Source: Dasypus novemcinctus
Taxonomy: Eukaryota > Chordata > Mammalia > Cingulata > Dasypodidae
Direction of reading: 5' to 3'
Assembly: GCF_030445035.2 (NCBI RefSeq)
Contig: NC_080702.1
Span: forward strand, 24,005,652 to 24,069,651
Length of the DNA stretch: 64,000 nt
Part shown: positions 1-64,000 of the stretch, piece by piece
Layout: each line of letters opens with the position of its first letter
How positions within the stretch are numbered: position 1 is the stretch's first letter
Notes under the pieces: generated by a model
Database searches by the model: none
The model's input: only the letters and a program-made list of their open reading frames with translations
What the model was told of the DNA's origin: nothing
Made by a program: the position numbers and the translations under genes

Positions 1-1254
1 AATCAGATGCATTTTAACCTATGAATATATCTATAATAACCAAGCCCTTATCAAGCTACAATATATCTATTTTACTCTAGAATGTTGACTTCTGCATTTT
101 TTCCAATCCATCCCACCTCCTAAGAATACTTTTTGTTCTAATTATTTTCCACCTAAGATTGTTTTGCCTGCTAAAGAACTTCATATAATATGTATCACTT
201 TGGGTTCAGTTTCTTTTGTGCAACACAATGTCTCTGAGAATCATACATTTTACTTTTTATTTTAGTGGCCCATTCTTTTTATTGGCAAATAATAATACAA
301 TGTATCACTGTATTGAAATACATTTATATAATCCTTTTGAAAGACATTTATGTTGTTTCAAGTCTTTAGCAATGAGTAATAAAGATACAATGAACATTCT
401 TGTACAAGATTTTGAATTAATATGCTTTCATTTCTCTAGAGTAAATATCTGAGTAGAATTGTTAGTGATATGATAATTGTATGTTTAACTTTATAAGAAA
501 CTTCAAATCTTTCCTCAAAGTGATCTAACCATTTTATGCTCTCACCAGTAAGATGTGAAAGTTCATTTTACTTTACAACCTCATGAACCTGATTTATTTT
601 ATCTTTAATTTAGACAGTCAATAGGTGGTTTGTAGGCCTATGTATTTTTTATAAAGAACAGCACATAATGGTTAATTTCATGAGCAATGGAGGCAGGTCA
701 CATGGGTTCTTTCTCAGGTACATGATAGAGATCCCTATGACTTAAGGGGTTTAAGAGCTGTATGCACAATTGCATGAAAATATCTATGGAAGCATTGGTC
801 AGCAGAGTTTTGATGGAATTCAATTTTATTCAATTCAATATTATTTAGTATAACATTGTGTTCAAGCCACTGTTATTTTTGTACAGTGGTGGTTATAACA
901 ATGATCAACATTTGGTCTCTAGCCTTGTAGAGCCTAGGATGTACAGAAATATACAAAAATAAATTTTATAGAACATGTTTTAAAAAATCTACGAATGATT
1001 ATTTTAGAAAGGAAACTCTTAGTTTCAGACAATTAAACTCAAATCCAGAACGGATGTAACAGCTTTGCATTTTTTTTAAGGCCAAAGCAGATAAAAAGAA
1101 GGTATTGGGGGGAGAGTGGATTGTGAGTATGGGCAGTGAAAATACCCGATGCATAGGGTATTAGTTTCCCATAAAATTAGAAGAACACAGGGACCTTGGT
1201 TGCAGATTTTCAAACCCCATGGCTTATAGGGCCTTTTTTAGGGAAGTCTTTATG
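1..1254. other. Non-coding flank downstream of the B30.2 exon
   Basis: AT-rich sequence without a recognisable gene; the short open frames here do not resemble any family I know. On the minus strand it would hold the 3' UTR of the B30.2 exon; a possible minus-strand AATAAA signal lies near 824-830 but is weak evidence alone. About 880-960 looks like part of an old interspersed repeat (wording close to the common '...tctctgccct..gagcctac' type), too decayed to name. Confidence 0.4.
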
Positions 1255-1854
1255 CTATGGACCTTGGAAATGACTACTATAGAAATGAATTTCAGGTGTG
1301 CTCAAAAGAGGGTTAGCATGATTTGTTACTGATACCATGGGGAAGGTAAGTCCATCAGTATTTTCCTCACTGAGAGGTACAGAGTAGAAATATGGATTCA
1401 GGAGCTTGATGAAGTTGCTGTTAAAAGAGTAGAGAATGGTAAATTCTATCACATTGTAGAAAATGGGCAACCCCTCTTCATAATTAAAAAATATCACCAC
1501 AATCAAGAGGGATTCTGTGACATTAAGTGAATAACAGGGGGTGGAAAGAGCTTGATACACACCTTTCTTCAGGGAAGTGGTCTAGAAACCATTCTTGGGA
1601 CAAGCAGAGATTTCCTGTCCTTTCAGGTTGAGTCCCAACATAATCCTATTGCCCACCTGCTCTTCCCTGCTACTCCAACCTCCCAATAATGTCTTCTGCC
1701 ACAGAAGATGTTCTGAACTTGCACAGCCACCAAAGTATCAAATCTGTCAGCATTGTTAGGCAAGTCTTGTTTTTGTTGCATAGATGTCACACATTTTCCA
1801 TCATCCAACTCAGAAAGGTAAGCATGAGCAGTGTCTCTATCAGTTTTATGTCTT
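1255..1854 (-). pseudogene. B30.2 (PRY/SPRY) exon of butyrophilin/TRIM type, frame-broken
   Basis: Minus-strand exon for the cytoplasmic ligand-sensing B30.2 fold. A pyrimidine-rich tract ends in AG just before 1854 (alternative AG three bases on, same frame). The PRY part reads DRDTAHAYLSELDDGK, then DLPNNADRFD. The SPRY part shows the family core GRRHYWEV, then WAIGLCWDS, and after breaks YQALSTP, FFNYEEGLPIFYNV, ILYSFNS and LLNPYF, the usual spacing of the ~170-residue domain. Breaks: a missing base between EDIKL and DRDTAH near 1840; a TGA right after WDST near 1624, at a typical Arg position; a shift to another frame near 1605; and a return near 1558. The order and the 'FYNV..YSF' block fit butyrophilins and TRIMs; the 27-nt exon upstream favours butyrophilin. 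Phase 1 at the acceptor matches the 27-nt exon. It cannot make an intact B30.2 domain as it stands. Confidence 0.85.
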
Positions 1855-3220
1855 CTTCAGGGGAAGGAAGTAGAAATGAAGAAGAAAGAAATTAATTGCA
1901 TGATTTAATATTAAAAACTTTCAATAGCTAAGAGTGGGATCAGAGAAGGAGTGAGAAATAAAGCAGGTAGCATTCAAAGGTCCTCTTCACATATATGGAG
2001 AAATAAAAAATAAACATCATCTATACACCATTACCCATGATACTACCCAGCCCAAAAATCTGGCGGTCTTTACTAAGGGGACCATATTTCCAAATTATTT
2101 TACCTCTGAAATCGATTCATGAGATGAATACCATGGTGAGTGTGATAAAAGATTAAATGTACCTCCAAGTACACAACAGTTATGAAGGAAATATGCTCAC
2201 ATTTCATAGCTTTCTGAAATTTCTCCAGCAATATTCTGAAATTTAGAATGCTTTCCCAATATTCTCATTAAGAATATTCTGCCTAGCATTTCAGCACCTA
2301 AAGAGTGAAAAGTATGGCAGAGAGATGTCTGTGAGAGGCAACACTTCATGCAAGCTTGGAGGCAGAAACATAATGAATGTATAAGAAGAGGAAGATAGGA
2401 GAATAGGAAGAAGATGTGTACAGAAAGTCAAAGGTGGAGAAGGTGTGCCACAATTTAGGACAATTTGGTCACTTTCAGCATCTGGATTTCTTACTGAATG
2501 AGAGGGAGAGAAATGGAGGGTGAAAATTGGGGAGAATGTGTATTCATAACTATTTGGTTGGGTTGTTCCCTAAGGAAAAAGAAATGCAATGCATTAGGAA
2601 TTGCATGGAAATATTAGATCAAGAAAGGTTGTCACTCTGCTGTTGGGAAGAGCTGAGAGAAATGAAAAAAATGTAGGATTCAAGAAGTGGGAGTGAGGAA
2701 CAGAATCCATATCCCATACAGCTTTTAGCTTATTGCCTTTGAGAAATCCTTGTGGCTATGTTTTTGCTGGATTTAGAGTACAGGGAAGACATATCTGCAT
2801 GTCAGAACAAGTTAACCTCATTATATACTGTGATTTGGATAACTTGTAAAATTTTAAAAACAGACATTTCTGAAAGGAAACCCCTTCCATTTAGTGATTT
2901 GGATCTTATTTTTTGTTATGTCCATATATCTAGAATCTAATGATTTTTTGAGTTCAAAACTTTCTTACAGATTCTTTTGGTAAACCCTCCTCCCTGCCTA
3001 TTTATCATCGCAAAACCTCAGAGAGATTAAGCGACATGTAAAAGTCACTCTTACTAATATTATTATATTATCATTATATATATTAGTCATTTTATATTTA
3101 CCTGGAAATCTTCAAACTTTATTCAGACCTACAATCAGATAAAGACATTCAAGTTTAGCTGGATTACTTTGTAGGACAGAGGCTCTTGGCATCAGTTATA
3201 AAAATTTTTACTTCACTTAC
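1855..3220 (-). other. Intron between the 27-nt exon and the B30.2 exon
   Basis: About 1.37 kb of AT-rich DNA with no coding signal. It starts on the minus strand with a strong donor (GTAAGTGAAG) at 3220 and ends in a long C/T tract before the B30.2 exon. No recent mobile element was recognised. Confidence 0.5.
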
Positions 3221-3247
3221 CCTCTTCTTTCAGGACTCTTCCTTGGT
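3221..3247 (-). CDS. 27-nt juxtamembrane exon preceding B30.2
   Basis: A small minus-strand exon with near-ideal signals: acceptor tract CTCTTGTGTTTGGTTGCAG and donor GTAAGTGAAG. It is exactly 27 nt. With phase 1 it reads D-Q-G-R-V-L-K-E-E and leaves a G that joins the B30.2 exon to give E-D-I-K-L. A 27-nt exon just before the B30.2 exon is typical of butyrophilin genes, where it continues the heptad stalk. It occurs once and lies outside the tandem array, so it was not amplified. The frame is open and in register with every 21-nt exon. Length, both splice sites and phase agree, which makes chance unlikely. Confidence 0.72.
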
Positions 3248-5992
3248 CTGCAACCAAACACAAGAGAGATATGTGTTCTGAGAGAACACAGGTTTATTTT
3301 CAATTCAATTTAGCATAGAAAAGAAACTCAGAACTTACCAAGTTCTTCAGTAAATTTGTCTAAAAAATACAAATAAAAAGGAGAAAATATTACTCTCTCA
3401 AATTTCAGGAATATCGATCCTAGGCTTTGGACCCATCTTACTTGAGGGATATCTATTAGTGAACATCTGGAAGAGTTTGCTGTAATTTGAGTGCCAAGAC
3501 TGAAATGACATATTCTAGCTGTCCTACAGGGAGCATCACCTTGCTTGTTATAGTCAAAAGCTACTGAGTCTTGTATATTGCAATCCTTTAAGTCTAACAA
3601 AATTAACTCATAACTAATAACTACTTTTGCATGTGAAGCTGTTCTTCAGGGCATTCCTTAATTAATTGCTGAAAATTCCTATTCATTCAGCAAATATTTA
3701 ACTAAGGACCTACTTCAGGTCAAGCGTATTTATTAGAGACATGGTGAAGGTTAGGACATAGTTTCTATAGCCACAAGGGCTGACAGCCTGTCAATGGTTA
3801 CACTGTGCTAGAAGCAAGGTGCTTTAAGAAAACAGAGACAAGGCACCTCAGACATTCTTGCAGATTTTGTCAAAGTACTAATATTCTTTGGCTAGTTATC
3901 AATATTAGTTATTCAAGAGTAAAACTATCCCATTAAGTTTTCACTGCCTGCTTATGACCACTTTAATATATCTTGTGGTGTATATATCTAGAATATTTGT
4001 AAGTCACAGCAATATAAAAGCTTCATCCAATACATGCAACTTAAAAACATGCTCTATATATTTAAAATGTTTTTAATATTTTTGATGAAAATGAATATTT
4101 TTCTGTAGCATAATTGAATAGCTGAATGCCATTTCATTTTATAAAGCTTATTTATAAAAAAGAAAGGTGTCTCTTTTTTGATTTTTAAATATTGATTTTT
4201 CCTTATTTACATAAAAGCAAAACCAAAAATAATGCTCACTAATATTTCTCATCCTAGAGGGATTGGCCTAAAAAAAAAGATAGACAAAAGAATCATAGAA
4301 AAATGGCCGTAGGTGTCAATATTCAAAGTAAAAATGCACTTTGTGACTATACAGATCACAGACAAAACAACACATTTTAAAATGAGAATGAAATTGAGAC
4401 CTTTCATTCTCAGCAAATTTAAGACCACATAACTGGGCCAAATCCCTCTAATATATGTTCTTACTGCTCCAACTTCCTTCTTCCATGGCATGTATTAGAT
4501 TATTAATTTGGCATTTATTCTGTACAATGCAAATCATATTTAAAAACCTTGGCCAAGTGCCATTTATTGGTTGGTATTGTCCATTAGAATTAAGTTACTG
4601 AAGAGACTATTATATTTTCAGAAAACTAGTGACCTACTGAACTTTGCAGCTGAAAATGTATTGAATTGCATCACCGTGTCAGTGAATGAAATCAATGTAT
4701 CCAGTTGCACATACGAGAAACAAAGTGTTATTATTATTTGCACCTGCCTTTCAACACCCCCTTCTTAATTCTACAGGTTGAATTCTTCACCAAGTCTACT
4801 TAATTCTACTTCCACTACAGGAATCACATTTTCCCACCATCTCCAGCATCTTCTCACCAATCTGTCTCTTTCTTAACTATTGTGAAAAACCAATGTCCTA
4901 TCTACCACAGGTCAAGGCATTGTACAGTGAGATCACTATAAAATTCAAATTTTATGGTCTTAGTAGGTAAAACCTCATCCATTCAAAGTGTTTCTGTTCT
5001 TACCTATAACTCATAGGATAAATTTCTAAATTGTATACATAGCATGAAAGATTCTTCCGATCTTTACCTCTCCAAACTCATATCATGTTGCTCTCTTCAT
5101 ATCTTTATATATATATTATTATTCTTTTGATGTTTAATATTTTATTTACCCATGTACCAACATTGTAAAAAAACATTCTTAGGAAATAGGAAATCTTGAA
5201 AATTAGATGTGGAGTGATGATGATGATGATAATCTTACCTCTAAGGAGATTTTTCCACTTGTCTAACTGAAAGTGGTTGAATAAATTCTTTTATTCCAGA
5301 TATAACACTTTTTATTCTTTAAAAATAGAACTCGGTGGCATTCTATGAAAACTGTATTCCTATATTCCTTACTCAAAACAAATATTTATTCAATTCTTGG
5401 AAAATGATTTGAACAGAATTATTTGAAATGTTAATAAATCAATGTGTAGTGGTTTTCTAAGTGGGATAAATCTGAAGTCAATGCTGCATTCATTCTGAGT
5501 GGAATTTTGTTGTACAGGGCCATTTGATTAATAGCTTCTCTTGTGTGGCAAGATTCTGTCAAGCAGGAAAGCTGAATCTGAGTATGGTTTCATTGTCATA
5601 CGAAGTAGCAGACATTTTGTAAATAGTATCAAGTATGTCTCCTGGGCCAAGAACCTTGAAATTTCACCTTATGTCTAAGGTGAGAGAAGCTGTAAGAAAC
5701 ACTCAAATAATTGTTGCTGATGTTTGTTTCTATTTTGTTCTTTTGTTTTTACATTTTTTTAAAATAAAGGTCTTCATGAAAATTGTGAGCATGGAGAAGC
5801 ACGACTATAGCACAGATGAGAAGGTAGAAATGCAGCAAGGAAATTTCTCACTGCCTGCAATGGTGGTGAGAGCAGAACCATCTTGTGTTGCAGCAAAATA
5901 TTGGTTAATGATTTTAATGGTCTCCAAGGGGAGTAGAGGGGACTCTGAGACCAAACACCTCAAGTGCAGGTTGAAACACCTCCCCTTATGGT
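3248..5992 (-). other. Intron between the array and the 27-nt exon
   Basis: No recognised gene. Around 3680-3860 there is a decayed interspersed repeat (starts with the common 'attcattcagcaaatattta' motif). At 4405-4540 lies an old partial copy of the array unit (own entry). A run of (ATG/GAT)n is at 5216-5231. A possible degenerate small exon is at 5239-5262 (see findings). The array begins sharply near 5985-5993. Confidence 0.45.
4405..4540 (+). repeat. Diverged partial copy of the tandem unit outside the array
   Basis: The order of words here follows the array unit: GGGCCAAATCCCTCTAATAT, then a 'cttactgctccaacttcc' block, then TTAATTTGGCATTTATTCTG. In the units the same blocks lie about 440 bp to the left of the heptad exon. 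Divergence is clearly higher than between array copies. The rest of the unit is not recognisable, so this is either a relic of an older duplication or the ancestral intron from which the unit was copied. Confidence 0.6.
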
Positions 5993-6608
5993 GTATCACA
6001 TGTTAGGGGTGGTAGAGTGTGCAATGGGGCAGTTCTTCAGTGTTATTTCAGAAACAGTGAAGGAAGGCTTCCCCTTCCCCCCATACTGGGAAAACCAAAT
6101 GCTTTGTGCACTTTGGTTTCTGTCTCGGTGCCCTAATCAATTTTATTTTGGGGTGGAGTGTGGAACTTGAAGTTCAAAATAATTTTTTTCCAATAACTTT
6201 TGTGTGGGAAACTAGATCAATCAAAACTGATTCCTTAACATCAAGGCTAGTGTAAATTTAGTACATAAACATGGCCTGGACTGAGGCTGATTTGTGTTAT
6301 TTATTTTATCTATGGAATTATCCTCCTCAAAGGAAATTACCCGGGTAAATATAAAATATCAAATCAAAACTTACCATGTATCTCAGCTGATAAAAAAAAT
6401 AAATGAAAATTAGTGGATATTAGTGAATAATGAACTGCAACTAATATAAAAAATATCCTTTCAAAACTCTACATATACAAGTTAATGCTTTTTTGGGATT
6501 ATGACAACATTTTATAGTTAATTAAGACCAGGCTGTATCTAGGCCAATACAGCTACAAAAAAATATGTGGAGTGAAATAATTCAGTCTGATGATTGATTA
6601 TGTTTCTT

Positions 6609-6750
6609 TTTTTCTTTTAATTAAAATTATTTATTTTTACGAATTACATTCAAAAAATACGAGGTCCCAATCAACCCCACCGCCCCCACCCCCCACTCCC
6701 CCCACAGCAACACTCTCTCCCATCATCGTGAGACATCCAGGATTTAGAAT
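6609..6750 (-). mobile_element. 5'-truncated retroposon with C-rich/G-rich tail
   Basis: A 142-bp minus-strand insertion flanked by a perfect 13-bp TSD, GATTATGTTTCTT (6596-6608 and 6751-6763). The left end is a T/A-rich tract, the poly(A) tail in minus orientation, followed by a long C run. Read on the minus strand its 3' end (cat-gat-gat-ggg-a, G run, GGGGTTGA, GGGACCTC) matches the 3' end of the element at 12227-13615, so both belong to one L1-mobilised family. Confidence 0.8.
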
Positions 6751-6904
6751 GATTATGTTTCTTACATGATAATTTAAACATTCCAATTTATAAATTCATA
6801 GAAAGACCTGAGGGAAAACTAAATGAGTTGTTCCATTTTGTTTTCATGGAGTCCTGAATATTACCTTGAAAAATCTTTCTTTTCCAAGTTCAATAACCAA
6901 AACC

Positions 6905-7150
6905 ATGAAAGCTATTATTGCTACTACTATCACTAATATTATCCTGATATGTCTCAAGAATTTTATATGTATGAACTTTTTAATATGGAGTATAACCCTA
7001 CATCATAAATATCATTATTAGACTTAAAAATAAAAAGAAATGACCTAGGAGGTTAAAATCTTGCAAAATCATAAAAAATTCTGTTTCAGAGCTGGAATTT
7101 AAATCCAGACAATCTGACCTGAGAGTCTACTTTTCTAAAAAATTAATCTA
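6905..7150 (+). repeat. MIR fragment (present in every complete unit)
   Basis: Reads as an old MIR SINE in plus orientation: a (CTA/TTA)n start, 'aatattatcctgatatgtctca', and the core-to-3' words 'gctggaatttaaatccagac aatctgac..gagtctac'. The equivalent is seen in each full unit, for example near 21040-21280, 24600-24840, 28620-28860, 36490-36730 and 44275-44520. MIRs predate placental radiation, so this one was in the intron before the unit was multiplied. Confidence 0.7.
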
Positions 7151-7171
7151 AGCACTTTTCTCAGGCTTGAA

Positions 7172-7256
7172 ATAAACCAAAATGAATGAAGGGATGAATG
7201 AGTGAATGACTGAAAGAATGAAAGAAAGAATGAATAAATATAAATAAATAAGTCTT
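7172..7256 (+). repeat. (GAAT)n imperfect microsatellite
   Basis: A tetranucleotide tract of GAAT/AATG with interruptions. The same tract follows the MIR in all full units, with length and interruptions differing from copy to copy (about 21320-21425, 24870-24930, 28900-29010, 33130-33240, 36786-36900, 40430-40520, 44560-44650, 48185-48300, 51820-51905, 58680-58800, 62310-62415 and 62765-62880). Confidence 0.85.
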
Positions 7257-9649
7257 AAAAGAAACAGAAACCCAGAATGAGAGGAGACCTAAATACCACA
7301 AAGCAAATGAAAGTAATTAACCCATCTGCAGCTAAAAACACTCCCCATTTTTTGGAATGGGAACTGTCCAACATCATCATTTTCTTGGTTGTCCATGGCC
7401 AGTTCAAAGAAATGGACAGTAGAATTTCTATTAAATTTGCCACACTAATCAAAGAGATCACTTATAAAGGTAATATACTGCAGGTGTAAAAGAGTGGATT
7501 TATATGGGAATTCCCTATAGCTTTATTTTTTCTTAAATATAAATCTAAAATTTCTTTAAAAATAAAGTTTAAAAATCAAACAATTAAAGAAATGAAGATG
7601 TGTTACATGGGAGTTCTCACTTCACTGGAAACTTTCTCATTAAATAGATAACAGACTAAGGGATTTGCATAATGACTAAAGAATAAAAACAATTTGTGAC
7701 TTTGAAGAACATATACTGAATACTAAAGTTAAAATGAATTGACTTTTTGGCCCTATTTATTTATATGAGTGTATCTCCCAAGGGGATTCCATTTAACATT
7801 TCTCTCTGCAACCTTTAGACTCTAATTATCTAACCCATTCTTTACATTCAATAAAAATTACATTTTAAAATATAAATCTAGGGGAGGAAGGGGCAAGATG
7901 GCATCAGATTAAGTGCACCTACATCATCTCTCGTATAAAAAGAGTTGAGTAGGGGGAAAACCCTGCCTGAGTGAGCTGTTTGGGAACCCACAAGTCAGGA
8001 GGCTTCAGGGCATCAGTCTGGAGACAGCACAACAAAAAGATTGATTGCTCAATGTAAAACCATGAGTTTCTGATGCTTGAGGCTGGAGCTGTGGGATGGC
8101 TAAGCCCCACCCTCAGGACAGGAAGATGAGGTGACCCCCAACATTTGCTGGTCACCAAGCCAGAGGAAGGATATTCTGAGAGAGGGAGGATTCTGGTGAA
8201 GGGTGGAGAGGGGTCTAACCTGTGCAGGTTTGATTGTCTGGACCCCCTTGTTGAGTTTTGAGGAGTATATTAACTGGCTTTAAGGGAAAACAGGAATAAG
8301 GGAGAGGTGAATCTGCTAAGGCAACCCGATTTACCTAACTGCCCTGGGATACAGAAAATTGGTCGGGGAGAAGGTGGAGCCAGGCAATTAACTAGTTCTA
8401 TGAATATCCCCTAAGGAAGGGGGCAGTAGGACATGCTTAATAAGCTTCCAAGACCACATTTAAGGCTCCCTTTAAGGAGTGGGTTCTCTTGAAGAGCCTG
8501 AGGCTCATTTTTTTTTTTTCTGCAGTGACTTAAGCCACCAGTGTACCACTTGAATTTAAAAAGGGAACTCTCACACAGGCTATTGTGTCCTGCAGTCCTG
8601 GAAGAGAAAGCAGTTAGAATAATAAGGGGGAAGGACAAATTCCTAATCAGCATTTTATCCACCTGAAGAGAGTGAATCCTTCCAAAAGAGAAAGGGACTA
8701 TAGTTTTCTGAAGAGCTAATCAACCCAACAAGAAAGTTTTACTCAGAGGAGGAGTTTCCACCTTGGATATACAAGGTCTCTGGTTCAATACCTGGTTATG
8801 CTTAGAGTAGTGACTCACCAAGATATTAAACATCTATCTGATACTTTAGGGAAGGGAAAACGTAGATATTATGCTTGTATTAGCTTCCCTTGGGTTTCTT
8901 AGTTTTCCTAAAAAAAAAAAAAGTTACTTTTGCTTTATAATTTAAGTTTTACTAGATAAAATCTGCCGCAGGAAAGCAGCAGGGTGATTGGTAAACACCA
9001 GCAGCCTGAGAATCTACACAGGGGTTTAAGAGGAAAGGCTGTTTCTCTTTAGTGTTTGGTTGACTCCTTTTTGTGGCTTTGTCTATTGTTTGTTGTTGTT
9101 GTTGTTGTTTGCTTGTTTTTATGGCTTCCTCTCCTCTTTATCCACCCTTTTTTTATATTTTTATTTTTTAAAATTAGGTTCTGCTGACCTGTTTCCAGTT
9201 TGCTGTTTCCACTCCCACAATCTCTGCTTTTCTGTGGGTACCAATTTTGACTACCAAAACTATCACTTTTCCTTCCTACATTTTTCTGTTGTTACCCTTG
9301 CATTTCACTGTTCTATGTTTAGCCCACAATTTTTCTCACTTTTTATTTCTGACTTTTCTAATCTGTTGTCTCTAATTCTTTCTCTTTTTGTCCTTTCTTT
9401 TCTCTTTCCCTCTCTCCCCATCACTCTGGTCCATTAATTTAACTATGTACTTCTCCATATTCAGGTTCCCATTTCATTGTAGGTACCCCACTTTTTTATT
9501 CCTATAACTCTATACTGCTTACATGAGTTAAATATTAATTTTCCTAGGACTCATATGATTCTTCTGGTAAATTTTAATATCCGTTTTCTTTTCTTACCTC
9601 TTTTGCTTTCCCTGGCTCTAATCATTTTCATTCAAGGGAATTTAGACAA

Positions 9650-10583
9650 AAACCAGGAAATAGAAGAAGAAGACAAAGTGCCAAAGAGAAATCTTAAAAC
9701 ATGCACAATTACAGCAACTAAATAAAACCTTAGATTAGAAAGAGAAATTAATCAAGTGAACAAAACCATCAAGATAAAAGGGTGAACTAGACAGCAACAA
9801 AAAAAATTACAAACGATCCCAAGAAACAGGAAGACATGATCCAATTCAGTGAACAAACTAAAAACTGGTAAAAGAAGAACATCAAACAACTAAGCAATGC
9901 TGTCCAAACAAATACCATGGAGGAACTTAATGAAGTGGAGGAAGAGATTAAGGATATTAAGGAAACACTGGGAAAGCATATTGAAGAAATTATAAACATT
10001 AAAAGATAATGAATATGATGGGCATAAATGGCACAATCAAATAAATAAAAAATACTCCTTCAGCAAATAACAACAGATTTAAACAAGCAGAGGAAAGATT
10101 TAGTGATGTGGAAGACAGGATATCTGAAATCAAGCAGATAGTAGAACTGATAGATAAAAAGGTAGAAAAGGTCTCAAAGGGACTAGGGATTTTAATGACA
10201 ACACAAAACACACAAACATATGAATTATAGCCATCCCAGAGGAAGAAAAGAAGGAAAATGGGACAGAAGGGGTGTTGGAGGAAATAATGGCTGAAAACTT
10301 TCCAAATCTATTGAGGGATATTGATGTACATGTCCAGGAAGCACAGCACACCCCAAACAGTATAAATCCCAACAGGCCTACTCCAAGGCATATACATGTC
10401 AAATTATCCAATGGTCAAGACAAAGAGAAAATACTGAAGGCAGTAAGAAGAAAGAGAACCATCACATACAAGGGAAGCTCAATAAGATTAAGTGCTGATT
10501 TCTCATCTGAAACCCTGGAGTTCAAAATATTCACAGATAAACAGAAATTAAGAGAGTATGCCAATAAGAAAACTGCTTTTTAA
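9650..10583 (+). pseudogene. L1 ORF1 relic (RNA-binding chaperone)
   Basis: ORF1p coats L1 RNA as a trimer. The N-terminal coiled-coil part (about 9650-10200) survives only as broken frames rich in Glu, Lys and Asn. The best open stretch, 10272-10583, holds the RRM-to-CTD region: EEIMAENFPNL, then TPRHIHVKL, DKEKILKA and IRLSADFSSETLE. From there it jumps directly to TDKQKLREY, so about 35 residues usual in the C-terminal domain are missing. Not functional. Confidence 0.85.
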
Positions 10584-10739
10584 GAAATATTAATGGGAGT
10601 TCTGCAGGTTGAAAGGAAATATCATGTAAGAGTGAGTTGAGGGAAAGTGTAAGAACAAATAAAAAGACAAAAAGAGAGAGAGAAAAAAAAAACCTGTAAC
10701 AAACATATACACAAAGAAAATATTGTTAATGGAAGTATT

Positions 10740-13700
10740 TCCTTGAGAGTAAGAACACTGAATGTTAATGGATTAAGCTCACCAGTCAAGAAACACAGAT
10801 TGGTAAAATGGATAACGAAATATGACCCATTTATATGCTGTCTTAAAGAAACCCACCTTAGACCCAGGGATTCAAGGAGGTTGAAAGAGAATGACTGTAA
10901 AAAAAACCTTACAAGCTACAATAATCAGAAAAGTGAGAGTAGCTACACTCATTTGTAACAAAATAGACTTTAAATGTAAAACTATTGTAAGTGACAAATA
11001 TATATTAGTATATATTAGTTATATATTATAATATTAGTTATATATTATATATTACTATATATTAGTAAAAGGGGTCATCTTTCAAGAAGAAAGAACAATC
11101 ATAAACCTGTAAGCACCAAACTAGGATGCCTCAAAATACATGAGGCAAACACTGGAAAACCTAAGTGGAGAAAGACATGCTTCTGCAACTATAATGAGGG
11201 GCTTTAATGCACCATTATTACCATTAAACAGAATATCTCAACAGAGAATCAATAAAGAAACAAAGACTTTGAATAATATATCAAAGCTTATCAATACTTA
11301 TGGGATGCATCAAATGCTGTACTGAAGGGGAAATTCATAGCCATAAATTCATATATCAAAAAGAAGAAAGAGTTAAAACCAAAGACCTAGCCATATATTT
11401 GGAGGAATTATTAAAAAAAAAAAAAAACTAACCCAAAAAGAAGAAGAAATAAAAAAAATCAGAGCAGAAGTAAATGAAATAGAAAATAAAACCAATAGCT
11501 GGTTCATTGTGAAGAGCAATAAAATTGTCAAACCCTTATCTAGAATAACAAAAAAAAAAAAACAGGAGAGAAGATGCACATAAGCAAAATAAGAAATGAG
11601 GATGTGGATATCACCACTGACCCCAAAGAAATAAAATATATCATAAGAGGATACTTTGAAAAACTATGTGCCGAAAAGGACAATTAGAGGAAATGGACAA
11701 AGTCCTAGAAACAAATAAGCAGCCTACATTGTCAAAAGAAGAAAATTATTATCTCAACAAAGCAATCACTCTGTAAAATTATAGAATCAGTCATTACAAA
11801 CCTCTCAACTAAGAAGATCCCATGGCCAGAAGGCTTCACAGGTGAATTCTATCAAACATTCTGGAAAGAACTAACACCAATCTTGCTTAAACTCTTACAA
11901 AAATTGAAGTAGAAGGAACGTTGCCTAACTGATTCTATGATGCCAATATTACCTTAATAACAATGCCAAAGATACCACAAGAAGGAAAATTAAGACCAAT
12001 CTTTCTAATAAACCAAGATCCTAAAATCCTCAACAAAATCTTACTAATCATATTCAACAACAAATCAAATGAATTATGTACCATGACCAAGTGTCTTTCA
12101 TCCCTGGTATGCAAGAAAGGGTCAACACTAGAAAACCAAAGTAATACATCACAAACCAATTCAAAGAAAAAAATCACATGATCATATCTGTAGATGCAGA
12201 AAAATCATCCAAAAAAACCCAGCACCCTGTCGCGGTCCCTAGGGGAGCAGCGACAGTCTCCCAGGTACAGCGGCGGGGACCTGGAGGGAGTGAGGGTTCA
12301 ACAGTGAGCCCCTGATGCTAATGACTATGCTTGTGAGCTGATAAACCTAAAATAAGAACAAGGCCTAGAGCAACATTGTGCCTGGGAATTTCCTCCTGTC
12401 AGCCTTCATGTTACTCAAATGTGGCCAGTCTCGAAGCCAAACTCAGCATGTAAATGCAATGCCTTCCCTCCAGCGTGGGACATGACACCGGGGACGAGCC
12501 TCCCTGGCAACGAGGGACCACTATCAAATACCAACTGATGATGCAACTGGAAAAGGACCTTATACGGAAGGTTCAATGCGGATCAGCAGAATATCCATGT
12601 CTACATAAAATAACATGACTTTAAAATGCTGTTTGACCTAAAGTAAGGGGGAAATGGAAAGGAGAAATGAGTTTATATGGCTACGAGTTTCTAAAAAAGA
12701 GTCTGGAGGCTGGCAGAAGGATTGCCCTCATGCACAACTGAGCAGAGTCAGAGAGACAGATAAAGCAGATACAACCCCCAGATATTGGTTCCTTTGAAGG
12801 CTAAAGAGACCCATGAGAGTTATGGCCATGGCCGATGGGGTTAACTACCAGGGCAGATGGCCCCTCTTTGGAAATGGTGTTTATGTGTGATGAATCTGGA
12901 CTCAGATGGGATCTCCCTTCATAAGACTTTCATGCTAATGTGCTGGAGGTGCAGTTAACGTTGGGATTTAAGATATATTTAGGGGATTTGAATCTCTGGA
13001 CTGACAATGTGATAGCCAGGTCCTGAGCCTCAACAGACTCCAGCACCTACAATCTGATCTATTGTACTTACCACACTCAGCTAAGATGGAGTTGAAGAAG
13101 GACAATCACCACACCATGGAGCCTAGAGTGATTACAACTGAAAATGGGAGGATTGCATCCAGCATCCATGTGGAATTTGAGCCTCCTCTTGACATAGAGG
13201 TGCAATGGACACAACCAATCCAATGTCCACATAGAAGAGGTGGTATTGGATTGAGAAAAGTGGACATGGTGGATGATGGGTATGGGGAAAGGCAGGAAGA
13301 GATGAGAGGTAGAGGTGTCTTTGGGACATGGAGCTGCCCTGGATGGTGCTTCAGAGGCAATCACCGGACATTGTAAATCCTCACAGGGCCCACTGGATGG
13401 AATGGAGGAGAGTATGGGCCATGATGGGGACCATTGACTATGAGGTGCAGAGGTGCCCAAAGATGTACTTACCAAATCCAATGGATGTGTCATGATGATG
13501 GGAACGAGTGTTGTTGGGGGGGGAGAGGGGGGGGTGGGGGAGCGGGGTTGAATGGGACCTCACATATATATTTTTGATGAAATATTATTACAAAGTCAAT
13601 AAAAAAAAATAAAAAAAAAAAACCCAGCACCATTTTCTGATAAAAACAATGGAAAAGATAAGAATGGAAGGAAACTATCTGAGCATGATAAAGAGTATAT

Positions 13701-15600
13701 ATGAAAAACCCAGAGCTAACATCATACACAATGATAAAACCCTAAAATCTTTCCCTCTAAAGACAAGGTATCTCAGTACAACCCTTCCTATTTAACATTG
13801 TTAGATTTACTTGCTCGAGTACAAAGACAAGAAAAAGATATAATAAGCATCCAAATATGATGGGAAGGAATCAAAATTTCATTATTTGCAGATAACACAG
13901 TCCTATACATAGAAAGCACTGATAAATCTAGAATAAAGATTCTAGAACATATAAATGAGTTCAGTAAAGTCACAGGTCATAGATCAATAAACAAAAATCA
14001 GGATAATTTCTGCACACAAATAATGATCAATCTGAGGAGGAAATCAAGCAAAATTACCATTTACAATAGCAAATAAAAAATCAAACACCTAGGAATAAAT
14101 TTACCTACAGGTGTAAATTTCTTTTACACAGTAAACAATGAAACACTGTTAAAGGTAATCAAAGAAGCCTTAAATAAATGGAAGAATATTCCCTGTTCTT
14201 GAACAGGAAGAATAAATATTATTAAGATGTTTATCTTACCAAACTAATCTACAGATTTAATGAAATCCCAATAAAAATCAACATAGTATTTTTTACTGAA
14301 CAGGAAAAACTAGCCATGAGATATATTTGGAAGGGAAAGAGGCCCTGAATGACAAAAGACATATTGAAAAAGAAAAATGAAATTGGAGGACACACACTAC
14401 CTGACTTTAAAACATACTACAAAGCTATAGTGTTCAAAACGGCATCATATTGGTACTAGGATAGACCCCCTAGCCTATGGAACCAAACTGAGAGTTCTGA
14501 TTTAGATACTCACACATACAGTCATCTGATATTCAACAAGGCCACCTATCCCACTCAACTGGGAGAGACTGGCCTCTTTAACAAATAGTGTTTGGAGAAC
14601 TGGATATCCATATGCAAAAGAATGAGAGAGGAGCACCATCACACACTTTATACAAAAATCAACTCAAGATGGATCAAATATCTAAATAAAAGAGCCAAGA
14701 CCATAAAGATCTAGGAAGACAATGTAGGGATGTAGGAAATATCTTCATGAACTTCATACCCAAGGCACAAGCACTGAAGGAAAAAGATAAATGGGACCTC
14801 CTCAAAATTAAAGCCTTTTGCACCTTGAAGGGGTCTTTCAAGAAAGTTAAATGACAGCTTACCCAATGGGATAAAATATTTGACAATCATATACCAGATA
14901 GGGGCATAATATCCAGCATATAAAAATAAATACTCTATCTCAAAAATAATAAGACAAACATCCCATTTAAGAAAATTGGGCAAGAATTTAAATAGACACT
15001 TCTCTAAAGAAGAAATGTCCATGGCTAAAAAGCCCTTGAAAAGACACTCAACATCATGACCTATGAAGGAAATATTAATCAAAACTACAAAGAGATATCA
15101 TCTTAACACCCATTACACTGGCAGCTATTTAAAAAAACAACAGAGGACTACAAGTGTTAAAGATGTATAGAAATGGGAACTCTCATCCACTGCTGGTGGG
15201 AATGTAGAAGTATCCAGTCATTGTGGAGGACAGTTTGGTGGTTCCTCAAAATACTAATTATAGGTTTGCCATATAAGCCAGCAATTTCACTGCTGGGTAT
15301 ACACAAAAGAACTGAAAACAAGGACATGAACCAATATATGCACACCGATTTTCATAGCAGCATTATTCACTGTTGACAAAAGTTGGAATTAATCCAAATG
15401 CCCATCAACAGATGAATGGATACACAAAATGTGGTATATATATATAATGGAATACTACTCAGCTGTAAGAAAGAATAAAGTACTAACACAAGAGATAACA
15501 TGGATGAATCTTGAGGACCTTATATTGAATGAAGCAAGCCAGGCAATGAAGGACAAATACTACATGGCCTCTTTGATATGAATTAAGCAAATTGAGCCAT
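10740..15600 (+). pseudogene. L1 ORF2 relic (endonuclease, reverse transcriptase)
   Basis: ORF2p nicks target DNA and copies L1 RNA. Endonuclease start at about 10743: LNVNGLSSPVKKHRL, then CCLKETHLRP; a later endonuclease piece, RGFNAPLLPLNRIS, is near 11200. An AT dinucleotide-rich expansion interrupts it at 10990-11070. The reverse transcriptase part begins near 11963 (KLRPIFLINQDPKILNKIL) and is cut at 12226 by the nested retroposon just after the SVDAEK block. It resumes at 13632 and shows the catalytic loop as FADN instead of FADD at 13885-13896. The C-terminal part keeps GTLIHCWWECRSIQSLWRT near 15173. Multiple stops and shifts throughout. Confidence 0.88.
12227..13615 (+). mobile_element. 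1.39-kb non-coding retroposon inserted in L1 ORF2
   Basis: Flanked by a perfect 16-bp TSD (seven A then CCCAGCACC; 12211-12226 and 13616-13631) and ending in an A-rich tail, so it was inserted by L1 machinery. The left end is GC-rich (gtcgcggtccctaggggagc). The middle shares words with the repeat at 16860-18455 (gtgggac..gaca, gatgatgcaactgg). The 3' end has a strong G run at 13514-13545. Open frames of up to 138 residues on the minus strand are low-complexity and not shared by other copies. I know no gene it came from; it behaves like a lineage-specific repeat family. Confidence 0.8.
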
Positions 15601-16584
15601 CTCAGAGAACTAGAATCTGGAAGATAGGCTTACATTATATGGGGGAAGGTGAGAGGGAGGTTGTGAACCAATGCCCACACAGGTGAAATCTATGATATGG
15701 AGAAAGTAAGTAGTTGTGCAGTGAAGGGATGTATCAGGGGTATAGGAATACTATTGGGTTGGGCTGTGTAGGCTTGACAGGGGTTAGGGATGTTAGGATG
15801 GGTTGGATCCTCCATGGAATTGGGGGGAGTGTATGGGGTGAGCAGATGAACGCAGGGGATTGGCATGTACATGGCTCAAACTATGATGTTTAGAAAACAC
15901 TTTAGAAAATATAATATGGAGGGGTTATTGGTTTAAGGTGTTTGATGGGGCTCATTTGGCACAGAGTGCACCTGGGGCAGGCTTGTAGGGAACGTGTGAG
16001 TCCTCATCTTGTAGTAATATATTATATGAGTGGATGGAGACCCATACAATGAGAGGGAAAGTGTTGTACCCCATCCTGGGGAGGCCCAATGATCTCAGAA
16101 AGATGGAAGAGTGTCTAATGAGAGCATGAGTACTTCTTTTTGGGGAAGGCAAAAGAGTTTGTCAAGCCCTCAGCATTGTTGCATATATATATAAGTCTTG
16201 TCCTTCAAGCAGTGAAGCTTTTTTGTCACTGTGGGCTCCAAGAGGAGGCGGAAAGGGGAATAGATGGAAGAGGTAGTAATTGGGGGGCAATGGAAGTGTT
16301 CTGCGTGATCATGAAATGATGGGTATAGGCCATGTTAAATTTCACCAAAATGTGATCTGTCTAAAATGTAAACCATAATGTAAACTACTGACCATGGTTC
16401 ATAGCTGTGTTTCAATACTTGCACATCAGTTGTAGCAAATGTACCACCCATATGTAAAAAGATCATTGTTTGGGACAGCGGAAACAGGGAGGATGTTGAG
16501 TATATGGGAGTCCCCTATATTCTGTATGTGACTTTACTGTGATTTAAAATTTCTTTGAAGACATAATGAACAAATTAAAAAAAA

Positions 16585-16859
16585 AGAGATAAGATATTGA
16601 GGAAGAAATGGAAGAGATTGCCTTGCCAGTGTATGCACAGGTCAACACATATTACAGTGATGAAAGACAAATGTCAAAAGAAAAGTTTTTAAATAATATT
16701 TTTCATTTTTCATACTCCATTTTTTTATGTTTAGTTTTTCTAAATTATCATGTATTTTATTTCTGATGTTTAAACCTATCATTACTGTTTCATTTTCCTA
16801 TTAATTGAATTGACAATATATTAAGTTTCATTTTTGAAGAAATTTTGGATCACAGAAGG
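16585..16859. other. Unassigned AT-rich sequence between two repeats
   Basis: About 275 bp right of the L1 tail without features I recognise. It is not part of the tandem unit, so it belongs to the inserted block 7879-18455. Confidence 0.4.
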
Positions 16860-18455
16860 GTTCAACTATGGCAAGGGAGGAGCATTGGTGTGGGGTATCA
16901 TTGATGGGGTATGCATGGGAGGGAGTTCACCTGGGCATGCATATAGGATATATAGATATGTTTGGATGTTAATTGGGTATTGACACAGTGGTTAGAGATT
17001 CACATGACAACTGAGTGAACGCTGGGTTCTCATCCTGGAGAACTCTGCTGCATTGCACAATGGAACAGCAACAATCCCCCAAGTGCAAGGACAATGACCA
17101 GGAAGAAGGATGGTCCAATATTGGGATCTTGATACTGATGACCTTGCTTCAGAGCATGTTGCACCTGAAATTTTAACTTGGCCTAGTACTGCAGGATGCC
17201 TAAGTGTTACCTCCTGAGAACCTTCTTGCTGCTCAAATATGGCCACTCTCTAAGCCAAATTCAGCATATAAATGCATTACCTTCAATGCAGCATGGGACG
17301 TGAATCCCAGGCATGAACATCCCTGACATTGAGGGATTATTACCAAGCACCAGTTGGTGATGCAACTAGAAAAAGACCTTGAATAAAGGGGAGAATGGTA
17401 AAGAAAAATGTGTTTATATTGCCAAGAGACTTCAAAATGAGTCAGGAGGTCATCAGAGGGTTCATACTTATGCACACTCAGCAGGATCCAAGAGACAGAC
17501 AAAGTACATTCAACGCCAGGTAGCGGTGCTCCTGAGGGCCTTGGAGACCCTCATATCCTATGGTCATGAGAGATGGCTCTGGTGTTTGGTGGCTTGCCAA
17601 TGGGCCCTATTTTGTCGAATTTGTGCTCCTGAGTGTGATGCAGTTGGACTCAGATGTGACAAAGCTATACATGCTTCTTCTGTCCCTTTTACCATCCTGT
17701 GGTTGGTGCTGTTGTTGGTGTGTGCCCAGGACACTTGATTCACTGTGCTTTCCATGTGCTAGCTCGGCCCTGAACCTCAGTGGTGTTGCAGGACCTACTC
17801 TCCAGTTTGTGGACTTACCCAGGTAAGCTGACAGGGAGGTGAGAATGGAAAATCACCACACATAGGAACCAAGAGAGTCTACAACTGTGGGCATGAGAGT
17901 TGATCCACCAGCCATGTGGGAATGAAGCCCCCTCTCAATTGAGTGGTGCAGGGGGCATTTCCACCCTTGCATACTCAGGATGGAGGAATAAAATAAGGAT
18001 TAGAGTGGACTTACTGGAATTCTACTAAAGAATTATTTTGACTCTAGTAATGGAATAAATTGTATCACTGATGTGGAGATAATGGCCATGAGAGTTGCTG
18101 AAGGCAGGGAGAGGGAAAAGATGTTTTTTGGCAGCATTTTTGGGACTTGGTTTGTCCTGAATGATGTTGCGGGGACAGATGCAGGATATTTTATAGCCTA
18201 ACATAACCCACTGAATGGACTGAGAGAGAGTGTAAACGACAATGTACACTATAATGCATGCTTTGAAGCAGTGCTCCAAACTGTATTAATCAAATTCAAT
18301 GAATGTGCCACACTAATGAAAGAAGTTACTGATTTGGGAAGAGTGTGTTGTGTGGAGAGTTGGGCATATGGGATCCTCCTATATTTTTAATGGAACTTTT
18401 TGTGTGATCTATGTATCTTTTAAGAATAAATAAACTATATTAAATAAGTATAAAA
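16860..18455 (+). mobile_element. Dispersed repeat with L1-like 3' end
   Basis: Shares long word order with the nested element (gccactctctaagccaaattcagc, gatgcaactagaaaa, ...) and with the insertions at 29442-29859 (right end) and 57758-58303 (minus copy of the middle). The right end reads like an L1 3' terminus: 'gtgccacactaatgaaag', 'catatgggatcctcctatat', then AAATAAATAAA. Plus-strand frames here (up to 119 residues) are not conserved among copies. Together with the L1 it fills a break in U1. The left boundary is uncertain. Confidence 0.65.
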
Positions 18456-19267
18456 AATCTTTTCATGATACTCCACTGTCTGTATTGTTCAAAAGTCTTT
18501 AGACATGCCCAAGAAAAGTTGCATTTCCTGGTCTTTGTGTATGTACCTTGTATCCTTGACTGAGTTTTCTCCACCATCCCCAGTAATTATATTTGAACTC
18601 TGATAGAATCATGTGTTTACTCAACCCAGAAGGTAGTGTGCTCTCTGCTCCCTTACCTGCACACACTAGGCTCTCATTGACCTATCTATTCCATTCGTTA
18701 CCACTGACCTCAACTCCATTAGCACTTCTTCAGGACATCTATGACCTCATATATAAGACAAATTCCTCTAGTGCATATTCTTATTGCACCAAGTTCCCTC
18801 TTCATGATGCCCATTAGAATATTAATTTGGCATTTATTCTGTACATGTAACTGTACAATGTTTCATAATAGAAACCTCAAAGCAAGTTCAAACCCAAAAT
18901 ATTTTTTCCAGAAATGTTTCTCAGACACCAAAAACATATTTGATACTTTATTTCTATATGCACAAGGAATCACTGAATTTGACAAAATGAGGCAGATGAA
19001 TGAACTCAGAGTCCCCTTCCTCACATAGCACAAGCTGGCAAATCTTTACCTCCATTTAGCCTAACAACTATCTCGATGTTGAGAAACTTACATTTAGAAT
19101 TTTTCAAGTAAATAAATATATTTTAGTTGCCATTCAACACTATTTTGGACATCAATAAGCATTTCATTAATGGTGAATTTTGATTTTGCTATAATAATTT
19201 TAAAACTCAATTTTAGGATATTATTGGAATTTGAATGTTCAAAAAGACAAAAATAAATAGCACTCAC

Positions 19268-19288
19268 CATTCTTTTTTATTACATCCT
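19268..19288 (-). CDS. Heptad exon (U1), 21 nt, closest to the 3' end
   Basis: Minus-strand exon. Acceptor: CTCTTTATTCAG; donor: GTGAGTGC. In phase 1 (G from the preceding exon plus AG) it reads E-D-V-I-K-K-N. No stop in that frame; the other two phases carry stops or create TGA at the join. It is followed by the 27-nt exon across a ~16-kb intron that includes the L1 block. Confidence 0.65.
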
Positions 19289-19523
19289 CTGAATAAAGAG
19301 AAATAAAAGATAAAAACAAAATTATGTTAAAAAATGTCACTGTAAGTTTCCTGCCAATAATTTAGACCAGATAATATATATTTTTATAAAAACAAGAAAA
19401 TGAGCTATAAAAACCTCTTTCAAATTAACGATTATCAATATAATTTCACATACACACTAAGCAATGGCCAATTTCATGATGAATTCTAAAAAAATACTCC
19501 TGCTTATAATATGAACGTAACAG

Positions 19524-19976
19524 TGTAAGGGACCCAGGTCCCCTAAGTCCTCAGCACATAGGCAGCTGCATGACCTAAACATAAGATAATGTTTAATAAC
19601 ACTCCCCAGAAGGGAAAGAATGAAGAGATGATACCACAAACTATAATCTTCCCAAAGCCGTTAATGTTGTTTGTAAACATCCTGCCTAGGAATGCTGTAA
19701 AACATTTCCACACACGGCATGTAATCTTTATGTGACCCTAATAGATACTCTGTTCTCCTATCCTATGGAATATCCTTGTTCTGAAACCACTTATAAATCA
19801 CCTCTCATTTTCTCATCTCTTTGTGCAGCACTAACTTCTTTCTTTGGCCTCCCACTGTCAAAGTCATTTCCCATTCTGCAAGTCATCAATAAAGCTTATG
19901 CCTGACTAAATGTCAGGTAAGTTCTTTGGTCTCATGTCCTCACCACTTTGTGCCCTTCTGGAATTGGGTTGTAGCA
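19524..19976 (+). mobile_element. LTR-like block (one per unit)
   Basis: About 453 bp that begins TGTAAGGG and ends TGTAGCA, two bases before TGGTGAGCC (19979), which looks like a retroviral primer-binding site (possibly tRNA-Arg type, imperfect). Inside are a TATA box (TTATAAATCA, 19791) and AATAAA (19888) about 95 bp apart, the spacing of U3-R promoters and poly(A) signals. Equivalents: 23097-23552, 27060-27553, 31320-31764, 34969-35418, 38625-39077, 42656-43106, 46360-46807, 50014-50457, 53653-54106, 56097-56533 and 60517-60962. It lies antisense to the gene. No gag, pol or env reading was seen, so it is an LTR or LTR-leader relic copied with the unit. Confidence 0.6.
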
Positions 19977-20261
19977 ACTGGTGAGCCATGGGCCGGGAGA
20001 CAGAATGACCATGGGCAGTTGTGGGCATGTGCTCAGGCAAGGGAGAATCCACAGGGGAAATCCTGGGTTGGCTTGTAATGTCCATGTGGGGAGGGGTGGC
20101 AACCCACTTGGGCAGGCAGGGAGTCGCCTACTTACTTGACAGTTGTGAAACTTCATATGAGTACATGGATGCTTCAGAAACCCTGATATGAGCAGCAGTT
20201 AACTAGCTAAGGGAAAAAATCTGGAGCAGTCTGCAAACCCACTGCTGACACCCTTCATGGT

Positions 20262-23200
20262 GTATCACATTAGTAGTTGTAGAGTGTGCAATGGGCAGTT
20301 CTACAGTGTCATTTCAGAACCGAAAAAAAAGTGAGGGGATGCTTCTTCTTCCCCATGTATTTAGAAAACCAAATGTTATGTGCACCATGGTTTCAGTCTC
20401 CATGCCCTGGTCAGTTTTGTTTTGGGTGGACTGTGAAATCTGAAGGTCAAAATATTTTTGGTTCAGTAACATTGGTCTGTGGAGAGTGGACCAAGTAAAA
20501 ATGATTCTAAAAGGTAGTGTAAATTTAGTTCATAACCATGTCCTGGACACAGGCTAAATTGTGTTATTTATTTTCTCTAAAGAATTGTCTTCCTTCCTTA
20601 AAGGGAATTATGAGGTAAATAGAAAATACTAAATTAAAACTTAGCACATTTCTTTGAGAGTTCAGCTGATTAAAAATATAAAATTAGCAGAAAATAGCGA
20701 AAATAGATCTGCAACTAACATAAAAAAATCCTTTCATAGCTCTTCATGTACAAGTGAATGATTTTTGGTTTCATGACAAAGAATATTTTATGATTTTTTA
20801 GAACCATGCTGTATCTAGGTCAATATAACTACAAAAAACATGTGGAGTAGAATAATTAATTCTGATGATAAATTATATTTACTACATGTTAATTTAAATT
20901 TCCAATTTATAAAATCACACAAAGACCTGACTGAGGGAAAACTATATCATTAGAGTTGATTCATTTTATTTTCATGGTGTCCTGAAATTTGCCTCAACCA
21001 TCTTCTCTTTTCCAGGTTCAATAACTAAAACCATAAGAGCTATTATTACTACTACTAATACCACCACTATAAATAACCCAATATGTGTCAATATTTTTAC
21101 ATATATGTACTTTTTAAAACTGAGTAAAAGATAATGTCATTAGTACCATTATTATATAAATAAAAAAAAAGCCTCAGGAGTTTAAAAATCTTTTGCAAGC
21201 TCATGAGGCTTGTAAGCAATAGAGCTGGAATTCAAACCCAGACAACTGACTCTAGAAACTACACTTCTAAAAAATTGATCTAATAATCACTTATTTTTCT
21301 CTGCATTGAGATAAACCAAAATGTACGAAGGAATGATTGAGTGAATGAGTAAATCATTGAAGGGATGAACAAATAAATAATATAAATAAATAGATAGATA
21401 GATAGATAAATAAATAAATAAATAATAAAATCTTAGAACAGTGTCAGGATTTGAGGAGATCCAGATATCAATGAGCAGATGGAAGGAATTACCATGTCTG
21501 CAGATAAAACCCTTCCCACTTTTGGGGATGGGAGCTACCCATCATCATCATTTTGTTGGTTGCCTAGGGCAAGCTCCAAGAATTAGAGCATAGGATTGTT
21601 CACCTCTACCAACTATGCCACACTGATTTAAGAGGTCACCAATAAGTGTAACAGTTTGTGTGTGTAAGGGACAGGGGTTATATGGGATTTCCCTATATTT
21701 TTGTGTATTTTTTAATATAAAAATAAAATTTCTCTAAAATTAAAGTTAAATAAATAAATGAGGAGGTGTTACATGGGAGTTCATTCTTCACTGGAAAAAT
21801 TTCATTAAATAGACTAAGGGTTTTGCATAGTAAGTAAAGAATAAAAACAATTTGTGAGTTTGAAGAACAAATTTTGAATATTAAATACATTAATATGAAT
21901 TGAATTTTCAGACCTATTTATTTATATGTGTATATCCCAAGAGGGTTCCATTTAAATTTTCTCTCTGCAAACTTTTAACTGTAATCTTCTAATCCCTTCT
22001 TTACACTCAATATGTATAACATTTTAAAAAATAAATCTATTCATGATTCTCATTTGCCTGCAATGTTCAAAGCTTTTAGTATGCCCAAAGAAATGTATCA
22101 TTTAACTGGTGTTTGCCTAAGTATGTTGTAGTCTTGAATGGATTTTCTGCACCTGAATCCCCTGGTCAAAATATGTCAACCTCGATAGAATCATGGGTTT
22201 GCACAATCCAGAGTGCCGTTTGCTCTCTGCTCTCTGCACTGCACTTGCTGGCTCTCATTGACTTACCTATTCCATTATTTAACACTGATCTCAACTCCAT
22301 TAGCACTTCTTCAGGAAAGCTTTGACCTCATATGTAGACCAAATCCTTTTAATATATATTCTTATTGCACCAAGCTCCTTGTTGATGGCACTCATTACAA
22401 TACTAATTTGGCATTTATTCTGTACATGTAATTGAACATCTATTTCATAATTAAAACCTTAATGTAATTTTGAATCCAATCTCTTTTTTTCTTATTCCAT
22501 TCTTGTTTTTTAAGCACCAACCACATGTTTCTACATGCACAAGAAATCATTGAACTTATCTGAATGAGGCAGATGAAAGAAATCAGAGTCCCAGTCCTCA
22601 TACTGCACAAGCTGGCACGCCTTAACCTTCATTTAAGGCTAACAACTATGTCCATGCTGAAAAACTTACATTTGAAATTTTACAAGTAGACAAAAGGTAT
22701 TTTAGTTACCTCTCAAAACTACTTTAGAACATTAATAAGCATTACATTACCTGTGAGTTTTGATTTTGCTAAATTTAAAGCTCAATTATGATATATCTTA
22801 TTGCATTTTGAAGGTTCAATTACCAAGATAAATAAAATTAACACTCACCATTCTTTTGCTTTATTTTCTCTGAATAAAGAGAAATAAAAAATCAAAGCAA
22901 AATTATGTTAGGAAGTGTCCCCATATACTACCTGCTCATAATCCATATCAGGTGTTTTTATAAAAACAAGAAAATAAGCTATAAATACCTCTTTAAAATT
23001 AAAGGTTGTCAATAAAATTTCACATACATAGTAAGCAACGGCCAATTTCATGATGAATTGTAAGAAAAGCTCCTGCTCACAATATGAATATAATAGTGTG
23101 GGTAACCAAGGTCCCTGTAAGTCCTCAACACACTGGTGCCTGCATGACCTACACATTAGTTAAAGGTTGATAACACTACCCAGAATAGAAAGAATGAATA

Positions 23201-23842
23201 GATGGTATCAGAAACTATAGTATTCCCCAAGCTGTTAGTGTCCTTTCTAAACATCCTTCCTAGAAGTAGAATAAATATCTCCATAGCCCAGGTGTAAGTT
23301 TCTTGTGACACTAACAGGAACTCTGTTCTCCTACCGTATGGAATATCCTTGTTCTTAAAGCACTTATAAATCACTTCACATTTTCTCATCTTTTTTTTAG
23401 GGCACTACTACACTTATTCTTTGGTCTGCCACTGTCAAGGATTCTTCCCTGTCCACAAGTCCCAATAAAGCCTAAACCTGACTAAATTCCAGGTGTGTTC
23501 TTTGGTCTCATGGTCTCACCATCTTATTCCCTTCAGGAATTACATTTTAACAAATGGTGAGCCAGGAATAAAGGGACAGAATAACAATGGACAGTGTGGG
23601 CATGTGCTCAGGCAAAGGAGAATCCATAGGGGAAATCCTAGGTTGGCTTGTAATGTCCATGTGGGGAAGGAAGGCTGACTTCTTGGCAGCTGGGGGTCAC
23701 TGAGAGAAAATGGCTTGAGAGTTGTGGATCTCCATGTGAGTATGGGGATGCCCCCAAACCCCTGATGGCAGTAATAATTAACTAAGATAGGAAAAACATT
23801 CTGGAAGCAACTCTGCAAACCCACTACTGATACCCTTTCTGG
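20262..23842 (+). repeat. Tandem unit U2
   Basis: 3.58 kb with no large insertion, so a good reference copy. MIR about 21040-21280, (GAAT)n and (GATA)n about 21320-21425, L1-type 3' end to about 21760, heptad exon 22849-22869, LTR-like block 23097-23552. Confidence 0.88.
22849..22869 (-). CDS. Heptad exon (U2), 21 nt
   Basis: Acceptor CTCTTTATTCAG, donor GTGAGTGT on the minus strand. Phase-1 reading E-K-I-K-Q-K-N, open. Strongly charged, as expected for a surface-exposed coiled-coil heptad. Confidence 0.65.
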
Positions 23843-25545
23843 TTTATCACATGTGAGGAGTGGTATTGTGCGCAATGGGGCAGTTCTCCAGTGTTACTTC
23901 AGAGACAATAAGGGGAGGCTTCCCCTTCCCCATGTACTGGGAAGACCAGATGGTACGTGCACTTTGGTATCTGTCTCCATGCCCTGGTCAGTTTTGTTTC
24001 ACATGGAGTGTGGACTTTGAAGGTCAAAATATTTTTGTTCCATTAACAGTGGTGTGTGAAGAATGCACCAAGGAAAAATGATTCAAAAGAGTAGTGTAAA
24101 TTTAGTTCATAACCATGTCTTGGACATAGGCTGAATTGTGTTATTTCTTTTCTCTATGGAATTGTCTTCCTTAAAGGGAATTACCAGGTAAATTTAAAAA
24201 TGAAATTAAAACCTAACACATTCTTTGAGAGTTCAGCTGATTAAAAAAGTTAATGAACATTAGCTGATAATATTGAAAATATTACTGTATCTAATAACAA
24301 AAAAATCTTTTTAAATCTCTACATATCTAAGTGAATGATGTTTGGTGCTATTACAGTCAACATTTTATGATTAAGACCAGGCTGTGTCTAGGTCAATGCA
24401 ACTACAAAAAATATGGGGAGTAGAATAATTCACATGGATGATAACTTTTATTTCCTACATGATAATTTAAATTGTGCAGATTATAAGTTCACAGAAAGCC
24501 CTGAATGAAAACTAAATAGTTGAGTTGCTCCATTTCATTTTCATGTGTCCTGAAATTTGCCTCAAACCCATATTTACATTTCCAGGCTCAATAATTAAAA
24601 CCATGAAAGCAATTATTTCTACTACTAGTATCACTACTGTTGATACCAATATGTGCCAAGGTTCTTAGATATATGAACTTTTTTATATTTAGTATAAAGC
24701 TATGTCAAAATTACCATTATTATAGTCCTTTTGAAAAATGTATGCCTTAGGATGTTAAACTTCTCATGCAAAATCATGAAGCTTCTAAGTAATATTTAAA
24801 CACAGATCATCTGACTCTGAAGCCCAATCTTCTACAAAATTAATCTAATAACCACTTATTTTTCTAAACTAAAATGAATGAAGGAATGAATGAGTAAATG
24901 AATGAATGGATGAATAAACACATAATCAATCAAACCATCTTAAAAGGAAACAGAGGCATAGAATGAGAAAGGACCCATATACCACATAGCGGATGGAAGG
25001 AATTATCCTCTCTGCAGTTACAAAAACTACCCATGTTTTGTGATGGGAGCTGTCCATCATCAGCATTTTGTTTGTTGTCTAAGGCAAATTCAGAAATCAG
25101 AGTAGGAGTTGTTACCTCTACCAAACATAACACACTAATCTGGGATGTCACCAATATGGGTAACTATGTGTGGGTATAAGGGAGGGGAATTATATGGGAA
25201 TTCCCTATGCTTTCTGTGTAATTTTTCTAAATATAAATCTGAAGTTTCTCTAAAATATAGTTTAAAAATTAACTAAAAATTATTAAAAACATGGAAAAGT
25301 GTAACATGGGAGTGCTTTCTTCACTGGAAAATTTTTCATTAAATAGATAACCAATCAAGGAATTTTTATAATGACTAAAGAATAAAAACAATTTGTGAAT
25401 TTAAAGAACAAATATTGAATATTAAATAAGCTAATAGGAATTGATTTTTTGGACCTCTTTATTTATATGAGTGTATCTCCCAAGGGGAATCCATTTAACT
25501 TTTCTCTCTGCAACCTTTTAACTGTGATCATCTAATCCATTCTTT

Positions 25546-25939
25546 TTTTAAAAGATTTATTTATTTCTTCCCCCTCCCTCCATTGCCTGCTCTCTGTGTC
25601 CATTCACAGTGTGTTCTTCTGTGTCTGTTTGTATTCTCATTAGGAATTTCTGGTAACTGATCCTGGGAACTTCCAGAGTAGGAGAGAGGTGATCATTGTC
25701 TTGTGCCACTTCAGTTCCCTAGTCTGTTGCATCTCTTATTGTCATTCCTCTGTCTCTTATTGTTGCATCATCTTGCTGCATCAGCTGTCTGTGTGGGCCA
25801 GCACTCCTGTGTGGAGCACTCTTTGTGGGCCAGTTCACCACACTGGCCAGCTTGCCTTCACCAGGAGGCCCTGGGTATAAAACCCTTGACCTCCTATATA
25901 GTTGATGGGAGCCCAATTGCTTGAGCCACATACATTTCT
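25546..25939 (-). mobile_element. DAS-type SINE, minus orientation, old copy
   Basis: About 394 bp with a T-rich left end (its A-rich tail) and imperfect 14-bp TSDs starting CTAAT (25532-25545 and 25940-25953). Shares 'ctctgtgtccattc', 'cttattgttgcatcatctt' and 'catcagctgtctgtgtg' with the SINE at 42091-42506. The tRNA-like head at the right end is decayed. Present only in U3. Confidence 0.75.
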
Positions 25940-26812
25940 CTAATGCACTCTTTAACTCAATAAAAATGACATTATAAATATAAATCTATTCATGATGCTC
26001 TTTTGTCTGAAGTGTTCAGGACCCTTAGTGTGCCCAAAGAAAGGTTGTATTTTGTGGTTTTTATCTACACACCTTCGAATCTTGACTATGTTTCTGCACC
26101 AGAATCCCCTGGTCAATCAATATGTGTCAACCCTGATAGAATCATGTGTTTGCTCAGCCCAGAGTGTAGTGTGCTCTCTGCTCCCTGCGTTGCACATGCT
26201 GGGCTCTCATTGACCTATCTATTCCATTCTTTACCGCTGATCTCAACTCTATTAGCCTTTCTTCAGGAAATCTATGACCTCATGTGTACCCCAAATGCCT
26301 CTAGTATATATTCTTATTGCACCAAGTTCCCTCTTCATTGAACTCATTTGAATATTAATTTGACATTTATTCTGTATATGTAACTGTACATTTATCCCAT
26401 AATAGAAAACTCAATTCAACTTACAATCCATTCTCTTTCTTTTTTTATTTTTCCGTTATTGTTTTTTAAGGACAAATCACATGTTAATTCATTACTATAT
26501 GCATAAAAAATCACTGAAATTATCTGAGTGAGACTGAAAAGAACTCAGAGACCCAGAATCACATAGCACAAACTGGTACATCTTAACCTCCATTTACTGT
26601 ATCAATTATCTCATGATGAGTAACTTACACTTAGAATTTAAAATGTGGACAAAAGATATGTTAGTTGACTCTCAGCAATATTTTAGAACATCAATATGCA
26701 TTTAATTACCTGAGTTTTGATTTTGCTACAATAATTTCAAAACAAAATGCTGGGATATTATTGGATTTTAAAGGTTCAATTACTGTTGAAGTCAAAAATA
26801 GATCTTACTCAC

Positions 26813-26833
26813 CATTTATTTTCATTATTTTCT
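26813..26833 (-). CDS. Heptad exon (U3), 21 nt
   Basis: Acceptor CTCTTTATTCAG, donor GTGAGTAA. Phase-1 reading E-K-I-M-K-I-N, open, with hydrophobic residues at the third, fourth and sixth places. Confidence 0.63.
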
Positions 26834-29441
26834 CTGAATAAAGAGAAAAAAAAAGATAAAAACAAAATCATGTTAGAAAGTGTCCCCATATGCTACCTGC
26901 TGATAATCTTGTCCAGATGTTATATTTTTATAAAAATAAGAAAATGAGCTTAAATATCCCTTTTAAAAAATTGTCAATATCATTCCATACATAGTAAGCA
27001 ATGGCCAATTTCATGCTGAATTGTAAGAAAAATTCATGCTTACTATATGAATGCAAGAGTGTGAGTTCCCCAGGTCCCTCTATAACCTCAGCACATAGGT
27101 GCCAGCATGAACTAGACATAAGTTAAAGGTTAATAATCCTTCCAAGAAAGTATGATAAAGTATGAGTATATTTTATAATGGTATATCATTCCATGAATGC
27201 ATAGATGGTAGATGAAGCATAAATAAAGCTGTTAGTGTCCTTTGTAAACATCATTCCTAGGAGAAGAATAAAAACATCTCCAAACCCATGTGTAAACTTC
27301 ATGTGACCCTAAACAGGAACTCTGTTCTTCCTCTGCTATGGAATGTCCTTGTGTTAAAACCATTTTTGAATCACCTCTCATTTTTTTCACTTCTTTGTGG
27401 AGCACTATCTTCACTTATACCTTGACTTGCCACTACCAAAGTTTCTTCCTTGTCTGCCAGTCTCAATAAAGCTTATGCCTGGTTAACTGTCAGGTGTGTT
27501 TTTTGGTCCCATGGACTCACAACCTTGTGACTTTCAGAAGTTGAGTTGTAACAACTGGTGAGCCTTAAGCCAAGAGAGAGGAGGACTACTGGCTGTTATG
27601 GATATTTGCTCAAGCAAAGGAGAATCCATAGGGGAAGTCCTCATTTGACTTGTAATGTCCATGTGAGGAGGGGTGGCTGCCCTCATGGGCAGGTGAGGAC
27701 CACTGAGAGAATATGGAGTCACCTACTTGCTTGATAGTTGTGAAACTCCACATGAGTACAGGAATGTCCCCAAAACCCTAGTGGGAGTAGCAGTTAAATA
27801 TGATAGGGAAAACAATCTGGAAGCTAGTCTGAAAATCCCTTTTTGGTATAACACATTTTAGGAGTAGTAGTGTGCACAATGGGGCATTTCTCTGGTTTCA
27901 TTTGATAGCCAATAAAGAGAGGCTTCCCCTTCCGCATATATTGGAAACACCAAATGGTGATGTGCAGTTTGTTTTCTGTCTCCATGCCCTGACCAATTTT
28001 ATTTAGAATTGGAATGGGGGCTTTGAAGGGCAAAATATTTTTGTTCCATTAAGATTGGTATGTGGAGTCTGGCCAAGTAAACCTGACTCATTAGGGTAAA
28101 TATTTGTTCCTTAAGCAATTCCTGGAAAGAAGCCTGATTTTGTTATTAATTTTCTCTATGGAATTGTCTTCCTTAAGTGAATTGTGAGGAATACTAAATT
28201 AAAACTTAGCACATTTTTTGAGAGTACAGCTGATTAAAAATAAATGAAAATTAGCAGATAATAGCCAAAATAGAACTGTAAATAATACCAAAAATTCCTC
28301 TCATAGCTCTAGTTGAACAAGTTCCTGATTTTTGCTGTTATGGAAATCAAATTTAAGATTAGTTAGGGTCCAGGCTCTTTCCAGGAAAATAGAACTACAA
28401 AAATCTTGTGTATTAGAATAATTCACTCTGATGATAAATTATATTTCCTACATAATAAGTCAAATTATCTTATTTATAAATTAACAGAAAGAACTGAAAT
28501 AAAACTAAATAAGTGAGTTGCTCTATTTTGTTTCCATAGTGTCCTGAATATTGTCATAAAATCACCTTGTCTTTGCCAGGTGCAATAACTAAAATCATGA
28601 AACCTATTATTAATACTACTACTACCACTATAATTAATAACCAACATATGTCATGATTTTTAGATATATGGACTTTTTAATACCAATTATAACACTATGT
28701 TATAAGTATCAATATTATATATTTTTAATTAAAATAAACATGCCTTAGGAGATTAAAAATCTTTTGCAAAATCATGACACTTCAAAGTAATATGCCTGGA
28801 ATTGAAATCCAGACAATCTGACTTTCGACATACTCTTCCAAAATAATTAATTTAATAATCACTTACTTCTCTCTGCCTTGAAAAAAAAAACAAAGTAAGT
28901 GAGGGAATGAATGAGTTTATGCATGAATGAATGGACGGATGAATAAATGAAAGAAGGGGTGAATAAATTCATGAAAGAAGGAAGGGATGGATGAATGAAT
29001 AAATAATTACTACATAAATAAACCTTAAAAGAAAACAGAGAGTACCAGGATGAGAGGGGACCCAGATACCAAAGAGCAAATGGAAGGAATTATCCTGTCT
29101 GCATCTACAAGCACTCTCTGTTGGTGGAAGGGCACTGTTCATATCGATCATTTTGTTGCTTGTCTAATGCAAGATCAAAGAACTGGACAGTAGGAATTAT
29201 CGCATGTATCAAATATATCACAGTAATTTAGGAATTCACTAATACATATTACAGTCTGTAGGTGTAAAGGAGATGACTTTATGGGAATTCCCAATATATT
29301 TTGTGTATATTTTCTCAAATATAAATCTAAAATTTCCCTCAAAATGAAGTTTAAATATTAAATAAATAATTAAATAAATGAAGAAATGTTACATGGAAGT
29401 TCTTTCTTCACTGTAAACATTTTCATTTAATAGAAAACCAA

Positions 29442-29859
29442 ATGATCCTAGCAATGGAAGAAATTTTATTGTTGATGTGGAGACAGTGGTCATGGGAGTA
29501 GCTGAGGGCAGAGAGAGGGATGAAGAGGTGTGATACAGGGGCATTTCCGGGACTTGGAGATGTCCTGAATGGTATTTTATGGACAGATGCAGGACATTAT
29601 ATATCCCGCCATGACCCACTGAAAGGACAAGGGGAGAATATAAATTACAACATAAACTATAATCCATGCTGGTGTAGCAGGGCTCCAAACATTTTCATCA
29701 AATGCAATGAAGGTGCCACAATAATAAAAGAGTTTGTTGTTGTGGGAGGAATAGGGAGGGGTGGGTAGTGTCATATATTGGAGTCTCTTATATTTAATGT
29801 AACATTTTGTGAGATCTGTTTATTGTTTAAAAAAGACACAATAATTTTTTTAAAAAAAA
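29442..29859 (+). mobile_element. 5'-truncated retroposon (right end of the 16.9-18.5 kb family)
   Basis: About 418 bp. The flanks repeat ATAGAAAACCAA / ATAGACAACCGA (TSD with two changes), and the right end has an A-rich tail. It matches 18040-18440 word for word in many places (gatgtggagacagtggtcatg, gacagatgcaggacatta, acccactgaaagga). Absent from other units apart from a fragment in U11. Confidence 0.75.
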
Positions 29860-30418
29860 TAGACAACCGATCTGAGATTTGCATAATGTTTAAAGAATAA
29901 AACAATTTGTGAAAGGAAGAAAAAATATTGAATACTAAATAAGTTGATATGAATTGACTTTTTTTATTTATATGAATGACTGCATCTCCCAAGCAGATTC
30001 CATTTAACTTTTCTCTCTGTAACCATTTCACTTTAATCATCTAGTCAATTCTTCACACTCAATAGAAATGACATTTTAAAATATAAATCTATTAATGATG
30101 CTCCTTTGCCTGCAATCTTCAAAACTCTTAGCATGTCCAATGAAAGGAACTATTTTCTTTGTTTTGCGTATGTAACATATATTCTTGACTGTGCTTTTTT
30201 GCAACCAAAGCCTTTGGTCAAAATGTGCCAACCCTCACATAATAATCATGAGTTTGTTCAACTGAAAGTCCAGTGTGCTTTCTTTCCCTGCTCTGCACAT
30301 GCTTGGCTCTCCTTAACCTATCCATTCCATTCATCACCGCTGATCTCAACTCTGTTAGAACTTCTCCAGGAAAAGTATAACCTCATACATAGGCCAAATA
30401 CCTCTATCATATATTCTT

Positions 30419-30520
30419 TTTTTTTTAAGATTTATTTTTATTTATTTCTCTCCCCTCACCCCCCCCCCACTGTTGTCTGCTCTCTGTGTCCATTCGCTCT
30501 ATCCATTGAGCCAAGTCCAC
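30419..30520 (-). mobile_element. Internally deleted DAS-type SINE
   Basis: About 102 bp in minus orientation with a 14-bp TSD (TATCATATATTCTT at 30405-30418, TAGCATATATTCTT at 30521-30534). Only the T-rich/C-rich tail part and the last bases of the tRNA-like head (ccattgagccaagtc) remain; the middle of the element is missing. Confidence 0.75.
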
Positions 30521-31069
30521 TAGCATATATTCTTATTGCACCAAGTTCCCTCTTGATTGAAATTACTAGAATATTAATTTGGCATTTATTCTGTACATGC
30601 AATTGTACATCTATACCCTAATAGAAATCTCAATGTATTGGGATCCCTTCTCTTTTTTTTTTTTCTTTTTCCAGTACTATTTCCCAAGCACTAAAAACAT
30701 ATTAGAGAGATTATTTCTATATACACAAGGAATCACTAAACTTGTCAAAATGAGGTAGGCATAACATCTCAGAGGCCCGGTCCTCATATACCTCAATATG
30801 ACACATCTTAACCTATATTTAACCTACCAACTATTTCCATGAGCAGAAATTTATATTTACAATTTTAAAAATAGGCAAAAGATATTGTAGTTGCCTCTAA
30901 ACACTATTTATGACATCAGTAAGAATTTCATTAACTCTGAGTTTAGATTTCACTTTAATTTTAAAGAAATAATTTTAATTTTTTTAATTTAATAATTTTA
31001 AAACTCAACTTTCTGATATCATTGCATTTTGAAGGTTCAAATTCTAAGGCAAAAATAAATATCACTCAC

Positions 31070-31090
31070 CATTCTTTTTTACTCTTTCCT
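31070..31090 (-). CDS. Heptad exon (U4), 21 nt
   Basis: Acceptor TTCTTTATTCAG, donor GTGAGTGA. Phase-1 reading E-E-R-V-K-K-N, open. Confidence 0.63.
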
Positions 31091-32063
31091 CTGAATAAAG
31101 AAAAGAAAAAGATTTTTAAAAATTATGTTAGAATGTGACTCCATATACTACTTGCAGATAATTGAGACCAGATCTTATATATTTTAATAAAATAAGAAAA
31201 TCAGCCATAAATATCTCTTTAAAAAATAATAGATGTCAATACATTCATACACATAATAAGCAATGACCAATTTTGTGAAAAACTGTAAGAAATTTTGCTG
31301 CTTACATTATTAATGTAATTGTGAGGGTCCCCAAGGTCCCTCTAACTCCTCAGCACTTTGGTGCCCACATGATGTAGACATAAATTAAAGTTAAATAATC
31401 CTCACCAGAAAGGTAAGAATGCATAAATTATATCATGAAATATAATCTGTTAAATGCATCTTTAAATATTCTTCCTTGGAGCACAGTAAAAGCATCTCTC
31501 CCCACCCAATTTGTGAGCTTCATGTGACCCTACAAGGAACTCTGTTCTTCTTCTATGGAATGTCCTTGTTCTGAAACTACTTATATACATCTTTCATTTT
31601 CTCATCGCTTTGTGGAGCACTAAATTACTTATTCTTGGCCTGATACTGTCAAAGATTCTTTCCTGTTCACAAGTCCAAATAAACCTTATGCTTGATTAAA
31701 TGCCAGGTGGGTTCTTCAGTCTCATGGAGTCACCATTTCATGCCCTTCAAGAATTGGATATAACAAACGGTGAGCCATAAGCCAAGATGCAGAATGTGCA
31801 CTGGACATTGTAGGCATGTGCTCAGGCAAAGGAAAATACATAGGGGAAATCCATAGTTGATTCATGATGTGCATGAGGGGATGCCATTTGGGGCAGATGA
31901 GAGCCTACTGAAAGAATATGAAGTGAATTATTTGATTGATTTTTGTAGAAATCCACATGAATACGGGTATACCCGAAAAACCCTGATGTAAGTAGCAGTT
32001 AAATGAAATAGGGAAAACAATCTGGAAGCATTGCTGCAAACCAACTAATGATTCCTTTTTTGA

Positions 32064-35000
32064 TGTATCCTATTTTAGGGGTAGTAGTATGTGCAATGGG
32101 ATGGTTCTCTAGGGTCATTTATGATCCAGTAAAGGGAGGTTTCCCCTTCCCCAGATATTGGATATACCAAATGGTATGTGCACTTGGTTTCTGTCTCCAG
32201 TCCGGTGTCAACTTTATTTAGAGTCGGAGTGTGGGCTCTGAAGGGCAAGATATTTTTTTTCAAGTAGCATTACTGTGTGGATTCTGAATAAATAAAACTG
32301 ATTCATCAGGGCAGTGTATATTTATCCCTTCAACATGCCCTGGACAGGAGTTAAAATGTCTTATTAATTTTCTCCCTGTAATTGCTTTCCTTAAAGTGAA
32401 TTATGAGGTTAATATATAATACTAAATAAAAACCTAGCAAATTTTTGAAATTTCAACTGATTAAAAAATTAAATAAAATGTCGCAGATAATTGTGAAAAG
32501 AGAATTTTAAATATATCAAAAATTCCATTCATAACTCTATTTGAAAAAGTTCATGATTTTTGTTGTTATGGAAATCAACATTTTATGATTAGTTAGGGAA
32601 CAGGCTATAACTTACAACACTTAAGTACCAAAAACATGTGCAGTGGAATAATTCACTGTGATGATGAATTATATTCTGTACATGATAATTTAAATTGTCC
32701 AATTTATAAATTCACAGGAAGAATTGAGTGAAAATTAATAATTGAGTTGTTCTGTTTTGTTTCCATAGTATCTTGAATAAAGTCCCAAAACAATTTTGTC
32801 CATGCCAGGTTCAAAAACTAAATCCATGAAAGATTTTTATTTTAATACTAATACTATTACCACTAATAATACAACATATGTCAAGATTTTTAGATATGTG
32901 AACTTTTTAATACTTAGAAGATTATGTTATAAATATGATGATTATATTATTTTTAAATAAATAAACATGCCTTAGGAAACCAAAAATTCTTTTGCAAAAT
33001 CATGAAGCTTCTAAGTGATATAGATGGAATATAAATACAGTCCATCTGAATTTAGAACCTCTCCTTCTAAAAAATTATTCTAATAATCTCCTGCTAGTCT
33101 CTGCTGTGAAACAAAGCCAAGGAAATAACAGAATGAATGAGTGAGTGAATGAAAGGCTGAATGAATGAATCAACAAATCAATGAATCAATGGATGAATGA
33201 AGGGATGAATCAATCAATCAAAAAATAATTACTTCATAAATAAATCTTAAAAGTAAACAGAGAGCACCACTATGAAAGAGGATACAGATACCACTGAACA
33301 AATGGAAGGAATTTTCCTGTCTGCATCTTCAAACAGTCTCTGTTTTGGATGATGGGTATTGTGCAGCATCATCATTTTGTGGGTTTTCTATGACAAGCTC
33401 AAAAAACGGGAGAGTAGGAATTGTCACATGTACCAAATATACCACAGTAATTCAGGCATTCACTAAACATGTAAGAGTGAGTAGGTGTAAGGGAGGTGGT
33501 TCTATGGGAATTCCAAATATATTCTGTGTATATTCTCTTAAATATTAATCTAAAATTTCCCTAAAAATAAAGTTTAAAAATTAAACAAATAATTAAATGA
33601 AGAAGTGTTACACAGGAGTTTTTTCTTAACTAGAACAATCTTCATTAAATAGACAACTGAGTAAGGGATTTGCATAATGATGAAAGAATAAAAACAATTT
33701 GTGACTTTGAAGAACAAATACTGAATATTAAGCAAGTTATTATGAACTGACTTTTTGGACCCATTTATTTCTATAAATGAGTGAATCTCCCAGGGGGATT
33801 GCATTTTACTTTTCTCTCTGTACACAATTCACTGTAATCATGTATTCGATTCTTTACACTCAATAAAAATGACATTTTAAATTTTAAATCTATTCTTGAT
33901 GCACTTTTGGTATGCAATAGTCAAAACTCTTAGCATGCCAAAAGCAATGCTATATTTTCTGGGTTTTGCCTACGTACTTTATGGTCTTGACTTTTTCTAC
34001 ACTAGAAGCCTCTGGTCAATTTTTGCTCAGCCAACATGGAATCATGTATTTGGTAAATCCAGAGTGCAGGGTGCTCTCTGCTCCCTGCCTTGCACATGTG
34101 GGGCTCTCATTGACATACCTACTCCATTCATTAATGTGATCTCAACTTCATTAGTATTTCTTAGGGAAATCTATGACCTCATATATAGGCCAAATCTCCC
34201 TAGCGTATATTCGTATATTCTTCGGCACCAAGTTCCTTCTTCAAGGGAATCATTAGACTATTAATTCAGCATTCATTCTACACATACAATTGGACATCTA
34301 TGCCATAATAGAAACCTCAGTTCATTGAGGATCCTTTCTCTTTTTTTTTCCAGTAATTTTTCTCAAGTACCAAGAACATATTAGAGAGTATATTTTTGCA
34401 TGCACGTGAATCACTGAACTTGTAAAAATGAGGCAGATGAAAGATCTCAGAGTTCCAGTCCTCATATAGTTCAGACTGGTACATCTTAACACATTTAACC
34501 ACAAAAACAATCTCAGATGAGAAATTTACACTTTTAATTTTACAAATAGGTAAAGATATTTTAATTGACACTCAACACTTGTATAACATCAAGAAGCATT
34601 TCATTTAATTGTGACTTTTGATTTTGCTCTGGTATTTTTAAGCTCATTTTGTAGATATTGTTGGATTTTGAAGGTACAAATGCTGTCTAAAAGAAAAATA
34701 AATATCACTCACCATTGTCTGTTTTTAATTCCTCTGCATAAAGATAAATAAGAGGTAAAAACAAAAATGTGTTAGTATGTGTCTCCGTACCCTACTTGCC
34801 AATAATCTAGATCAGAAGTTACCTATTTTTATTAAAATAAGATAATCAGCTATAAAAAGCTCTTTAAAACACAATAGTTGTCAATACCATCTCAAATACA
34901 TATTAAGCAATGGCCAATTCCATGATGAATTGCAAGAAAATTTTCGGCTTACATTTTCAATGTAATATTGAGGTTACCAAGGTCCCTTTAGTTCCTCAGC

Positions 35001-35720
35001 ACTTAGGGGCCATATGACCTAGACATAGGTTAAATTTAATAATCCTCCACAGAAGGATAAGAATGCATAGATGACACCAAAAAGCATAATCTTCCCATTT
35101 CTGTTAAAGACCTTCATAAACCTCCTTTCTAAGAGCACATTAAAAACATCTCCAAACCAGTTTCTAAGCTTCATGAGTCCCTACAAGGAACACTCTTCCT
35201 ATTCCTATGGAATGTTCTTGTTCTGAAGCCACTTATAAATCACATGACATTTTCCATTCTCTTTGTGGATCATTAACATACTTATTCTTTGGACTGCCAC
35301 TGTCAAAGAATCTTCCCTGTCCACAAGTCCATTAAATCTTATGCCTGACAAAAAACCAGGTGAATGTGTCAATCTCAAGGTCTCACCTTCTCATTCCCTT
35401 CAAGAATTGGTTTGTAAATATGAACTAGGAATGAGTTAAGAAAAGCACGTCTACTGGTATAGTGGATATGTGCTCAGGCAAAGGAGAATCCTTAGGGTAA
35501 ATCAAAGGTTGGCTTGTAATGCCAATGTGGGGAGGCATGGTTGCCTCTTGGACTGGTGAGGACCATTGAGAGAATATGGAGTTACGTACTTGATTGATTT
35601 TTGTCAACAGCCACATGAATTTGTGGGTTACCCCCAAACCCTTATGTGATTAGCAGTTAAAAAAGACAAGGAAACCTGTCTGGAAGCATTGCTGCAAACC
35701 CACCGCTGATTCTTTTGGGT
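32064..35720 (+). repeat. Tandem unit U5
   Basis: 3.66 kb without insertions. From 32187 to about 34775 it is nearly identical to U6 (35845-38433); outside this tract the two diverge like other copies. Heptad exon 34713-34733, LTR-like block 34969-35418. Confidence 0.9.
34713..34733 (-). CDS. Heptad exon (U5), 21 nt
   Basis: Acceptor ATCTTTATGCAG, donor GTGAGTGA. Phase-1 reading E-E-L-K-T-D-N, open. Identical to the U6 exon because it lies in the shared tract. Confidence 0.66.
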
Positions 35721-38700
35721 GTATCCTATCTTAGGTGTAGTAGTGTGTGAAATGGGACAGCTCTCCAGGGTCATTTGTGAGTCTCTAAAGGGAGGTTTCC
35801 CTTCTCCACGTATGGGGAAAAAAAAAAGACTTATGTCCACTTTCGTTTCTGTCTCCAGTCCGGTGTCAACTTTATTTAGAGTCGGAGTGTGGGCTCTGAA
35901 GGGCAAGATATTTTTTTCAAGTAGCATTACTGTGTGGATTCTGAATAAATAAAACTGATTCATCAGGGCAGTGTATATTTATCCCTTCAACATGCCCTGG
36001 ACAGGAGTTAAAATGTCTTATTAATTTTCTCCCTGTAATTGCTTTCCTTAAAGTGAATTATGAGGTTAATATATAATACTAAATAAAAACCTAGCAAATT
36101 TTTGAAATTTCAACTGATTAAAAAATTAAATAAAATGTCGCAGATAATTGTGAAAAGAGAATTTTAAATATATCAAAAATTCCATTCATAACTCTATTTG
36201 AAAAAGTTCATGATTTTTGTTGTTATGGAAATCAACATTTTATGATTAGTTAGGGAACAGGCTAAAACTTACAACACATAAGTACCAAAAACATGTGCAG
36301 TGGAATAATTCACTGTGATGATGAATTATATTCCGTACATGATAATTTAAATGTCCAATTTATAAATTCACAAGAAGAATTGAGTGAAAATTAATAACTG
36401 AGTTGTTCTGTTTTGTTTCCATAGTATCTTGAATAAAGTCCTAAAACAATTTTGTCCATGTCAGGTTCAAAAACTAAATCCATGAAAGATTTTTATTTTA
36501 ATACTAATACCATTACCACTAATAATACAACATATGGCAGGATTTTTAGATATGTGAACTTTTTAATACTTAGAAGATTATGTTATAAATATGATGATTA
36601 TATTATTTTTAAATAAATAAACATGCCTTAGGAAACCAAAAATTCTTTTGCAAAATCATGAAGCTTCTAAGTGATATAGATGGAATATAAATCCAGTCCA
36701 TCTGAATTTAGAACCTCTCCTTCTAAAAAATTATTCTAATAATCTCCTGCTAGTCTCTGCTTTGAAACAAAGCCAAGGAAATAACAGAATGAATGAGTGA
36801 GTGAATGAAAGGCTGAATGAATGAATCAACAAATCAATGAATCAATGGATGAATGAAGGGATGAATCAATCAATCAAAAAATAATTACTTCATAAATAAA
36901 TCTTAAAAGTAAACAGAGAGCACCACTATGGAAGAGGATACAGATACCACTGAGCAATGGAAGGAATTTTCCTGTCTGCATCTTCAAACAGTCTCTGTTT
37001 TGGATGATGGGTATTGTGCAGCATCATCATTTTGTGGGTTTTCTATGACAAGCTCAAAGAACGGGAGAGTAGGAATTGTCACATGTACCAAATATACCAC
37101 AGTAATTCAGGCATTCACTAAACATGTAAAGTGAGTAGGTGTAAGGGAGGTGGTTCTATGGGAATTCCAAATATATTCTGTGTATATTCTCTTAAATATT
37201 AATCTAAAATTTCCCTAAAAATAAAGTTTAAAAATTAAACAAATAATTAAATGAAGAAGTGTTACACAGGAGTTTTTTCTTAACTAGAACAATCTTCATT
37301 AAATAGACAACTGAGTAAGGGATTTGCATAATGATGAAAGAATAAAAACAATTTGTGACTTTGAAGAACAAATACTGAATATTGAGCAAGTTATTATGAA
37401 CTGACTTTTTGGACCCATTTATTTCTATAAATGAGTGAATCTCCCAGGGGGATTGCATTTTACTTTTCTCTCTGTAAACAATTCACTGTAATCATGTATT
37501 CGATTCTTTACACTCAATAAAAATGACATTTTAAATTTTAAATCTATTCTTGATGCACTTTTGGTATGCAATAGTCAAAACTCTTAGCATGCCAAAAGCA
37601 TTGCTATATTTTCTGGGTTTTGCCTACGTACTTTATGGTCTTGACTTTTTCTACACTAGAAGCCTCTGGTCAATTTTTGCTCAGCCAACATGGAATCATG
37701 TATTTGGTAAATCCAGAGTGCAGGGTGCTCTCTGCTCCCTGCCTTGCACATGTGGGGCTCTCATTGACATACCTACTCCATTCATTAATGTGATCTCAAC
37801 TCCATTAGCATTTCTTAAGGAAATCTATGACCTCATATATAGGCCAAATCTCCCTAGCGTATATTCGTATATTCTTCGGCACAAAGTTCCTTCTTCAAGG
37901 GAATCATTAGACTATTAATTCAGCATTTATTCTACACATGCAATTGGACATCTATGCCATAATAGAAACCTCAGTTCATTGAGGATCCTTTCTCTTTTTT
38001 TCTTTTCCAGTAATTTTTCTCAAGCACCAAGAACATATTAGAGAGTATATTTTTGCATGCACGTGAATCACTGAACTTGTAAAAATGAGGCAGATGAAAG
38101 ATCTCAGAGTTCCAGTCCTCATATAGTTCAGACTGGTACATCTTAACACATTTAACCACAAAAACAATCTCAGATGAGAAATTTACACTTTTAATTTTAC
38201 AAATAGGTAAAGATATTTTAATTGACACTCAACACTTGTATAGCATCAAGAAGCATTTCATTTAACTGTGACTTTTGATTTTGCTTTTGTAATTTTTAAG
38301 CTCAATTTGTGGATATTGTTGGATTTTGAAGGTACAAATGCTGTCTAAAAGAAAAATAAATATCACTCACCATTGTCTGTTTTTAATTCCTCTGCATAAA
38401 GATAAATAAGAGGTAAAAACAAAAATGTGTTAGAATGTGTCTTCACATCTACTTCCAGATAATCTAGACCAGATGTTATATAGTTTTATGAAAAAAAGGA
38501 AGTAAGTTCTAAATAGGTCTTTAAAACATAATAGTTGTCAAAACTATCTCACATACATACTAAACAATGGCCAATTCCATGATGAATTGCAAGAAAATTT
38601 TCTGCTTACATTATGAATGTAATAGTGAGTTCCCAAGGACCCCTTAGCCCCTCAGCACTTAGGTGCCATCATGACCTAGACATAGGTTAAATTTAATTAC

Positions 38701-39376
38701 CCTCCCTAGAATGGTAAGAATGCATAGATGACATCAAAAGCATAATCTTCCCCTTCCTGTTAAGGACCTTATTAAACCTCCTTTCTAGGAGCACATTAAA
38801 AACCTCTCCACATCAGTTTCCAAGTTTCTTTTGTCCATACAAGGAACTCTGTTCCTCTCCCTATGGAATGTCCTTGATATGAATCCACTGATAAATCACC
38901 TGACATTTTCCACTCTCTTTGTGGAGCACTATCTTACTTATTCTTTGGTCTGCCACTGTCATAGATCCTTCCCTGTTCACAAGTTCAATTAAATCTTATG
39001 CCTGCCAAAAAGCCAGGTGTATTCTTCAATCTCATGGCCTCACCTTTTCATGCCCTTCAAGAATTGGATTGTAAAAACACGTGAGGAATGAGCCAAGAGA
39101 CCACGTCTACTGGTCTTGCGGGCATGTGCTCAGGCAAAGGAGAATCCTTAGGGTAAATCAAAGGTTGGCTTGTAATGCCAATATGGGGAGGGGTGGCTGC
39201 CTCTTGGGCTGGTGAGGACCATTGAGAGAATATGGAGTCACATACTTGATTGAGTTTTGTCAACATCCACGTGAATTTGGGGGTTACACCAAAACTCTTA
39301 TGTGAGTAGCAGTTAAAGTGATAAGGAAAACAATCTGGAAGCATTGCTGCAAACCCACTGCTGATTCTTTTTTGGG
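35721..39376 (+). repeat. Tandem unit U6
   Basis: 3.66 kb without insertions. Heptad exon 38371-38391, LTR-like block 38625-39077. A plus-strand frame of 122 residues at 37550-37918 is almost the same in U5 only because of the shared tract. Confidence 0.9.
38371..38391 (-). CDS. Heptad exon (U6), 21 nt
   Basis: Acceptor ATCTTTATGCAG, donor GTGAGTGA; phase-1 reading E-E-L-K-T-D-N, the same as U5. Confidence 0.66.
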
Positions 39377-41975
39377 TGTATCTCATCTTAGGTGTAATAG
39401 TGTGTGAAATGGGGCAGTTCACCAGGATCATTTGTGATTCTAAAAAGAGAAGATTCCCTTCCACACATATTGGCAAAAAAAAAAAAAAAAAAGAAAAGTT
39501 ATGTGCACTTTGGCTTCTATTTCCATTACCTCATCAATATTCTTTAGAGTTGGAGTGTGGGCATTGAAGGGCAAGATTTTTTTTTTCTATTAACATTACT
39601 GTGTGGATCCTGAACAAGTAAAACTGATTCATCAGGGTAGTGTATTTAACCCTTAAAAATACTGGAAAGAAGCTGACATGTCTTATTAATTTTCTCTATG
39701 GAATTATTTTCCTTAAAATGAATTATAATTTTACAATATAATATTAAATGAAAACTTGGCAAATTTTTGAAAGTTCAGTTGATTAAAAATTAAATGAAAT
39801 GTAGCAGATAAGAGTGAAAAGAGAATTATAAATATAGCAAAAATTCCTTTCATAATGCTACTTGAAAAAGTACATGATTTTTGTTGTATTGGAAATCGAT
39901 ATTTTATGATTAGTGTCCTTGCTGTATCTAGACCAATATGATACCAAAAACATGTGCAGTGGAATAATTCACTGTGATGATGAATTATATTCCATACATG
40001 ATAATTCAAATTGTCCAATTTATAAAGTCACAGAAAGAATGGTGGGAATATTAAATAGTTGAGTTGTTCTGTTTTGTTTTCATACAAAACAAACTTAAAA
40101 CAAACTTGTCCTTGCCAAGTACAATAACTAAATCCATGACAGCTATTAATTCTACTACTACTAACACTACTATTAATAATAAAATACATATCAAGATTTT
40201 TGGATGTGTGAACTCTTTAATACTTATGAAAGTAAGTTATAAATATGATGATTATATCATTTTAAAATAAATAAACATGCCTTAGGAAACTAAAAAGTAT
40301 TTTGCAAAGTCATGAACCTTCTATGTAATATAGCTGGAATATAAACCCAGTGCATCTGAATATAGAAACTCTCCTAAAAAATGAGTCTAATAATCTCCTG
40401 CTAGTCTCTGCTTTGAAAAAAAACAAGTGAAAGAATGAATGAGTGAATGAATGAATCAACAAATCAATGAATCAATGGATGAAGGAAGAGATGAATGAAT
40501 CAATCAATAAATAATTACTTTGTAAATAAATCTTAAAAGTAAACAGCACCATGATGGAAGAGGATACAGACACCAGTGAGCAAATGGAAGGAATTTTCCT
40601 GTCTGCATCTCTGTTTTGGATGATGGGCATTGTGCAGCATCATCCTTTTGTGGGTTGTCTATGGCAAGCTCAAAGAACTGGAGATTAGGAATTGTCACAT
40701 GTACCAAATATACCACACTAATTCAGGAGTTCACTAAACTATGTAAAGTGAGTAGGTGTAAGGGAGGTGGTTCTATGGGAATTCCAAATATATTCTGTGT
40801 ATATTCTCTTAAACATCACTCTAAAATTTCCCCAGAATTAATGTTTAAATATTAAGCAAATAATTAAATGAAGAAGTGTTACATGGGAGTTCCCTCTTCA
40901 CTGGAAAAATATTCCTTAAATAGACAAATGAGTAAGGAATTTGCATAATGACTAAAGATGAAAAACAATTTGTGAATATGAAGAACAAATACTGAATATT
41001 AAGCAAGTTATTATGAATTGACTTTTTGGACCCATTTATTTATGTAAATGAGTGACTCTCCCAGGTGGATTACATTTTACTTTTCTCTGTAAACATTTCA
41101 CTGTAATCATGTATTCAATTATTCACACTCAATAAAAATAACATTTTAAAATTTAAATCTATTCATGATGCTAATTGACTGCAATTTTTAAAACTCTTAG
41201 CATGCCAAAAGCAGTGTTATATTTCCTGTGATTTGCCTATGGACCTTGTATTTTTTACTGTTTTCCACACTAGAAACCCAGGGTAAATATGTGCCAACCA
41301 ACTTAGAATCATGTAATTGGTCAACCCAGAATGTAGGGTGCTCTCTTTTCCCTGCTTTGCAAGCGGGGCTCTCATTGGCATACCTATTCCATTCAGTAAT
41401 GCTGATATCAACTCCTTTAGTATTTCATAAGGAAATCTAAGACTTCATATGTAGCCCAAATCTCCCTAGTGTATATTCTTAGGCATCAAGTTCCTTTTTC
41501 AAGGAAATTGTTAGATTATTAATTTAGCATTTATTCTACACATGCAATTGTACATCTATACCACAATAGAAACCTCAGTGCATTGGAGATCCTTTCTCTT
41601 TTTTTTTCTTTTTCCAGTAATGATTTTCAAGCACCAAGAACATATTAGAGTATATTTTTACATGCACAAAGAATCACTGAACTTGAACAAATGAGGCAGA
41701 TGAAAGAACTCAGACTACCAGTCCTTACATAGCTCAAAGTGTCACATTTTAACCTACATTTAACCACAAAACTATCTCTCTGATGAGAAATTTACACTTA
41801 CAATTTTAAAAATAGGCAAAAATATTTTGACACTGAATACTATTTTACAGCATCAATAAGCATTTAATTAACTCTGGGTTTTATTATGCTTTGGTAATTT
41901 TTAAGCTCAACTTGTGGATACTATTAGATTTTGAGATTTCAAATACTGTCTAAAAGAAAAGTACATATCACTCAC

Positions 41976-41996
41976 CATTGCGTGTTTTTAATGTCT
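41976..41996 (-). CDS. Heptad exon (U7), 21 nt
   Basis: Acceptor ATCTTTACATAG (TAG instead of CAG, still usable), donor GTGAGTGA. Phase-1 reading E-T-L-K-T-R-N, open. Confidence 0.63.
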
Positions 41997-42090
41997 CTAT
42001 GTAAAGATAAATAAAAGGTAAAAAAAATGTGTTAGAATGTGTCTCCATACACGACCTTCAGATAGTCTAGATCACATGTTTTATATATAT

Positions 42091-42506
42091 ATATATTTTT
42101 TAAATTTCTCTTCCCTTTCCTCCCCCAGCCCTGCCCCAGTTGTCTGTTCTCTGTGTCCATTTGCTGCCTGTTCTTCTCTGTCTGCTTCTGTTGTTGTCAG
42201 CGGCATGCATGGGAATCTGTGTTTCTTATTGTTGCATCATCTTTCTGTGTCAGCTCTCCATGTGTACAGCACCATTCTTGGGCAGGCTGCACTTTCTTTT
42301 GCGCTGGGCGGGTCTCCTTATGGAATGCACTCTTTGTGCTTGGGGCTCCCCTATTCTGGGACACCCCTGCGAGGCACGGCACTCCTTGCTCGCATCAGCA
42401 CTGCGCATAGGCCAGCTCCACATGGGTCAAGGAGGTTCAGGGTTTGAACCACGGACCTCCCATGTGGTAGACAGACGCCCTATTCACTGGGCCAAGTCTA
42501 CTTCCC
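42091..42506 (-). mobile_element. DAS-type SINE, minus orientation
   Basis: About 415 bp. On the minus strand it starts at 42506 with GGGAAGTAGACTTGGCCCAG, the tRNA-like head with an A-box-like start and, further in, a B-box-like GGTTTGAACC word on the plus strand (42450s, 'gggtttgaaccacgg'). It ends in an A/T-rich tail at the left. The flanks share TTATATAT-rich words, consistent with a TSD. Frames up to 136 residues inside are SINE sequence, not genes. Confidence 0.88.
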
Positions 42507-43408
42507 TTATATATTTTTATTAAAATAAGAAAATTAGCTATAAATATCTCTTTAAAACATAATAGTTGTCAATACCATCTCACATACATACTAAGTAATG
42601 GACAATTCCATGATGAATTGCAAGAAAATTTTCTGCTTACATTTTCAATCTAATATTGAGGTTATCAAGGTCCTCTTTTTTCCTCAGCATCTAGGTGCCA
42701 TCATGACCTAGACATAGGTTAAATTTAATAATCCTTCCTAGAAAGGTAAGAATGCATAGATGACATCAAAAAGCATACTCTTCCCATTTGTTACAGACCT
42801 TTGTAAACCTCCTTTCTAGGAGCACATTAAAAACATTTCCACACAAGTTTCTAAGCTTCATTTGTCTGTACAAGGAACTTTATTCCTCTCCCTATGCAAT
42901 GTCCTTATTTTGAAACCACTTATAAATCACCTGACATTTTCCATTCTCTTTTTGAGTCATTACTTACTTATTCTTTGGCCTGCCACTGTCAAAGATTTTT
43001 CCCTGTTCACAAGTCCAATTAAATCTTATGCCTGAAAAAAGCCAGGTGTATTCTTCAATCTCATGACCTCACCTTCTCTTGCCTTTCAAGAATTGGTTTG
43101 TATAAACGGGCGAGGAATGAGCCAAGAGACAGCACATCTATTGATCTTCTGGTCACGTGCTCAGGCAAAGGAGAATCCTTACAGTAAATCCACAGTTGGC
43201 TTGTAATGCCAATGTGGGGAGGGGTGGCTGCCTCTTGGGCTGGTGAGGACCATTGAGAGAATATAGAGTCATGTACTTGACTGATTTTTGTCAACATCCG
43301 CCTGAATTTGGGGGTTACCCCTAAACCCTTATGTGAGTAGCCGTTAAAAAAGATAAGGAAAACAATCTGGAAGCATTGCTGCAAACCTACCATTGATTCT
43401 TTTTAGGA

Positions 43409-46400
43409 GTATCCTATCAGGTGTAGTAGTGTGTGAAATGGGGCAGTTCTCCAGGGTCATTTGTGAGTCACTAAAGGGAGGTTTCCCTTCCCCACATATT
43501 GGGAAAAAAAAGGAGTTATGTCCACTTTCATTTCTGTATCCATTACCACATCAATATTCTTTAGAGTTGGAGTGTGGGCTCTGAAGGGCAAGATATTTTT
43601 TTTCAAGAAACATTACTGTGTAGATTCTGAATAAGTAAAACTGACTCATCAGGGTAGTGTATATTTAGCCATAACCATATCCTGACCAGGAACTGAAATG
43701 TCTTATTAATTTTCTCTATGGAATTGTTTTCCTTAAAATGAATTATGAGGTTACTATATAATACTAATTTAAAACTTGGCAAATTTTTGACAGTTCAGTT
43801 GATTAAAAAATTAAATGAAAAAGAAAATGAAGGATAGATGGCTAGATGGAGACAGAGAGAGAAAGATGGATGATTTAATAAAACAGTGCAGTTAAAAGAA
43901 AAAAAATGAAATGAAATGTAGCAGATAATAGTGAAAAGAATTTTAAATATATCAAAAATTCCTTTCATAACTCTACTTGAAAAAGTTCATGATTTTTGTT
44001 GTTATGGACATCAACATTTTATGATTAGTTAGTGTCCACACTGTACCTAGACCAATATGATACCAAAACATCTACAGTGGAGTAATTCACAGTAATGATG
44101 AATTATATTCCATACATGATCATTTAAATTGTCCAATTTATAAATTCTCAGAAAGAACGGAGGGAAAGCTAAAATGTTCTGTTGTTCAGTTTTGTTTTCA
44201 TAGTTTCCTGAATAATGACTTAAAACAATCTTGTCCTTGCCAGGTTCAATAACTAAATCCATGAAAGCTATTAATTTTACTACGACTAACACTACTATTA
44301 ATAATATAATACATGTCAAGATTTTTTGAAATGTGAACTTTGTAATACTTATAACAGTATGTTATAAATGTGATGATTATGTTATTTTTAAATAAATAAA
44401 CATGCCTTAGGAAACTAAAAAATCTTTTGCAAAATCAGGAAGCTTCTAAGTAATATAGCTGGAATATAAACCCAGTGCATCTGAATTTAGAAGCTCTTCT
44501 TCTAAAAAACTAATCTAATAATCTCTTGCTAGTCTCTGCTTTGAAACAAAACAAAATAAATGACAGGATGAATGAGTGAATGAATGAATCAACAATCAGT
44601 GAATGAATAGATGAAGGAAGGGATGAATGAATCAAGCAATATATAATTATTACATAAATAAATTAAAGGTAAAGAGAGAGCACCATGATGAAAGGGGATA
44701 CAGATACCACTGAGCAAATGGGAAGGAATTTTCCTGTCTGCATCTATAAACACTCTCTGTTTTGGATGATGGGCATTGTGCAGCAGCATCATTTTCTGGG
44801 TTGTCTATGGCAAGCTCAAAGAACAGGAGAGTAGGAATTGTCACATGTACCAAATATACCATACTGAATCAGGAGTTCACTAAAAATGTAAGAATGTGTA
44901 GGTATAGGGAGGTGGTTCTATGGGAATTCCAAATATATTCTGTGTATATTCTCTTAAAAATCAATCTAAAATTTCCCTAAAAATAAAATTTAAATATTAA
45001 ACAAATAATTAAATGAAGAAATGTTACATTCTTCACTGGAGAATTATTCATTAAATAGACAACCGAGTAAGGGATTTACATAATGACTAAAGAATAAAAA
45101 TACTTTGTGACTTTGAAGAATAAATATTGAATATTAAATAAGTTATTATGAATAGACTTTTTGGACCCATTTATTTATATAAATGAGTGAATCTCCCAGG
45201 CGGATTGCATTTTACTTTTCTCTCTGTAAACATTTCACTGTAATCATCTAATCAGCTCAGTAAAAATGACATTTTAAAATTAAATCTATTTATAAAGCTA
45301 ATGGCCTGCAATCATCAAAACTCTTATTATGCCAAAAGCAAGGTTATATTTTCTGGGTTTTGCCTAAGTACCTTATAGTCTTGACTGTTTTCCACACTAG
45401 AAGCCCCTGGTCAATTTGGGCCAACTGTCATAAAATCATGTATTTGGTCAACCTAGAGTGTAGTGTGCTCTCTGCTCCCTTCCATGCACATGCAGAGCTC
45501 TCATTGTCATACCTATTCCATTCATTAATGCTGATATCAACTCCTTTACCATTTCATAAGGAAATCTAGAACCTCTTATATAGGTCAAATCTCCCTAGTG
45601 TATATTCTTATGCACCAAGTTCTTTCTTCAAGGAAATCATTAGATTATTAATTTATCATTTATTCTATACATGCAATTGTACATCTATACCATAATAGAA
45701 ACCTCAATGCACTGGGGACCCTTCCTCTTTTTTTCTTTTTCCAGTAATGTTTCTCAAGCACCAAGAACATATTAGAGAGTATATTTTTACATGCACAAGG
45801 AAACATTGAACTTGAAAAAATGAAGCAGATGAAAGAACTCAGACTACCAGTCCTCACATAGGTCAAAGTATCACATTTTAACCTATATTTAACCACAAAA
45901 ACTATCTCTCTGATGAGAAATTTACACTCACAATTTTAAAAATAGGCAAAAATATTTTGACACAGTACTATTTTACTGCATCAATAAGCATTTAAGTAAC
46001 TCTGATTTTTTATTGTGCTTTGGTAATTCTTAAGCTTGATTGTGTATATTATTAGATTTTGAGGTTTCAAATACTATCTAAAAGAAAAGTAAATATCACT
46101 CACCGTTGTTTTTTTTTAATTTCTCTGTGCAAAGGTAAATAAAAGGTAAAAACAAAAATGAGTTAGAATGTTTCTCCATACAGGAGTTGCAGATGGTCTA
46201 GATCAGATGTTATATATTTTTATTAAAATAAGAAAATTAGCTATAAATATCTCTTTAAAACATAATAGTTGTCAATACCATCTCACATACATACGAAGCA
46301 ATGGCCAATTCCATGATGAATTGCAAGAAAATTTTCTGCTTGCTTTATCAATGTAATAGTGAGGTTCCCAAGGCCCCCTTAGTTCCTTAGCACTTAGGTG

Positions 46401-47110
46401 CCATCAGGACATAGACATAGGTTAAATTTAATAATCCTCCCCAGAAGGGTAAGAATGCATAGATGATATCAAAAAGCATAATCTTCCCAATTCTGTTAAA
46501 GACCCTCATAAACCTCCTTTCTTGGACAACAGTAAAAACATCTCCACACCAGTTTCTAAGCTTCACATATCCGTTCAAGGAACTCTGTTCCTCTCCCTAT
46601 GCAATGTCCTTATTTTGAAACCACTTATAAATCACCTGATATTTTCATTCTCTTTGTGGATCATTAACTTACTTATTCTTTGGCCTGCCACTGTCAAAGA
46701 TTCTTCGCTGTTCACAAGTCCAATCTTATGCCCGACAAAAAGCCAGGTGTATTCTTCAATCCCATGGCCTCACCTTCTTATGCCCTTCAAGAACTGGTTT
46801 GTAAAAATGGGTGAGGAATGAGCCAAGACACAGCATGTCCACTGGTCTTGTGGGCATGTGCTCAGGCAAGGGAGAATCCTTAAGGGAAATCCACGGCTGG
46901 CTTGGAATGTCTATGTGGGGAGGGGTGTCTGCCTCTTGGGCTGGTGAGGACCACTGAGAGAAAAAGGAGTCAAGTATTTGATTGAGTTTTGTTAACATCC
47001 ACATGAATTTGGGGGTTACACCAAAACTCTTATGTGAGTAGCAGTTAAAAAAGATAAGGAAAACAATCTGGAAGCATTGCTGCAAACCCACTGCTGATTC
47101 TTTTTTGGGT
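43409..47110 (+). repeat. Tandem unit U8
   Basis: 3.70 kb. A short unshared A/G-rich stretch (about 43820-43915, 'agatggctagatggagac') interrupts it, flanked by a repeated 'aaatgaaa' word. Heptad exon 46104-46124, LTR-like block 46360-46807. Confidence 0.88.
46104..46124 (-). CDS. Heptad exon (U8), 21 nt
   Basis: Acceptor ACCTTTGCACAG, donor GTGAGTGA. Phase-1 reading E-K-L-K-K-N-N, open. The exon ends CG instead of TG. Confidence 0.62.
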
Positions 47111-50100
47111 GTATCCTATTTTAGGTGTAGTAGTGTGTGAAATGGGGCAGTTCACCAGGGTCATTTGTGATTCTAAAAAGGGAGGATTCCCTTCCACACA
47201 TATTGGCAAAAAAAAAAAAAAAAAAAAAAAAAGAAAAGTTATGTGCACTTTGGTTTCTATTTCCATTACCTCATCAATATTCTTTAGAGTTGGAGTGTGG
47301 GCATTGAAGGGCAAGATCTTTTTTTTCTAGTAATATTACTGTGTGGATCCTGAACAAGTAAAACTGATTCTTCAGGGTAGTGTATTTAACCTTAACCTTG
47401 TCCTGGACAGGAGCTCAAATGTCTTATTAATTTTCTCTATGGAATTGTTTTCCTTAAAATGAATTATAAAGTTACTATATAATACTAAATTAAAACTTAG
47501 CAAATTTTTGCCAGTTCAGTTGATTAAAAAATTAAATGAAATGTAGCAGATAAGAGTGAAAAGAGTATTATAAATATATCAAAAATTCCTTTCATAACTT
47601 TACTTGAAAAATTTCACAATTTTTGTTGTTATGGAAATCAACATTTTATGATTAGGTAGTGTCCACTCTGTGTCTAAACCAAAATAAATACCAAAAAAAA
47701 GTGCAGTGGAATAATTCACTGTGATGATGAATTTTATTCCATACATGACAATTTAAATTGTCCAATTTACAGATTAACAGAAAGAATAGAGGGAAAACTA
47801 AATAGGTGAGTTGTTCTGTTTTGATTTTATAGTGCTGTGAATAATACCTTAAATCAATCTTGTCCTTGACAGATACAATAATTAAATCCATGAAAGCTAT
47901 TAATTCTAGTACTAAAACTTGTTAATAATACAATACTGTCAAGGTTTTCAGATATGTGAACTCTTTAATACATATAACAGTATGTTATAAATATTATGAT
48001 TATATTATTTTTGAATAAATAAACATGCCTTAGGAAACTAAAAAATATTTTGCAAAATCATGAAGCTTCTAAGTAATATAGCTGGAATATATACTCAGTG
48101 CATCTGTTTTTAGAACCTCTCCTTCTAAAAAATTAATTTAATAATCTTTTGCTAGTCTCTGCTTTGAAACAAAACAATGTAAATGACAGAATGAATGAGT
48201 AAATGAATGAAAGGCTGAATGAATGAATCAACAAATAAATGAATCAATGGATGAAGGAGGGCATGAATGAATGAATCAATCAATATTTACTACATAAATA
48301 AATCTTAAAAGTATACAGCACTATGATGAAAGGTAATGCAGATACCACCGAGCAAATGGAAGGAATTTTCCGGTCCGAATCTACAAACAGTCTCTGTTCT
48401 GGGTAACGAGCATTGTGCTGCATCATTATTTTGTGGGTTGTCTAAGGTTAGCTCAAAGAACTGGAGAGTAGGAATTGTCACATGTACCAAACATACCACA
48501 CTAATTCAGGAGTTCACTAAAACATAAGTGTAAGGGAGGTGTTTCTATGGGAATTCCAAATATATTCTGTGTATATTCTCTTAAATATCAATAGAAAATT
48601 TCCCTAAAAATAATGCTTAAAAATTAAAAAATTATTAAATGAAGTAGTGTTACATGGGATCTGTTTCTTAACTGGAAAATTTTTCATTAAATAGACAACC
48701 AAGTAAGGGATTTGCATAATGCCTAAAGAATGAAAACAATCTGTGACTTCACAGAGCAAATATTGAATATTAAATAAGGCATTATGAATTGACTTTTTGG
48801 ACCCATTTGTATACATATAAATGAGTGAATCTCCCAGGTGGATTGCATTTTACTTTTCTCTCTGTAAACATTACACTCTAATCATCTAATTAATTATTTA
48901 CACTCAATAAAAATGACATTTTAAAATTTAAATCTATTCATGATGCTCTTTTTGTCTTCAATTGTCAAAACTCTAAGAAAGCCAAAAGGAATGCTATATT
49001 TTCTGGGTTTTGCCTACATACCTTATAGTTTTGACTGTTTTCCACACCAGAAGCCCCTGGTCATTTTGTTCCAACCGTCATAGAATCATGTATTTGGACA
49101 ACCCAGAGTGTAGTGTGTTCTCTGCTCTCTGCCTTGCACATGAAGAGTTCTCATTGGCATACCTATTCCATTCATTAATGCTGATCTTAACTTCATTACC
49201 ATTTCTTAAGGAAATCTATGACCTCATACATAGTCCAAATCTCCCTAGCTATATTCTCATGCATGAAGTTGCTTCTTCAAGGAAATCATTAGAATATTAA
49301 TTTTGCATTTATTCTATATATGCAATTGTACATCTCTACTATAATAGAAACTTCAAGGCATTGGGGATCCTTTCTCTTTTTTTTCCTTTTTCCAGTAATG
49401 TTTCTCAAGAACCAAGAACATATTAGAGTGGATTTTTACATGCACAAGGAATCACTGAACTTGAATATACGAGGCAGATAAACAAACTCAGAGTCCCAGT
49501 CCGCATATAGCTCAAATTGGCACATCTTAATCTATATTTAACCACAACACCTTTCTCTCTGATGAGAAATTTACACTTACAATTTTACAAACAGGTAAAG
49601 AAAGTTTAATTGACACTCACTATTTTTTTACAGCATCAAAAAACATCTCATTAACTCTGAATTTTGATTTTCCTTCAGTAATTTTTAAGCTCAATTTGTA
49701 GATATTATTGGATTTCGAAAGCTCAAATGCTGTCTAAAAGAAAAATATATATCACTCACCATTTTCTAGAATTAATTTCTCTGCATAAAGATAAAAAAAG
49801 GTAAAAACAAAAATATGTTAGAATGTGTCTCCAGGCACTACTTGCAGATTATCTAGACCAGATATTTTATATTTTTATTAAAATAAAAAAGTCAGCCCTA
49901 AATAGCTCTTTAAAGCATAACAGTTGTCAATACTATCTCACATATATACTAAGCAATGGCCCATTCCTTGATGAATTGCAAGAAAATTTTCTGCTTGCAT
50001 TATCAATGTAATAGTGAGGTTCCCAAGGTCCCCTTAGTTCCTCAGCACTTAGTGCCATCAGGACATAGACATAGGTTAAATTTAATAATCCTCCCCAGAA

Positions 50101-50760
50101 GGGTAAGAATGCATAGATGATATAAAAAAGCATAATCTTCCCTTTTCTATTAAAGACCTTCATAAACCTCCTTTCTAGGAGCTCATTAAAAACATCTCCA
50201 CACCAGTTTCTAAGATTCTCATGTCCCTATAAGGAACTCTGTTCTTCTCCCTATGGAATGTCCTTGTTCTGAAACCACTTATAGATCACCTGAGATTCTC
50301 CATTCTCTTTGTGGAGCATTATTCTTTGGCCTGCCACTGTCAAAGATTCTTTCCTGTCCACAAGTCCAATTAAATCTTATGCCTGACAAAAAGCCCGGTG
50401 TGTTCTTCAATCTCATGGCCTTACATTCTCATGCCCTTCAAGAACTGGATTGCAAAACGGGTGAGGAATGAGCCAAGAGACAACATGTCTACTGGTCTTC
50501 TGGGCATGTGCTCAGGCAAAGGAGAATCCTTAGGGGAAATCCACAGTTGTCTTGGAATGTCTATGGGGGAGGGGTGGCTGCCTCTTGGGCTGGTGAGGAC
50601 CACTGAGAGAATATGGAGTCAGGTACTTGATTGATTTTTGTCAACATCCACCTGAATTTGGGGGTTACCCCGAAACCCTTATGTGAGTAGCAGTTAAAAA
50701 AAGTTAAGGAAAACAATCTGGAAGCATTGCTGCAAACCCACTGCTGAATCCTTTTTGGGT
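47111..50760 (+). repeat. Tandem unit U9
   Basis: 3.65 kb without insertions; a poly(A) run of over 20 at about 47210-47232. Heptad exon 49760-49780, LTR-like block 50014-50457. Confidence 0.88.
49760..49780 (-). CDS. Heptad exon (U9), 21 nt
   Basis: Acceptor ATCTTTATGCAG, donor GTGAGTGA. Phase-1 reading E-K-L-I-L-E-N, open, with a typical hydrophobic core pattern. Confidence 0.65.
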
Positions 50761-53700
50761 ATATCCAATATTATGTGTAGTAGTCTGTGCAATGGGGCAG
50801 TTCTCCAGGGTCATTTGTGAGTCTAGAGAGGGAGGTTTCCATTCCCCACATATTGGGAAATAAAAAAAACAACAACAATATATGTGCACTTTGGTTTCTG
50901 TCTGCTTTGAATTGGAGTGTGGACTTTGAAGGAGAATATGGTTTTTTTTCTCCTAATAACATTAATTTGTTGATCCTGAACATGTAAAATTGATTCATCA
51001 CAGTAGTGTATATTTAATCCTTAACCATATCCTGGACAGAAGCTGATATGTCTTACTACTGTACTCTATGGAATTGTTTTTCTTAAAATGAATTATAAGG
51101 TTACTACATAATATTAAATTAAAACTTAGCAAATTTTTATCAGCTCAGTTGATTAAAAAATTTAATGAAATGTAGTAGATAAGAGTGAAAAGAGAATTTT
51201 AAATATATCGAAAATTTCTTTCATAATTCTACTTGAAAATTTTCATCATTTTTTGTTATTATGGAAATCAACATTTTATGATTAGTGTCCAGGGTGTATA
51301 TAGACCAATATAAATACCACATGTACAGGAGAATAATCACTGTGAGAATGAATTATATTCTATACATGATAATTTAAATGGTCTATTTTATAAATTCACA
51401 GAAAGAACAGAGGACAACTAAATAGTTGAGTGGTTCGGTTTTGTGTTCATAGTGTCCTGAATAATGCTTTCAAACAATCTTGTCCTTGCCAGGTTCAATA
51501 ACTAAATGCATGAAAGCTACTAATTCTACTACTACTAACACTACTACTATTGATAATACAATAGATGTCAACATTTTTAGATATGTGAACTTTTTATTAC
51601 TTATAACATTATGTTATAAATATGATTATATTATTTTTTAAATAAATAAACATGCCTTAGGAAATTAAAAAATCATTTGCAAAATCATGAAGCTTCTAAG
51701 TAATATAGCTGGAATATGATCCCAGTGCATCTGACTTTAGAACCTCTCCTTCTAAATTAATTAAATTAATTAATCTAATAATCTCCTGCTAGTCTCTGCT
51801 TTGAAACAAAACAAATGACAGAATGAATGAGTGAATGAATGAGTCAACAGATCAATGAATCAATGTATGAAGGAAGGGGTGAATGAATCAATTAATAAAT
51901 AATTATGATGTAAATAAATCTTAAAAGTAACCAGAGAGCACCATGATGAAAGGGGATGCAGATACCACTGAGCAAATGGAAGGAATTTTCCTTTCTGCAT
52001 CTCTGTTTTGGATGATGGGCATTGTGCGCATCATTATTTTGTGGGTTTTCTATGGCAAGCTCAAAGAATGGGAGAGTAGGAATTGTCACATGTACCAAAT
52101 ATACCATGCTAATTCAGGAGTTCACTAAAACATGTAAGAGTATGTAGGCATAAGGGAGGTGGTTCTATGGGAATTCCAAATATATTCTGTGTATATACTC
52201 TTAAATACCAATAGAAAATTTCCCTAAAAATAAAGTTTAAAAATTAAACAAATAATTAAATGAATTAAATGAAGAAGTGTTACATGGGAGTTGTTTCTAA
52301 ACTGGAAAATTTTTCATTAAATAGACAACCGAATAAGGTATTTGCCTAATGACTAAAGAATAAAAACAATTTGTGACTTTGAAAACAAATATTGAATATT
52401 AAATAAGATATTATGAATTGACTTTTTGGATCCATTTATTTATATAAATGAATGACTCTCCCAGGTGGATTGCATTTTACTTTTCTCTCTGTAAATAATT
52501 CACTGTAATCATGTATTTAATTCTTTACACTCAATAACAATGACATTTTAAAATTTAAATCTATTCATGATGTACTTTTTGTCTGCAATTTTCAAAATTC
52601 TTAGTGTGCCAAAAGCAATGCTATATTTTCTGGGTTTTGCCTACGTACTTTATGGTCTTGACTTTTTCTATACTAGGAGCCCCTGGTCAATATGTTTCAA
52701 CCATCTTAGAATCATGTATTTGGTCAACCCAGTGTGCAGTGTGCTCTCTGCTCCCTGCCTTGCACATGCGGAGCTCTAACTGACATACCTATTCCATTCA
52801 TTAATGCTGATCTCAACTCCATTAGCATTTCTTAAGGAAATCTATGACCTCATATACAGGCTAAATCTCCCTAGTGTATATTCTTATGCACCAAGTTCCT
52901 TCTTCAAGAAAATCATTAGAATATTAATTTAGCATTTATTCTACACATGCAATTGTACATCTATACCACAAAAGAAACCTCAATGCATTAGGGATCTTTT
53001 CTCTTTTTTTTTTTTTTTTCTTTTTCCAGTAATGTTTCTCAAGCACCAAGAACATATTAGAGAGTATATTTTTACATTCACAAGGAATCACTGAACTTGA
53101 AAAAAATGATGCAGATGTAAGGAATCAGAGTCCCAGTCCTCATATAGCTTAAACTGGCACATCTTAACCTACATTTAACCACAAAAACTCTCTCTCTGAG
53201 AAATTTACACTTACACTTTTACAAATATGCAAAGGTATTTTAATTGATACTAATACTATTATACAGCATCAATAAGCATTTCATTAGCTCTGAGTTTGAT
53301 TTTGTTTTCGTAATTTTTAAGCTCAATTTGTAGATTTTATTGGATTTTGAAGTTTCAAATACTGTCTAAAAGAAAAATAAATATCACTCACCATTGTTTG
53401 TCACGTATTTTTCTGCATAAAGATAAATAAAGGGTGAAAACAAAAATATGTTAGAATGTGACTCCATATACTTCATGCAGATAATCTAGACCAGATGTTA
53501 TATATTTTATTAAAATAAGAAAATCAACTATAAATAGCTTTTTAAAACATAATAGTTGTGAATTTGAATACCATCTCACACACATACTACGCAATGGCCA
53601 ATTCCATATTGAATTGCAAGAAAATTTTCTGCTTACATTTTCAATGTAATAGTGAGATTCCTAAGGTTCCCTTAGTTTCTCAGCACTTAGGTGTCATCAT

Positions 53701-54410
53701 GACCTAGACATAAGTTAAATTTAACAAACCTCCCCAGAAGGATAAGAATGCATAGATGATATCAAAAAGCATAATCTTTCCATTTCTGTTAAAGACATTT
53801 TTAAACCTCTTTCCTAGGAGCACAGTAAAAACATCTCCACACTAGTTTCTAAGCCTCATGTTTCCCTATAAGGAATTCTGTTCTTCTCCCTACGGAATGT
53901 CCTTGTTCTGAAACTACTCATAGATTGCCTCACATTTTCCCATCTCTTAGTTGAGCACAACCTTACTTATTCTTTTGCCTGCCACTGTCAAATATTCTTC
54001 CCTGTCCACATGCTCAATTAAATCTTATGTCTGACAAAAATCCACGTGTGTTCTTCAGTCTCATGGCCTCGCCATTTCATGCCCTTAAAGAATTGGGTTG
54101 TAAAAATGGGAGAGTTATGGGCCAAGAGACAGCATGTCTGCTCTTCTTGTGGGGAAGTGCTCAGGCAAAGGGGAATCCTTCGGTGAAATCCACGGTTGAC
54201 TTGTAATGTCCATTTGGGCAAGGGTGGCGGCCCTCTTGGGTAGGTGGAAACAACTGAGAGAATATGAAGTCACATACTCAATTGTTTTTTGTCAAACTCC
54301 GCATGAATATGAGGATACCCCAGTAATCCTTATGTGAGTAGCATTTACATAAGATAGGGAAAACAATAGGAAAGCAAGTCTGCAAACCCTCTGCTGACTC
54401 CATTTTTGGT
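50761..54410 (+). repeat. Tandem unit U10
   Basis: 3.65 kb without insertions. Heptad exon 53392-53412, LTR-like block 53653-54106. A long T run at about 53005-53019 is the expanded form of a T tract present in all units. Confidence 0.88.
53392..53412 (-). CDS. Heptad exon (U10), 21 nt
   Basis: Acceptor ATCTTTATGCAG, donor GTGAGTGA. Starts AA rather than AG, so the junction codon is GAA, still Glu. Phase-1 reading E-K-Y-V-T-N-N, open. Confidence 0.62.
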
Positions 54411-54857
54411 GTATCACATGTATGCATGGGGTAATTTTCCAGTATTATTTCAGAGTCAATAAAGGAATGCTTACCCTTACCCATGTAGTGGGAAATCACA
54501 ATTATATATGCACTTTAGTTTTTGTCTTCATGCCATAGGCAGTTTAATTTATGGGTGGAGTGTGGTCTTTAAAGTTTAAAATATTTTTCTTCCAGTTACT
54601 TTTTTGTGTGGAGGCAGAACCAGGTAACACTTATTCATCAGGGTTGTAAATTTAGCTTATAATAGTGTCCTGGACAAAGCCTTAATTTGTGTTATTATTT
54701 TTCTCTATGGAATTGTCTTTCTCAATGTGAAATACAAAGTGAACATAAAATACTAAATTAAAACTTCATACTTTTCTTTGATAGTTCAGATGATAAAAAA
54801 TTAATTGATATTAGCAGATAAATGAAAGTCAAAATGTAAATAATATCAACAATTCCT

Positions 54858-55272
54858 GGCAGCAGACTTGGCCCAGTGCTTAGGGCGTCCGTCTACCACA
54901 TGGGAGGTCTGCGGTTCAAACCCCGGGCCTCCTTGACCCGTGTGGAGCTGGCCCACTTGCAGTGCTGATGCACACAAGGAGTGCTGTGCCATGCAGGGGT
55001 GTCTGCCACATAGGGGAGCCCCACGCTCAAGTAGTGCGCCCCGTAAGGAGAGTCGCCCAGCGTGAAAGAAAGTGCAGCCTGCCCAGGAATGGCGCCGCAC
55101 ACATAGAGAGCTGACACAACAAGATGACGCAACAAAAAGAAACACAGATTCCCATGCCATTGACGACAACAGAAGCAGACAAAGAAGACGCAGCAAATAG
55201 ACACAGAAAACAGACAACCAGGTTGGGGGCGGGGTGAGAGAAATAAATAAATAAATAAATCTTTAAAAAAAA
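54858..55272 (+). mobile_element. DAS-type SINE, clean full-length copy
   Basis: 415 bp with a perfect 10-bp TSD, AACAATTCCT (54848-54857 and 55273-55282). The tRNA-like head reads GCAGACTTGGCCCAGTGCTT with the B-box GGTTCAAACCC, followed by the family body (gtgtggagctggcccac, aggggtgtctgcc) and an (AAAT)n/A tail. This is the armadillo-type tRNA-derived SINE and the main basis for the species call. Minus-strand frames up to 123 residues are shadows. Confidence 0.93.
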
Positions 55273-55460
55273 AACAATTCCTTTCACACCTCTACATGAA
55301 CAAGTTAATGATTTTTGGTATTATGACAACATTTAATTAGGAGCAGGCAATACCAACATCAATATAACTACAAAAACATATATAATAGAATAATTCATTC
55401 TGATAATGAATTATATTTCCTACATTAAAATTTAAGTTGTCCAATTTATAAATTCACATA

Positions 55461-55562
55461 AGATGTGGACACAGTGGCCACAGAGTACTGGGAGCAGGGA
55501 GTGGGAAGAAGAGTTGAGATATGGGGGCATTTTCAGATTTGGTGTTGTCCTGAACTTTTCAG
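55461..55562 (+). mobile_element. Retroposon fragment at the U11 deletion junction
   Basis: Matches the 5' part of the element at 29442-29859 (gatgtggacacagtggcc, gggggcattttcagattt, gttgtcctgaa), but has no tail and no TSD. It sits exactly at the point where about 1.6 kb of unit sequence is missing. Confidence 0.65.
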
Positions 55563-55848
55563 AATGAGGCAGATGAAAGAACTCAGAGTCCCAGTACTCA
55601 TATTGGACAAGCTCACACATCTTGACCTTCATTTAAGCCTAACAACTATTTCTATGTTAAGAAACTTACATTTACAACATTACAAGTAGACAAAAGATAT
55701 TTCTTGTCTCTCAAAGCTCTTTTAGAACATCAATAAGCAATTCATTTACTGTGAGTTTTGATTTTCTTATAATAATTTTAAAGCTCAATTACGGGATAAT
55801 ATTGGATTTTAAAGTTCAAATAGTGTGTCAGACAAAAACAAATATCAC

Positions 55849-55869
55849 CACTATTCTTTTCTAATGCCT
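55849..55869 (-). CDS. Heptad exon (U11), 21 nt, weakened donor
   Basis: Acceptor ATCTTTTTTCAG is good, but the donor is GTGATATT instead of GTGAGTGA, the only copy with a damaged donor. Phase-1 reading E-A-L-E-K-N-S, open. It ends in Ser, unlike all others. Possibly skipped; the frame would survive skipping because the exon is 21 nt with equal phases. Confidence 0.5.
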
Positions 55870-57757
55870 CTGAAAAAAGATAAATAATCAAAACAAATTT
55901 ATGTTAGAAAGTGTCCCCATATGCTACCTGCTGATATTCCAGAACAGTAATATATTTTAATAAAAAGAAGAAAATTACCAATAAATATATCTTTATGAAT
56001 AAAAGCTGTCAATATAATTTCACATACATATTAAGCAATGGCCAATTTCATGTTGAATTGTAGTAAAAATTCCTGCTTACATTTTGAATATATTAGTGTG
56101 AGTGACTCAGGTCCCCTAAGTTCTCAGCACATAGGTGCCTACATGACCTTAGATATAAGTTAAAGTTTAATAACCCTCCACAGAAGAGAAAAATGCACAG
56201 ACGATATAAGAGGTTAACGTCCTTTGTAAACATCCTTCCTAAGAGTGCTGTAAAAACACCTCCGACCCCATGTGTAAGCTTCACATGACCATAACAGGAA
56301 CACTTTTCTCCTATCCTATGGAGTGCTCTTGTTCTGAAACCACTTATAAACACCTGTGATTTTCTCATCTCCTTTTGTGCAGTGGTAACTTTGTTTATTC
56401 TTTGATTGGCCACTGTGAAAGATACTTCCCTGTCTACAAGTACCAATAAAGCTGCTGCCAGACTAAAGGCCAGGCATGTTCTTTGGTCCCATGGCCTAAA
56501 AATCTCATGCCCTTCAAGAATTGAGTTATAACAACTGTTGAGTCATGAGCCAGGAGACACATGTATACTGATCTTGTGGGCATGTTCTCAGGCAAAGGAA
56601 AATCTGTATGGGAAATCCACGATGGACTTGTAATGTCCGTGTGAGGAGTGGCTGCCCTCTTGGGCAGGTGGGGACCACTGAGAGAATATGAAATAAAAAA
56701 CTCAGTTGATTTTTGTTGAACTCCACATGAATACAGAGATATCCCCAAATCCCTAATGTGAATACTAGTTATATAAGATAGGGAAAACTATCTGGAAACA
56801 GTTTGCAAACGCCCTGCTGACTCCGTTTTTGGGGTATCACATTTTAGGAGTGGTAGTGTGTGCAAAGAGGTAGTACTCCATGGTCATTCCTGAGATAGGG
56901 AAGGCAGGCTTCCCCTTCCCTATGTTTTGGAAAAACTAAATGATAAGTGCACTCTGGCTTCTGTCTCCATTTATTTGTCAATTTTAATTAGTGATGGATT
57001 GTGGGTTTTGAAGGGCAGTATATATTTTTTCCCAGTATCATTGGTAGGTGGACTCTGACCAAGCAAAACTGATTCATCAAGGTAGTGCATTTTTATTCCA
57101 TAACTGTGTCCTGGACAGAAACTGAAATGTATTATTAATTTTTTACCATGAAATCATCTTCCTTAAAGTAAATTATGAGGTTAATATATATTACTAAATT
57201 AAAACTTTGCACATTTTTGAGAGTTGAGCTTATTATAAAATAAATAAAAATTAGAGTGTAATAGTGAATATAGAACTGTAAATATATCAAAAATTTCTTT
57301 CATAGCTCTACTTGAACAAGTTCATGATTTTGGGTTTTAGGAAATCCACATTTTATGGTTAGTTATGGTCGAGGTTATGTCTAAGTTAATATAACTGCAA
57401 AAAAACAAAACAAAATATGTGCAGTGGAATAATTCACTGTAATGATATATTACATTTCCTACATCATAATTTAATGTCTAATTTATAAATTCACAGAAAG
57501 AACTGAAGGAAAATTAAATAGTTGAGTTCCTAAATATTGTTTTCATGGTGTCCTGAATATTGCACTAAAATCATCCAGTCTTGGTCTGGTTCAATAACTA
57601 AAACCGTGAAAACTATTATTACAATTACTACTCCCTCTACTCTTAATAATCCAATATAGGTCCAAGATTTTTAGATATGTGAACTTTTTAATACTTATTA
57701 TAACCTTGTTATAAATATGATTTTTATAATATTTTAAAATAAAATAACAGGCCTTAG

Positions 57758-58514
57758 TACAACTCCATCACAGTCGGGAAGAACTCTGAAGTAGGGCCCA
57801 CTGACATGGCACTGAACTCCAGAGTGATCTGCCATAACCATAGAACCTGTGTGTCTCTGTAGCCCTCAGGAGAACCAGTACCTGAGGCTGAATCTACTTT
57901 GGCTATCTCTGGGGTCCTGCTGAGGTGTGCATAAGCACAACCCCGCTAATGACCACCTGAATCTTTTTGAAGACTCTTAGCCATATAAACTAATTTGTTT
58001 TTGCCATTTCCCCTTTTTATTCAAGGTCCAAAAGCAGTTTTTAACACTTGATACTACATGTGGGCTGAGATATTCTGCTGGTCTGAGTTGACCCTCTTTT
58101 TCAAGGCCTCTTTCTAGCTGCATCATCAGTTAGTAGTTGGTAGTAATCCCTCAGTGCCAGGGAAGGTCATCCCCAGGAGTCATGTTCCAGGCTGGGGGGA
58201 AGGTAATGCATTTAGATGCTGAGTTTGGCTTAGAGAGTGGCCACATTTGAGCAACATGGAGGTTCTCAGGAGGTAATTCTTAGGCACCCGGCAGCTCAGC
58301 TATGTACAGCAGAATAAATAAAGATTTAGAGATGATTAGTTTTTCTTGTTATGTTTTATAATATTATTATAATTGGAATAATGAAAACACTTTAAAAATG
58401 ATTGAAGTGATGAATGAACAATTATGTTCTACACTTAAGACCATTAATTGTACACTTTGCATGGATGTGTGTTTTATTACTAGGTTGAATAAAAATGAAT
58501 TGTTGAAAAAAATT
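57758..58514. mobile_element. Retroposon with inverted 5' half (twin-priming type)
   Basis: 57758-58303 matches the middle of the 16.9-18.5 kb family on the minus strand (for example 'ttggcttagagagtggcc' and 'aagtgctcaaatatggcc' in reverse). From about 58304 it switches to plus-strand sequence ending 'ttgtacactttgcatgg ... gaataaaaatgaattgttg' and an A run. The flanks share CCTTAG (57752-57757, 58515-58520). Inverted 5' half plus direct 3' half with a tail is the known outcome of L1 twin priming. Confidence 0.65.
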
Positions 58515-60273
58515 CCTTAGGAGATTATAAAAATCTTTTGCAAAATCAAGAAGCTTCTAAGTAATATAGCTGGAATATAAACCGAGATCATCTGACTCTC
58601 GACCCTACCCTTATAAAAAATTAAAAATCACTTACTTTTCTCTGCCTTGGAAAAAACAAATTAAATGTGGGAGCAAATGAGTAACTGAAGGAAAGATGAA
58701 TGGATGAATGAGTGAATGAATGAATGATTTAAAGAATTAATAAATAATTATTGAATGAAGGTATGAATGGATGAATAAATAAATAATTATTACATAATCT
58801 TAAAAGGAAACAGAGAGCACCAGGATGAGAGGGTACCCAGATACCACGGAGCTAATGGAAGGAATTTTCTTGTCTGCATCTGGAAAATCTCTCTGTTTTG
58901 GGGGTGGGCACTGCTCATCATCAACATTTTGTTGGTTGTCCAATGCAAGCTCAAAGAACTGGACAGTAAAAGTTTTCACATGTACCAAATATACCACAAA
59001 AATAATTAAGGGTTCACTAATACGTGTAACAGTTTGTAGGTGTAAGGGATGTGGTGTTAAGGGAACTCCCAATATATTTTGTGTATATTTTCTTAAAAAT
59101 AAATTTAAAATTTCCTTAGAAATAAATTTTAAAATTTAAATAAATAATTAATAAATGAGGAAGGGATTGATGGGATCTTTCTTCACTGGAAAATTTTTCA
59201 TTAAATGTACATCCAACATACGGATTTGCATAATAACTAGAGTGTAAAAACAATGGTGACTTTGAACAGGAAATATTGAATATAATTTATTATTAATTGG
59301 TTTTTGGACCTTTTTATTCATATGCATGAGTGCATTCCCAACGGGATTCCGTTTAACTTTTGTCTCTGTAATCTTTTCACTGTAATCATATAATCAATTC
59401 TTTACACTCAATAAAAATGACATTTCAAAATGTAAATTGATTCATGATGCTCCCTTACCTCCAATCTTCAAAACTCTTAGCATGCCCAAAGTAACGTCCT
59501 ATTTTCTGAATTTTGCCTAAGTACCTTGTAGTCTTGACTGGATTTTCTGCACCAGAAGCCTCTGGTCAATATGTGCCAGCCCTCATAGAATCACGTTTTT
59601 GCTCATCCCACAGTGTAGTGTGCTCTCTGCTCCCTGCCCTGCACATGATGCTCTCTCATTGACTTTTCTATTTCATTCTTTACCACTGATATCAACTACA
59701 TGAGAATTACTTCAGGAAATCTATAACCTCCTGTATAGGCCAAATGACTCTAGTGTATATCTTTTTGTACCAAGTTCCTTCTTTATGGAAATCATTAGAA
59801 TAATAATTTGGGTTTTTTTCTCTTAATGCAATTGTGCACTTATACCACAGCAGAAATCTCAGTGCTTTGGGGATCTTTCTCTGTTGTTTTTTTTTTATTT
59901 TTCCAAAAATGTTTCTCAAGCACCAAAAACATATTAGAGAGTTTATTTCTACATGCACAAGGAATCACTAAACTTGAATAAATGAGGCAGATGAAAGAAA
60001 TCAGCGTCCCAGTAATCACATAGATCATTCTGACACATCTTAAAATATATTTAACCTGAACAATTATCTCTGTGTGGAGAAATTTACATTTACAATTTTA
60101 AAAAGAGGCAAAAGATATTTTAGCTGCAACACAACACTATTTTACAGCATTAATAAGCATGAAATGAATCCTGAGTTTTGATTTCACTTTAATAAATTTA
60201 AAACTCAATTTGCAGACATTATTGGGTTTTGCAGGTTCAAATACTCTCTAAAACAAAAATAAATATCACTCAC

Positions 60274-60294
60274 CATTCGTTTTTATTGTTTCCT
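60274..60294 (-). CDS. Heptad exon (U12), 21 nt, most 5' in the window
   Basis: Acceptor ATCTTTATTCAG, donor GTGAGTGA. Phase-1 reading E-E-T-I-K-T-N, open. At U2's spacing, the next heptad exon would lie at about 64.3 kb, just outside the window. Confidence 0.65.
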
Positions 60295-61265
60295 CTGAAT
60301 AAAGATAAAAACAACATTGTGTTAGAAAGTATTTCCTTACACTAATTGCAAATAATCTTGATCAGATGTTATACATTTTTATTAAAATAAGAAAACCAGG
60401 TATAAATACCTCTTGAAAAATAATAGTTTTCCATACCATTTCACATACACACTAAGCAATGGCTAATTTCATGATGAATTGTAAGCAATTTCTTGCTTAC
60501 ATTATCAATGTAATAGTGAGGGTCCTCAAGGTCCCCCTAATTCCTCAGCACTTAGGTGTCAGCGTGAAACCAGGCATAAATTAATGTTTAATAATCCTCC
60601 CCAGAATGCATAGATGATATCATAAACTATAATCTTCCCAAACCTGTTAGTGTCCTTTGTGAACATCCCTCCAAGAGCACAGTAAAAACATCTCTACACT
60701 AGATAAGTAAGCTTCATGTGAATCTAAGGGAAAATTTTCCTCTCCCTATGGAATGTCGTTATTCTGAAACCACTTATAAATCACCTCTCATTTTCTGATC
60801 TCTTGTGGAACATTAACTTACTCATTCTTTGGCATGCCACGGCCAAAGTTTTCTTCCATGTCCACAAGTCCAAATAAAGCTTATCCCCGACTAAAAGCTC
60901 AAGTTTTCTCTGTCTTCATGGCTTCACTATCTCATGCTCTTCTTGAATGGGGTTCTAAGAACAGGTGAGCCATGAGTAGAGAGACAGAATGTCCACTGGT
61001 CCTTGTGGGCATGTGCTCAGGCAAAGGAGTTTCCAGAGGGGAAATGGACTGTTGACTTGTAATGGTCATGTGGGGAGGGGTGGCTGTCCTCTTGAGCAGA
61101 TGGGACCACTGAGAAAATATGAAGTCACTTAATTAGTAGATTTTTGTCAAATTCCATGTGAATATGGGGATATCCCCAAAACCCTGATATGAATACCAGG
61201 TAAATAAGATTGGGGAAACAATTTGCAAGCAACTCTTGTAGCCCATTGCTGACTCTGTTTTTGGA

Positions 61266-64000
61266 GCATCACCTGTTAGGAAGGGTCACGGGTGCATGCG
61301 GCAGTTCTCTATTGTCGTTTGTGAGCCAATAAAAGGGGAATTCCCCTTCCCCATGTACTGGAAAAAACCAATGGTATGTGCACTTTGGTTTCTGTCTCCA
61401 TTCCTTGTCAATTTTATTTAGAGTTTAAGTGTGGGCTTTGATGGGCAATATTATTTTTTCCAGTAATACTGGTTTATGGAATCTGACCAAGTAAAATTGA
61501 TTCTTCAGGGTAGAGTATATTTATTCCTATACCATATCCTGCACGGAAAGTGAAATGTGTTATTCATTTTCTATGTGGAATTGTCTTCTTTAAAGTGAAT
61601 TATGAGGTAAATATATATTACTGAATTTAAACTTAGTACATTTTTGAGAGTTCAGCTGATTGACAAATAAAAATTAGCAGATAATAGTGAATATAGGACT
61701 GTAAATATTTCAAATATTTCTTTCTTAACTCTACTTGAACAAGTTCCTGGTTTTTGGTGTGACGGAAATCAACATTTTATGATTAGTTAGGGTCCATGCT
61801 CTGTTAGGGCAATATAACTACAAAAAAACATGTGCAGTGCAATAATTCACTGTGATGATAATACATTTTCTACATAATAATTGAAATTGTTCAATTTATA
61901 AATTCACAGAAATAACTGAGGAAAACTTCAATATTTGAGTTGCTCCATTTTGTTTATAGCATCCTCAATATTGCCCTAAAACCATCTTGTCTTGGTCAGT
62001 CTTAATTACTAAAATGAGGAAATCTATTATTACTACTACTACCACTATTATTAATAATAATCCCATATATGTCAAAATTTTCAGATATGTGAACTTTTTA
62101 ACACTAATTCTAACACTCTATAATAAATAACTTAGTTATAGTATTTTTAAGGAAAAAATCATGCCTTATGATATTAAAAATCTTTTGCAAGATCATGAAG
62201 CCTTTTACTAATATAACTGGAATATAAACCCAGACAAACTATCTCTACATCTTACTCTTCTAAAAAAATTCATCTAATAATCACTTACTTTTCTCTGCAA
62301 TGAAAAAATACAAAGTAAATGAGGGAATGGATGAAGGAAGAAGGAAAAGGATGAATGAATGAATGATTGAATGGATGAATGAAGGGATGAATTAATGAAT
62401 AAATAAATAATTACAGCATAAATAAATTATAAAAGGAAACAGAGAGCACCAGGATGAGAGGGGACCCAGATACCACAGAGCAAATGGAAGGAATTTTCCT
62501 GTCTGCATCTGGAAACACTCTCTGTTTTGGGGGATGGACACTTTGCATGGATGTGTGTTTTATTACTAGGTTGAATAAAAATGAATTGTTGAAAAAAATT
62601 CCTTAGGAGATTATAAAAATCTTTTGCAAAATCAAGAAGCTTCTAAGTAATATAGCTGGAATATAAACCGAGATCATCTGACTCTCGACCCTACCCTTAT
62701 AAAAAATTAAAAATCACTTACTTTTCTCTGCCTTGGAAAAAACAAATTAAATGTGGGAGCAAATGAGTAACTGAAGGAAAGATGAATGGATGAATGAGTG
62801 AATGAATGAATGATTTAAAGAATTAATAAATAATTATTGAATGAAGGTATGAATGGATGAATAAATAAATAATTATTACATAATCTTAAAAGGAAACAGA
62901 GAGCACCAGGATGAGAGGGTACCCAGATACCACGGAGCTAATGGAAGGAATTTTCTTGTCTGCATCTGGAAAATCTCTCTGTTTTGGGGGTGGGCACTGC
63001 TCATCATCATCATTTGTTGGATGTCTAATGAAAGATCAAAGAACTGGACAGTAGAAGTTGCCACATGTATCAAATATACCACCATAATATCAGAGTTCAC
63101 TAATACATGTAACAGTGTATAGGTGTAAGGGAAGTGGTTTTATGGGAATTCCTAATATATTTTGTGTATATTCCTGAAATATAAATCTAAAATTTCCCTA
63201 CAAATAAAGTTTAAAATTAAATAAACAAATAATTAAATTAATGAAGAGGTACTGCATGGGAGTTTTTCTTGACTAGAAAAATTTTCACTAAATTGACAGC
63301 CGAGGAAGAGATTTACATAATGACTAAAGAATAAGAACAATTTGTGAATTTGAAGAACAAATAATGACATTAAGTTATTATGAATTGTCTTATGGACTTA
63401 TTTATTTATAAGAATGAGTAAATCTCCCAAGGGGATTCCAAATAACTTTTCTCTCAATAACGATTTCATTGTAATCATCTAATCAATTCTTAACACTCAG
63501 TAAAAATGACTTTTTAAAATATAAGATTATCCACGATGCTTCATTGCCTCCAATCTAAAAACTCTTAGCTTGCCCAAAGAAACGTTCTGTTTTCTGGGTT
63601 TGTCTATGTACCTTGTAGTCTTGACTGGGTTTTCTGCTCCTGAAACCCCTGGTCAATATGTCTATCCTGAGAGAATCATGGATTTACTCAACCCAGAGAG
63701 TAGTTTGCTCTCTGCTCCTTGCCCTGAACATACTGGGCTCTCATCGACCTACCTTTTCCATTCACTACCGCTGATCTCAACTCCTATATATGACCTCATA
63801 TATAGGCCGAATCCCTCTAGTGTATATTTTTATTCCACCAAGTTCCTTCTTTATGGAAATCACTAGAATATTAATTTGGATTTTATTTTGTAAATGCAAT
63901 TGTGCCTTTATATCACAGTAGAAATCTTACTGGATTCAGGATATTTCTCTTATTTTATCTCTTTCAAAAAATATTTCTCAAGCAACAGAAAAAATCAGAG
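61266..64000 (+). repeat. Tandem unit U13, cut by the window end, with an internal repeat
   Basis: Holds leader-like sequence, MIR and (GAAT)n, then at 62538 jumps back to a copy of U12 (58452-58923), so the MIR-end/(GAAT)n/L1-end block is present twice (about 62150-62537 and 62600-63009). It continues to the T-rich segment near the window end; its heptad exon is outside. Confidence 0.87.

Follow-up and report, generated by a model that had tools for sequence, protein, structure and literature searches.

A multiplied 21-nt heptad exon upstream of a decayed B30.2 exon in a putative butyrophilin-family gene of Dasypus novemcinctus

Introduction

Long heptad tails are regarded as a trait that separates the chicken BG molecules from mammalian butyrophilins, in which the small heptad exons have sizes of 21 and 27 nt. 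The BG genes, which are MHC-linked members of the BTN family, are described as carrying a long run of 21-nt cytoplasmic exons that encode a heptad tail. The first codon of these exons is split, with one base being supplied by the preceding exon, and the final exon is a 3′UTR, not B30.2 (PMC5938342, PMC4046983). The BG tails are stated to reach 27-38 heptads (PMC5938342). In mammalian butyrophilins, B30.2 is preceded on the same strand by small heptad exons (PMC6790196, PMC5829056), four of which, exons 5-8, are present in human BTN3A3 (PMC5829056), and the heptads number only a few (PMC5938342). In squamate butyrophilins, the number of heptad motifs past the membrane segment varies and, unlike at the locus described here, B30.2 is conserved; an exon array is not mentioned in the available part of that study (PMC12841164).

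The window analyzed here is a stretch of 64,000 nucleotides from the armadillo Dasypus novemcinctus, in which a 21-nt heptad exon recurs on the minus strand of a tandem array. As in BTN1A1/2A/3A, small heptad exons lie upstream of B30.2 homology in the same orientation; unlike in most of that group, an intact B30.2 domain would be missing from the product, and B30.2 is also stated to be absent from BTN3A2 (PMC6790196). The locus resembles chicken BG in the split first codon (PMC5938342) and in a putative long run of 21-nt exons, with 12 in the array plus one outside it in the window and the array running past the right edge. The differences from chicken BG are that each array exon lies within a duplicated unit of ~3.6 kb, that a remnant of B30.2 is retained, and that the host is a mammal. 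The resemblance is taken to be a probable case of convergence.

The 3.6-kb array and its exons

Self-BLAST confirms the proposal of the initial annotation that the exon is copied together with its introns in tandem units of ~3.6 kb, over the range of 18.45-64.0 kb (Table 1). The identity among units is 71% to 87% in alignments longer than 600 bases, and the identity to one chosen unit, obtained by projection on that unit, is 69% to 93%. The right edge of the window truncates one more unit, whose exon position falls just past 64000. At the left, a remnant of another unit is found, and a 13th exon sought there in 4300-6100 was not found: the BLAST similarity to eight units ends at ~5981 and resumes at ~4540, and the stretch expected to hold the exon of the remnant, ~4545-5980, is without similarity to the units. 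Neither tRNA genes nor Rfam matches at the gathering score were detected in the window. A short SINE motif gave 3 hits against an expectation of 1.27, an uninformative outcome as regards the species.

Table 1. Positions of the array, the heptad exons, and the downstream exons in the window
Feature	Position	Strand	Peptide or remark
Tandem array, ~3.6-kb units	18452..64000	minus	self-BLAST and projection on one unit; 12 units including the exon position
21-nt heptad exon E60	60274..60294	minus	(E)ETIKTN
21-nt heptad exon E55	55849..55869	minus	(E)ALEKNS; donor weakened to GTGATA
21-nt heptad exon E53	53392..53412	minus	(E)KYVTNN
21-nt heptad exon E49	49760..49780	minus	(E)KLILEN
21-nt heptad exon E46	46104..46124	minus	(E)KLKKNN
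21-nt heptad exon E41	41976..41996	minus	(E)TLKTRN
21-nt heptad exon E38	38371..38391	minus	(E)ELKTDN
21-nt heptad exon E34	34713..34733	minus	(E)ELKTDN, identical to E38
21-nt heptad exon E31	31070..31090	minus	(E)ERVKKN
21-nt heptad exon E26	26813..26833	minus	(E)KIMKIN
21-nt heptad exon E22	22849..22869	minus	(E)KIKQKN
21-nt heptad exon E19	19268..19288	minus	(E)DVIKKN
Remnant of a further unit (partial)	5981..7880	minus	self-BLAST
21-nt heptad exon outside the array	3339..3359	minus	(D)KFTEEL, phase 1 open
27-nt exon	3221..3247	minus	(D)QGRVLKEE, phase 1 open
Possible further 27-nt exon	3103..3129	minus	between AG and GTAAAT; frames read by eye
Decayed B30.2 (PRY-SPRY) exon	1255..1854	minus	homology across two frames; stops 1623-1625, 1582-1584

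As first reported from the sequence of each unit, the minus strand of every one of the 12 units spanning the exon position contains a segment of 21 nt flanked by AG and GT, and the donor is GTGAGT in 11 of them. In the unit at 55.8 kb, four bases have been lost and the donor reads GTGATA. This exon is intact by eye (AG, 21 nt, GT, and an open frame), but the automatic projection placed the four-base loss at the donor and so did not score it as intact, which leaves 11/12 units, not 12/12, with an intact exon under that rule. The closest pair is E34 and E38, whose exons are identical within a surrounding 1.2 kb of 91.6% identity. Since the copies of the unit share a common descent, the exon count does not represent 12 independent events.

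A search of both strands for YAG-N21-GTRAGN preceded by a tract of at least 70% pyrimidines gave 12 matches on the minus strand, namely 11 units and a 21-nt exon at 3339-3359, and none on the plus strand; the mean in 60 order-2 Markov sequences was 0.18, with a maximum of 1. When the tract condition was omitted, there were 12 minus and 3 plus matches, and the Markov mean and maximum were 2.6 and 6, respectively.

Common phase and heptad peptide

Intron phase 1 is the only phase that is open in all 12 exons and over every junction. Frame 0 contains a stop in 12/12 exons; in the third frame, there is one internal stop, and TGA arises at 10/11 junctions. When joined in phase 1, the exons encode a run of heptads, in which codon 1 is E in 12/12 exons and codon 3 is hydrophobic in 10/12. 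The hydrophobic codons of the chicken BG exons are the 4th and the last (PMC5938342), whereas in the array codon 4 is hydrophobic in 6/12 exons and codon 7 in 0/12, being Asn in 11/12. Two exons outside the array, of 21 nt (3339-3359) and 27 nt (3221-3247), also fit phase 1. For micro-exons of 15-45 nt, a strict scan recovered 15 on the minus strand versus 1 on the plus strand; 13 of these 15 are array or downstream exons (11 units and those starting at 3339 and 3221), all 13 of which are open in phase 1, and the two remaining minus matches are closed in every phase, giving no other exon within the unit. The Pfam matches of the joined peptide (E up to 1) are to 12 families, none of which is a butyrophilin family or reaches its cut-off, and in a large protein database one of 56 candidates was matched by the heptad query, at E=7.3.

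Downstream exons and the B30.2 remnant

Downstream of the array in the minus direction, the 27-nt exon at 3221-3247 named in the initial annotation is present, phase-1 open, and recovered by the strict scan, and the exon at 3339-3359 is an addition to that account. The candidate at 3103-3129 is doubtful because each of its frames contains a stop, and it was not recovered by the strict scan.

The B30.2 exon reported farther downstream on the same strand is a true homologue but is not intact, as its homology runs across two frames and is interrupted by stops; an intact B30.2 domain therefore cannot come from 1255-1854. In Pfam, PRY was matched by one open piece (E=6.6e-10) and SPRY by an X-marked read-through (E=9.4e-11). 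The same read-through matched BTN2A1 in the PDB at E=8.8e-24, and TRIM58 ranks first among the best 60 of 90 PDB matches to the remnant. The B30.2 sequences of TRIM58 and TRIM21 are similar to the remnant; TRIM genes are not known to carry successive 21-nt heptad exons ahead of B30.2. In the large protein database, neither the heptad nor the B30.2 query turned up a useful relative; of 15 candidates for B30.2, none reached E≤0.001. Because the PRY frame does not match the phase of the heptads, the link between the heptad exons and B30.2 is one of position and strand only. Pfam searches of 10 reading frames (8 minus and 2 plus, of 115 listed) gave no Ig domain.

Comparison with neutral evolution

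The exons were compared with a neutral simulation on a tree of the flanks, from which columns -25 to +31 around the exon had been taken out beforehand, with the consensus exon as the start, a midpoint root, and a transition bias set to 3. The mean root-to-tip distance of this tree is 0.20 substitutions per site. All 12 exons were intact in 0/4000 runs, the mean being 3.3/12. AG and GT were retained in all 12 in 7/4000 runs and GTGAG in at least 11 in 6/4000, whereas an open frame alone (641/4000) and freedom from indels (370/4000) are not unusual.

The empirical control is weaker than the simulation. Among the 3165 windows compared within the unit, all covered by at least 12 rows and with an open frame in the consensus, 24 are equally intact, the exon being counted among them. 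The exon, which figures there as two overlapping registers, has the most divergent interior of these 24, none of the others being as divergent; among 85 windows at least as divergent as the exon, a comparison that omits the exon and its two neighboring registers, the best is 77% intact. In the flanks, 37/389 windows are indel-free in all 12 rows, and 22/389 also share a common open frame. The donor 12-mer ranks 44 of 3635 in conservation over the whole unit, by identity scores that omit the four bases missing from E55.

For the residues, pN/pS of the exons is 0.95, so that no residue constraint is visible. In conservation, the exon ranks near the bottom of the 21-nt windows: 43/1200 windows are as low or lower when gap pairs are skipped and E41 and E55 are cut at 42085 and 55550, respectively, and 159/4000 simulations are as low. 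Despite this low conservation, positive selection on residues is not claimed because of the pN/pS value. The preserved splice borders and the frame look to be under selection, and the residues do not.

Proposed gene and rival explanations

These data make it moderately probable that the locus belongs to a butyrophilin-family gene in which B30.2 has been lost and a long heptad tail of BG type acquired. The earlier proposal of a butyrophilin-like gene with a multiplied heptad exon holds as regards a heptad exon in each unit, the common phase, the heptad peptide, the conserved donor, and the B30.2 homology downstream, and the 12 array exons and those at 3339-3359 and 3221-3247 precede this homology in phase 1 on the same strand; a standard intact gene of this kind is not found, since the B30.2 exon is a broken remnant. 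The window would represent the 3′ part of the gene on the minus strand, in which one cytoplasmic heptad exon (21 nt, phase 1) has been multiplied via tandem copies of a ~3.6-kb intron-exon-intron unit. As each unit contributes one in-frame heptad, full splicing would place 12 or more array heptads in the tail, after which come the exons at 3339-3359 and 3221-3247. If the decayed terminal B30.2 exon is spliced in the phase of the heptads, the frame would end there after 22 residues; a stop within the last exon normally escapes nonsense-mediated decay. The putative product, a receptor devoid of B30.2 and equipped with a long coiled tail, would be similar in design to chicken BG. The exons are probably spliced together, Ig and membrane exons are predicted to the right of 64000, and the tail may dimerize, acting through its length and coil rather than its exact residues.

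The main rival, which we regard as rather unlikely, is that the gene is dead: the array would have grown while a butyrophilin gene was active, and the death would be so recent that the exons still look intact without present function. The decay of B30.2 is how dead genes look, and the weakened donor of E55 and a pN/pS near 1 are in line with it, as is the description of armadillo BTN3 loci, albeit different ones, as lacking expression and not expected to give functional proteins (PMC5829056). However, 11/12 exons retain AG, GTGAGT, length, and frame on long branches, with the mean root-to-tip distance of 0.20, so that the death would have to be much younger than most units, and the identity of the E34 and E38 exons exceeds that of their surroundings.

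It is very unlikely that the array is an incidental repeat, in which neutral tandem duplication carried along a chance or cryptic AG-21-GT exon. As the whole explanation, chance or neutral carry-over is set aside by the simulation, in which no run kept all exons intact, by the divergence control, in which the exon alone joins intact borders with so divergent an interior, and by the strict scan; moreover, two exons beyond the array, which precede the B30.2 homologue on the same strand, are open in this phase as well. It is kept as a rival because the results for the flank windows, the donor, which other stretches of the unit exceed in conservation, and the 3165 windows, of which others are as intact as the exon, are less extreme. 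Least probable, and in our view hardly tenable, is that the micro-exons are real but belong to a different gene merely adjoining the B30.2 remnant, for which the PRY frame out of step with the heptads would speak, but against which stands the butyrophilin layout of 21-nt heptad and 27-nt exons before B30.2. TSBP1, a many-exon gene adjoining BTNL2, was set aside as the gene of the micro-exons, as its protein is not known to contain such heptads.

Implications

If the butyrophilin-family gene with a lengthened tail is a working one, a wider reading can be put forward tentatively, with doubt outweighing confidence: a placental mammal may have independently arrived at a BG-like design by dropping B30.2 and lengthening the cytoplasmic coil heptad by heptad, via the 3.6-kb unit, over tens of millions of years. 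With borders and frame selected and residues free, tail length itself would be the selected trait, and an Asn-rich coil core might set the pairing of chains. If true, the same tail would have been reached in a mammal by another route, which would constitute a natural replicate and would allow testing what long heptad tails do, and tail length, not B30.2, could be what is selected as the output end in this receptor family. The locus could also serve as a clean case of a protein segment extended by one unit per duplication in the presence of very large introns, and the array is useful for studying the recognition of 21-nt micro-exons across 3.6-kb introns.

The Tandem Array and Its Micro-Exons

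Self-comparison of the window shows a unit of ~3.6 kb repeated in tandem from 18.45 kb up to the right edge, with unit-unit identities of 71-87% in alignments over 600 bases and of 69-93% when the other units are compared with one chosen unit. The initial annotation had described twelve 21-nt minus-strand segments, one per unit (E60 to E19, named by kb position), and this was confirmed, as a 21-nt segment between AG and GT is present on that strand in all 12 units covering the exon position. The donor GTGAGT is likewise found in 11 of them, the exception being the unit at 55.8 kb (E55), which has GTGATA after a four-base loss. A further unit is cut by the right edge ahead of its exon position, so that the array is still open there and twelve is a lower bound.

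A strict scan of both strands of the window, which required a good acceptor and donor around 15-45 nt, gave 15 micro-exon matches on the minus strand and one on the plus strand. Thirteen of the minus-strand matches correspond to 11 unit exons (E55 fails the donor rule), the previously annotated 27-nt exon, and a 21-nt exon absent from the initial annotation. Phase 1 is open in each of these 13, whereas the remaining two have no open phase. Order-2 Markov sequence yielded a mean of 0.18 such 21-nt matches and a maximum of 1 (n=60). As the units arose from one another, a more telling test is whether their exons would have remained intact in the absence of selection.

Reading Frame and Heptad Peptide

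All 12 segments are open in intron phase 1, in which one base comes from the preceding exon. Frame 0 has a stop in every segment, and the third frame has one internal stop and creates TGA at 10/11 junctions. In transcript order, the phase 1 peptide reads EETIKTN EALEKNS EKYVTNN EKLILEN EKLKKNN ETLKTRN EELKTDN from E60 to E38 and EELKTDN EERVKKN EKIMKIN EKIKQKN EDVIKKN from E34 to E19, followed by DKFTEEL from the additional 21-nt exon and DQGRVLKEE from the 27-nt exon. Codon 1 is Glu throughout (12/12), codon 3 is hydrophobic in 10/12, and codon 7 is Asn in 11/12. None of 10,000 peptide shuffles, which ignore common descent, put as many hydrophobic residues into one column. Codon 3, with its hydrophobic residues, and codon 7, with its Asn, show the spacing of the d and a positions in a coiled coil, and Asn at position a is familiar from parallel dimeric coils.

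Preservation of the Exons

Neutral evolution of the consensus exon was simulated in 4000 runs along a tree built from flanking sequence, without the exon and its splice region. The simulation assumed a midpoint root and a transition bias of 3, and its indel rate was counted in the same flanks. All twelve exons were intact in none of the runs (mean 3.3). Only 7 runs retained AG and GT in all twelve, and 6 retained GTGAG in eleven or more; a frame open in every exon was seen in 641 runs and freedom from indels in 370.

Model-free controls are less extreme than the simulation. Of the 389 flank windows represented in every one of the 12 rows, 37 are indel-free and 22 of these also have a common open frame. 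By an automatic rule, which scores the exon as intact in 11/12 rows, its intactness is matched by 24 of 3165 unit windows, itself included, and its internal identity of 0.675 is the lowest of those 24. In the 85 windows that equal or exceed this divergence, the highest intactness apart from that of the exon is 77% of rows. The exon is thus distinguished by a combination, being intact yet divergent inside.

Within the surrounding 1.2 kb, the most conserved 10-mers lie across the exon end and donor, and 10 of 1211 windows there attain the conservation of the 10-mer beginning at the donor; across the unit as a whole, the donor 12-mer takes only rank 44 of 3635. These donor scores omit the bases lost by E55. 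The exon interior has a pN of 0.33 and a pS of 0.35, so no constraint is visible on the residues themselves. In our reading, splice borders, length, and frame were retained while the residues drifted.

Decayed B30.2 and Proposed Product

The B30.2 exon annotated at the downstream end is a clear homologue, with PRY matched by a single open piece (E=6.6e-10) and SPRY (E=9.4e-11) by an X-marked read-through, which also matches PDB sequences of TRIM58 (E=2.4e-26) and BTN2A1 (E=8.8e-24), but the match is split over two frames and carries stops. An acceptor was located by eye before 1854. If joined to the heptads in their phase, the stretch would encode 22 residues followed by a stop, in a frame other than that of PRY. 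As nonsense-mediated decay is not normally set off by a last-exon stop, a gene with a heptad tail and no B30.2 is possible; a dead gene is also possible.

For a working gene, the product would most likely be a butyrophilin-family membrane protein of type I. Its Ig and membrane exons are expected right of the window, and its cytoplasmic part is predicted to form a long two-stranded coil. Each unit duplication would add one exon and exactly one heptad with the frame undisturbed, so that the tail could grow or shrink stepwise. Since nothing beyond borders and frame seems to be kept, its function may reside in how long the tail is and in its capacity to form a coil, and not in a binding site made of specific residues.

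Comparison with Known Systems and Age

In chicken BG genes, whose tails also consist of heptads, the excerpted text of PMC5938342 gives codons 4 and 7 as hydrophobic (see also excerpts of PMC4046983 and PMC8813856), whereas the array exons use codon 3, and half of them codon 4; the register therefore differs. Excerpts of a 2018 description of armadillo BTN3 loci (PMC5829056) report one contig on which a B30.2-like region accompanies three small exons, and mention no exon array; its authors expected no functional proteins from the loci. No mammalian heptad-exon array appears among the matches listed from the open-access literature, as titles and abstract beginnings, mostly of the top 15-20 papers of longer lists. 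On these comparisons, the locus is filed as butyrophilin-family with incomplete membership, its Ig and membrane exons being expected outside the window, and as BG-like in design by convergence.

The mean root-to-tip distance of the midpoint-rooted flank tree is 0.20 substitutions per site. At a placental substitution rate near 2.2e-9 per year, the deepest units would be, very roughly, 90 million years old and the closest pair, E34/E38, about 20 million. If so, the older units are expected to be common to related species.

Other Features of the Array

A partial unit lies left of the array, and its exon-bearing part shows no similarity to the units where the exon is expected. A stretch without unit similarity sits there, nearly equal in length to the part missing from this remnant. 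Another stretch, with an L1 inside, splits one unit in two halves. Two 300-nt stretches are 100% identical between neighbouring units that are ~93% identical overall, which would reflect recent gene conversion or uneven duplication. One short repeat, whose copies have common peptide remnants by eye, looks like a tRNA-derived SINE and might serve as a marker of the species group. A degenerate tetranucleotide array recurs at about unit spacing.

Coordinates of features in the window
Feature	Position	Strand	Remark
B30.2 homologue	1255-1854	minus	
Stops in B30.2 homologue	1623-1625; 1582-1584		
27-nt exon	3221-3247	minus	
Additional 21-nt exon	3339-3359	minus	
Stretch without unit similarity	about 4545-5980		~1.45 kb
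Partial unit	5981-7880		
Stretch splitting a unit	7.9-18.4 kb		~10.5 kb
L1 ORF1 RNA-binding piece	10227-10955	plus	PF02994, E=3.8e-21
L1 endonuclease piece	10227-10955	plus	PF03372, E=2.1e-4, below its cut-off
Identical stretches	33476-33775 and 37130-37429		
Identical stretches	32254-32553 and 35911-36210		
Short repeat	42086-42507	plus	
Short repeat	54846-55291	minus	
Short repeat	25644-25924	plus	perhaps
GAAT/ATGA array	near 24873, 28905, 33131, 36787, 40428, 44568, 48189, 51821, 58676, 62325, 62762
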